Positions 1 through 64,000 of a stretch of DNA of 64,000 nucleotides are shown here, piece by piece. The notes under the pieces are model-generated. The model did not search any database, was not told where the DNA came from, and saw nothing but the letters and a program-made list of their open reading frames with translations. A program made the translations under genes and the position numbers. The DNA is from Ulota crispa (taxonomy: Eukaryota; Streptophyta; Bryopsida; Orthotrichales; Orthotrichaceae). Location: NCBI GenBank assembly GCA_963920765.1, contig OY987244.1:31476358-31540357 (forward strand), in the 5' to 3' direction. Each line of letters opens with the position of its first letter. Position 1 is the stretch's first letter.

Positions 1-620
1 TTAACCAATTAGGGCCAGAGGAGGCAGAAATTGCCTTCGTAGGTTTTGAAATGAAATTTAGGGTGTGTTGTCAATTTTGGATCATGGGTTGACCAGCTAC
101 AAACATGTAAGGAATGAAATCTGTTTTCACGCACACTTGTTTGATCAAAGTTTGGAATTACATCTTGTTGTAGAGAGAGTGATTTGTCAAAAGGGTATCA
201 GAAAATTTGAGTGTTTAGTACAGATCACTCACTGAAACACTAACAAGAAGATGATGTCACCTAATGTCTTTAGGGACCAAGTAAATAGTGCCATGACAAT
301 AGCCAAACCAATTATTCTTTAGCTTTGTACCCCCTACTTAAGCTTTTCAGTCCTTTTAGCGTTGCACACTCAAAATTACTTATATATTGTCACACTTCTT
401 TTGAAAAAACACATGGTTGTAAATTAATACTATTCAAATAACTTGTCTGGTTGGATTTTCTAACCATGTAAACCTCATTTTTCTAAAAATGATCAAAATT
501 TCATGATCTTTTCCACAATTTCTGCACCCTAAAAACCCATGCCTTTCCTTCATTGAATACAGCAAATAGTACAACTTTTTCCCAAAATCTTAAGTTCAAG
601 CCCTTCAACATGTCACACAT
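1..620. other. AT-rich intergenic DNA, no gene seen
   Basis: No reading frame with coding character, no RNA gene and no clear repeat could be supported here. The frames that cross into the following gap are artefacts of the unknown bases. Confidence 0.6.
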
Positions 621-820
621 NNNNNNNNNNNNNNNNNNNNNNNNNNNNNNNNNNNNNNNNNNNNNNNNNNNNNNNNNNNNNNNNNNNNNNNNNNNNNNNN
701 NNNNNNNNNNNNNNNNNNNNNNNNNNNNNNNNNNNNNNNNNNNNNNNNNNNNNNNNNNNNNNNNNNNNNNNNNNNNNNNNNNNNNNNNNNNNNNNNNNNN
801 NNNNNNNNNNNNNNNNNNNN
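621..820. other. Assembly gap of exactly 200 N
   Basis: The run of N is exactly 200 bases, which suggests a fixed or estimated scaffold gap rather than a sequenced length. The base right after the gap begins the left arm of an inverted repeat whose right arm ends near 1190, so the break probably lies at or inside a hard-to-assemble fold-back element. Confidence 0.95.
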
Positions 821-1190
821 ACACCCTTTTAGCTATTCTACCACATAAATTTTAGATTTCTATCGTCAAAAAGCTAAATTTGAGAATTTGGAATTCAGAT
901 TTGAACTTAGAGACTGTGATTTAGTTTAAAATCATAAAAAGGTTATAATTGAACAACACCCAATGAAAATGCTTATCTTTTTTTATAAACAAATGTAAAA
1001 GTAACACTTTTCCCCCTAGCTAAGCTTTTTCATTGGATGTTGTTCAATTGCCAACTTTTTTTTATGATTCTAGACTAAATCAAGTTCTCTAAGTCCAAAC
1101 CTGAATTCAAAATTCTCAACTTCATCTTTTTGATGATAGAAATTATCTAAAATTTACCTTAGGAGGGTGGTAGAATAGCTGAAAGGGTGT
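821..1190. mobile_element. Fold-back (palindromic) MITE beside the gap
   Basis: The left arm starts ACACCCTTTTAGCTATTCTA and the reverse complement of the right end reads ACACCCTTTCAGCTATTCTA. Homology continues inward for most of both arms (about 170 bases each), around a centre near 1005. The left limit is hidden by the gap, so the target duplication cannot be read and no superfamily is assigned. No coding capacity is visible. Confidence 0.6.
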
Positions 1191-1207
1191 GGTAGACATA
1201 TCAATCC

Positions 1208-1209
<2 letters not shown>

Positions 1210-1274
<65 letters not shown>
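1210..1274. repeat. (TA)n microsatellite, left block
   Basis: Uninterrupted TA dinucleotides run for about 65 bases. The block abuts the left end of the MITE at 1275–1660; a second TA block lies at that element's right end. Confidence 0.95.
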
Positions 1275-1277
<3 letters not shown>

Positions 1278-1660
1278 AATTGCTAACCCCACATCCCTAT
1301 AAGCATGTATTTTGCAAATTTAATGCTATTTTCTTTATTTGAATGGTCCATCATTCATTCAATAAATGCATTGCTACCTTCTTGAAAGAAAGAAAAACAA
1401 ATACAATTTTTTGTTGAACTTTTATTGCACTATTGCTATTTTTTTAATGTCTTTTTGCTTTAAATATTTCAAAAGTCCTATATTTTTTGTTTCAAACTCA
1501 AACACCTCCAATTATTTTGAATATAGCGTTAGAGTGATAAAAGTGAAACAAATCTTTTGATCCAAATTCAAAAAATCAACATTAAATTCTCATAGTTCAT
1601 GCTCAAAGGACACCTTGGGGTGTGGCGTTAGCAATTTTGGGTGTGGCTTTAGCAATTCCC
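1275..1660. mobile_element. TA-flanked MITE inserted in a TA microsatellite
   Basis: The left end reads GGGAATTGCTAACCCCACA and the reverse complement of the right end reads GGGAATTGCTAAAGCCACA, 17 matches in 19. Both sides are flanked by TA, the target of Tc1/mariner-type (Stowaway-like) elements. A second degenerate copy of the right terminal motif lies just inside the right end (about 1620–1638). The element is 386 bases and has no transposase, so it is non-autonomous. The TA flanks are uninformative because the host DNA is itself (TA)n, so the class is inference. Confidence 0.6.
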
Positions 1661-1673
1661 TATATATATATAT

Positions 1674-1742
<69 letters not shown>
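1661..1742. repeat. (TA)n microsatellite, right block
   Basis: TA dinucleotides with a few C and T interruptions. It is best read as the other half of the microsatellite split by the MITE at 1275–1660. Confidence 0.9.
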
Positions 1743-2135
1743 AAAGAGCCAGTTTGTATATATGTTGTATTGTTTTTGAAAATCTAAATCTCATGACTTC
1801 TTATCCAATGTTTTATCAAGGCTGTGAGTTCATCTAGCATTTCAATTCATAGTTTTTGGTTCATTTACATTAGAAGGGATTTGGACCCAAGAAAGGGATG
1901 TGAGTTTGGATGTTCCCAATGCTGTGAACCAGCCACTACTGGTGTTGTCAAAAAAAAGATAAAAAAAAAAAATCAAATTTTTTCTATTTTCCAAAAATAT
2001 TAATTAAGTGATAATGCTTGACATGGTTGCCCCAATGCCATGTCATATTGCTGCAGATTGCCTATGTGGAAATGTTCCCTAAGTTCCCATAGTTTCAGAG
2101 GAAGGGGCCCATTCTTGTGTCCAAATCCCTTGTAA

Positions 2136-2310
2136 TGACCCCTAAAGGACCACTTGTGCCTATAGGGGACAAATGGGATTTTAGACATGTACTTATGGCT
2201 AAACTACTTTGTGTAATTTTTTGAAACTTTTATGAAAGATGGAGAATTCAAAGATCTACGTAGGCATCTAATTTTTTCCTCATTCCATTGTTTTTTTGAA
2301 GAAGGTAGAA
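2136..2310 (+). mobile_element. Partial copy of the TTAA fold-back element
   Basis: This stretch repeats the first part of the element at 2415–3142, starting with ACCCCTAAAGGACCACTTGT and continuing through the GACAAATGGGATTT and TTTTTTGAAACTTTTATGAA segments. Only one arm is present and the TTAA at its outer edge is not intact. It lies directly upstream of the complete copy in the same orientation. Confidence 0.65.
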
Positions 2311-2414
2311 ATGAATTTACGAGTTCCAGTTTATCTTTGTGTCCCAACTCTATTGGAATGGTAAAGGTAAAAAAGAAGATAAAATTTAGACCCTTTGAAT
2401 AATTTTTGCTCTTC

Positions 2415-3142
2415 TTAACCCCTAAAGGACCACTTGTCCCTACGGGGGACAAATGGGATTTCAGGCATGTACTTATGGCTAAACTCCTTTGTGTGATTTT
2501 TTGAAACTTTTATGAAAGATGCGGAATTCAAAGATCTGTGTGAGCATCTAATTTTTACCTCATTCCTCCATTTATTGAGGAAGTTAAAAATGAATTTATG
2601 AGAATTTTAGTTTGGCGAGCAGCCCAAAACCTTCTTTAAAAATTGTATTTTTTAAAAATAAAAAATTGGGGTTAGTTCATTAGACTTATGTGTATGTGGG
2701 AAGCTTTGAATCTTTCAATTCTAATTGAAATGATGAAAGTTATGAGAAGTCTTACTTTGCGGGTAAGTATGGAAAATCTCAAAACTATGCCTACACACAA
2801 ACTAAAACTTCTCATAACTATTATCTCATCAATTAGAATTGAATGATTCAAAGCTTCTCACATACACATAAGTATAAAGAACTAACCCCAATTTTTTATT
2901 TAAAAAAAATGCAATTTTTAAAGAAGTTTTTGGGCTGCCCACCAAACTAAAATTCTCATAAATTCATTTTTAACTTCCTCAATAAATGTCGGAATGAGGT
3001 AAAAATTAGATGCTCACACAAATCTTTGAATTTTCTATCTTCTATAAAAGTTTCAAAAAATTACACAAAGTAGTTTAGCCACAAGTACATGCTTGAAATC
3101 CCATTTGTCCCCCATGGGGACAAGTGGGCCTTTAGGGGTTAA
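2415..3142. mobile_element. Long fold-back element with TTAA ends
   Basis: Both ends carry TTAA. The left terminus reads TTAACCCCTAAAGGACCACT and the reverse complement of the right reads TTAACCCCTAAAGGCCCACT. The two arms stay alignable almost to the centre near 2778, so the whole 728-base element could fold into one long imperfect hairpin. TTAA duplication plus a CCC start is the piggyBac signature. There is no transposase frame, so it is non-autonomous. Transcription through it would give a near-perfect double strand, a plausible small-RNA source (inference). Confidence 0.7.
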
Positions 3143-3404
3143 AAGTAGGTATTTTGTCACAAGTTGGTTTGTGTATTGCATGTCCAACTCTTGGAGAAAT
3201 TATCACTTTCTTGTCATCACAGCATCAAAAAAAAAAAAAACTATCATGTAGACATTTCACATTTCCAAGTGAATTGAGACATAGAAATTGGGATGAATTG
3301 TGAAGCTATTTAAGTTTAAGTTTATTTATCCTTGACCAATTAGATCTTGATAATTTAGTGGCACACTAGGAAATTGAAACAGAATGTGAACTATCCTTCA
3401 TTTT

Positions 3405-3720
3405 GTACTAGTGTGGCCATGTGCCGTTGGCCCACAAAATCAAGCCCATGCACCCCTCCTTAGTGAGAGCTTTCCAACTATACCAAGAACGCCACCAAAA
3501 TAAAAGTAGAAGTAATTTTCTAAAATTTTTGTTCATAAAAAACATTGAAATTCAATAAATTTCCCACCGTAGACCGAAGCGCCACAAAATCAAGTTTGTG
3601 CACCTGTCCTTGGCAAGAGCTTTCAGATGGTACCAATCACATGATGGGGGTACACATAATCAGGGAGATCTCAATGTGACAAACAAACAAACAAATAACC
3701 TAATTTAAGGTATAGATTTC
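3405..3720 (+). repeat. Dispersed repeat, copy 1 (second copy at ~38.87 kb)
   Basis: The segment from CTAGTGTGGCCATGTGCCGT through GATCTCAATGTGACAAACAA recurs at 38866–39322 in the same orientation. Internally it repeats a ~150-base module containing CACAAAATCAAG and GAGCTTTCCAAC. It ends in an ACAA-rich tail. No coding frame survives, and its type is not recognised. Confidence 0.6.
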
Positions 3721-4704
3721 AATATCAACTGAAGAGATTTTTGTGTTCAATAGAACGTTCAATACATCTATCATGTGCATTACAATATGAAACAAATCAC
3801 ACTACATGTTCCATGTTCCAACTTTACAAGTCTGAACCTAAGTCTATATCTCAACTTTGTTGCATTGTAACTAACCAAAAATCAGATTTAAATATATACT
3901 TGATTATGCAAAGTGCAATTTTTCTTGTTGAAGGTTTGCTTTAGGGTTAGGTGTTTTATACTTTTGCCGTGTAAATATTCTATGTGATTCAAAGCTTGGA
4001 ACTTTGAACATAGCGCAAAATTACAAATATTGATGTTCAACCTCTTAACCAATTGAGACTGAAAATTTACGGGGACTTGGAGATAAGCGTGAACCACCAT
4101 TATGCCCAAATCTTTATTCAGTATTTTCACATGTGTTAAATACAGGTGACATATCTACTAAATTATATTAAAACTTAAATTTTGGATGCTAAAGGTACGG
4201 TTTTGTAACTTTTATTAAAAAGAGATAAATATTTCTACTAAAATCAATTAGCTTCCATAATGCATTAATATCATACCTCATTTAGCTCAAATGTAAAATT
4301 ACTAATTTGATGTTTAAGAGATATGTATGAGTCACAAATCGAACTTATTCATATATGAAAATGAATTAATTTCTTACAATGATACATATTTCTTTCATTC
4401 ATATATCTTCAAATTACTATATTTTATACTATGACATGTAAACAAAGGATTCAAAACCTGTAAATCCTTTCAAATTTCCGACCCTCTTATGGTTTAATAT
4501 TATGATCTTTCAAAATACTTATGATAATGTTATGTTTCTAATTCGAAGCAACCTACAATACACCTAGTGTACATTGCTATGTTACAATTTACTATGTATA
4601 CATTAAAGCAGCAGCTTTAAAAGTAACTATAAAAATATACGTCAGTAACTCAAAGAATGGACTTAGGCTTTTAGAGGTGAATAAGTTGAGGTATTTCACT
4701 TGTA

Positions 4705-4770
4705 GACATAATTATGGTCTTGGCCCTTGGGGCACCAAGTTTTGACAATGTAGCTTGGTGCCTCATGACC
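4705..4770. repeat. Short inverted repeat (hairpin)
   Basis: GGGGCACCAAG and CTTGGTGCC flank a short AT-rich loop, extended outward by ATGGTC and GACCAT. A related hairpin with GGGCACC and GGTGCC lies near 14337–14390. Probably a small fold-back repeat; no function can be assigned. Confidence 0.45.
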
Positions 4771-7500
4771 ATATTTTTACTAGTGTTTACAAATTAAATA
4801 ATTAGAGGCTAAAATACGTGAGCCTATGCAATAATTCAAAATTCCAAAAGTTTCAATAATTCGTGATATTTAAAATCAGAGTAGCAAATAAATATGCATG
4901 CATATAGTTTCCAATGCATTCTTAAAACTCACCAAGGAATTTTCAGTATATTCCATTTTCAACCAAATTTTCACTAGCTTGTACTCGATATTCCTTTATA
5001 TGTACTATAATTGTGCATTAAAAAAAAACCCTAGTCATTTTTTCCAAGAGTGTCAAAGGTGAGTGGTGTTTTTGCACTTTGAGCATCCACTCCTTTACAT
5101 GTATCATTTGACTCCCCAAGTGTTTACAAACCTTACATCTACTTTTGAAGAGCCCTCAAAATTCGTGTCCCCTACCTTTGCTTTTCAAACATGTTCCACA
5201 AGTACTCAATTGACCAATCATCAAGTGGAGTCTAGGATAAAGCTCATAACACTTAGGATGAATATTGATTTCAAGGGCCATGCCATTGCTTGACCAACTC
5301 AATTTGAGTGTCAAGAGAACTTATTGAGGAACCGTGAGCACTTATCTAGATATTGTGTCTGTTGGACCTTGAGTGTGTAAACAGTGCAAGTACTCTAATA
5401 ATACACTAATTGCCAATTCTATAGTAGCTGCACACTGATCATTGATAGTGAGAATCTGTAGATCAATTTTTAAAAATTTAGTCTTTCAAATTTGGAATGT
5501 GTAATCTAGCGTTTAAATTTTCAGCAAACCTCAAATTGGGACTAGCTCCCATAACACTTGAAAAACTAGCTGAAAAAATGGATGAAATAGCTGGGTTCCT
5601 TCCCAAGCACATCCCAGGTTGTCAAACCTAAAGTCCATTTGAATACTTGAAATTTGGGGAAGAGATTGCAAGCATGGCTTGTTGTTCAATAAGGCTCTTT
5701 GTGTCCTAAGGCTCTCTTTTCTAGCAACTTCTATACTCCAAGACTCTCTTTCTTTGCAGTTTTTGTACCCCAAGGCTCCTTTTTAGTGTCTAAAGACCAT
5801 TTTAATCACTAAGGAAGAGATTCCTAGGCATGAGCAAGGTTTGTTGTTTTGCAGATTCATGTATCCCAAATCTATTTTCTAGCAACTCATGTATCTCAAG
5901 GTTTCTTTTTAGAGGTGGTTCACACTAAGTCCCATGTCTCATCTTTGCAAGTCCCATCACAAAACCAAATCCCAACTTTATTGGGTTATTAAGGGCAAAA
6001 AATAGTATTAAAGAAAGTCATAAAATATTCATGCAAAAATATTGGTGAGGCCTTGGGCTGAAAGTTGGATTTAGCAAAATGGTTGACCCAAACATTGAGT
6101 GAAGTCCCATCTTTTTTGGAGCCAAAACTTCCAAAAAGTGTCGCCTTGTAAACCACTTGGACGTGGGGCATAGTGTGAAGCACTAAATCTTAGCTTTTGA
6201 CTTTACACCAATCAGATTCTCAGATTTTAGTGGGACTTGGGAAGTGACTCTTGCTGTATTCTCTCTATTTATTTATAACTATTTATTTATAGAGTGACTT
6301 GGCCAACATTTGCTGTATTAAAGGAAAAGCTGTTTTTGTAAATACACAAGGCCTCTCCAAGTAAAGAAATCCCATGCATAATGGGCTGGCCAACTACCAT
6401 AGCTCGGGAGCAGCTATAAAGACGGATAAGGATGGTCTCAGGATGACAAACTTTGACGATTTAATTCCCTACTAAAACCACACATGTTTGCTTTTCCTTT
6501 GCTCTCAGAGCATGTGTTTTTGGAAGAACCAAAAATAGAAGTTCATAAGCAGATTGGAAATCAGAGGCAATAAGGGTGGACAAGAAGGTTAGCAGCTTCT
6601 GACCTGCTGCACAGAGCGTCTCCCAAAATTGGCATTGCTAGAAATCATGCGTTTGAAGATTATACACTCCAACCCTCCAGTGGTTACTGCAAATTACATG
6701 AGAACCCCGTGCAAATCCATGGTTGAGGATTAAATTGGATGCAGCTAGTTGTCTATTAAGCAACTCCCTCCTATGCAACTCAACAGTTTATTACATAATC
6801 AAGTAAAGAAATAAAAACCTAAAAGACAAACATGAAGACGTTTAGCTTGCAATGTGATAAAAAAGCTAGAAACGAAGGGGTGGTAAAAAAGGTGGTTAAT
6901 TACAACACTCACGGCCGCTTTGCCTTTTATATAACCTTGCTACAGTCACCGGAATTTGTGGAAGACAAAAGGCACAAAGCTCGCTAGAGCTTGCTAGAGG
7001 TGTGTTCCCACGCAGTGGTAGGTGTGGTACAGTATTAACAAAAGCGAATCTAGTCTAATGGTGTGTATTTTTATATTCTTAACACCCTTGTTACACCACT
7101 CTCAATGCAAATGTGAACATACCTTCAATCCAATATATATATGATGTTATGAAAAAGGAGAATCTTGCGCCAATTGGAACACTAACACACAGGCAAAGCT
7201 TAAAGAATGCAGTTCATTTCAACATGAGCACATAATCAGAGCTGCTGAAATTGCCAATGAAGTAACATGTTGATGCAGAAATTGATATTGCTCAGGAATG
7301 CAGTCCTCCAACTTCCAAATTACTTACCTTTCTAGAGATCATAAATGACTTTACCCTCCTGAATGCAACACAGAATAAAATATTCAGTAAGCTCCTGAAC
7401 ATTGCACAGTATGTCTATATTGAATAATTCCCAATAGTGCTTTCTTTAGAGCAGATATCAGTGTTAGCGTAAGAATAATTCTGAAGTTGAAAGAGTTCAG
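4771..7500. other. Intergenic DNA downstream of centrin
   Basis: AT-rich sequence without a supportable gene. The short frames here have no recognisable domains. The part adjoining 7535 must include the 3' untranslated region of the minus-strand centrin gene, but no convincing polyadenylation signal was identified. Confidence 0.5.
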
Positions 7501-7534
7501 CAGCTCCATAATTACCATAAATGCACACTTGACC

Positions 7535-10500
7535 TTAGTGGAGGCTTGCGCCACTTTCCCGATCTCTTAACTTCATAATCTCAAAAAACTCGGCCATGCT
7601 TACTAAACAAAAGAACATTAGAAACAAAAGTGACAATAATTACCAGTCCAAGAATATCTTCAGGATCCAGGAATCTGTTTCTCTATTCTAGTGTATCTCA
7701 CCAAAACAACAATATCAAATTTGTTGTATTGGCATGAATTAGGCACCAAAGTTTGGCATCCAACTGCAAAGAGGAATTGAAAACTAGAACTGATGCAGAC
7801 TTAAGTATCTAGATACCCGTCTGGAAATTGAAAATTTTGAAAATTTATGCCAATATTACAAAACTCCTTGTAAAATCTGGTGATTGGAGGCTATTTTATA
7901 AATGGAAGGGAATAAGTTCAGGATTAAGCAGAAGGGAACTTACTTTCTCCATCAGCGTCCTTATCAACTGCAAAACAAATAGAAACGCAACAAAGTAATC
8001 ATTTTGTGCTAGAAATCCTAGTAAAGTCCAGTATTCATATAAACGGTTGGCCTTCAAATAGCAAGTTGGTTAAAAGCAAGATTTGGCCGGTTGCCCATGG
8101 GCTTTAAGCTTTGTATGGAAATGAGGTTGTCTATTGTCACTTATGGTGGTCTACTTGCTATAACTCCTATATGTGTTAAAATTCTTAAAGTGATGCAAAC
8201 AAATTCCTTCGAAATGATCTATTAATCAGGAAAGAGCCCTACTCTTCAATGCCGCACCTGAAAGCTTCACAAGAGATCAAAGAACTTGTAGAATGCTTAC
8301 ATTCATCAATCATAGTAATAAGCTCTTCATCTGTGATGTTTTCACCAAGCTCCTTCGTGATCTTCCGCAAGTTCTTAAGCTATGAAGACCACCTCCACCA
8401 AAAGAAAAACTCAGGTAATTAGATAGTGGATTATTGGTGTGACCAAAGAAAACATAAATGAAATCTTTTATTTATTTGTCAGCTAAAATTGGATTTACAC
8501 TCAACCCTCTCCAAGATGTATAAAAAGGAGAAACTCTTGGGATAGACAAGAAATATGCAAATTCACAGAGACGCTAGAGAGGGTTTACAAGGAAAGACGA
8601 GAATTACAGAAATTTTCCCTGTGCCGTCCTCGTCAAAGTAACGGAAAGCCTTCATCACATCTTCATTAGGATCCTTGGTTTTGAATTTATGGATCACTGA
8701 CATGCACAGTTGCGATGTTCAATGAGAGCATGTCCGTTTTATATCAAACATGATGAACCGATAATCATATGATCACAAACGACAGAAAAGAGCATGTTTA
8801 GATTACTGATTTCCAAGAATTCTTCATAATTCACTTCATCACCACCATCTTTAGAAAATTTCTGAAGCAGCATCTTCACCTCTGGCTTCTTCACGTCAAA
8901 CTCCAATGCTCTCATTGCCACCTGAATAAACATGATACAATGAAGCATCTCGCAACAATAAAAAAATAAGGGAAAATTTCATGGATACCCCTGAAGTTTG
9001 CAATATTTACAAAAATACCCCTACTTTTTCAGAAATTGCACAAATACGCTTGGACCATGATTTTTAGGCATTTATTTGTTGTGCTCATAGTTTCTTCATG
9101 CCCAATGTTGAAGAAGAGAATGTAATGAAACAAACAAAAAACAACATGCGCACAAAGGAAGAAGGAAAATGGCATGCACAACAAAACAAACACTTGAAAA
9201 TTTTGGTCTAAAAGTATTTGTGCAATTTCTGAAAAAGCAATGGTATCTATGCAAATATCACAAACTTAAGGGGTATCCATGAACTTTCCCCTAAAAATAA
9301 AGGGAAAACTTCATGGATACCCCTGAAGTTTGCAAAATTTTCATAGATACCCCTACTTTTTCAGAAATTGCACAAATACCCTTGGACCATGATTTGTAGG
9401 CATTTATTTGTTGTGCTTGTCTTCCTTCGTGACCAATATTGAAGAAGAGAATGTAATGAAACAAACAAGAAGCAACATACTTACAAAGGAAGAAGGGAAG
9501 CGGCCTGCACAACAAAACAAACGCCTGAAAATTTTGATTCAAGAGTCTTTGTTCAATTTCTGAAAAAGCAAGGGCATCTATGCAAACATCACAAACTTTA
9601 GGGGTATCCATGAAATTCTCCCTTAAAAAATAAAGGGAAAATTTCATGGATACCCCTAAAGTTTGCAAAATTTTCATAGATATCCTTGCTTTTTCAGAAA
9701 TATCACAAATGCCCTTGGACCAAAAAATTTAGGTGTTTGTTTTGTTGTGCATGCCACTTCCCTTTTTTTGTGCGCATGCATAACAAGAAAGAAGTAGTGT
9801 GCACAAAAGGAGAAGAAAGTGACATGCATAACCAAACAAACGCCTAAAGGTTATGGTCCAAGGGTATTTGTGATATTTCTGAAAAAGCAAGGGTATCTAT
9901 GTAAATATTGCAAACTTCAAGGGTATCATTCTATGTAAATATTGCACACTTCAGGGGTATCTATGTAAATATCACAAACCTCAAGGGTATCCATGAAATT
10001 TTCCCTAAAATAAAAAAGGTGGCAAACGGAGTCTATGGTGTGTGCGCACAAAGGAAGAAAGAAAGTGACATGCATAACAAAACAAACGCCTGAAAATTAT
10101 GGTCCAAGGGTATTTGTGCAGTTTCCAAAAAAGCAGAGGTATCCATGTAAATATTGCAACTTCAGGAGTATCCATGTAAACATTGCAAACTTCAGGGGTA
10201 TCTATCTAAATATCACAAACTCCAGGAATATCTCTGCAAAAATTGCAAATTTCAAGGGTATCTATTGTTAAATATTGCAAACTTCGGGAGCATCTATGCA
10301 AATATCGCAAACTGCAGGGGTGTCTATGCAAATATCACAAACCTCAGGGGTATCCATGAAATTTTCCCTAAAAAATAAAAGGTGGCAAACAGAATCTATG
10401 GTAGAATGAGGAATTACCTTGAGTTCACGATAATTGAGTTTTCCGACTTTCCGAGAATCGAACAACTCAAATGCCATCCGGATTTCTTCCTTGTGCTCCT

Positions 10501-10690
10501 CAGTGATCTTGTGCATTGTGTGTTTCCTGAACACTCTCCCAGTGATGGAACTGCGCGGGCTGGCTCCACTGTGCGACAACGGCAAGCTGGCGAAGTTCAT
10601 GCGCGTGGATGTCTGCGGTGTCGCCGTTGCAGGAGGCCGTGACAGCGGCGACGAAGTCGGCCATTTCCTGGTTCGGTCTAAATTGGCCAT
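7535..10690 (-). CDS. Centrin, centrin-3/Cdc31 class (six exons)
   Basis: Calcium-binding EF-hand protein of centrioles, basal bodies and spindle poles; the Cdc31/centrin-3 class binds Sfi1-type helices. Exons on the minus strand: 10690–10418, 8921–8807, 8696–8608, 8379–8301, 7967–7944, 7602–7535. All junctions are GT–AG, phases agree, and the sum is 648 nt (215 residues plus TAA). The core starts KITEEHKEEIRMAFELFD. Class-specific stretches include VAMRALEFDVKK, GKISLKNLRK and LGENITDEEL, closest to human CETN3. Only EF4 (residues 187–198, DKDADGEISMAE) is canonical. EF1 (78–89) lacks acidic residues at positions 3 and 5. EF2 starts with Ser and has Asp where Gly is usual. EF3 (151–162) ends in Asn instead of Glu. 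A basic Ser/Thr/Pro-rich leader of about 58 residues makes it longer than the usual 160–172. Met31 is an alternative start. Exon 5 is only 24 nt. Confidence 0.9.
8970..10369. mobile_element. Tandem/nested MITE copies in centrin intron 1
   Basis: Four units, about 8970–9291, 9302–9622, 9635–10005 and 10046–10369, are built from the same fold-back element. Left ends read GGGAAAATTTCATGGATACC and right ends read GGTATCCATGAAATTTTCCC, or close variants, and units are separated by A-rich spacers such as TAAAAAATAA. The fourth unit lacks its left end and follows a duplicated piece of host intron (10013–10040 matches 10377–10408, AAGGTGGCAAAC). The repeating ~9–10 base A-rich spacer could be a target duplication of Mutator-like length, but low complexity makes this unsafe. 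All of it lies inside the first centrin intron. Confidence 0.65.
10130..10362 (+). repeat. ~31 bp minisatellite grown from a MITE end
   Basis: About eight degenerate copies of a ~31-base unit, roughly GGTATCTATGCAAATATCRC followed by AAACTTCAG. The unit is the terminal motif of the surrounding MITE, so the minisatellite probably arose by slippage at the transposon's right end. A shorter tract with the same unit lies at 9885–9990. It sits a few tens of bases from the first centrin splice donor. Confidence 0.7.
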
Positions 10691-10792
10691 CGTCAACACC
10701 GATTCTCACACCTCCGATCGGCTTCCATTTGTCCACCAATTTATGTTAGGGCTTCAATCACGTATACAGTAACAAACAACTCCTTAATTAGC

Positions 10793-11275
10793 GACATCAT
10801 CCTAATTGCGATATCATCCTAATCGCCACAGCTGCATCTCAGGCTTAGATGGACACAAAAAGGATTTCAAAAAACGCTCTTCAAAATATAGATGCTCATC
10901 GAATTCTACATATAAGCGTTGCTACAGAAAACTTCAACATTACATGATGTGGTTTATTAAGATGGCTCTGTTCATGCATGAAAAACTGTTCATTCTTGAA
11001 CAGATCCAGAATAAATTTGAAGTAGCATTTTATCGAACTAAGCGACATCATCCTAATCGCGACAGCTGCATCTCAGGCTTAGATGGACATAAAAAGGATT
11101 TCAAAAAACGTACGCTCTTCACAATATAGATGCTCATCGAATTCCCCATAAGCGTTACTACAAAAAATTTCAACACTATATGATGTGGTGTATTATGATT
11201 GCTCTGTTGATGCATGAAAAACTGTTCATTCTTGAACAGATCCAGAATAATTTTGAAGATACGTTTATCGAACTA
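10793..11275 (+). repeat. Two ~245 bp tandem repeats upstream of centrin
   Basis: Copy 1 (about 10793–11039) and copy 2 (about 11040–11275) share CAGCTGCATCTCAGGCTTAG, GGATTTCAAAAAACG, ATGATGTGGT and TTCTTGAACAGATCCAGAAT. They begin about 100 bases upstream of the centrin start codon, in the expected promoter region. No coding frame is shared by both copies. Confidence 0.75.
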
Positions 11276-11400
11276 CTTGGCTCATTCTTGAACAGTTCCA
11301 GAGTAATTTTGAAGTTACTTATGTCGAACTACTTTGCTCATTCTTGAACAGATCCAGAATAATTTTGAAGTCACGCCTATAGAACTACTTTGCTCAAATT
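11276..11400 (+). repeat. ~62 bp sub-repeats continuing the upstream array
   Basis: The last part of the 245 bp repeat (TTCTTGAACAG, CCAGAATAATTTTGAAG, GAACTACTTTGCTCA) recurs two more times as a shorter unit, suggesting unequal exchange within the larger repeat. Confidence 0.65.
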
Positions 11401-11628
11401 GTGCTTCCTTCTGGTCTTCTATTGCTAAACTTTAGTCCACTTCCAATAGACTTGTATAAGTCGCCACAGCAGCCGACACACCGATTCTTAAACAACTCTC
11501 TCGATTTGAATCCGAATCAACTCATTTCAATTCCTAAAACTCTCTCTTTACAATCTCTCAATTTCGCATTGTTGTACGCTCACAAAAGCATAAACTATAT
11601 TGCACTATATTGCACTTAACATGTAGTT

Positions 11629-12360
11629 GCCGTGGAATCAAGAAAAGGTAGGGTTTCGATCTCAATAAAAATAGAGCCAATTTCTCTTGCACTACTTGAC
11701 ACGGAATGTAAAACACACAGCATTAAACAGAAGGAAATCAAAGTGCACAAATTCTATAATGAGACTCTCGTTCCTATTGAAACCTTGCGTAAATTCTGAG
11801 CTCCAAAATCTCGTAAAACATATTAAATGCTATCTGATTTTTAAGGAATTGCGGATTGCACTTACATTATTGCAATTGCCGTGGAATCAAGAAAGGTAGG
11901 GTTTTGATCTCAATCAAAGAAGAGCCAATTTCTCTTGCACTACTTGACACGGAATGTAAACTACACAGCATTAAATGTAAGGAAATCAAAGTGCACAAAT
12001 TCTATAATGAGACTCTCGTTCCTTTCGCAACCTTTCGCAATTCTGAGCTCCAAAATTTCGTAAAACATACTAAAGTGATCTGACTTTTAAGGAATTGCGG
12101 ATTGCACTTAACATGCAATTGCCGTGGAATTAAGAAGAGGTAGGGTTTCGATTTCAATCAAGAAAGAGCCAATTTCTCTTGCACTACTTGACACGGAATG
12201 TAAACTACACAACATTAAATATAAGGAAATCAAAGTGCACAAATTCTATAATGAGATGCTTGTTTCTTTTGAAATACTGCGCAATTTTGAGCTCCAAAAT
12301 CTCGTAAAACAAACTAAATGCTATCTGATTTTTAAGGAATTGTGGAGTGTAAGTTGGGCA
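11629..12360 (+). repeat. Three ~245 bp tandem repeats (second family)
   Basis: Copies start near 11629, 11879 and 12121, each with GCCGTGGAAT, then GGTAGGGTTT, CTCTTGCACTACTTGACACG, GTGCACAAATTCTATAATGA, GAGCTCCAAAATCTCGTAAA and TTTTTAAGGAATTG. This is a different sequence from the repeats at 10.8–11.3 kb but of similar period. Short frames within each copy are shadows of the repeat and are not conserved to their ends. Confidence 0.8.
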
Positions 12361-12838
12361 CTTTGATGTGCGGAGATTGAAATTTGCGAATGAGCGTGAA
12401 TGGCGAAGAGTGAAAGATGCCATGAGACAGGCATGAGTGCCGAATGAAGTGAAGGTGAAGGTGGTGAAGCAGTTGGAGGTCCCATGAAGACGAGGAGCTC
12501 GTCGACCACGTGCTCTCGTGGCAGTTGGCTCTGTTTCGTCGGTGGTGTTTTCATCCGTTGGCGGAAATTTTCATTCGTTAATGAGGTGTTTGAACTCCAT
12601 CACTCACTCCACGAAATGCGACTTTTCCCTCCTGTAGACCAGGGTGTTTTTCTGGGTACTTCACATGAATAGTAAAATGCAACGTGCCCTCTGAGGTAAG
12701 GATAGTTTTTGGAGGGACAGAAGTACATTTGCTAAAATCGAATCTGCAAACTTGGAATTTGGCATTATAACGCCAAGAAAAAACCTTATCTACAATAGAA
12801 TCATTTGAGGGTAAGGTAGACATACCCATTCTCAACCG
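12361..12838. other. GC-richer intergenic segment, no gene supported
   Basis: 12380–12560 is richer in GC than its surroundings and carries overlapping open frames on both strands. None shows a domain, and the minus-strand one runs into the TTAA element at 12839. It could be a promoter or a gene remnant. Confidence 0.35.
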
Positions 12839-13076
12839 TTTAACCCCTGAGCGCCCAAAGTTTTTTTTGGATTTAGGAGAAAATGGGGGTTTAATGACCA
12901 CCACAGCTTGGAAAATTACATTCAGAAAAAATGACCGTAGGATTTGAAAAAGGACTATCTTCTCTGCTAATGGGAACCAGCCATGACTATTTTCACTTTA
13001 CAGATTAATAAAAAAAATGAGATAAAGTTGTGGGCCCCAACAACAAGATCCTGTCGATGGGGCGCTCAAGGGTTAA
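12839..13076. mobile_element. TTAA element (piggyBac-like MITE), 238 bp
   Basis: The left end reads TTAACCCCTGAGCGCCC and the reverse complement of the right end reads TTAACCCTTGAGCGCCCC, so 16 of the first 17 bases match and TTAA is present on both sides. It shares its termini with the elements at 40589–41349 and 54634–55433. There is no transposase frame. Confidence 0.75.
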
Positions 13077-15190
13077 GGGTTTAGGGTATCGCACGGTTTT
13101 TGAAATTCAAGAAAAAAATCCGTAAGGTTAGCCTTTCAACAAGCTATTATGGAACATCATTTTTGTGGAAAAAAGTGTTGTAAAATATTTTATATTAAAG
13201 GGCAAAGTTATAGCTCATAGCTAGGGTCCCTAAAAGCAATTCAAGACTAACCTTGAAGTTGCTTGGATGTGTTCCTATAACGCCATTTGATGGTCATAAT
13301 CCCAACCCTCTTGAACTAACTTAGCAGTTAACATGTGGCAAGATTTGTTTGTGCAAGTAGCATTCATTACTTTACTTTGGACTTAATAGTGTATGGTGAA
13401 ACCCTTAAATCTAGGGTGCAGAATTTAGGAGCTACTTGGGAATGGGTGTGTCTACCTTATTTTTATTTATTTATTTTGAGGGCATTAAACATGCCCTATC
13501 TTAGATTTTTGAGTGGAAAACCATGCCATAGAATTAAAGTTTTGGATGTTTTTCAAAATTTTAATGAGAGAGCTTGGTCTTAATTTTTGACAAATTTTGA
13601 TTGCATTTGAAGAATTAAAACCCAAACTAAGTTACTAATAAATCATATGACAACACAATATGTAAATGAAATGTTTGTATGAGTATACAATTAGTCCTTG
13701 TGACAAACCACTTGGTTGATGTTTTTGCAAAGTCAATAGAAATTTATTTGAATATCGGTTATTACAGCTCTTGTTTAGTGCTTCCAATGTCTAAAGAGTG
13801 AAATATCAATGGTGATAATAATTTCATTTAATTTTCCGTTGAGAAGCTTCTCTCACAAGAAGTTGTGCTATCTAAAATTATTAATATAACTTGCCAAAAA
13901 TAGTTTACGTTATGATAAAGTACCTTTCAGTATACTCTATAGTAAAAGAATACATTATTCTAACTTGGTACATATTAAAATGACCATATATATATGATGT
14001 TTGCACTCTTTTAAATTTTCTCCATCAAATATCAACAAAATAATTAGACATAATGTATGAAAAAGAATGCTTTTGAAAAATAAAGACCTAAAATCTAAGA
14101 CTTAAAAATGAAACCAACGTAGAGAAAGTTGATGCAACAATTGAATGAGTATAAAGGCACCAAGTTTCTATGTGGTGTATTATTGTCCATCTAAGAATCT
14201 TATTTATAATAAAAAATCTTCCTACATTTTGCAAAATTTCTTACATTCCAAACATGTCCTCCAAAGTGAAAATAAGCACTCCATGGTTTACAAACTACTC
14301 AATTAAAACCCAATTGACATAAGAGACAAGCACTTAGGGCACCATCTTTGACAATTGGTGCCTTGTGATTATGGAAAGAACAAGAAAATTGATTATCCAC
14401 ATACATGTCAATGTAATGCCATGTTCATATCATTATTAACCTTTACAAAAACAATCAATAATTTTTAATTAATTTTATTCATGGTGTTTAGTCTTCATAC
14501 ATATAGGTATTACTAATCTGTCTACAACTTTTTCAAGCACATGGTCAAGATAGAAATAAGATTACAAAGGTGTATGCACAAATCTTACACGAAATATTCA
14601 AAGTTGAATTACAAGGTTAACCTAAACAAATTCATCTACGTAGATGGGGTAACTTTGGTGAAATGTTAACTAGATGTATTTTGCTAGTCTTTCTTTTCTT
14701 ACAAAAATCCTTCATAATTTCAGAATATCAGCTCTCTAGGTATTTGTTGTAGGACAATGTTTTGGTTCTCAAAAATGTGATCCTAAATCACTTAGAAAAT
14801 TTACACTTCCTGCTTATGATACATCTTGTAACTGCAGTCATTATACTTTTGCATTGGACTTGTAAAGATTTAGTTACAATGCAGTGTGCAAAGTAAAATT
14901 TTGATTTGTATGATGCAATGACTGAAACTAATGACTTTGTTCTCATAAGATCTGATAAGACCAAGGCAAAACCGACAATTATCTTCCACAGGATTAGGAC
15001 AAAACCAACATTTTTCTCCCACAAGTACTCGTATTGTTGCAAGCACACAAGAAAATTGACGAGCAGAACACTACAGATCTTCAATGAGAAAACTTTCTAT
15101 GAGAACAACTCACAAAACTTTACGGACTAGAGCACTCGGATTTGAAACCCACGTGCAAATGATTTAAAAGACATCGTAAGAAATTTATTT
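13077..15190. other. AT-rich intergenic DNA, no gene seen
   Basis: Short frames only, without domain or coding character. A small hairpin (GGGCACC and GGTGCC near 14337–14390) resembles the one at 4.7 kb. Confidence 0.55.
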
Positions 15191-16050
15191 TTCAGAGATG
15201 TTTTTTGTAGATTTCAAGTACATTATCTACGTCAAGGTACATACACAATTGTGGTCACAAAAGTGTTCCTTCCCAGTTTCCCAGGTTTCAACATCAAGCT
15301 TTTCCTCTACAGCACGGTCTTCAGTAAACCAAGCTCACTTTTTCTTAATCTTACTAACTCCTTCTAAGTACTCGATTTGTAGAGCTCTCTGCTCATCAAT
15401 GATTCGTTTCTTCGAATCTCTCCAGTATGCTCGGCAGCTATCAGCTCTTTGTACGGCAGGTCGGAAAAGCTGTTATTTTCACCATGGTTTGCGATTAGTC
15501 ACTCACACAGCCACAGGTCCTGCCAAAGACTGCTCAATACTAACCTACAATGCTAATATGGTTCATTATTTGTACTGTTCAAAGGTTCTATACTGAAAGG
15601 TACATCCACTTATCCATGCATTGTTGAAAATCTTTCAAGACCAAGCAGAAGAACGTTATAACAGACATCATGCTAAAAACCTATACATGTGCGAACCACT
15701 ATCTGAATCACTTTAAATTTTCAGAAGGACTGCTTTGGATAAATACCTGATAATAGTTATTCTATTTCGATTTTCACCATGCCACAAGTACTGGCTCAAA
15801 AGAAGCACCTTCTGGAGTCGCTCCATGCCCGAGTTGATAATGAAGCAGATTCCCGTAGTTTGAACATTCAAAATAATAAGCATCAACATATTTATCGATG
15901 TAAAAACGCTTGTCGCATCCACATTTCCACTTCAAATCTTCAGACGCTCCGAAAAACGCCCAACTAGTCCAATGCAGATATGACCCACTCAATTAGTTTC
16001 AAGGTCTCACATCTAGAGCTACTTGCTTATACATGAATGAGAACGTGCAT
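15191..16050. other. Left flank of the satellite array
   Basis: Base composition becomes more balanced here and matches the array more than the AT-rich DNA to the left. Fragments such as TTTTCACCATG recur (near 15476 and 15772), but no unit could be aligned to the array monomers with confidence. Probably decayed array DNA. Confidence 0.35.
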
Positions 16051-16980
16051 CTTTCTTCATGTGCAGAGATAAATACTAGCCTCGTTCTAATACTCACCCT
16101 AATCAGCAAACAATCAAAAGTTGATGAGGCACAGTTTGCAGGCAAGATCACATGGCGCAAGATTGGTGAATGACATTGAAAATATACATTAGATAGTAAA
16201 CTTTCTGATTGTCACTTCTTTCCACGAAAACTCTATTGCTCGATGAAGCGTAAGACGCTTTTGCACCGCCCAACCTCTTCAAGTTTCAATGACTCCCGTG
16301 AGTTCAGTAGGCTGGTTAACATTTCCTCCACTGGAAGTCGCATTAAAAAAATCACATATTGCCCGTACACATATTGGCCGGCAGTAAATATCACAATGCA
16401 ATTCAACCTGCAAACAAATAATATGCCTGGCGGCCTCAAAGGAACGCAATTGCAAATAGTGTGAACAATCGATCAAAACAAACTTCATGAAACAGAAACA
16501 GGCTCAGGGGAAAGAAAAGCTTCCAGGAATGGCGCCAATTAGCCAGGCTCTTGCACAAATTTCTCGACCGTCGTCATACACAAAATGGACTGCTGATAGA
16601 TAAAACCTGGATAAACAGGTCCCCGTCAAAACATATGAAATGATCATATCCCCAATCTCCCAAGAGAATTTGAACTTTGTTAAGCTGAGGTAATCCACGA
16701 GAGACCGTCAATATCAGTGTATGTCCCAAACATGTGAACTCAGTAGGATATGGGTTTAAAGAATCCTATGTATCAGCCGACTCCGTCGGCGAGTAAGTAC
16801 TTTTGCTCGTCCTTCAAACGTCGAAGGGTTTACTTCTCGTCTCTTTAATATAAATTTGTAACCAACTGCCAAAAAAGAATATCAGTTTCCCAATGGATTA
16901 ATCTTGATTGATTGCATCTCCCAAAGAAAAGGAAATAGAAGCGATTCCAGATTAAAATTGGTAGCGTAGGATGAAAAGAA
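16050..16980. repeat. Long-form junction segment, first occurrence
   Basis: Recurs with indels at about 21325–22010. Shared blocks include AGATAAATACTA, AAAGTTGATGAGGCACA, ATGGCGCAAGATTGG, CAGGAATGGCGC, TTTCTCGACCGT and TATCAGCCGACTCC. It is absent between copies 2/3, 3/4 and 4/5. Confidence 0.7.
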
Positions 16981-19900
16981 GCTTGTCTGTAAGGTGTCAG
17001 GTTCAAAGTGAAATTTCAAAAGAGTAGTATCTCCTCGAGTAACTCTGTTCTCTCAAAAAATTCATCCATCCTCGGAAGTGTAATAGGCCCCTGTCAAAGC
17101 AAGAGTACATCACCAATGAATCAAACTGCAAAAGGAATGCGTTCACGCTGTAACACTAAAAAACGCAGCATTGACAAGGAAAAAGGTTTAAAGAAAGCCT
17201 GTATCAAAAGTCTTCAACGAACTAAATCTTCAAGCGAATTAAAATACTCCGACCGCCAGCCACACTCAAGGCTACGAACGCCACTTCCATTTTTGTGCGG
17301 CTCTGCCAACCACGAGCAGATTACGAATAAACCAAGACCATCCACTACGGCACACTAAATGGCAGCCAGGTATATAATAAAAGCAAAATCTGCCGCTATA
17401 ACATAATCAACAAACTGATGTTGAAATCTGAATGCAACGCAGGCAGAATATAAAATGCAAAGGGCCTCAAAAAAATCCTTCAAACTGACGATCGCCAGTC
17501 TTTAATGAGTTCATTTCTACAAACACATCATAATTCTCCAGACACGCTCCACACGTTGAAGCTTGCGCACGATTTGCACTGAATGCCGTGAAAATCTGTG
17601 CCACTCTGCCAAAAAAGGACGATTCACTTTACAAAGAGCCAACCAAATACCACATCTTGCAAGTAAGAAAACCAATACAAATATTGAACAAACGAGGCAT
17701 GCGAGAATACGGAATCAAGGTGTGAGTCATGTTTAAGAAGAGCCTGTCCGTCGAAAGTTGGAATCAAGACTCCAGATATTCCCGCTTTCAGGTCCTTCAG
17801 AATCGTATCCTTCTGCCATGTAAAGGAAATCCTCAATACAATCCACGCATTCCACTTTAAGTGACAAACTACTCGAAATGTACCAGCATTCCAGAAAGGA
17901 AAGATAAATAAAGTTTCAAGAGAGCCTGGTAGACGATCGGATTAAACGTAGTAAAATCTCCAAACTAATTGTCCAGCCGGACACCCTTTCTTCCATACTC
18001 GAAATCGGTACGAGACTCCGTTAAACTGCCAACCATACCAAAACTGATAAACCATGCCACAGATCTACGTTGAAAGAACAGAAGACATGTCAAATTCAAA
18101 AGTCCGTAGAGAGGGTTGAAAAGGAGCCTGAGTAGTGCGCCATGAACGAATTAAATCATGCCGTTTTTAGAAGAGCAGTTTGCGCACGACATACTCGCCA
18201 TCTGTCAAGAAAGAGCAATTCACCGATGAACCCAACCACACAGTTGAAATTTTCTTAGGAAATGCACTGAATGTCAACACCGAGAAAATTGGACGAGGTT
18301 TCGAAAAAATCTGTATATTGACGGTCGAAAGAGTGAGTATCTAGTTCAAGCGAGCCTCCGTCTCCAGATGTTTCCGGTGCAGGCCTGCATTCAATAACCA
18401 TTTCCAAAAAAGTACTCTTCTCAGCAGTTTACCAGAATAAAAAATTTCTGGGTTGTATAACATGGTCAACGCATTTATCACAAATCGTAACGATATACAA
18501 AGTTTTCAAGAAGACTTCTCTATCAAATTTTAACCCCATCAATCTTGGCCAACTTGTGATACACACGCATCCTGTCCTAGGTGCATATCCATGCACATTT
18601 TCAAATCATCGCAATGTGTGAACTAGTTACTGATTCATCCATGAAGAAGAGCACGGTGCCAGTTTTGAATAAAACGATTCAGGCGACAAATCCGAAGATT
18701 ATGCAATTACTAAGAAGATAGTACTGTCACATGCTGTGCAATAAGTTGCATCTTCAAACGAGTTAAATTTCTCCACACACCGTCTCGACGAAAAGGCACA
18801 CACCTGTTTCAGATACATATGTCAAAACTCAATCAAAAGGAAAGATCATCGATGTAATGTGTTGACACAGGTGTCAACGAAAAGACACAGTAGCGTCCTT
18901 CACAAAACATTCGAAGCATTCAATTGATATTTATTGATAACTACGCATCCAAAGAGCCAGTCTACTTGATTCAACTTGCGCGAACGGGTTTTCAAAGCCT
19001 GTTAACCGGTATTTGTAATCTTGCACGATCCACTAGACTCCACGCATCCGTTTCGCTTCAAAAAATAAAGACAACAACCGGCAAAATGTTACAAAATCCC
19101 TGCCCTTCTCCGGATGGTAAGGAATCATCTCTGAAGTAACCGAGCAAATAAATGTCCAGCTTAAATACAGATGCAGCAAAAGCCTTGAATGCATGAAAAC
19201 AATTATTCTGAAGTATAGCATGAATAGGATTCCAAATAGCCAGTTATTCTGCAGCCGAATATCTTCAACGAATTTAACTCTTCCACGCAATCTCCTTTCT
19301 TTTCACACCAAAGATGCATTCTCGATTACCCAAATGTGCATGCCTCTGCCATAATGACGGTACACTTTGGAAATGACTTTGTAAGGGTTTTGTTCGACTA
19401 TCCAACCAATATAGAATAGACCTTTTCAACTAAAGGAAGATTAAGTAAAGCAAAACAAGTTCAGAGTTTCAAAAGAGCCTGTTCTTCGTAAGTCGTAATC
19501 TTGCACGAATTAAACTTCTCCACAGAACTGCTCTCTTCAAAAGCATGTATGAGATTCTCCACTTTCCTCAGATATATATGCCTCTGTATGTCGGTCAGCC
19601 GATTTACACAGATGCCAGAAGATGTATACATTTGATCACGCGTTTCGCTCTAACAGAAAAAGAAGAACTACAGCAATCGCAACGAACTGATAATGTTCAC
19701 ACAATATCCAAGATGCACAGAAACGTGTCGGATACAAACCGAACAATTTGACGTGATAATATTCAAGACATTGTTTTTGTACGGAGGCAGCGCTCTCCGA
19801 AACGCACACGCCCTCCATAAGGTATGAGAATCAGCCTCTGAGGAAAACATGTAATACACATCTCCGATAGCACAATTTTGCAAAAACATACTGGAGATGA

Positions 19901-22010
19901 AGATGTAAAAAACTATATTTAACGAATATAGTTCGAACAACGAAGAATAATAGTTCCAAGGTAGTTTTGTCAATTAGATGTACCGACTTGAATCGATTGG
20001 ACTCCGTACATCCTCCACACCTCAAGGATGAATGCAGGCCCGTTACTCCAACAGGTTGTCAATCCCTGTCCATTCGCCAGATAGGTAAACCCCTCTCTCC
20101 AATGCTAGAAACCAAATCTTCACGCTAATAAATCAAATACAGTATACACATAGTCGAAATACAGTCTACATGCAGGGTGTGGGAAGAATTCTAGACAAGC
20201 CTGTCGGTCGGAGGCCAACGGGTTCGAACGAATTAAGACCCTTCGCACATACTCCGCACGTCAAGGTCGCGCGGATCCGTGTCCATCGCCAGAACTGAAC
20301 AGATCTTCTCTGAAGACAGCAACCAAAAAACACAGCCGGCTTAAAGCTTGTACAAATCAGTGTGAAACTGAATGTAAGGAAAAATTGAAATAACTTTCAT
20401 ATAAGGTTTCAGAAGGCCCTGTCAATTCGAAGGTGATCATCTTCAACGAATTAAAATCTCCGAAGATTATTGTAACTCCAGAAAGTGCTCTCTCCAATCT
20501 TCCTCCTCCATACTCCTTCTCCAAGAAGTTTGCAGTACACCACCTCCAAAAAACAGCACCAAACCATGTCGTCGATCAACAACCAACGCACGCAAGATAC
20601 TCTCAGCGGAACAAAGAGAGGCAGAAACCGATCTTGAAATATGAACTGGTAGGGTTTTAAAAAGCCTGTCAATCTGAGGTCGCCTATCTTGAACGAATTA
20701 AAATACTCCAGCCTGCTCCTTCAATCGGGGTTACGCAAGCAGCAGCGTTCATAATCTCGCACATCTCAACTCCTCTGCCAGAAGAATACAGTTTGCCTTT
20801 GAAAATCGCCATCTAACCAAATCGGCGACCAAAATATCGAGCACCCTAGTTGCTTAAGAGTTAAAAAAGAAAGAGGCGGGAATCTTGAAAAAGAATATAA
20901 GAAGTGTTTCAAGAGCCTGTTGATCAGAGGGAGCCTTTTCGAGCGACTTAAAATACTCCAGATGTCCTCTCCACACATCACCCACCACGGCCTCGCAAAT
21001 CTGTTCCCATCTGCCAGAGATAATAGAATTCACGTCCAGACAAGATCGCACCGAGCCATATAGCTGACCATGTAATTCATGCTAGCCGCTAGAAAACCAA
21101 GAAACAAAAAACCAGGATTCCGAGATAGCCCGTCTGACGACCCTCTCAAGCAAGCGGACATTTCCAGATCGTTCCTTCACACGCGCCTCAAAACCTTGGA
21201 CATCAGCCCAGCAACAGAACATCGTCCGTGAAGCAACTGTGTCAGGTGAAAAGAAACTAGATATCTGAAAAGCATATGTCGAAGTGAAATCTAAGCCAGG
21301 TTCACCAAACGCCTGGAGTATCGGTATCTTTTTTCATGTACACAGATAAATACTACCCTCATTCTTATACTTATTGTAATCACCAAACACTAAAAAGTTG
21401 ATGAGGCACAATTCGTCACGATCAAATGGCGCAAGATTGGTAAACAGCCCTGCAGATAGCTAACCTTCTGATTGTCAATTCTCTCCACAAATAATCTAAT
21501 GCTCAATGAAGCGCAAGGCACTTCTCCATTCACGAAGCAGAACAAGCTCAAGAGAAAGAAAAACTCCCAGGAATGGCGCAAATTAGCCAGGCTTTTGCAC
21601 AAGTTTCTCGACCGTTGTCATGTACTAAGTGAACTACTGATAGATAAAACCTGGACAAACAGGTTCCCGTCAAAACATACGAAATGATCAGATCCCCAAT
21701 CTCCAAGAACGGTTCGAACTATCTTCAGATGAGGTAATCCACGAGAAACTGACAATATCAGGGAATGTCCCAAACATGAGAATCCAGTGAGATACGGGTT
21801 TAAGGAATCCTGTGTATCAGCCGACTCCAGCGGCGAATAGGAACTTCCACTCGTCCTTCAAAAGGCGAGGGTCATACTTCCGTATATTTGTAACCAACTG
21901 CCAAACAAAAGCAGTTTCTCAATGGACCAATCCTGATTGGTTGCATCTCCCAAAAGAAAAGGAAATAAAAGCGAAGTTCAGAAAAGATGGATAGGGTATG
22001 GTAAAAAGAA
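16981..22010 (-). repeat. Higher-order repeat copy 1 (5.03 kb, long form)
   Basis: Runs from the monomer with GCTTGTCTGTAAGGTGTCAG to the next occurrence of that monomer. Unlike copies 2–4 it keeps about 0.85 kb at its right end (about 21150–22010), including ACATCAGCCCAGCAACAGAA and a segment also found at 16050–16980 but missing from the later junctions. Confidence 0.75.
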
Positions 22011-25000
22011 GCCAGTCTGTAAATTGTCAGGTTCAAGTTGAGCCTTCAAAAGAGTAACATCTCCTCGAATACTATCGTACAATAAAAAACTTCACCCATC
22101 CTCGGAAGTGTATGAGCCCCTGTCAAAGCAAGACCATATCACCAATGAACCAAACCGCGAAAGAACCGTGTTGACGTTGAAACACTAAGAATCTCAGGAT
22201 TAACAAGAAAAAAGGTTTAAAGAAAGCCTGTCTCAAAAGTCTTCAACGAACTGAATCTTCAAGCGAATTAAAATACTCTAACCGCCAGCCACACTCAAGG
22301 CTACGAACGCCACTTCCATTCTGTGTGGCTCTGCCAACCAGAAGTAGAGTACGAATGAACCAAAATCTTCCAATACAGGATACTGAGTAGCAGCCAAGTA
22401 AGAAAAAGCGCATAATTTGATGCTATGACATCATCTACAAACTGATATTGGAAGCTGAACGCAACGCAGACAAATCACGGTTTGCAAAGGGCCTCAAGAA
22501 AATCCTTTAAGCTGACTATCGCCAGTCTTTCAAGAATTGATTTCTTTGAACACATTATACTTCTCCTGACATGCTCCTTACATTTAAATTTGCTCATGAT
22601 ATGCAAGAATGCCGTGATCTGTGCCACTCTGCCAAAGAAAGACGATTCACTATAGAAAGAACCAACCATAAATCCCATCTTGCTAGTAAGAAAACCAATA
22701 TCAATATTGAATAACTGAGACTTGCGAGAGTAAGGAAGCAAGGTGTAAGTGAGATTTAAGAAGAGCCTGTCAGTCGAGCGTTGAAATCAAAACTTCAGAT
22801 ACCCCCACTTCCCAAAGTCCTTCGGAATCGTATCCTTCTGCCATGTAAAGGAAATCCAGCCTTTAGCCTCAGTACAATCCACTCATTCGACTATAAGTGA
22901 TAAACCCTCGGAATGTACCAGAAATCCAGAAGGGAAAATAAACAGGGTTTCAAGTAAGCCTGGTCGACGATCGAATTGAACGAATTAAAATCTCCAAACT
23001 AGTTTTCCAGCATGGCACCGTTATCGACTTCCATGCTCCAAACCAGTTCGCCTCTCCGTTAAACTGCCAACCATGACAAAATTGATAAACCATGCCAGAG
23101 GTCTATTTCAAAGGAACAGGTGACATGTCAAACTCAAAAAACCATAGAGAGGGTTCGTAAGGAGCCTGAGTGACGCTCCATACACGAATTAAATCATGCC
23201 ATTTTTAATAGACAGCTTCGCATGCGACGCTCGCCTTCTGTCAAGAAAGAGCACTTCACCGATAAACCCAACTACACATTCGAACTTTTCACGGAAATGA
23301 ATTGAGATTTAACACTGAAGATTGGACGAGGTTTCGAAAAAATTTGTATAGTGAAGGTCGAAAGAGTATTCAGTCCTAGCGAGCCTACGTCTTCAGTTGT
23401 TTCTGGTGCAGACCTGCATTCAAAAAGCATTTCCAAAAAGTACTTTTCTCAGCAGTTTACCCATCCATATGATTTCTGGTTCGTGTGATCTATCAATTCA
23501 TATATCACAAGAAACAACAATGTACGCGGTTGACTAGAAAGCTTCTCTGTCAAATTTTAACGCTCTTTGATCTTGACCAATTTGAGGTACAAGACTTGCT
23601 TCCCTCAACGCTGGTCCAGACACTATTTCACATCTGCATGATGTGTAAAACACTTACAGATTTATCCATGAAGAAAGACAATCAGTTTCGAATAAACTAT
23701 TCAGAAGAAAAACCAGAAGATTATGCATGTTCCAAGAAAGGTTTACTCTCAAGTACCGCGCGATTTGTTGCATCTTCAAACGAGATAAATTTCTCCAGAC
23801 TCCCTCTCGACGAAAAGGTAAACAGATGTCTCAGATATATGTGGAACGCTGTCAAAGAAAATAATCATCGATGCAACGTGTTGACGCAGCAGGGTCCATG
23901 AAAGGACAGTAACTCACCTTCACCTAAGTTTCAAAGCATTCAGTTGAAAGCTATTGATATCTACACATCCAAAGAAACAGACAGCTTCATTCAACTCGCG
24001 CGTACAGAGTTTCAAGGCTGTTAAATGGTAATCTATACTATTGCACGATCCAACAAACTCCGCGCATCCGTTTCACTTCAAAAACTTACAGACAACAACC
24101 TCCAAAATGTTACAAATCCTACCCCATTTCTTAAGGATACGTAATCATCTCTGAAGTGTCCGAGTAAGTAGGTGTCCAGCTTAAACACAAATGCAGCAAA
24201 ATTCTTGAATGCATGAAAACAATCATCTTCCAGTACGGCATGACTAGGGTTCCAAAAGGGCCCGTTATTTTGCAGCCGCATATCTTCAACGAATTAAATT
24301 CTTCCACACAATCTCCTTCCTTCTCACGCCAAAGATACACTCCGGGGTAACCCACATAGCTGGTTCTCTGCCATAATAACGGTTCACTTTGAAGAAGCCT
24401 TTCCAAAGATTTTGTTCAACTATCGGACCAACGCAAAATAAATCATTTTAAACGAAAGAACATAACTTAAAGCAAATTGAGTTCAGAGTTTCAAAAGAGC
24501 CTGGACTTCGTAAGACGTAATCTTGCACGAATTAAGAATCTCCTCAAAATTGCTCTCTTCAAAAGCAAGTTCGAGCTCTCCACTTTCCTTGAATATACAT
24601 GCCTCTGTATGTCAGTCAGGCGGACTTCCACAGGTGCCAGAAGATGTAAACATTCACACGTTTCGCTCTAAGAGAAAGAAAGACTTCAGCATTCGCACCA
24701 AACGTGACAATGATCAGACACTGTGCAAGAATCGCAGAAACGTGTCCGTCACAAACCGAACATTTTTAATGTAATGAATTTTAGAGACATTGATTTTGTA
24801 CGGAGGTAACGCTCTCAGCCACGCACTCACCCTCTATAAGAAAAGAGAATCAGCCTGAGGAAAACACGTAAAAAGCATCTTCGAATGTATAATTAAAATA
24901 AATACTGAAACAACGAAGAGTAGAACCAAAAATCCTTAACCAATGTATTGTCGAACAAAGTGAAATACTAGTTCCAAAATAGTTTTGTCATAAAGATGTA

Positions 25001-26176
25001 TCGACTTGAATCGATTAAGGCTCCATACATACTCCACACCTCAGATGTGTGCGCAGGCCCGTCACTCCATCAGGTTGTCAATCCCTGTCCATTCGCCAGA
25101 CAGGTAAACCCCGTCCTTCGGCTAAAAATATATCCAATTCTAAAGAGGAAATCCTCACGCTAATAAATTAAATACAGTATAAACAAAAGTCGAAATACAA
25201 TCTACATGCAGGGTGTGGGGAGAATTCTAGACAAGCCTGTCAGTCGGACGCCAACGGGTTCAAACGAATTAGGACCCTTCGCATTTACTCCACATGTCAA
25301 AATCGCACGGATCCGTGTCCAATCGCGAGAACTGAATGGACCTCCTCTGAAAACAAACCAAAAAACATAGCCGGCTTAAAGCTTGTACTGGTACAAATCA
25401 ATGTGAAACTGAATGGAAGGAAAATTTAAAATGACTTTCAAATAAGGTTTCACAAAAGGTTTCAAAAGGCCCTGTAAACTCGAAAGTGTCCATCTTCAAC
25501 GAATTAAAATCTTCGAAGACCATCGCAGCTGCAAAAGGTGCTATCTCCAAATTTCCATCATCCATACTCCTCCAAAAAGTTTCCAGTCTATCACCTCCAA
25601 AAAACAGCACCAAACCATGTCGTCGATCAACAACCAACGCACGCAAGATGCTCTCAGCGAACAAAGAGAGGCAGAAACCGATCTTGAAATATGAACAGGT
25701 AGGGTTTAAAAAAGCCTGTCAATCTGAGGTCGCCTATCTTGAACGAATTAAAATACTCCAGCCTGCTCCTTCAATCCAGGGCTACGCAAGCAGAAGCGTC
25801 CATAATCTCGCACATCTCAACTCCTCTGCCATAAAGAAGACAGTTTGCCTTTGGCATTCGCCGACTAAATCTCGAGCACCCAAATTTCTTCATAATTAAT
25901 CAAAGAGGAGGCGGAAATCTCGAAAAAGAACATAAGGAGGGTTTCAAAGGAGCCTATTCATCAGAGGAAGCCATCTCGAGCGTTTTAAAGTACTCCAGAT
26001 GTCCTCTTCACACATCCTCCACGGTTTCGCAAATCTGTTCCCATCTGCCAGAGATATGAGAGTTCACGCCCAAACAAAGATCACAACGAGCCATATCGCT
26101 GACCAAGCAAATCATGCTAGCCGCTAGTAAATCAAGGTTCCGAGATAACCCGTCTAACGACCGTCTCGAAAAAGAA
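22011..26176 (-). repeat. Higher-order repeat copy 2 (4.17 kb)
   Basis: Starts at the monomer with GTCAGGTTCAAGTTGAGCCT and follows the same monomer order as copy 1, but passes directly from the CATGCTAGCCGCTAG monomer into copy 3 without the 0.85 kb long-form segment. Confidence 0.75.
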
Positions 26177-29100
26177 GCCTGTATGTAAGCTGTCAGGTTC
26201 AAGTTGAGCCTTGAAAAGAGTAAAATCTCCTCGAATATTTTCGTAAAATCAAAAACTTCGCCCATCCTCGGAAGTGTATGAGCCCCTGTCAAATCAAGAG
26301 CATATCACCAGTAGACCAATCCGCAAAAGTAATATGTTCACGTACTAACACTAAATACGCAGGATTGACAAGGAAAAAGGTTAAAAGAAACCCTTCAACA
26401 AAAGTCTTCAACGCCTTCAAGCGAATTAAAATACTCCGACCGCCAGCCACACTCAAGCCTACGAACGCCACCTCCATTCCGTGCGGCTCTGCCAACCACA
26501 AGCGGGCTAGGAGTGAACCAAAATTTTCCACTACGGCACATCGACTGGCATCCAGGTACGAAAAAGCGCGTAAATTGATGCTATGACATCATCTACAAAC
26601 TGATGTTGAAAGCTGAACGCAACGCAGGCAAAATATAGTTTCCAAAGGGTCTCAGAAATCCTTTAAGCTGATGACGATCGCTAGTCGGAAATGAATTGAT
26701 TTCTTCAGACGCAATGTATTACTCCAGACATCCTCCGCACGTTGAAGCTTGATCACGATATGCAATGAGTGCCGTGAAAGTCTGTGTCACTTTGCCAAAG
26801 AAGGACGATTCGCTTTACAAATAGCCAACCAAAATCACGTCTTGCTAGTAACAAAACCAATGTAAATATTGAACAAACGAAACATGCGAGAGAACGGACT
26901 CAAGGTGTGAGTAGGGTTTCAGAAAAGCCTATCAGTCGAAGGTTGGAATTAAAACATCAGACGCCCCCAGTTTTCAAAGTCCTTTGGAAACGTCTCCTTC
27001 TGCCATGGAATCGAAATTCATCTTTTGAACTCAATATAATCCATACATCCGAATGTAAGTGACGAGCTAATCGAAATTACCAGAACTCCAGAAAATCAAG
27101 GATAAACAGAGTTTCAAGAAAGCCTGGTATATGATCGGGTTAAATGATATAAAATCTTCGAACTAGTTTTCCACCCTGGCGCCGTTATCGACTTCCATGT
27201 TCCAAACCGGTTCGCCTCTCCGTTAGACTGCCAACCATATCAAAACTGATTAACCATGCCACGGGTCTACTTCAAGGTAATAGAACTTATCAAACTGGGG
27301 AATTCAAAGAGGGAGTTCGAAAGGAGCCTGGGTGATGCTCCAGAAACGAATTAAATCATGCCATTTTCAGAAGATAACTTGACATGCCACACTTCCCGTC
27401 TGCCAAGAAAGGGTATTTCACCGATAAACCAAACCACACATTCGAACTTCTCACAAAAAATGAACTGGGAATTAATACTGAGAAGATTGGACGAGGTTTC
27501 GAAAAAATCTGTATATCGGCGGTCGAAAGAGTGTACAGTCCTTGCGAGCCTCCGTCTCCAAATATTTCCGGTGCAGACCTACATTCAAGAAGCATTTCCA
27601 AAAAGTGCTGTTCTCAACAGTTTAACAGTCCATAAGATCTTTGATTTGGATGGCATGTTCAACTCATTTATCACAAGGAACAACAACGGATGGAGTTTTC
27701 AGGAAGGCTTCTCTGTCAAATTTCTGACGCTCGCTGACCTTGGCCAATTTGAGACATAACATTTCATTTCCTCGGCACTGGTCCATACACTATTTCACAG
27801 CTGCGCGATTTGTATAACAGTTACAGGTTTATCCATGAAGAAAAACAGTCTGTTTTGAATAAACGATTCAGGCGAAGAACTAGAAGATGGTGCAGGTTCC
27901 AAGAAAAGTTTACTGTCACGTGTCATGCGATTAGTTCCATCTCCAAACGCGTTAAATTTCTCCAGGCACCCACTCGACGAGAAGGCAAACACGTATCTCA
28001 GATGAATGTATGGAACGCTGTCAAAAAAAAATCGTCGATGAAACGTGTTGACGCAGAAGGGATCAATGAAAAAACAGTAGTCCACCTTCACCAATACTTC
28101 GAAGCATTCAGTTGAAAGCTACTGATAACTACACATCCAAAGAACCAGACAGCTTAATTCAACTGGCGCGAAGAGAGTTTCCAAGCCTGTTAATCGATCG
28201 TTTGTCATATTGCACGATCCAACAACCTCCTCGCCTCCGTTTCACCTCAGTAACATATAAACAACAACCGCCCAAAAGTTACAAATTCTTGCCCTTCTCC
28301 TGAGGATAAAGAATGGTATCTGAAATAACCGAACAAATAAATGTCCAGCTCAAACACAAGTACAGCAGACGCCTCGAATGCATGTAAACGACCATCTTCC
28401 AATATAGCATGAGTAAGGTTTAAGAAGAGCTTGTTCATCTGCAGCCGTATATCTTCAACGAATTAAAATCTTCCAGACGATCTCCTTCCTTAGCACGCCG
28501 AAGATGCTTTCTCCGGAATCACCCAAATGAGTGTGCCTCTGCCACAATAACGGTACACTTCAAAGATGGCTTCCTAAAGATTTTGTTCAACCATTCAACC
28601 AATATACAACAAATCTTTTCAAATGAAGGAAATAGTGTAAAGCAAGGCAGGTTCAGGGTTTCAAAAGAGCCTGTTCTTCGTAAGCCGTAATCTTGCGCGA
28701 ATTAAACTTCTCCACATAACTGCTCACTTCCAGAGCATACCCTAAACTCTTCATTTCCCTTCGACATCCATGCCTCCATCTGACAGTCAGTCAACTTCTA
28801 AAAGCGCCAGCAGATGTAAACAGTTTATCACACGTTTCGCTCTACCAGAAACAAGGGTCGACAGCATTCACAAAGAATGCAACAACACTCAAAGAATATG
28901 CATGATATAAAGCAGCGTGTCGGTTGCAAATCGAGCAGTTTTAAAGTGAGAGATACTCAAGCACTTTTTTTTTGCATGAAAGTAGCACCCTCCAACGCGT
29001 ACGCGCTCTCCATGTAATAAGACAAACAGCCTCTGAGAAAAACATGTAAAACACATCTCCGACAACGCAATTCTGCAAAACCTTACTAAAAATATGAAAG

Positions 29101-30346
29101 TGTACCGAACAATATTCAACCAATGTAGTTTCGAACAAAGTGAAATAATAGTTTCAAAATATCTTTGTCAATAACATGTACCGACTTGAATCCATTACAC
29201 CTCCATCCATACACAACAATTCAGAGATGTGCGCAGGCCCGTTACTCCATTCTATTGAAAATCCCTGTCCATTCGTTAGATAGATAAACCCCCTCCTTCG
29301 GCTAAACATGTATCTCATGCTAAAGAGGAAATCTTCAAGCTAATAAATTAAATACAGTTTACACACAGTCGAAATACAATCTACATGCAGGGTGTGGGAA
29401 GAACTCTAGACAAGCCTGTCAGTCGGAGTCCAACGGGTTCGCACGAATTAGGGCCCTTCATATATACTCCACACGTCAAGCGCGGATCCGTGTCCATCGC
29501 GAAAACTGAAAGCATCTCCTCTGAAGACAGGAACCCAAAAACATAGCCGGCTTAAAACTTGTACAAATCAGTGTGAAACTGAACGTAGAGGAAATTTGAA
29601 TTGATTTTCGCAGAGGAATTCAAAAGGCCCTGTCAACTCGAAGGTGTCCATCTTCAACGAATTAAAATCTTCGAAGGTCGTCGCAACTCCAAAAAGTACC
29701 GTCTCCAATCTCCTTCCTTCGTATTGCTTCTCCAAAACTTTACAGTCTACCACCTCCAAAACACAGCACCGAACCATGTCGTCAATCAACAAACAACGCA
29801 CGCAAGATGCTCTCAACGGAACAAAGAAAGGCAGACACCAATCTTGAAACATGAGCAGGTAAGGTTTAAAAAAGCCTGTCAATCTGAGGTCGCCAATCTT
29901 GAACGAATTAAAATACTCCAAGCTGCTCCTTCAATCATGGCTTCGCAACCACCAGCGTTCATAATCTCGCACATCTCAACTCCTCTGCCAAAGAGATACA
30001 AATCGCCTTTAAAAATCGCCGACCATAATCTCGAGCACCCAAACTGCTTCATAAACAAGAGGCGGAAATCTCGAAAAAGAACATAAGGAGGGTTTCAAAG
30101 GAGCCTGTTCATCAGAGGAAGCATTTTCGAACGTTTTAAAATACTCCAGATGTCCTCTTTACACATATCACCCTCCACAATTTCGCAAATCTGCTCCCAT
30201 CTGCCAGAGATAAGAGAGTTCACGCCCAAACAATTTCGCACCGAGCCACATCGCTAACCAAGCAAATCATGCTAGCCGCTAGAAAACCAAGAAACAGAAA
30301 ATCAAGGTTCCGAGATTGCCCGTCTGACGACTGTCTCAGAAAAGAA
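26177..30346 (-). repeat. Higher-order repeat copy 3 (4.17 kb)
   Basis: Starts GCCTGTATGTAAGCTGTCAG. I counted about 19 box A-type monomers here. Monomer order matches copy 2 and the length is almost the same, suggesting a fairly recent amplification of the short form. Confidence 0.75.
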
Positions 30347-33300
30347 GCTTGTATATAAGCTGTCGATGTCCAAGTTGAGCCTTCAAACGAATTAAATCTC
30401 CTCGAATACTTTCGTACAATCAAAAACTTCACCCATCCTCGCAAGTGTATGAGCCCCTGTCAAATCAAGTGCATATCACCAATGAACCAAATAAAAAGAT
30501 ATGTGTTCACATTGTAACACTAGAAAAGTCAGTATTGACAAGGAAAATAGTTTAGAGAAAGCCTGTCTCAAAAGTCTTCAACGAACTAGATCTTCAAGCG
30601 AATTAAAATACTCCAACCGCCAGCCACACTCAGGGTTACGAACACCACTTCCATTATGCGTGGCTCCGCCGACCAGAAGTATTACGAATGAACCATAATC
30701 TTTCAAGTTCCAATATAGCACACTGAGTGGCAGCCAAGTATGAAAGAGCGCATAATTTGATGCTATGAAATCATCTAAAAATTGATGTTGAAAGCTGAAC
30801 GCAACGCAGGCAAAATATGACTAGCAAAGGGTCTCAAAAAAGTCCTTTACGCTGACGATCGCCAAACTTCAACAAATCAATTGCGTCAAACGCAATGTGA
30901 TTCCTAGCCATGCTCCGCACGTTGAAGCTTGTTCACGATACGCGATGAATACCGTGAAAATCTGTCACTCTGCCAAAGAAGGACGATTCACTTCACATAT
31001 AGCCAACCAGAAATCACGTCTTGCAAGTAGCAGAAGCAGTATAAATATTTAACACACGAAGCATGCGAGAGAATGGAATCAAGATGTAAGTAAGGATTCA
31101 GAAGAGCCTATCAGTCGAGGGTTGGAATCAAAACATCAGACGCCCCCAGTTTTCAAAGTCCTTTGGAACCGTCTCCTTCTGCCATGGAATGGAAATTCAG
31201 CTTTTGAACTCAATATAATCCATACATCCAACTATAAGTGACGAGCTGATCGACATTACCAGAATTCCAGAAAAGCAAGGATAAACAGAATTTCAACTAA
31301 GCCTGGTATATGATCGGGATAAAGGATTTAAAATCTTCAAACTAGTTGTCCGACCTGGCACCGATATCAAGTTCCATGCTCCAAACCGATACGCCTCTCC
31401 GTTAAACTGCCAACCACGTCAAAACTGATAAACCATGCAACAGATCTACTTCAAAAGAACAGAAGACTTCTCAAATTTGGAAATCCAAACAGGGGGTTCG
31501 AAAGGAGTCTATGTGATACTTCATAAACGAATTCATGCCATTTCCAGAAGATAGCTTGGCACGCGACACTTTCCATCTGTCAAGAAAGAGCATTTCACCG
31601 ATAAACCAAACCTCACATTCGACCTGTTCATAAAAAATGAACTGAAAGTAAATCGAGAAGATTGGACAACGTTTCAAAAAAATCTCTATATTGACGGTCG
31701 AAAGAGTGTTCAGTCTACGTCTCCATTTATTTCTGGTGCAGACCTACATTCAAAAGACATTTCCAGAAAGTGCTCTTCTCAGCTGTTCACCAATATACAA
31801 GATCTCTAGTTTGTATAACATGATTAACACATTTATCACAAGAAACAACAGTGTATGGAGTTTTCAACAAGGCTTCTCTGTCAAGATTAAGCGCTCTTTG
31901 ATCTCGACCAATTTGAGGTACAACACTTCCTTCCCCCGCCGCTGGTCCATACACTAATTCACATCTGCGCGATGTGTAAAACAATTTAAGATCCGTCCAT
32001 GAAGATAAACGGTTAGTCTTGAATAAACGACTCAGGCGAAGACCCAGAAAATCATGAAGGGTCCAAGAAAAGTTTACTGTCACGTGTCATGCGATTAATT
32101 GCATCTTCAATGAGTTCAATTTCTCCAACGCCCTCTCGACATGAAGACAAACACATATCTCAGATAAATGTGTGGAACACTGGCAAAAAAAAATCATCGA
32201 TGAAACGTTTTGACGCAGTAGGGGTCAATGAAAAGACAGACGCTCGCCTTCGCCAAAGCCTCAAAGCACTCAGTTGAAAGCTACTGATAACTACACATCC
32301 AAAGTACCAGACAGCTAAATTCAACTTGCGCGAAGAGAGTTTCCAAGCCTGTTAATCGGTGGTCTGTCATGTTGCACGATCCAACAACTCCTCGCCTCTG
32401 TTTCACTTCAATAACATATAAACAACAACCGCCCAAAAGATACAAATTCCTGCCCTTCTCCCGAGGATAAGGCACCATCTCTGAGATTATCGAACAACTA
32501 AATGTCCAGCTCAAACACAAATACAATAGACGCCTGGGATGCATATAAACAATCATCTTCCAGTATAGAATGAGTAAGGTTTCAGAAAAGCCTGTTCTTC
32601 TGCAGCCGTATATCTTCAACGAATTAAAATCTTCCACACAATATCCTTCCTTATCACGTCGAAGATGCGTTCTCCGGGGTATCCCAAATGAGTGTGCCTC
32701 TGCCATAATAACGGTTCACTTTGGAGATGGCTTTCTAAAGAATTCGTTCGACTATCCAACCAATATACAATAAATCGTTTTAAATGAAGAAAACCACGGA
32801 AAGCAATGCAAGTTCTGGGTTTCAAAAGAGCCTGTTCTTCGTAAGCCGTAATATTGCGCGAATTAAACTTCTCCACAGAATTGCTGTCTCCAAGAGCATA
32901 TCCCAAACTCTCCACTTCCCTTCGACATGCATGCCTCCGTCTGACAATCAGTCAACTTCTAAAGGTGCCAGCAGATGTGAACATTTTATCACACATTTCG
33001 CTCGATCAGAAAGGACTAAAACATTCACAAAGAACGAAACAAAGTCACATAGTATGCAAGGTTCAAAGAAGCGAGTCGAATACATATCGAACAGTTTTAA
33101 AGCGTAGAATACTCAAAAAGTTTTTTTTGTATGAAAGCAGCGCCTTCCAGCGCATACACGCCCTCCATAGGATAGGACAATCGGCCTCTGAGGAAAACAT
33201 GTAAAACACATCTGCGACAGCACAATTCTGCAAAAACCTTCGGGAAAAATGCAAATGTATACAACAATATTTAATCAATATAGTTTTGAACAAAGAAGAG

Positions 33301-34539
33301 AAACAGTTCCAAAATAGCTTTGTCAATTAAATGTACCAACTAAATCGATTAAGACTTCATCCATATCCCACAGTTCAGGGATGTGCGCAGGCACGGTACA
33401 CCATCAGGTTGTCAATCCCTGTCCATCCACCAGATAGATAAACCCCTCTACTTCGGCTAAAAACATATCCAATGCTAAGGAGGAAATCTTCGAGCTAATA
33501 AAATAAATCTAGTATACACAAAGTCGAAATACAATCTACATGTAGGGTGTGGGGAGAATTCTAGACAAGCCTGTCAGTCGGAGTCCAACGGGTTCGAACA
33601 AATTGAAACTCTTCGCATATACTCCAGACGTCAAGGTCGCGCGGATCCGCATCAATCGCGAGAACTGAACGGATCACCTCTGAAGACAGCAACCCAAAAT
33701 CATAGCCGGCTTAATGCTTGTACAAATCAGTGTGAAACTGAATGTAGAGGAAATTTGAATTGACTTTCACATGGGGTTTCACATAGGGTTTCAAAAGGCC
33801 CTGTCGGTTCGGAGACGTCCATCTTCAACGAATTAAAATCTTCGAAAGTCATCGCAACTCCAAAAAGTACCATCTCCTACCTGCTTCCTCCGAACTGCTT
33901 CTCCAAAAAGTTTGCAGTCTACCACCTCCAAAAAAACAGCACCAACCTATGTCGTCAATGAACAACCAACGCACGCAAGATGCTCTTAGAGGAACAAAAG
34001 AGAGGCAAAAACCGATCTTGAAACATGAACAGGTAGGGTTCAAAAAAGCCTGTCAAGTCTGAGGTCGCCTATCTTCAACGAATTAAAATACTCCAGACTG
34101 CTCCTTCAATCATGGCTCCGCCAGCAGGAGCGTCCATAATCTGGCACATCTCAACTCCTCTGCCTAAGAGATACAAATCGCCTTTAAAAATCGCCAAAAA
34201 TCGCCAACCATAATCTCGAGCACCCAAATTGCTTAATAAATAATCAAGGAAGAGGCGGAAATCTCGAAAAAGAACACAAAAAGGGTTTCAAAGGAGCCTC
34301 TTGATCAGATGGAGCCTTATCGAACATTTTAAAAATACTCCCGATGTTCTCTTCACACATCACCCTCCACGGTCTCGCAAATCTGTTCCCATCTGCCAGA
34401 GATAAGAGAGTTCACGCCCAGATAAAGATCACAACGAGCCATACCGCTGACCAAGCAAATCATGCTAGCCGCTAGGAAACCAAGCAATATAAAACCAGGG
34501 TTTCAAGATAGCCCGTCCGACGACCGTCTCGAAAAAGAA
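30347..34539 (-). repeat. Higher-order repeat copy 4 (4.19 kb)
   Basis: Starts GCTTGTATATAAGCTGTCGA. Collinear with copy 3, with only small insertions, for example a duplicated AAAATCGCC near 34190. Confidence 0.75.
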
Positions 34540-37500
34540 GCCTGTATGTAAGCTATTATCTTCAAGTTGAGCCTTGAAAAGAGTAAAATCTCCTCGAATA
34601 CTTTCGTACAATCAAAAACTTCGCACATCCTCGGAAGTATGTGAGCCCCTGTCAAATCAAGAGCTTATCACCAATAAACCAAATCGCAAATGAAGTGTAT
34701 TCACGTTGTAACACTAAAAAATTCAGGGTTAACAAGGAAAAAGGTTTAAAGAAAGCCTGTCTCAAAAGTCTTCAACGAACTGAATCTTCAGGCGACTTAA
34801 AATACTCCGACCGCCAGCCACACTCAAGCCTACGGACGCCAATTCCATTCTGTGTGGCTCTGCCAATCAGAAGCAGATTACGAATGAACCAAAATCTTCC
34901 AATAAAACATACTGAACACCAGCCAGGTATGAAAAAGCGCTTAACTTGATGCTATGACATCATCTACAAACTGATGTTGAAAGCTGAACGCAACGCAGGC
35001 AAAATATAGTTTCCAAAGGGTCTCAGAAATCCTTTAAGCTGACGATCGCTAGTCTGTAATGAATTGATTTCTTCGAACGCAATGTATTACTCCAGACATC
35101 CTCCGCACGTTGAAGCTCGTTCACGATAAGCAATGAATGCCGTGAAAATCTGTGTCACTCTGCCAAAGAAGGACGATTCGCTTTACAAATAGCCAACCAA
35201 TGATCACATCTTGCTAGTAACAAAAGCAATATAAATATTGAACAAACGAGGCATGCGAGAGAACGGACTCAAAGTGTGAGTAGGGTTTCAGAAAAGCCTA
35301 TTAGTCGAAGGTTGGAATCAAAACATCAGACGCCCCCAGTTTTTAAAGTCCTTTGGAAACGTCTCCTTCTACCATGGAATCAAAATTCAGCTTTTGAAGT
35401 CAATATGATCCATGCGTCCGATTGTAAGTGACAAACTGATCGAAAGTACCAGAGATCCAGAAAATTAAGGATAAACAGAGTTTCAAGAAAGCCTGATCGG
35501 GTTAAATGATATAAAATCTTCGAACTAGTTTTCCACCCTGGCGCCGTTATCGACTTCCATGTTCCAAACCGGTTCGCCTCTCCGTTAGACTGCCAACCAT
35601 ATCAAAACTGATAAATCATGCCACGGGTCTACTTCAAGGTAATAGAACTTATCAAACTGGGAAATTCAAAGAGGGAGTTCAGAAGGCGCCTGGATGGTGC
35701 GCCATAAACGAATTAAATCATGCCATTTTCAGAAGATAATTTGGCATGCGACACTCCCCGTCTGTCAAGAAAGAGTATTTCACTGATAAACCAAACCACA
35801 CATTCGAACTTTTCATAAGAAGTGAACTGAGTGTCAACAGTGAGAGGATTAGACGAAGTTTAGAAAAAAACTGAATATTGGCGGTCGAAATAGTAAACAG
35901 TCCTAGCGAGCCTTCGTCTCCAGTTATTCCCGGTGCAGACCTACATTCAAGAAGCATTTCCAAAAGGTGTGCTCTTTTCAGCAGTTTACCACACAAAATA
36001 TTACAAATTCCTACCCTCCTCCTGAAGGTAAGGCTCCAACTCCGAGATTATCGAACTAATAAATGTCCAGCTCTTACTCAAATACAGCAAAAGCTTTGAA
36101 AGCATGAAAACAACCATCTTCAAATATAGCATGAATAGGGTTTCAAAAGAGCCTGTTCTTCTGCAGAGCTGAATATCTTCAACGAATTAAATTACTCCAC
36201 ACAATCTCCTTCTTTAACACGCCGAAGATGCATTCTCCGGGGTAACCCAAATGAGTGTGTTTCTGCCATAATAACAGTTCACTTTGGAGCTTTTTAGAGA
36301 TTTTGTTCGACTATTAACCAATATAAAATTAACCTTTCTAAATGAAGGAAATAGCGTAACGCAAGGCAAGTTCAGGGTTTCAAAAGAGCCTGTTCTTTGT
36401 AAGCCGTAAGTTTGCTCGAATTAACCTCTCCACATAATTGCTCACATACCCAAATTTCTTCGACATCCATGCCTCCGTCTGACAATCAGTCAACTTCTAC
36501 AGGCGCCAGCAGATGTAAACATTTGATCTCACGTTTCGATCGAACAGAAAGAAGGACTAGAGCGAACGCAACAATGATTACATATTACGCAAGATTCAAG
36601 GAAGCGTGTCGATTACAAATCAAACAATTTTGAAGTGCTGAAATACTCAAGAACTTTTCCTCGTATGGAAGCAGGACCCTTCAACGCGTACACGCCCTTC
36701 ATAATAAAAAACCATTAACCTGGGGAAAACATGCCAAGCACATCTCCGACGGCATAATTTTACAAAAACAAATGCTGGAAAAACGAAGAGTGTATTCAAC
36801 AATCTTTAACCAATATAGTTTTGAACAAAGAAGAACAATAGTTTTTCCAATAACATGTACCAACTTGAGTCAATTAAGACTCCTCATGCTACACAGAAAA
36901 TCCTCACGCTGATAAATTAAATAAAGCATACACAAAGTCCAAATACAATCTACATATAGAGTGTGAGGAGAATTCTAAACAAGCCTGTCAGTCGGACGCC
37001 AACGGGTCCGAACGACTTAGGACCCTTCGCATATACTCCACACGTCAAGATCGCGCGAATTCGTGTCCGTCGCGAGAACTGCACGGATCTCCTCTGAAGA
37101 CAGCAACCAAAAGATACAGCCGGCTCAAAGCTTGTACAAATCAGTGTGAAACTGACTTCAGATAAAACTTAAAATAAATTTCATATAGGGTTTCACATAG
37201 GGTTTCAAAAGGCCCTGTCAGCTCGGAGATGTCCATCTTCAACGAATTAAATCTTCGAAGGTCATCGCAACTCCAAAAAGATCTATATCCAATCTCCCTC
37301 CACCATACTGGGTCTCCAAAAAGTTTGCAGTCTACCACCTCCAAGACACAGCACCAACCCATGTCGTCGATCAACAACCAACGCACGCAAGATGCTCTCA
37401 GCGGAACAAAAGAGAGGCAAAAACCGATCTTGAAACATGAACAGGTAGGGTTTAAGAAATCCTGTCAATCTGAGGTCGCATGTCTTCGACGAATTAAAAT

Positions 37501-38060
37501 ACTCCTGGCTGCTCCTTCAATCAAAGCCGCCCAACCACCAGCGTCCATAATCTCGCATGTCTCAACTCCTCTGCCAAAAAGAAGACAGTTCGCCTTTGAA
37601 AATCGCCGACCGAAATCTCGAGCATCCAAGTTGCTTCACAATCAAATAAGAGGCGGAAATCTCAAAAAAGAGCATAAGGGTTCCAAGGTAGCCTGTTGAT
37701 TCAGATGGAGCCTTTTCGAGCGTTTTATAATATTCCAGATGTCCGCATCACACATCAACCTCCACGGTCTCGCTTATCTGTTCCCACCTGCCAGAGATAA
37801 CAGAGTTCACGCCCAGACAAGATCGCACCGAGCCGTATCGCTGACCAAGCAAATCATGCTAGCCGCTATAAAACCAAGACATAAAAAATCAGGGTTCCGA
37901 GATAGCCCGTCTGACGACCGTTAGACATGTCCAGATCATTTCCTTCACACGCGCCTCGAAACCCTAGACATCAGCCCAGCAACAGAACATCGTCCGTGAA
38001 GCAACTGCGTCAATAGAAGAGAAACTCGGCATCTGAAAAACATATGGCGAAGTGAAATCG
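34540..38060 (-). repeat. Higher-order repeat copy 5 (~3.5 kb, internally shortened)
   Basis: Collinear with copy 4, but about 0.64 kb is missing near 35990, where a CAGTTTACC monomer joins directly to one ending in ACAAATTCCTACCC, and a smaller piece is missing near 36893. Its right end (about 37920–38060) matches the long-form right end of copy 1 near 21170–21310, including ACATCAGCCCAGCAACAGAA and ACATCGTCCGTGAAGCAACT, so the array terminates in the ancestral junction sequence. Confidence 0.7.
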
Positions 38061-38326
38061 AAGCCGAGTTGACCAAACCCCTAGGGTTCAACAGACGCCT
38101 GTTCAAACAAGACCGCCATCGTCGTCGTTTTCGGATTTCTAGCGTCATCTCACTCCTGCCCGCCTACACGCCACCGGTAGCCCGGACGATTGAAAACATC
38201 ACTGGACTTCGAAACTCGAAGCCAAAGTCGCCATAGCGACTCGGTTTCCAAAGGCGCTGGTTCAAGCAAACCCTCCATCGTCATCGTCATCGTTCTCCGC
38301 GACCTCCTGGCTTCTCTGTAAATCAT
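38061..38326 (-). CDS. Short GC-rich ORF at the array's right edge (doubtful)
   Basis: An ATG at 38326 opens a frame of 58 codons ending near 38150 (MIYREARRSRRTMTMTMEGL at the start). It lies just downstream of a TATAAAAG motif on the minus strand. The product is Arg-rich and has no recognised domain. Two in-register segments, GAGGGTTTGCTTGAACC and GCGGTCTTGTTTGAACAGG, look like a local duplication and resemble the array's box A end. It may be a non-coding transcript leader rather than a gene. Confidence 0.25.
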
Positions 38327-38363
38327 AACAACTCTTTCTGCAAATATCTGTGAACCTAAAAGT

Positions 38364-38371
38364 CTTTTATA
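38364..38371 (-). promoter_or_regulatory. TATA-box candidate reading into the array
   Basis: On the minus strand the sequence is CTCTATAAAAGACT, a close match to the plant TATA consensus, in a stretch richer in GC than either side. The first ATG downstream is at 38326. Transcription from here would run leftward into the satellite array. No expression evidence is available from sequence alone. Confidence 0.4.
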
Positions 38372-38485
38372 GAGAGCAAAACGAGTCGAGAATTCTAGAA
38401 AGATCGAGAAAAAACAACGCGGCGTGAGCGGAAAGGCACGAAGCAGCAGGCGCAGGTCTGAAAGACGAGTGGCGGGGTGCTTGGT

Positions 38486-38492
38486 CTTTATA
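38486..38492 (-). promoter_or_regulatory. Second TATA-like motif, same direction
   Basis: The minus strand reads GGTCCTATAAAGACC, also directed toward the array, about 120 bases upstream of the first motif. Weaker in context. Confidence 0.3.
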
Positions 38493-38740
38493 GGACCCAA
38501 GCATCGTTGCTTTCTAGCCACGTATCTAGGAGTTGGGTAGATTGTTGGCCATGCCTATCAGGGCGGTGCGCGTGGCTTTTGGATGAATTTTGTCTGTGCG
38601 ATGAATGAAGTTGGTGAAGATCGTGGATGGATGTTTTAGTCGCAGGCTTGCCTGCTCTTGCAACCAACGGCGTCTTTGGTGGCTGGTCAAAATGAACAAA
38701 TATATTTCAATTGTTGTGGCCTATATGTACTATACGAAAG

Positions 38741-38837
38741 CTTTTACTTTTGGAGTCTTTTACTTTTGCAACCTTTTACTTTTTCAGATTTTTACTTTTG
38801 CATCCTTCTACTTTTGTAGTCTTTTACTTTTGGAATG
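38741..38837 (+). repeat. ~18 bp minisatellite
   Basis: About six copies of a T-rich unit around CTTTTACTTTTG with variable flanking bases. Confidence 0.75.
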
Positions 38838-38865
38838 TTTTTATTTTAATTTGAAACTAGTGTGG

Positions 38866-39322
38866 CCTTGTGCTGTTGGTCTTATTTTCATCATAATACC
38901 AAGAATGTCACCAAAATTAAAGCAAAAGTTGTTTTTTAAATTTTTAATTCATACAAAATTTCAAAATTCAATAACCTTTTTATCATATGTTCAAACACCA
39001 CAAAACCAAGTTTGAGCTCCTCTCCTTGGCAAGAGCTTTCCAACAATATCAAGATCACTACCAAAACAAAAGTAAGAGTAATTTTCTAAATTTTTAATTC
39101 ATAAAAAATTTCAAAATTCAATAACTTTCTCACATTAGGCTGAAGTGCCACAAAATCAAGCCTATGCACCTCTCCTTTGCAAAAGCTTTCCAACAATACT
39201 AAGCACGCAATGGAGGGACACATAGTTTGGAAGATCTCAATGTGACAAACAAACATCCAAACATCCAAACATCCAAATATCCAAACATCCAAACAAACAT
39301 CCAAATTTAAGGTGTTGATTAG
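38866..39322 (+). repeat. Dispersed repeat, copy 2
   Basis: Homologous to 3405–3720. It starts CTAGTGTGGCC and ends GATCTCAATGTGACAAACAA, and has one more internal ~150-base module than copy 1, each module with TTCATA, AATTTCAAAATTCAATAAC and GAGCTTTCCAACA-like blocks. The tail is an expanded (ATCCAAAC)n at 39245–39305. Confidence 0.6.
39245..39305 (+). repeat. (ATCCAAAC)n microsatellite
   Basis: Eight-base units ATCCAAAC repeat about seven times with one interruption. The apparent minus-strand peptide here is only a translation of this repeat. Confidence 0.85.
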
Positions 39323-39968
39323 CTTTAACTTTTTAGGTTATATTGTACTTGCAGTAGCATCCACGTGGTCATTTACTATAGTTACAACAAACCAATCCAA
39401 AAGAAGTCTCTTATTAATTTACAAGTGTAGGTACTCGTTGTATCAGCAAAGGCAACAAGAATGACCTTGTAATAAGCATTTTGTTCTAGAAATCTTATTA
39501 AAAAATGTGGCCAATTAAAAAATCTAAACCATGATTGAGTGGTTAACTCAAAAGCGCCACTAACTTGATTCAAAGTAAAGCCTTAGTTTTAACCACTTTA
39601 TGCATGTACCCCTCTCTCCACTCTATGCATGTACCCATTTCTCTCCTGTAAAAGGATGAACATGTCACTGGAAATTGCACCAAGACACTCCCTTAACCAA
39701 TCTCTATTCTTGGTTGTGTATTCTATTTTTGGCTATATTTTTCTATATATAGAAAATGTTGTATTCTATTATTTATAATGAAGGACTTTGACTCTAAGGG
39801 AGGAGACTTTGTGTCGAGAGGAGCTACAAGTCAAAATTTGAGTAAGGTAGCAACACCCCTAGTAGTGATTGTTGCCATGGGTGTGACTTACACTTGCACT
39901 CATATTTGCATTTTTTGGTCCCATTATTGACGAATACAAAAAAAATTGGTTTTGGGTAACAAGATAAT

Positions 39969-40396
39969 AGGCCTCTTTAATTTACGTTTTTTCATAAATT
40001 AACAAATTAGCTTAATTTATGCACATCATCATAGTTAATTTGTGTATTGTCATAAATTAACAAACTTATTTTGATATTTGCATATTTGATATCATATTAA
40101 ATGTGACAAAGCACAAAATTGCTTGCACTTCAACCTCTCAAGTGAGAGGTTAGTCAACAATTTATAATGCTCATCTTTTGAGAGTTTAAGAATAGAGAAG
40201 TTGGAATCAACTCTGGCCATTCTAAGGAACATGGTGGCCTTGTCGGCACAAAAGTTACACAATGACTGTCATGTGGCATATGCCAAGTGCAAACTTTTTT
40301 TTATAAGGAACCAACTGGCTTAATTTATGCACATCTTCAAGGGCTAATTTGTTAATTTGTGCATTTATTTTTAGAAAACATAAATTAAAGAGGCCT
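39969..40396. mobile_element. hAT-like MITE with 8 bp target duplication
   Basis: The left end reads AGGCCTCTTTAATTTACGTT and the reverse complement of the right end reads AGGCCTCTTTAATTTATGTT. Flanks are AAGATAAT (39961–39968) and GAGATAAT (40397–40404), 7 of 8 matching, as expected for hAT elements. Inner arms also pair (TTAATTTATGCACATC on both). It lies inside the older TA-flanked element. No transposase. Confidence 0.7.
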
Positions 40397-40588
40397 GAGA
40401 TAATGGTTATGGGTGACAAGTGCAACTCATTTGAATGCCAATGAGTTTGGACATAGGTTTTGTGGATGGCGTTAAATAGTTTTGCAATACCATGAAAAAT
40501 AAACAAAGTAGGTGAACACACTATTCAAGTACCCAAGCATGGTATTCTATCACCTTTCATGACAATTATGGGTGCTTCATCTTACTAT

Positions 40589-41349
40589 TTAACCCTTGAG
40601 CGCCCAAAGTTTTTTCACCAAAATGAGGGTTTTTGGAGACCTACAACTTTGATACATTATATCTCAGTGAATCAAATGATCCACAAAAAGTGACCATTGA
40701 AGATAGTGGAACACCTACTTGGAAAAGGGCTAGCAAATTTTGGGAACAATTAACCATGGGAGATGGGAGATTATAACATTTGATCAAACAACATGTGATG
40801 ACAAAATCTCATTTTTTGGTAGGTAGTTGCAATTTGATGATTTTTACAAGATTCCATAAGCCCTGGATTCATCTCAAATTTTGTGGGTAGCAAGATTAGA
40901 TGTGAATGCACTCACTTGTAAATTATTGAAGATTGCACTTCTTTTTATGTCAAGTTTTAGGGCTTCAAATTGTTATTGCACGGAAAACAATGATCAACAT
41001 AGTCAATGACGGTTGCTATAACAAGGGTCTAAAACATGCTTGAACTCTTGCCAACAACTTTCTCACTACCACAAAGAACACACAAGGAAACTTGTAAGGG
41101 ATATTGACCAGTTGCAGTCTGTAAAATGCTGCTTGCCACCACAACCCATATGGTGTTTCACCCAATCAAATCTCTTGCAACACTTGTACAGCATATGACT
41201 TTCCTTGCCATTACTCCATTGGCATGGACAACTTGAATGCCTTCATAATTGTAGTTTATAGCAAGATCAAAAATCTAGATCCGGTTCCTCACATAAGCAT
41301 TTGAAATCCCCAACGATAGTATACTATTGCTAGGGCGCTCAAGGGTTAA
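40589..41349. mobile_element. TTAA element (piggyBac-like), 761 bp
   Basis: The left end reads TTAACCCTTGAGCGCCCAAA and the reverse complement of the right end reads TTAACCCTTGAGCGCCCTAG. The host paralogue at 59.4–59.8 kb has the unoccupied site, CTCACTATTTAAGAAC near 59560, so the ends and the TTAA duplication are confirmed by comparison within this window. There is no frame long enough for a transposase. Confidence 0.8.
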
Positions 41350-41629
41350 GTAACTATTCAAGCTAGTTTTCAAACGTATGAGTATAGTGAAAGCTTCAAT
41401 AATAATCCCTTTTAGCATCTCCTACCGACACAACTACACATTTTCAATGATTTTGGACTTTGAAAAATCTTTGTGAAAAAATGCTTCCAATTGGAAATTT
41501 TAAATTGATGCCAATATTTTTGGTTTCCTCTTACTTACTTAAATAACCTTTTTTTTTTTTAAAGTTCATTAGTTGATTTTCCTACTTCAAAGTCCTTGGT
41601 TTCACGCTTATGGGTGTTGCTACCTTAAT

Positions 41630-42490
41630 TGGTAAGTTAGATTAGGGACGAGCAAATGTATGATTTGCAAACAAATGGATGAATAGCCTAGTATGAACAC
41701 TGGGGTAACATCTATAAACAACAACTGGGAGTTCTAACGCAGAGTACACATTATAGACATAAGTCTAATTCCCTTGATTCGCCAACATCATTGGAATCCT
41801 CATTTGTCACCAAACCGATCAAAAGTAGAGCCTCTAAATCAAGTTTGGTTTTTGAAAGGTGCTCTACATAACTAGCTTAAGTTGCAACAAAGACTGCATT
41901 ATGTGCTAAATTTTCAAATTTGACACTCTTATAAGGCTTGCTGCCAAACTAGCCCAAGTCACTACAAATGGGAATTAGACCCATGTTTGAAATTCAAAAA
42001 TATGACATTCTAGTATTTTACATTCAAGCTTGTTAATCCTTAAATTGTATATCCAATTCAAGGGCCTGGTGTTTACAGGATCTTTCTTTGTGCGAGAGTA
42101 CCACTTCTACGCGCATGTGAGGCACAAAAGTCAAAGCTACTAACCATCATGAAAATACGCTTCCAAAACCAACTTTTGAACCAACCTCGGATTAGTCGCC
42201 CTTCCACATGAAAAGAGGTGGAAAACAAAGCGTCTCCCCCTAGCGTTATACACACCGTGTCCACAAGCGTTTGATATGATGGAAGAAGAGGTTTTTGCGA
42301 CCGACATCATTCACAACTGCCTTCATTCAAAAGGTTGAACATGTTGGCTTCCCTAGGAATGTGTCCGCCCCACAAAGCTCTACAGAAAAAGAGGTGCTGC
42401 AAAAGTCAAAGGCGCGGAAATGGCAAAGTTAATAAGTCAGTCTGGCTCACCTCAACAGTAGAGGCTCACGGAGCGCATCGACTTCCCTTC
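41630..42490. other. Intergenic DNA, no gene seen
   Basis: AT-rich to mixed composition with short frames on both strands that show no domain. No repeat with clear ends was found. Confidence 0.5.
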
Positions 42491-42496
42491 TTAATA

Positions 42497-42869
42497 TTCC
42501 CTCCGTCCCAAAATGATCTTCTTGTTACACAAAATGTTATACATTAAGCTCAAAAAAGAACCATTTTTCAAATTTTTTTGACCTATGAATAGAGTTTGAT
42601 GTCCTCCTATTGTACTGAAATTTTGAGTTTCAAATTGGTTTTCAAAGTGTGGTTTCAAAATGCTTGAAAATTGAACTTTTGAGGCATTTTTGAAGAGCAT
42701 TGGTAGCCACTCACTTGATGGCATGGGATTGGTTAGCATGCCCATGCTTTTGGACTATGTGCAAGTGTCACTAGCTCCCTTCCTCCTCCAACAAGAAGAT
42801 CATTTTGGGACACTAAATAAAGGTCAACAAGAAGGTCATTTTGGGACAGTCATTTTGGGACAGAGGGAG
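42497..42869. mobile_element. Stowaway-type MITE
   Basis: The left terminus reads TTCCCTCCGTCCCAAAATGA and the right end reads TTTTGGGACAGAGGGAGT, the classic plant Stowaway CTCCCTCCGTCCC inverted repeat, flanked by TA (42495–42496 and 42870–42871). The right end carries extra degenerate copies of TCATTTTGGGACA (near 42800 and 42837), so it was duplicated locally. Non-autonomous, 373 bases. Confidence 0.85.
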
Positions 42870-42871
42870 TA

Positions 42872-43751
42872 GCAAACTCCATTGATGGTCCGGCCACACA
42901 TGATTTAAGCACAAGCACATGGGCTGAATCAATGAGAAATGCATCTCAAGGGAAAGTACAAGCAATGAGGAAAGATCTAAAGAAAAGAGGAGAATTTGAT
43001 CAACATTTACATGCCAAGAAAAAATAAATTCAAACGACATGTCAAGCATAGTGAAGAAGTTGGCATTCTCTAACTCGTCTCCTTAGCAGAGGTTGTCAAT
43101 TGAAGCGTGTCAGTTGCACTGGGAACTCAAGTACCGGTACTTGGACATTCATGGGTATCCTTGCTTGTAACCAAGCGTGTGAAAAGGCTCATCAATCCTA
43201 ACTTTAGTTTGGTTTAGTCAGGATTTGAGAGGGTGGCAAACGTTCTTCTATAGCTGTGTCCGCAAGATGCGTGACCCAACACTCTCATGCGTCTATGCCT
43301 GAGCCTTATAGACTTCTGGCAAGGGCTAGCTGGCTGGCTGGCCGGCTTACGACCAAACGCCCCTCCTGAAAGATTGTTTAGAAGTACCATTCTGCCGGCG
43401 TCTAAGTCAAAGATTCTCGTCTCCGAACCGGATTTTCCCTGCAAACCCAATCTATAAATAAGTGGTGGTGCTTCTGTACATCAGCTGTTGTGGAATTGTT
43501 GACTATGTTTCTGCAGCACAGATTGTACTCATCAATAACCACTGTGTTTCAAAACACGGCAATAGAACATAGGCCTGCATGGAGCGGCCTAAAGAGAATC
43601 GTAAAGCTGCTGAAGTGGCTGCCACCGACTTGAATCTGTAAATGTTGACTTCTTATCAGCAGATCCAGGCGTGGTAGTCGAAAGAAGATGTGCAGTGCCA
43701 AGAACCGAAGCACATGGTACAATAACAGCACAGCTGAGCATGTAGTGACTT
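42872..43751. other. Region downstream of the Sfi1-like gene
   Basis: Contains the presumed 3' untranslated region of the minus-strand gene ending at 43752. The minus-strand frame at 43214–43450 is open for 78 codons but has no recognisable domain. A second open frame overlaps the last exon in another phase and is judged a shadow. Confidence 0.45.
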
Positions 43752-46700
43752 TCATCGACTATCCCACAACGGTCCGGAACTAGGGCCAGCTTCTGGAGGG
43801 GGCCTAGGTGTTGCTCTAGTAGAGCCACTTCTATTTGAAGGATCCTGCTCACGTCCATGGACACACCACCAACAACCTTAGATCCTTGATTTCCACAGCT
43901 TTTTTTAGAGTTTTAGAGCAAGGATTGTGAGTATCATTTAAATCTAAAGAGGTACTCCTTAAGAGAGCACTTCATCTGATGGGATTCCCTATTGTAGATG
44001 TGTTGCACAATTTCAAGTATTCACTTCACATAAACATTGACCACGAGTACTGAAAGAGGAAAAAATGTATGGTCGATGCTTACGTCTGGCAGGGCCGAGG
44101 TATCTCGCAATCGACTCATGATACGAGCCTGCAAGCGTTGAATTTCAACGTGTAGGCTGTCGACCGCATTGGGATCATCATCCAGTATCACGCGATAAGA
44201 AGAGCCTTCACCTGCTGTTTGCATCATTCCTCCACCCCCGCCTTCAGAAGGCTGCACTTGCTCTCTTCCGTCTGTCAGACCATATCCAGGCTCCGCTATG
44301 TTTCCTGGCGGTGTTGGCCTAGTCGTAGAAACCAGTGCAAAAGACGTCTCCCAGTCAGGTTGCGACATATCTTGCCCTTGATACAACAAGACTGAACGAC
44401 TTTCCTGATCGAGCGAGTCCTCACTTGGCATCCCAGGCTGCCTGGAAGTTTCAGTACCAATATCCATGTGTGCAGGTTCCTTGACGTGAGATGACCTGGC
44501 CGTAAGTGATGCCGAAGGTGACTCTACTTTGTAAGATGTCATCGCCGGCTGGGGCGCACGAACCTCTGAGTCGGGTGCCTTATCAAGAGAGGGCGTGGAG
44601 TCATCTTGAGGTTCAAAGAGTTTGGCTTCAGGTACGGATCCAGGGCCGTCAGTGAAACTTGGCATTTCCGCTTGTCGGTCTTCTGAATTTGAGGTCGAGG
44701 CTGCAGGCACATATCCGTCATTACGATCTCTTTCTGTCGATGTTTCTCCTTCCATGTTCGTAGCAGGATTTTGTTGTTGTAGAGCATTCTTGGTTTCCAC
44801 GTAAGTATTGCGAATGGACTCCTTCACTTTAAGAGAACGAAGCCCTCCGCGGAAAGACGAACTTGCATCATGATTGAATTGTGGGGTTGCTGACCAGGAA
44901 CTTAAACTTGAAACGAACGTTTTGGTCTTCAAAGCTGCTTCTTCTGTGTTTCATGAAGTATGAGCAGAAGATGAAATACATTATTTTCTAACTTTCCGGT
45001 TTCCAGACGTAGTCTAATTAGTGAAACTATTAATAAGAAAATCATTCTGTATTTTGGAATCGTAAGTCAAAATATCTACGCTTGAAGAAGTGGCAGAAAG
45101 GTGAGATGGGAGGCTTTGAAAAATGAAATGATAAACTGGTGATCAAAAACTAAATACTGATACATGCTCTAGGATTTATTTGATTGCGATTTAAAATGCA
45201 AAATTAATCTCGACTCATCGACTTGGTGTCCAGCACAAAACCATGGATGTGATAATATACCAGACAGAAGCTTTAGCTCGTATTCCAATTTTCGTACACG
45301 ACTCTCTTTGAGATCCATTGCTAGCTCCAGATCCTGCAAATGCTGTTGCGTCTCTTGCACCTGCAGCACCAGATTAATAAATTCTCGTTTGCACTTCAGA
45401 TTGAAAAAAAATGGTCCTTTGATGTGCAGGAGTTTTGAAAAATGTCGAAATCGTTTTTAAGTGCAGATTCTAGGACATAATAAGAACCGCAGTTTGTTAC
45501 GAAATAGACAGTACCTCTTGCTGCTTATTACAAAGCATAGACTCCAGCTCTTGGATGCGTGCGTCCCTGCATTCGACGGTTTCACATAATGTGCAGTTTG
45601 CCACTGCCAATTTACGTTGCACCTCCCCTAACTCCAGTTCACGCCTCTGTAATGTTCCGAAGCACGTTAGTAAGGAAATCATAGCAGTATGCGGCTATAT
45701 ACTCACGATGATTATGATCTAACAGCAGCCAATCGACATTGATGAAGGCGTTCATGGTTAGAATTGGGGTAGCCATAGACAGCTAATACTAAAGAACAAA
45801 GAAACTCGATTTCCTCATAAATTCCTTACCCGGCAATTTCCTTCTAAAGTGGCAAATTGATTTTCACGGTCCTCCAACAGTTTCCTTAATGATCCAGCAA
45901 TCTCAAAAGCGCTAGTGAGTTTTTCTTGAGATTCATCCGATGCTCCTTCGAGTCTCTCAGCCGTTTCTTTCAAGGCCTGCAATGAGCCCAACAGTCGACC
46001 ATTGAAATAAGCAGTCAATATTTATTGAAGATAATGATGTTTGCAAGGGCGCCACAAATGGCTACATGAAAGAGTACGATGTGACGTAATGCTTTGTGTG
46101 ACAGTTTCTGCTGATGTTCATGCAGCCCATTGTCATATGGTGTTATGCAGAAAATTGAATATCTGACACAAACCTTCTCGTAGGAATCAATTTGAGAATT
46201 TCTCTCAGCCAATTGGCAGCGGAGCTCCTGAAGAGCCTGTTCCAAGTTTTGAATTTCCAGGGTATGATGAATCTCTCCAGCTGTGTCCTCTGCATTTTTC
46301 ATTTGGAGCTTTTTCTGTATCAATATAGTTCCAGCAGTGGTGTCAGTTTATATCGAAAAAAAACTAACTATACAAAATAATAATCGTGTTCAGTCATTTT
46401 AAAAGTCCTTTCACAGCATTATTCTTTACATAGATTTAACGGTAACATGTATCTCCGAAGCATAAAGCAATAAAACAATAGCCTTGTGTTCCAAAAAATT
46501 TGCAAATTATATAAGCATCAGTCTCAGACCATAGGTGAGGCACTCGAAGGACCCTAAAAAATTGAACGCCCGGATGCTATCCTTTGCAATGGGAATGTGA
46601 TCAATCTCTTAACCATAAGAGTCAACGGGTAAACGCTTTAGAAGGTGATAATAAAATAAGCGTAAGGGTCGCCAGAATAACAGAATCGGTGAGTATACCT

Positions 46701-49700
46701 GAAGGCTTTGAATCTCAATGTCGAGCTCCTCAGCTCGTACTTGTTGCTGCTCGATCTCACCTTGCATGGAACTTTCGAGAACGGCACCATCTTCTAGAGC
46801 ACGATGAAGATCCTCTTCTTGTTTCTCCTTGTCACAGATAGTGGTCTTGAGGCATGCTATTTCTGATGCCATTGTATGGAGGCGGTCAATCAATTGAAGG
46901 TTCTCCACATCTACGGTTGTTACCTGCTGCTTCTGTTCCTCAAACTGTGCCTAAACAACGTACAGTCCAAGTTTGGTTGGTTCCCGTCTTCATTGCTTCA
47001 AGTTATTACCACCTCACACATGCATATTCAAGATGAAGAGGACTTACAACAAAAGGGATTATCTTCAGCAGAAACTGTCAAGATTATACGATCTGGTATT
47101 TTGGCTAATTCACACCAACTTTCTTCGTGTAACGACCTCTGCATATTTGCTTCACTTGCAAGTTTAAATTTCCTCCATTATATTTGTGCAATCATGCTAG
47201 TTCAAACATCCTCTCCTTGTTATAAGCTCTTCTGCTTCATCGTAGTTCATTACAAATGCATATATTTAGTGACGGTAAACACATCTAAAGCACTTACCCT
47301 GAAGTCAAGCAGTTGAAAGACCGGTTGTTACACATTTCGGACAAAGAGCTTGAGGAAGAAAATAGAATAACCATGTATGAGAGAATTCTAAACTGTAACG
47401 CTCAAACGAGAAGCAAACGTATGCTTCCGCTAAAAAGGGCAACGAATGAATTCGAAACTAAAAGTTGATGGTTCTCCTGAGCTCAGGAATCTCAGCAACT
47501 ACTCGAGATGAGATTCAGCTCATATCATATATTAAGCGCTACCGTACGTGAGAATCCCAAACATGAATGGCGTACAAAGAGTGGTCATCAGTCACGATAT
47601 AGGAAGATAGGCACCTGAGCTTCCAGAAGATCATCGTGAAATTTGGCATTTGCTAGCAGAAGGCCATCAAAAGTGGCGTGCATCCAAGCATGCAGAGTTT
47701 GGATGAGTAGCGTCCGGCGGCGCCGTACTGCCAATAAGCAATCTAACTGTATGGCCTTACGCTTCCATGCCATTTGCTCCCACCACCATCTCAGTATCGA
47801 CTTTGTCAGCTGTACACACACAAATATTTGCATGTTCATTATTCTGACGGCAGCTTAACAGGCGGGTCTCCAGCTGAAGTTGTCAATGCTCAGACGTTGG
47901 GCAAAGGACGGTTAAAGATAGGATGGTTAAAACAAATTAGGCCCAATCTGGTTTATATATTCACCTTGGACTGTTTCCGTTTTCTATATATCGCAGCCCT
48001 GCATTCCTGCTTTTTCCTGCATTGGTTCGAAATCAAGAATAAGTAGAGTTCATGTCGTGTATTTCAGATGTCTAGTACATGCAAAACTCAGCAAATCACA
48101 ATAAATTATAATAATTATTCTCAAATTGGATCTTACTTAATAGATTTGTACACATGATAGTCACGCCAAAAGACCATTGCTGCCCTTGTAAGCGCCTGGT
48201 TGAATTCTGCTGTAGCTCTCTGTCGTGCCTTAACATAATTGATATTTTCTCTCCAGGTTTTCAGACTCTAAAGAATTGAATAAGAAATCAAGAAAATCTA
48301 TAAATGAGTACTAGAACTTTGAGCTCTAAGATACATATCAACGCGGCAAACAATGTTCAATAGTATTCAGAGAAGCTTGCAGAAATTGAAACATGCCTAG
48401 AATTACATGATAACAGTTTCATAGGTGCTAAAGCTTTAGCTTTCTGAGCCACCTATATTTCTGTATATCTGACCAGCCTTTGTTAAGAATCAGTTTAGCT
48501 GGAGAGAGTGGATAGAAGTAAATGCTGCTTCAATTTGAACCCGTTAATGTGCAGCACGAGAACTAAGCGATTGAGAAAGTTGGAGTTTTCTAACCGAGAT
48601 TGAAAGGGCACGAAGATAATGTCGAAAAGCCATTTGCTTGTAAATGCGCATGTGCATGAGATGTTGGAGAAAATTACGCCAGCATCGAAACACCCATTGT
48701 GCTTGTCTGTAAGTTCTGACTTGGAAGGCTCGGGTTTTGCGTAGCCTGCTGAGCTTCACTTCATTTAAAGCATCTTGCCACCTGCACAATGATACCAGAG
48801 AATACACTATTTACACTCGGTACAAAAAGAGTGAATTGGGTTTGACTTAACCCCTTGATTCATTTTGAACTGGGCAGAATCTTTCGAATCAGTTTGTTCA
48901 GAAAAAATCTGCTCCCATCCAGTTGAACCCGTTTGAGTGCAACCTTGATAATCGGGAAGAGTCTAGAACTCTTATTCGACCCAATTAGGAACCGCTATGC
49001 TCAAGAATGTTCAAGCAGCTTGAACTCAGCAGAGAAACGACTAGGATGCTCTATAAATAGAGAGAGCCCTACCGAACTGAACTAGTATTGAAGATTGAAA
49101 AGTGTAGCTGTCACAATCAAGGGAATAGGTGAGTAGGAAGCCTAATTAGACTTAGAAGTAAGAACCAAACAACCATCACCACTCCGAAGGTATCATTCGC
49201 GAAGCAGAGAGAGATGAGAAATAACCTCCAAATATATTACTCCTTAACCTTGATGAAATTTTAGAACCATCCCCAGATAGTTACAGATCAGGCGAGAATG
49301 TACGAATGTACAAGACCTGGTGAGACCACGTTTTATGGAGAGATTATTGCTTAGATTGATGGCCTCCTCATATTTCATGCGGCGAACCCATTTTACATGT
49401 ATTATGCATCGCCACGCAGCTATTGCCTGCTTCATTATCATCTTGTTGATGTGGGCCTGCACGGCTGCAAATTTTTTCTTCTTCGGTCGTGCGTATAATT
49501 TGAGCCAGTCCAGCCAAGACAAAAAATAATGACGCGAAGTCATTTTGTTGTAGTGCTTCACGGCTTTCGCCGTGAGAATATTCTCTTCTTTCGGCGATAC
49601 TCTCCACTGCTTTACAAGCCATGACCACGCACCAAAGTAGGTCTGCTGGCACCTCCGACTCCAGTGTTTGTCCGCCACTACAAATCGCTCCGGATTGAGG

Positions 49701-52700
49701 CGTAAGCGGATCATATAGGTCACCCAAGCGTGCATTCCACTTTTCACTCTTCCAGCTGCTTGTCTTTTCAGTGATTGAGCTCCCCTTCTCTTAGCAATAG
49801 TGCTCAACCTCCAGATTCTCCAGCACGCTTGAAACGCAGCCTGCAAATTCCGAGTGAAACGTGTGAAATGAAAATCAACGTGCGCAACATTGAAGGTTAA
49901 AGAAACTTCTTTCTTACTAACCATACCTCAGTCACTTATGATCGTTGCAACCTTCAAAACTAGTTGCTAAAGTCTTCATCTATCCAAGTGACAAGCTAAA
50001 GATGCATGAATTACCGAATAAGGAAACCAGTAACTTAGGGGAGGAACATGAATCATTTATATTGAGACAGATGCGTCTAGTGCATAAAATTTGATGCATT
50101 TCATCTCTTCATCAGATGAAGATATTGTGTCCCCTACCACTAACATCATAGGTTCTGTAGAATACAGAAGCCATCAATTATCAGAAAGAGGAATAGTTAG
50201 ATTTTGAAGGATCCATGTAATCAAATACCTGGCATTGTCGGTTGTATGCTCGACGCATTATGCAAGCGCGATAAGAGGCCATTCGCAAAAAATTGAATAT
50301 CTTTTTGCAGCAATTTTGTCTGTACTGCCTTTCGGCGTGTACAACGTTAGCCCTATCAATACATTGCTCCCTCACTCCCTTTTGAAGATTTATGAAGGCC
50401 CGCCGAGCCACTGATTTCTTTCCCATTCTGTCCAATTTTTGATCCAATTGCTCCTGTATTTCTGTAAAAGTAAGATTGACAAGCTCTCTGACAAGCACCT
50501 TCACCCTACGATAGTGCAAGAGCTTGTGAAAGTAGGACCTAGACCAAGGAATACCACAGTTGATTTTACTAATTCTGATACCTGTATATGATAAAAGCTA
50601 CAGAAAGCTAAAACTGAGATGGTCTTCTCGTTACATAGGAACTGTCAACTCAAGGAGTAACTTTTATGATGTGAGTATTGGAGCCACGGGGATTCCAACA
50701 TTAAGGAGACCCATCTGTTTATATCCTCTTACCTTTAAAATTAGATCTCGAAGCTCATTGCTATAGTCATCAGCTTTCTTTTTCAAAAAAGCTGTTTCCT
50801 CAGCAAAAGTGGCAAGTCGTTCTTCCAATTTAGCCTTGACGTCCAGAGTGGATAGCAGCTCCGCCTGCACAGACCAAAAGCGCGATTGTAAGCACTGAGC
50901 ACCTCGTGCACTGACATAATAGCAAAACGGCAATTTTGCATCCCCTGTTCTCTGCATTCTCCCAAGCACTGGGCAAGTGATTATACTCGTAACTTGAACG
51001 CATTATACAGGAAGCTGAATAATTTATTTTTAAATGGAATATTTACTATCCTACCGAATGATGGGCTCCACATTCACTTTCCAAAAAACTCAAAATCACT
51101 AATATCTGAACGCCTACTGAAAATCAAAGACAAATACATTGAAAACGCCGGTTCACCTGAAGCTGATTGACTTTCTCCTGAGCTTCGGCCTTTTCCCGCA
51201 GATTTTCATTCATATTCTTAATGCGATTCTGCAGAGAGGTCCTCTCATTTTCAAACTCGAGGACCCTTCGTTGTAGAATACCCTCTACTTCCTTTTTCTC
51301 TTTTTCAAGAGCCGTTGCTCTGGAAACATAGCACCAATTAGTAACTGTCTATAATGGTCCCTGGATAGCCACGCTGAGAGATTTGGGTAAGAATATGTAT
51401 TACAGTGTCGGCTCATGAAAACAGATCGGTTCCTCTAAGTGCTGGAAAAATGTTGGAAAACTAATTACGGACCTGTTACAGGAGAGCATATAGAAGCAGT
51501 ATTTTGACTGCAAAAAGTAGTTTCCAGGATTCTAATATAAGATTACTGCTCTACCTTTGAGCCAACCGACGCTGCAGCTCAAGTGTCTGCTCCATATCCT
51601 CATGGAGAGTATTTAGCTCGCTCTCAGCTCTCTCCACATTTTCATGATTTTGTTTCATGTACAGCTCCAGCCTGCAAGCGCGCAATCGCCAAATACCGTG
51701 ATTATAATTTTAGTACAGTTGTCGCACAGTGTCAACCATCGAAGAAACTGCTTGCCAAGTTTGACGGACCAGTTCCAAAGTGCAAATATACTGTTGAAAT
51801 TTCAACTGCTCTTGATTATTAACCCTTGTTAGCATACACCCTCAACTTTTCATCATCGTTGTCACTCTTCGTTATAAACGCTTAGAGCTACTCCATGAGC
51901 TAACCAAACAAAAATCATCCTCTTCTAGTGTATTGAACATTGGCAGCGGCGAAGAATTTTACTGAAATTGTTTCTCAAGCTCTGGTAGCTGCGATTTTAG
52001 AATCGTGCGAAATGAATGGAACCGAGTACATATTTGCACAGTGCGAGTACTGATATGGATAAAGTGAGTAGACCTTTCTCGAAGTTGTTGATTTATACTT
52101 TGCAACCGCTGCTCGCCGTCAATGTGAGCTTCTAAGTCAATCTGCAAAGCCGCCACCTGGCGACGTAAAGTAGCAGCATCAGAAGCTGGGGGCACCATCA
52201 AACCTTCGGCTCGCAGGCGTGGTCCAACTCGAAGCATCGATTGGTGCTGCCCAACTGGTGGATGATTAGCCATGTTTCCAAATCCTGATCCCGTCCTTGT
52301 GAGAGAACTTCCAACTGGACTCCCTCCAGGAATAATAGTGGATGTAGGCTTGCTAAATGCTACGGACTTGTTCATCCCTGGGCTGCTTCCCAAAGGACTT
52401 GTTCGGCTCGAAATGCCAGACATGCTTGAGCATCCAAAATTGTTTGCCGGAGCATTTCCCCCTCCAGCTTGTGCCTGCAAAAAATTGTAAACATACTTTC
52501 AACTCTTAACTAAGATGGAGTCAAAGCGAGAGAACAGAAAGCCTCATTGTCGTGCTACACTATCTGCCATATCTTCCGCTCCAGTACTTAATTGCAGCTG
52601 AATTTAGAACAACGTAATGACAAGAGAAATGTGTTGTTACATCAATTTAAAAGGCTTTTCAATCGAACGGACCATGTCCTAGCATCATATCGACAGATCC

Positions 52701-52852
52701 AAACGAAAGAGTACTACACTAATCTTACTACAAAACAAAAACACAAGTTAGCATACGAGGATTTCCAACGGTAGGGCAGAGCATACCGAGCGGGGGGAAT
52801 GATAAGGACTCCGAGAATTTGAAGGTCCAGCCTGTGAGTGGGGATTGTCCAT
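43752..52852 (-). CDS. Sfi1-like centrin-binding coiled-coil protein (17 exons)
   Basis: Exons: 52852–52787, 52474–52074, 51671–51555, 51319–51157, 50864–50733, 50597–50229, 49840–49317, 48781–48595, 48267–48137, 47843–47615, 46950–46699, 46314–46174, 45976–45830, 45646–45515, 45360–45261, 44943–44084, 43844–43752. All junctions are GT–AG and in phase; 4044 nt give 1347 residues. Layout: Ser/Pro/Gly-rich head (1–100); coiled coil (about 110–290); a basic helical zone (about 300–760) with Trp repeats, e.g. AFQACWRIWR, GMHAWVTYM, YFGAWSWLVKQW, YFLSWLDWLKLY, AIAAWRCI, VFRCWRNFLQHL, AMVFWRDY, ILRWWWEQMAW and TLHAWMHATF; second coiled coil (about 774–1030); long acidic Ser/Pro-rich tail. The Trp spacing matches Sfi1 helices, each of which docks one centrin. 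An in-frame TGA lies 18 nt before the ATG. The start of exon 6, exon 10 and exon 17 are the least certain junctions. Confidence 0.85.
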
Positions 52853-54633
52853 CGCTTCATGTATATATCACTGAATTCAAGAGAGCAAACCTAAAATTGC
52901 TATGAAGTCCGCATGACCTTCTGGAGCTCTAATAAGTTCGGTCGACGTAAGACTCTGCAAGTACAATTTCATGTGCATTAAAAAGCCTTGCTCTTTACCT
53001 TAGCAGCCTCCAATGAGCATCAACGCGCTCCTCCATATTTCTAGAGTATATCTACAGATATTAGCTCATGAAACTTGATATAGGCTTACACTGAAATGAA
53101 GCGAGTCCAAGAGGAAGAAGCTGCGAGCATTTTATGCAGTTCCTCAACTTGTTGTTCCGATCTTCAATTTCCGACTTCATTGTCAAGAACTTGGACACAC
53201 AAGATACTGAAAACATTTCTTCTTCGTGGAACGTGAGCGCGCACAACAATCCTCTGATCTCGGATTGCTATTTTACCAATCGTAAAGTGTTGAATCACCC
53301 ACTTAGCGTCCTGTAAAATTACTCTCCAGCAGCGTCCACTGTGAATTGAAAAAGAAGCTCAATTTCAAACTATCAAAGATCACGCACAGACACACGCACC
53401 TTCAGCTTCGACAGCTGATAAAAATTAGAGGTATCCTATTAGAGCAATACTGATCACAGAAGAATTAAGAACAAACAGAGCACTATCGTATCAAATGGTG
53501 AAAGCTCAAAACATTAATAACAAAGGCGACGTTGAAGATACTCTCATTCTACAAAAGCGCTTAAGTTAAAACCTCACAACTCCAAATCCAGACCTAAAAA
53601 TTCACCTTACTCAGATTTTAGTAGTTAAAAGCGCTTTAAACACGTAATCCTTAGCAAAATGTTGCACACTTATGTTAAAATGCACCTGACCTAATCCTAT
53701 CGATTCAAACAAAAAAGAACATCCAATAAACCCTAACTTATATCAACCTCGTCACTCACAGTTTTTAATTAATTTCATCACTCGATCTCTCTCCCTTCAA
53801 ACTGAAATCATCACACTCCTCAACGACAAGCAACATCCAAACTCAGTATCACCACGCTCTCCAATTCTATTCGCAAAGCATGTTCTCACGATCTACTTGC
53901 AAGCATTCCGTGCTGGAAATACATCATCCACCACACCTGCTTTGACGTACAGCTCGGTTTCCGCACCTCCGATCCGACAGTCTCCCGAATTTTTATCAGA
54001 TCTCGACGCGAGGCTGTGAAAGTCACAATGCGTGAAAATTTGAGCAGCGATTGTTGTCCAGATGAGCGAGAAGTTCGGAATCGGATGGAGTTTGGTTGTG
54101 AGCTTCGATTGAGGGAAGTCGGAGCAGTGATCCAAGTGGTGATGAGATGGTTGACGGCGAAGAGCCTTCAGGAAGGGCTGAGTCTTCAAGGGTGAAGCAT
54201 GTGAAGAGACGGCGGTTAAGCATAGAACGGGCGGCATGTTCTACCTGGAATCCGACGTGGCTGAGTGTTCAGTATCGGTCTACGTGGAATTCGTCGTGGC
54301 TGAGGATCCATACCCTACACTGAACAGGGTTTAATTTTTGATTTTGTCAAGGTAGAGCGACCCGCAACCCAGACTGCTGCAGGTAAGGAAAATCTAACTA
54401 AAATTGGAGGTACACAAAAGTTCATCCAAATAATTGCTATTATAAGCTACTTTTCTCCAAAATTTGGTGAATTGGGGTTCTACTCCTGAAAGGATCTGGC
54501 AATCCCATCCAAATTTTCACACTAATTTTTGAGTGCAAAGGTCACTAGTGCACTTTCAAGGTAAGATTTGGGCGAATTTTCTCCAACTTATTAAACCATG
54601 ACATTGAATACTGCATTTAGGTTGCCTTGATAA
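52853..54633. promoter_or_regulatory. Upstream region of the Sfi1-like gene
   Basis: Expected to hold its promoter and 5' untranslated region. A likely untranslated-exon acceptor, TTGAATTCAG on the minus strand, lies just before the start codon. Around 54255–54295 there are ACGTGG-type motifs (CGACGTGGC, TACGTGGAA). A 114-codon minus-strand frame at 53893–54237 has no recognised domain and may be leader sequence. No TATA box was assigned. Confidence 0.35.
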
Positions 54634-55433
54634 TTAACCCTTGAGCACCCGCGGTGAAAATGAGAAAATGAGGTCAGGAGGGACCATGCTCAAAAACATC
54701 ATACGCCCCAAGCTACAAATTTAGATCAGAGAGGATTCATTGCTGAAATAGCAAAAATGGTGTTTGATGTACCCGACTAGAAATTTGCAAAACTTTTGAC
54801 CGCACTATTTTGTAGATTATAATAGTCAAAGTACAACTGATTATGTAGCAACCAACCAATTTTAGGGGGGTTTGTGGCTGTGGACGCAAAATTTCATGCT
54901 TTAGAGGAGGCTTCTTTTGATGAAATTTAGGCAAGGGGTGAAATTTATTGGTATCTTACTTGTTGCCAAATTTGGTGATATTCTGACATCCACAAGGTGC
55001 TTTTTTAGATGCCTGAAGTTGCAAGGCTCATATGGCATGGTGGACAATAGATGGGGTACGGGTACAGCTTTGACCTCCACAAGGACATGCCTCTTGATGG
55101 TATTGCTACAAAACCCTTCTCCAATCTGAGGCATGCTTGCCAAAACACCCCTAACAATATGGAACCGCCTATAGTCGATAGTCTCTATCCTCGCACCTAA
55201 ACCCTAAATTGCATGAAATGAAGTTCTAGCATACTATTGTCATACTCAACTTGCACAATTTGTGCTTGTACAAGTAGTAAAACCCCCATTGTCCACTATG
55301 TTGCATGAGAGTAGTACCGTACCCTTGGCCAAGTGCAATTTTTTGGGCAGTACTATTCTGATTTGGACAACATTCTAAGGAAAGTATAATTTTGAGGTGC
55401 AATATTATTGCCCTTGAGGCACTCAAGGGTTAC
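54634..55433. mobile_element. TTAA element (piggyBac-like), 800 bp
   Basis: The left end reads TTAACCCTTGAGCACCC; the reverse complement of the right end reads GTAACCCTTGAGTGCCTC, so the right TTAA has become TTAC by one change. Same terminal family as 12839–13076 and 40589–41349. No transposase frame. Confidence 0.7.
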
Positions 55434-56420
55434 GAGCATCATCAATGTGTACATTCAAAAAGAGACAGATATGCATTTTGCTTGGTGGGGGCCACTTTAG
55501 CAAGAGGGTTAGGGACTTCTAGGGCTCCAAAGTCAACAGTGGGACAAAAAAGCATGACCTGGCCCCATTAGAACCACCTCTTGGGGCAACATATTTCCTC
55601 GTTTCCTTGTGCCCATGCTTGTTTCCCAGTGTGCACTGCATTTGCTGATGGAGAGACACATTGCTTGTGATAGCTTGTAATAGCTTGTAATTTCCCAACA
55701 ACAACTTGCAAGTACTTACATTCTTCTACTATTGTGCTTGAATTTGCGGCAAGAATTGTGTGAGGATTGGAAGGATCCGGCCTGTGAAAGGAACTGCATT
55801 CTTAAGGGGCAAGGAGCGACGCAGAACCAACTACTTATGAGTCCCATTTGGAGTGTACCCATTGATGGTACTCTAAGTTGCTTTACTTGGTAAGTTACCT
55901 CATGACTCACCAATTGGTCACTTGGAGGTGCATGTAACTTTCTAGATACTTTCATTTCACATGGTTTACAACTTGGACATAGCTAGTTTGTTTTTCTACA
56001 ACTTCATGGTTGTTGCTAGCCTTTGTAAAAATGGTTTATTGCAATAATTTCAATGAAAATTATTGTAGTAGCAATAAATACTTATATATTGTAGAATGTT
56101 GAGAAATTAGTGTGGGGCAACCTAAATGCAATGTTTTGTGTACCGTACTAATGATAATTTTTAGTGTTTTTGTACTTTTAGTGTTACTTACCTTATCGTT
56201 TAACTCACTCTAATTTGTATTTGGTTGATAACTAATGTTCATGTTGACAATTACTATCAATGTTGTACACTAAATAGTATGGAATTAATTTAGATTTTTG
56301 GGTGAAATTTAACCAACAAATAATTTCATGTTGACATTTAGTGTTAATAACACTAATGATTTTGTTGAAATTTAGTGTTATAGTTTTTAATTAGTGTTGA
56401 AAACACTATAAATCATTATT
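55434..56420. other. Intergenic DNA, no gene seen
   Basis: Short frames only. The region near 56150–56400 repeats the words TTAGTGTT and AACACTAA many times but has no fixed period. Confidence 0.5.
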
Positions 56421-57161
56421 AGGGTGATTGCAAGTAACACTTGTATTATTTTTTGTCCCCTTCAACTTATGCAAGTGGTTTTTGGCTCCTATCTTTTGCA
56501 TACCAAGTTATTTTGACATGGAATTTTAGAGTAATGTCCACTTCAAAGTTATAGACATTTTGTGGTTTTTTTTTTTTATATTAAAATTAATTTACTATTT
56601 TTAAATAGCCCCCAAATAAGTGTCTACTATGGCCGTTTTGGGGGTTTTGAGTACTATTTTGGGTTCAAAAAAGCAAATCTCATGCCACAAATCAAGAAAG
56701 TTGTTCATCATAGGACATTACATGGATGTATAGAAGGGTTTTAGGAAATTGTGAATTCTCTACCTTCCACATGCTCTCAAAGTGGGCATCCATTCTCCCT
56801 ACATTGGTGAAACAAAAAAAATTACTCCAAAAACCACTTGTATCACGTGAAGTTACTCAAAGAGATCAAAAATGGCCATTTTTTTATTATTTTGAATTTT
56901 TTTACTATTTTCTAAAAAGCAAAAAGAAAATTGTCTTTTTGTTGATAATTTCTGTCCCTCTATTTTTGTGCATAACTTTTAGAATAATTTTTTTCTAGGT
57001 CTGAATTTTTACAAGTATGTTATTTTAAGTGCTTTACAAAACTTTCATATTTTATTTTAATTTAAAAAAATTTATTTCAAAAGCTCATATTACTACCTAA
57101 TACTACTAGTTTTAAGGGTGTTTGAGACAAAATCGTGAAGTGTTTCTTGCAACTACTCATC
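56421..57161. mobile_element. Possible fold-back element
   Basis: The left end, GGGTGATTGCAAGTAACACT, and the reverse complement of the right end, GAGTAGTTGCAAGAAACACT, agree over most of about 33 bases. No clear target duplication was found. Internal sequence is AT-rich and non-coding. Confidence 0.4.
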
Positions 57162-57179
57162 AATATAATTGAATATTAC

Positions 57180-57311
57180 AGTTGTAGTGACACCCCAAGA
57201 ACAATGTCAAAAAATTTAAATGATATTTAGAATGTCATTTGACGTTAAAAAAAAAAACACCCTAAGTGTCCTTTAAAGTTTTGGTATAATTCTTGGGATA
57301 TCACTACAGCT
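57180..57311. mobile_element. Small fold-back MITE, ~132 bp
   Basis: The left end AGTTGTAGTGACACCCCAAG pairs with the right end, whose reverse complement is AGCTGTAGTGATATCCCAAG. The interior is AT-rich with a poly-A tract. The target duplication is unclear, so the superfamily is unknown. Confidence 0.55.
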
Positions 57312-57595
57312 CTATCATTCCACTAGCGCCGCCAAGACTAGCGCTTGTATTGAAAATTGTTTGATGAGGGAAATTATCAAAATAAAACCCCAATAAAGTA
57401 AGAGTTTTGCTTTGACAAAACCTCACAATTCAAGCATAATTTTGGTATAAAGCACATGTTAGGAAATTGATGAGAACAGCTAGATGATAAAATTTGTTTG
57501 AATGCTTGAAACAAACTATAACTTCAATTACGTTAACATCTTTGGAATTAGGCATGAATTGATAATCATTAAAGGGAATTTTATCTAGAAACAAG

Positions 57596-57954
57596 TTAAC
57601 CCTCAAATGCCGCGATGGTCACTGCAACTAGTTTGGCTACAATGATTTTTACATTAGCTCCAACATTGTCATTGGTGTGGCAAGTGCCCATCTACTGCAA
57701 AAGTTAATAGTACATGCTGACCTCAAGAAAATTGCAAGAAGGGCGGTATGGGACCTAAGATTGTGATTGTGAATCTTCTCACAATTTGGGTTAACCAAAA
57801 ATATGAATGTATTTGATGAGGTTTTTTTTTGCCTTCCACAATGAGCCATGTGTTTATGATCACTTCTGAAAAAAATCAAATGAAAAATTGCTTTTTCCTA
57901 ATAGCCAATCATAGTGAAGGACAGAAGACGTCCTCCTCAGCGTTTAAGGGTTAA
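57596..57954. mobile_element. TTAA element, 359 bp, diverged termini
   Basis: The left end reads TTAACCCTCAAATGCCGCGA and the reverse complement of the right end reads TTAACCCTTAAACGCTGAGG. TTAA is intact on both sides. The termini are intermediate between the GAGCGCCC and AAATGCCC subfamilies in this window. Confidence 0.6.
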
Positions 57955-58253
57955 AAGACTTTCCTAGTAATAATTTGATTGTGCTTTGGAGTTTTTATTA
58001 CTTTTTTAATAAAAGAAGAGGGTCACACCCAATCGCGCACTACCATGTATCTTGTATTTGAAAATATCAATGTCATATTGGATAAGGGTTTACATGCACT
58101 AATTATTTTAATCAGTAAGTTATGGATTTTTTATGATTTGAATGTAGAAGTGTATCTAATAACAGGCCTTGGATTCTTTTATTTTGATTGCAACATTACT
58201 TAACACCTACAAAATTTTGCTTGAAGGTAAAGGTCATTCTTAGATCATTTATC

Positions 58254-59142
58254 TTAACTCCTAAATGCCCAAGGCACCAAATTTGGGTGTTTGTGTTTGG
58301 TAAACTTTGAAACCTTGCTACTAGCAAATTTGACTATTTTTTCTTTTGGAGAAGCTGCAATTTGAACTTAGTTTCAATATTCATTTTGAATGTCCTCCAC
58401 ACTACATTTCAAATGTTTTTTGTGGAAGCTAAATTGCAACCATGCCTCTTGTGCACCAAAAAGTGTGATGAATAGTGTCACTAAAGAGCTTATGACAAAT
58501 TGCCACATTGGAAAGACATGCATCAAGTTGAGAATAAGTGAAGATCTCCCTTGGGTAGTTCCTTGGGTAGTGAGGGACCTTCAACAAAAACTCGTCATTT
58601 ATTAAAACTCAAATGTGTTTTTGGGCTAATTTCACTTGGAATGTTTTTGTTATACAAATAAAAATTCATTCATTGTTGGATTCGCTTTCATTCATAAATT
58701 TTGGTGAATAACTAGAGCTTAAAATTGTCTTTTTATTAGGTGGTAGCTTTTTGACAATTGCATTGTAGGCTCATTTGTGAAATTGTGATCATGGATTTGG
58801 AAGGGGGATCATTAATTTTGAAGTAACAATAATAAACATTAAACCATCATAAGTGGGTGTTTCCCAATTTTTTACAAAAGTTACCATTTTTGCATTAGAA
58901 GTTTTTTGCAATTCCAAGAAAACCAAAAGATTCCATACTCATCCCCTTTCAAGCACAAATGTCTTAAAACCCAGGTGGCTTTTTTGAACTTTTGTTGGCA
59001 ACACTATCTAGAAGTCTTGAAGTTCAAGATTCTAGGGCTACGATTTTGTTTCAATGTTTAACAATGATCTTACAACAACTATTCAAAGACTTCAAAACCT
59101 TCCAAAAAACAAGAAAAGATCACTTGAGCATTTAGGGGTTAA
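58254..59142. mobile_element. TTAA element, 889 bp, second terminal subfamily
   Basis: The left end reads TTAACTCCTAAATGCCCAAG and the reverse complement of the right end reads TTAACCCCTAAATGCTCAAG. TTAA is on both sides. The left inner sequence (GGCACCAAATTT) is shared with the short palindrome at 62074–62153. No transposase frame; the longest internal frame is about 71 codons. Confidence 0.7.
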
Positions 59143-59413
59143 ATAAATGACAAAAACTATACATCATAACCAATGTTCTTTAAACTAGCTTTGCTAGATT
59201 GCTAACAAAATTTTTGTGTAGCTCATAAAAATGTAAACTTTCTAGTGTTAAATTTGAAAATTTTAGCATTTTAGCAATGTTTTTAGCCACTTGCGCTAAA
59301 AGTGAAAATCATATTTGGGATTATTGATAATAACTACATCAAATTTTTTGAATTTGAATGGAGAAGATGGAACAGTTATACATTTCATAAGTAACAATGT
59401 CAAAGTAGAAGTA

Positions 59414-59802
59414 AGGTAGCCGCACCCATGGGCGTGACGTCCCCATGGGCGTCACTGACAAAGTCAAGGTGCTTATGGATACTTAAGTGATATTTATGGG
59501 TGACAAAACAATGGTTGTGGGTGATTCCATGACGGTTTTGAGTACCCATCTCACTATTTAAGAACCAACAAGCCTTATTTTTAGCATCTCTTACACATGG
59601 TCCCTACAATTTCAATGATTTTGGACTTTGAAAAATCTTTGTGAACAAATGCTTGCAATTGGAACCTTGAATTTGATGCCAATATTTTTGGTTTCCGTTT
59701 CCTAACTTCCAGTATTTTTTTCAAAGTTACTCAATTGTTTTACCTACTCCAAAACCCTTATTTCCACGCTTATGGGTTCCACGCTTACGGGTGCGCCTAC
59801 CT
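59414..59802. mobile_element. TA-flanked element, paralogue of 39845–41625
   Basis: The left end is AGGTAGCCGCACCC and the reverse complement of the right end is AGGTAGGCGCACCC, with TA on both sides. Internal blocks shared with the 39.8 kb copy include TTTATGGGTGACAA, TCAATGATTTTGGACTTTGA and GATGCCAATATTTTTGGTTT. It carries the empty TTAA site (CTATTTAAGAAC) where the other copy has a 761-base insertion. Confidence 0.75.
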
Positions 59803-59809
59803 TAAGTAA

Positions 59810-60848
59810 AAGATTAAAAATAAAAGCAACACTCGTAAAAAAAATGATAAAATTAAAAGTTGTTAACCAATTGGTTAAAGAACAAAAAGCTCAAAAGTGG
59901 CACAACATCATTGGAATACACATGTAAAAGGGCACCAAGTAACCTAGCACTAAGTTGTGCTATTCAAATAGCAACTCTTCAAAGGTCTATTGGAGCGAAT
60001 TGAAGAACAAAATTAGAATTACTACCACTACTATGATAACAGGGATGAAGCTCACAAGGTACAAGAAGCTAAAGCCCTGCAACCAACAACCAAGCCAACC
60101 AAGTTTTAGGAAGTCCACACAAACCTCAAAATCCTCCTTTGTGGCCCACGTTTGTTAACATTAATACAAATAATAATGAGTATATACATGGTTAGCACTA
60201 GTTGAGAAACACAAGTTTCCTTATAAGTGATTTGCAAAAGTGTGGTTTTGATTGTTAACTAATAGTTAACTATCCCAAAACTAAGTACTAAAATTAAATT
60301 AACTACATTTATAACTCATAACCAAAAATGGGCAATGTAAAAAGCAAAAAGAGGCCCACATTCAAAGCCCCAAATGACAAATTAAACCTCGATAAAAAAA
60401 AACCCAAACCACAAGTGAAGAACAAGATTGACCTCACTACAACTATTAATACAATCATCATAGAACATATTACTTGCGCTTTATTTTATTCTTATCAATG
60501 CCTCATGAAACTACAAGATGCTCTTTACTTTGTTTTCTTCTATACAAAAGCACCACTTCTAAGTCAACATTTTACCCTTTCCCAATACAAATTAAACACA
60601 TTTTCAACCCCTTCAGGCCTGGTGTCTACCATAGAGGTCAAGCAACTGCTACTTTTAATCAAAAGATGCAAAATCTTAGTAAAACTACATTAGACTGTTA
60701 GATATCATCTTAAAGAGAAGTTTCTCCATGAGGTCGCCATACAGAAGCAAGAAATCTCCCTATGAATTATGAGAAAGATTCTCTTAACGACATAGTCTAA
60801 AAGTTCTTATGAAACAATTAATTTTGAAAATTCTCTTCAAAAAGTTAT
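59810..60848. other. Intergenic or 3' flank of the plastid gene
   Basis: AT-rich. Plus-strand frames of up to 121 codons (60328–60693) are Lys/Asn-rich at first and then without domain; not supported as a gene. Any final exon of the minus-strand gene at 60.9–62.8 kb could lie here, but I could not identify it. Confidence 0.4.
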
Positions 60849-60929
60849 CTAAAAACGTCTTAGAGAAATTTTATTAAAAATGCTGTTGTGATTTGTGCAG
60901 ACAGAAAAGTCCAGAAGGGAAAGGCTTAC

Positions 60930-62795
60930 CACAGCAGGCGGAAGCATGTCGCTAAGGGCCTTAGGCTCTTCGCCAGATTGAATCTCAGCCGCTGCATCCC
61001 AATCAACATTCGCCCTCCCGGCAGCCACTTTGGGGTCCACTCCGGTGGGTGTCACTTTAGCATACGGGCTAGCTAAGGGATTCAATCCAGCAATCTCATC
61101 CTGTACAAAACCCCAAAAAAATCCAAGTCAGCAAAAATTGAAAATCAAACAACAAATCGCTAATAACAACAGTTATAATTCTTTCAAAAAATGAGCATTT
61201 TTCAAAAAGGAATGAAAAAATGGTGAGAACAAAAACCTCAAGGTTAGGCCAGTTGAGCATCTCCTTTGTCAATTCACGTAACACCAACCGGTCTTCTGGT
61301 ATACCCCCATCAAAGACCTAGAAAAACAAAAAAACCAAAAAAAAAACCCATCAAAGTACTGGTATGAAATAGCCATAGTACTCTGAACTCAGAATTTTTC
61401 CTTACCAAGTGAGGGTGCAAATGGCTTTATAGGTAAAACTCTGATACATGCCTCTTAATTATGTTTTACTTCAAATTATCAAAGAGAATTATGTATATTT
61501 TACAGTTTTGGTGTTTTGCATTATCAAAGAGAATTATGTTCTTTTTTAACAATTTTGGGATTTTATGTTATAGAAGAGTTATAAGGTGTGGAGGAAATTG
61601 AGATACCTCTTGAAGTGCAAGGCCCATATCCTCTTTAGAGCAGCCACGCTCATCTTCAATGCCAAGTTGCCTTCTTCGTTCCACCTCTCGAGGATCTTCA
61701 ATCATAATTGTCAACCTAACCTGCGCAGCTCCTTTCAAATTAGGGTTTACTAAGACCCCGGTTGCACCAACCAAGTAATGCCAGGTGTTCATCCCTTGAA
61801 GACCGTGATTCACAGTGTAAAAGTAGAAAAAAAAGGAAAAAAAACAGGTTCAGACAAGAGAAAGCCCTTATACCACAAACTCAAAATCGATTAAAGAAAA
61901 GAAAAACCTCAATGTGGGTCTCTTGGAGCCTCTTAATCAATTAGGGTTTAGGCCCATCAGCTAGTTGAAAGTGAGAACTAACCTTATTGTGAAGGTAAAC
62001 ACTGGATAATTAGGTTTTCAAGTTATCTGATTACTGCTACTTGATTGGTGAGGGCGGATCTAGCAAGGCCCAGTTAGCCCCTAAATACCCAAGGCACCAA
62101 ATTTTGGTGTCTTATACACTAAAATTTGATGCCTTGGACATTTAGGGGCTCATCCAAACTTTGAAAAGGCTTAAGTTAGTTGGTGACTAATCCGAAGACA
62201 GAAGATATTTTTAAACTAAGGTACATGATTCTAGGTCTCTCACAAGCATACAGAATTTGAAACAGAACGAGAAGAATGTGAAGAATTACAAAACAGGGCC
62301 ACAAAAAGGACATAGAACGGGTTACAAAGAGAGTGACTCACTTCATTGGAAGTCATGTCCCTTTTCTTCTTCAAAAGCTCCACAACCTGCACCACATTCA
62401 AAAAAATAAGGGAAAATTTAGAACTCGTTGCAAGAGGTCTCCTCGTAAAATCCGCTTTCGTGTTTGGAAAGGAAGAGAGAACCCTAATTCATGGGTACCC
62501 GAAAAATGTCGCGGATGTTAGCTTGATCCTCCTCGTCTTCCGGTGTCGAGGCTCTGTCTTCGGTGGTCACGCTACTCTCCGAGCTCTCTTCCGCCATAGC
62601 TCGAACCATAAACCGTGGGAAACTGGAATTGCGTTGCGAGAAACCAACAACAACACTTGGAAGTCGCAATCCATTCCGAGCTCGCTGCAAATTCAAGGCA
62701 CGAGGCGTTTCAATCCTCGTTGAAGCGTGTCTGCGAGAAGCTTGTGTGAAGTTTAGAGCTCCCACTGCGCCACCAACTAGCGTGGCTCCTACCAT
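60930..62795 (-). CDS. Plastid protein resembling Ycf3-interacting protein 1
   Basis: Exons: 62795–62499, 62386–62342, 61720–61607, 61317–61237, 61100–60930, all GT–AG and phase 0, 708 nt so far. Residues 1–75 are rich in Ser, Thr, Arg and Ala and poor in acidic residues (MVGATLVGGAVGALNF at the start), typical of a plastid transit peptide, followed by an acidic linker. The core has VVELLKKKRDMTSNE, then VRLTIMIEDPREVERRRQLG, LRELTKEMLNWPNLE and GVDPKVAAGRANVDWDAA. From memory this pattern fits Y3IP1/CGL59, a thylakoid factor for photosystem I assembly acting with Ycf3; I could not align it. After PPAV at 60930 there is a strong donor (GTAAGC), and family members would continue with a hydrophobic C-terminus. 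That exon was not found; read-through would stop near 60849. The exon 3 acceptor (GCTGCGCAG) was chosen because it joins MTSNE to VRLTIMIEDP. Confidence 0.65.
62074..62153. mobile_element. 80 bp palindromic remnant of a TTAA-type element
   Basis: The left side reads TTAGCCCCTAAATACCCAAG and the reverse complement of the right side reads TGAGCCCCTAAATGTCCAAG; inner arms pair through GGCACCAAATTTT. The outer TTAA is degraded on both sides. It lies in an intron of the plastid-protein gene (between exons 2 and 3) and shares ends with the element at 58254–59142. Confidence 0.65.
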
Positions 62796-62814
62796 AGCTC
62801 CAAGATTGCCTATC

Positions 62815-62865
62815 CTCGCACAAGCTCTCAAACGCTCTCAAAAGCTCTCACAAGCTCTCGAAAGG
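62815..62865 (-). repeat. Short direct repeats just upstream of the start codon
   Basis: On the minus strand GAGAGC recurs four times at ~10–11 base spacing (GAGAGCTTGTGAGAGC and neighbours) within the presumed 5' untranslated region of the plastid-protein gene. Such GA/CT-rich repeats are common in plant leaders; function unknown. Confidence 0.5.
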
Positions 62866-63069
62866 TGATTGCACCTCGGGTGGCGCTTATTGTTGCAATG
62901 GTAATGTACCAAAGAGCTTCAACGAGCCTAGGGTTTGCTAAATCTTCACTCAGCAGGAGCAAAACAGGAGATGGCAAACTAGAGCAGTGATTTGGGAAGC
63001 AGATTGGGTTGCAGCGATTGGTAGTGCGCGATTCGACGAGCGAAACCAGAGTGCCATGCAACCGCGTTT

Positions 63070-63250
63070 GTGAAGAGGATGACCTCATGTGGCACAAAAA
63101 GTGCTGACGTGGATGATGACATGGCGAGCTTTTCGACGAGGATGAGCTGATGTGGCACAGAAAGAGCTGACGTGGCACAAAAAGATCTGACATGGAATAA
63201 GAAGAGCTGACGTGGATGGTGACATGGCGAGACTCGATGTGGCTCGCGTT
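63070..63250. promoter_or_regulatory. Cluster of TGACGTGG/GATGTGGC motifs in a probable divergent promoter
   Basis: Three exact TGACGTGG octamers (near 63103, 63164 and 63207) and several one-base variants (TGATGTGG, TGACATGG, CATGTGGC) lie within about 150 bases, embedded in degenerate repeats of GAGCTGACGTGGCACAAAAA type. TGACGTGG is a known high-affinity site for plant bZIP proteins (ABRE/G-box type). The cluster is 270–450 bases upstream of the plastid-protein start codon and could also serve a plus-strand gene to the right. Confidence 0.45.
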
Positions 63251-63284
63251 GTTGATGTTGACCTCCGACGAAGATTCAATCATT

Positions 63285-63941
63285 CCGGGAGTTGTGGGTT
63301 TGTTAGTGTTTCAGACTTTCAGTTCCAGTTGCATGTTGTGGTAAAGATCGGTAGACGATAATTAGGTTTAGAGTCGATCGACGTAAGGATATAAGTTAGG
63401 AGCCTTTTTGCGATTGCGTGAGCTTGAAGGTGAGCAGTGGGAAGCTTTATTTTCTAGATGTCGTTGAAATTTGAGCTATTTCAGTGAGTTTTAGGGGATA
63501 CAGCTCGGGTTAGCTTATTACTTACGGTTTAGATAATTTCTTAATTGAAGAAGCCGTTTAGGTTTGTGAAAGGATAACATACTTAAGCTTCCATCGAAGT
63601 TACTCAGTGCGTTGGAATTAGCAATCGTGTTAACTGTTATTACTAGAAGAAAATTGCATTGGAATCCACTAAACCATGTAGAATAGTTTGTGATGAGTTC
63701 CTAGTTTCCAACCCTTGGAATGAATTTTTGCGTTGGAATTTTGCAGAATTTTGTATTGTTCTAAAGAATTTTGCTAGGAACCCAACACAAACTACCCTAT
63801 ATGGTTTAGTGGGTTTCAACGCAATTTTTTTCTAGTATATTACCGTATTTGATTTTTAAGATTTTTTCTCATTGAGCATGTATATTGATTTCGGAGAGCG
63901 TGCTTGATGCAGGAGTTGTTTTTGGAGTGTTGTTCCTTGCA
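63285..63941. other. Right-edge flank, possible untranslated leader
   Basis: No coding frame of note. A splice-acceptor-like TTGATGCAG at about 63904–63912 precedes the ATG at 63942, which would fit a leader intron of a plus-strand gene. Confidence 0.3.
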
Positions 63942-64000
63942 ATGGCAGAAGTGTGTGCAAATGTGAGCTGGCTAGTTCCAAGCGGTTTAGGTGCTAGTAA
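63942..64000 (+). CDS. Possible 5' end of a plus-strand gene (cut by window)
   Basis: An ATG in the context TGCAATGGCAG opens a frame (MAEVCANVSWLVPSGLGAS) that is still open at the window edge. With only 19 codons visible, no function can be given. Its divergent orientation to the plastid-protein gene and the shared promoter-like region are the main support. Confidence 0.25.
   Translation, partial: MAEVCANVSWLVPSGLGAS

Follow-up and report, generated by a model that had tools for sequence, protein, structure and literature searches.

We found that a 64,000-nucleotide stretch of the Ulota crispa genome (the window; C3:31476358-31540357 of a 274.8-Mb genome) carries two genes on its minus strand, one for a divergent centrin and one for a scaffold protein in which 11 repeats of the Sfi1 type, predicted to bind centrin, lie between two coiled coils. 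Both genes are real. Their products are possibly partners that work by an Sfi1-like mechanism, and their neighbourhood is probably due to chance; we give this reading as a whole a probability of about 70%.

The centrin gene (7535..10690, minus strand) consists of six exons, placed by the splice model at 10690-10418, 8921-8807, 8696-8608, 8379-8301, 7967-7944 and 7602-7535 and separated by five GT-AG introns. Its open frame encodes 215 aa with no internal stop, and its strong Pfam matches are to EF-hand families, so that the 215-residue centrin reported in the first-pass annotation was confirmed to the base. The four EF loops lie at aa 78-89, 114-125, 151-162 and 187-198, of which only the last is canonical: EF1 (DSRKVGKLNYRE) and EF2 (SKDGGDEVNYEE) are without the key ligands, EF3 (DEDGTGKISLKN) has Asn as its last residue, and EF4 (DKDADGEISMAE) has the canonical form. 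When the protein was searched against PDB, the eight best matches were centrins, caltractin or Cdc31 (133-157 bits), and the best calmodulin-containing chain was a fusion with 122.8 bits. With four EF-hand units and a closer match to centrins than to calmodulin, the window protein falls within the centrin family. At 8961-12346, in intron 1 and upstream of this gene, there are also tandem repeats whose units measure 331, 30-92, 236, 56 and 244 bp.

A search of the genome for centrins gave at least 32 matches, of which 11 fall on four identified centrins and on a fragment on contig C3, two look calmodulin- or kinase-like, and 19 were left unclassified. The identified centrins are located on C3 (the window gene), C4, C5 and C8 (10.4 Mb). 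Those at C5:16.74 Mb and C8:10.42 Mb are paralogues of the window gene, and their exons 2-5 have the same lengths as in the window (115, 89, 79 and 24); the end regions of both models are uncertain, above all on C8. The centrin at C4:8.54 Mb belongs to class 2, with 98% identity over the aligned part to the PDB caltractin 3kf9 of the green alga Scherffelia; this match and the general look of the genes point to the green lineage. The fragment, at C3:29975000-29981000 and 1.5 Mb from the window centrin, is a one-exon piece that is 67-68% identical to it.

The first-pass annotation had assigned the window centrin to the CETN3/Cdc31 class. Alternatively, it might be a fast-evolving class-2 centrin (CETN2/VFL2) or a separate lineage that long branches have pulled toward CETN3/Cdc31. 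In a tree of just ten sequences, the window centrin and its two paralogues formed one clade (UFBoot 100), and this clade joined CETN3 and Cdc31 with a UFBoot value of 97, which argues against the alternative. AU tests argue in the same direction, since they rejected the placement of the three centrins in class 2 (p=0.0025) and a green class-2 placement (p=0.0174). For a separate basal lineage the AU test gave p=0.033, but the KH (0.051) and SH (0.060) tests gave no rejection at 0.05. Support for the CETN3/Cdc31 split was 94 when the window centrin was the sole one of the three kept and 97 without Cdc31; its value of 82 without CETN3 speaks for the alternative, as do the small size of the tree and the calmodulin outgroup, which joined inside class 2 with low support. 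The PDB scores also lean that way, because class-2 centrins matched the window protein best, with 156.8 bits versus 133.3 for Cdc31. Of eight diagnostic columns, the window centrin matched class 2 at two, class 3 at two and neither at four, and each paralogue matched class 3 at four, neither at four and class 2 at none, a pattern that favours the alternative for the window protein and opposes it for the paralogues. We regard the alternative as serious though somewhat unlikely; the earlier class assignment holds in the small tree and its AU tests only, the diagnostic residues of the window centrin being split.

The small tree supports a reading of the window protein as a centrin of divergent sequence that falls with CETN3/Cdc31. 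It resembles CETN3/Cdc31 in tree position, and has in common with CETN3 an EFDKD stretch at EF4 and an ISL(K/R)NLR stretch at EF3; its identity is 50% to CETN3 and 48% to Cdc31. The absence of ligands from both EF1 and EF2 sets it apart from CETN3/Cdc31. Its N-terminal part is also longer, residue 57 being aligned with residue 20 of centrin-2.

The second gene (43959..52852, minus strand) contains 18 exons and encodes 1284 aa, according to a splice model that is supported by paralogues on C6 and C8. An Sfi1-like gene on the same strand with its start at 52852 had been annotated before; these points stand, and its length of 1347 residues is replaced by 1284, with the end at 43959. Genome searches found three full Sfi1-repeat genes, on C3 (the window), C6 and C8 (13.5 Mb). 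In the spliced alignment of the C6 paralogue (18682420-18672905), all 18 exons were placed and 16 have the same length as in the window, the unequal ones being exons 2 and 17; exon 1 as aligned contains a stop, so its border is unsafe. Exons 3-16 of the C8 paralogue (about 13532442-13517147) are equal in length to those of the window gene, and its first exon and exon-17 region are unsafe. Because the window protein was the query, these spliced alignments lean to the borders of the window gene. Two further matches to coiled coil 1, at C5:20920358 and C8:17253486, were considered as full genes and rejected: the 9.5-kb stretches around them align convincingly at the exon-3 segment and nowhere beyond it, so they were counted as fragments. 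The stretches themselves, C5:20918500-20928000 and C8:17252500-17262000, hold degenerate copies that amount in essence to exon 3 of this gene.

The encoded protein is composed of a low-complexity N-terminal part, a first coiled coil, a repeat domain, a second coiled coil and a low-complexity tail. On the minus strand, coiled coil 1 (aa 106-293) spans 50733..52225 and coiled coil 2 (aa 732-1000) spans 44909..46950, both with introns included and both delimited by identity and heptad power, and the repeat domain (aa 294-731, exons 6-11) occupies 47615..50453. We called coiled coils from the 3.5-residue hydrophobic periodicity, compared with 500 shuffles. The power was 0.76 for aa 106-293 and 0.68 for aa 741-1000, against shuffled means of 0.23, and none of the 500 shuffles reached either value; the repeat domain showed no excess (0.28 vs 0.25 shuffled). 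The two coiled coils recognised in the first reading of this DNA correspond to these two periodic segments. A Pfam match to PKcGMP_CC at aa 935-963 (E 4.9e-6; 26.4 bits, below the cut-off of 35) fits a coiled coil. The repeat domain has a net charge of +70. Among the three paralogues, aa 294-731 align without gaps, with identities of 62% (C3/C6), 37% (C3/C8) and 36% (C6/C8), and for aa 106-195, at the start of coiled coil 1, the identities are 91%, 97% and 88%, respectively. At 88-97% versus 36-62%, this segment is far more conserved than the repeats, whose register is nevertheless unshifted.

Eleven Trp anchors were recognised in the window protein (W378, 407, 440, 477, 511, 544, 577, 610, 639, 675 and 708), in place of the approximately nine Trp repeats counted earlier. 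Their spacings of 29, 33, 37, 34, 33, 33, 33, 29, 36 and 33 residues have a mean of 33.0 (SD 2.4), and the autocorrelation of Trp is highest at 33 (p=0.003), as in the tandem repeats of about 33 residues that mark Sfi1-repeat proteins. The anchors were picked by eye on Trp, and the three paralogues are not independent; the anchor residue is Phe in one of their 33 repeats, on C8. The count excludes two units near aa 315 and 348 that have no Trp. In PMC5112337, the Sfi1 motif is given as Ax7LLx3F/Lx2WK/R with a 33-aa periodicity, which places Ala at -16, LL at -8/-7 and F/L at -3 from Trp 0; PMC8622359 has it as AX7LLX3F/LX2W. When the 33 repeats of the three proteins are pooled, 20 carry Ala at -16, and no other offset has more than 7; for Phe or Leu the peak is at -3, with 19 repeats versus 10 at the runner-up offset. 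In the window protein, 7/11 repeats have Ala at -16 (1.2 expected) and 7/11 have F/L at -3 (1.4 expected), a position that is hydrophobic in 11/11; Trp stands at 0 in all 11 (the anchors), and K/R follows at +1 in 5/11 (2.4 expected). The LL positions are weak, with hydrophobic residues in 5/11 at -8 and 5/11 at -7 (2.8 expected). When the comb was slid over 32 shifts, the joint score dropped from 125.5 to at most 36.5, partly by construction because Trp counts in the score. For each paralogue, the Trp-anchored motif score exceeded that of every one of 2000 shuffles. Judged by residue positions, the repeats largely fit the Sfi1 motif at its published offsets, that is at Ala, F/L and Trp, and partly at LL and K/R.

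A PF08457 match at residues 300-760 had been named beforehand as the test on which the Sfi1 identity should stand or fall, and it is absent: PF08457 did not match the whole window protein at E up to 1, nor the repeat domain in any of the three paralogues at E up to 10; above 0.1, most matches are removed by the HMMER filters. The genome-wide silence of PF08457 says nothing, because 14 controls were silent too. In PDB searches run without a positive control, neither the repeat domain nor the 33-row repeat profile nor the three-row family profile reached the Sfi1 chains; two weak matches of the 33-row profile, m4D2 and myoglobin, are unrelated. AlphaFold2 predicted one 174-aa exon (exon 7) as mostly helical with helix breaks, at low confidence (pLDDT 48.3). 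Given the lack of a PF08457 match, we filed the protein as an Sfi1-repeat protein and not as an Sfi1 orthologue. The motif test is nearer than PF08457 to what defines centrin-binding repeats. Quite unlikely is a reading of the protein as a helical scaffold with coiled coils in which the Trp-rich repeats bind calmodulin or some other partner instead of centrin: the missing Pfam match, the calmodulin-like frames in the genome and the stronger conservation of aa 106-195 in coiled coil 1 point that way, but Ala at -16, F/L at -3, Trp at 0 and the 33-aa period together make up the Sfi1 signature. Centrin is thus the likely ligand of the window repeats, as far as motif positions can suggest.

Sfi1-repeat proteins have been described in yeast, ciliates and vertebrates (PMC8622359 and PMC5112337), and are reportedly also present in Toxoplasma. 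The following comparisons draw on PMC5112337. Sfi1 of Saccharomyces cerevisiae has in common with the window protein the 33-residue period and the offsets of Ala, Phe/Leu and Trp; it has 21 repeats, compared with the 11 recognised here, and, unlike the yeast protein, the window protein has heptad-periodic segments on both sides of its repeats and no PF08457 match. The SFR proteins of Tetrahymena form a multi-gene family (13 genes) whose Sfi1-type repeats are recognised by motif, as here, and Tetrahymena Sfr1, with 3 repeats in 212 aa, is unlike the window protein. POC5, a centrin-binding centriole protein (PMC6070942), was compared by description; its repeats have been likened to the Sfr1 tandem pair (PMC5112337), whereas the 11 repeats of the window protein form one regular array. 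Among the best matches in the open-licence literature, no title named Sfi1-repeat proteins of land plants, and the text of PMC3268115 makes no mention of centrin or Sfi1.

SAS-6 N-terminal domains are encoded at two places in the genome (C6:14.07 Mb and C5:4.25 Mb), together with 29 Dynein_C fragments that group into nine places, axonemal and cytoplasmic dyneins being pooled. Since these are present, the genome very probably encodes the ability to make cilia. A genome search for RIB43A gave no match and was uninformative, because its controls were equally silent. A basal-body role for both products is plausible in view of the class-3-side centrin, the Sfi1-motif repeats, and the SAS-6 domains and dynein heavy chain fragments.

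In the mechanism that we propose, the 11 central repeats, at 33-residue spacing, would form the centrin-binding part of the scaffold. The C-lobe of one centrin, of whichever of the four kinds, would clasp the Trp of each repeat as in Sfi1; such holding of the C-lobe by a repeat Trp is described for Sfi1 and ciliate repeat proteins in PMC8622359. The row of centrins along the helix would then make a fibre by which basal bodies are linked or positioned, and the coiled coils would probably either dimerise the scaffold or attach it to a further protein of the basal body. Such a fibre would act in bryophyte sperm formation, in which a bicentriole gives rise de novo to the two basal bodies (PMC9014216), a process for which the same paper names SAS-6, Bld10 and POC1. 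In Marchantia spermatids, centrin marks the basal bodies and the multilayered structure (PMC6290024). The Sfi1-repeat proteins, encoded by three genes and fixed in their 33-residue register, share a genome with cilium genes and are candidates for linking the de novo basal bodies of plant sperm. A tentative extension, which we hold to be doubtful, is that the three coiled-coil Sfi1-repeat scaffolds, of the plant lineage, and the three divergent CETN3-like centrins arose through parallel duplications and together build linker fibres dedicated to the basal-body apparatus of sperm, while the class-2 centrin, which is conserved, is retained for different functions.

The distance of about 33 kb between the two genes was given correctly in the first-pass annotation, and its further suggestion that the linkage may be selected found no support. 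Among the identified genes, one of three Sfi1-repeat genes, that of the window, lies near a centrin, and the linkage is not repeated in the paralogous loci: none of the at least 32 matches listed is on C6, and on C8 the Sfi1-repeat gene and the centrin are 3.1 Mb apart. That the pair is a selected linkage group of partners, maintained so that both are expressed jointly while sperm form, is very improbable, since a shared minus strand, the 33-kb distance and a probability of about 0.4% for one or more of the 3 x 4 = 12 pairs falling within 45 kb at random placement (computed after the pair was seen, among many pairs on which a reader might remark) stand against two other Sfi1-repeat genes with no near centrin among the matches listed and a 21-kb tandem array that separates the pair. 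Chance is the simplest account of the neighbourhood.

Most of the DNA between the two genes is filled by this array (window 16974-37921), in which a unit of about 4.17 kb recurs five times in tandem at 79-86% identity, the last copy being cut short. Third-position changes are not in excess in the open reading frames of the array, including one of 154 aa, and one frame tested gave no Pfam match. No tRNA was found within the window, and Rfam gave no matches there at the gathering threshold. A genome search with the unit gave at least one copy in the window, plus a 0.37-kb match on C6; because the search missed other copies within the window, it leaves confinement of the unit to this place unshown. 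The unit has a strong strand skew, with an AT skew of about +0.18.
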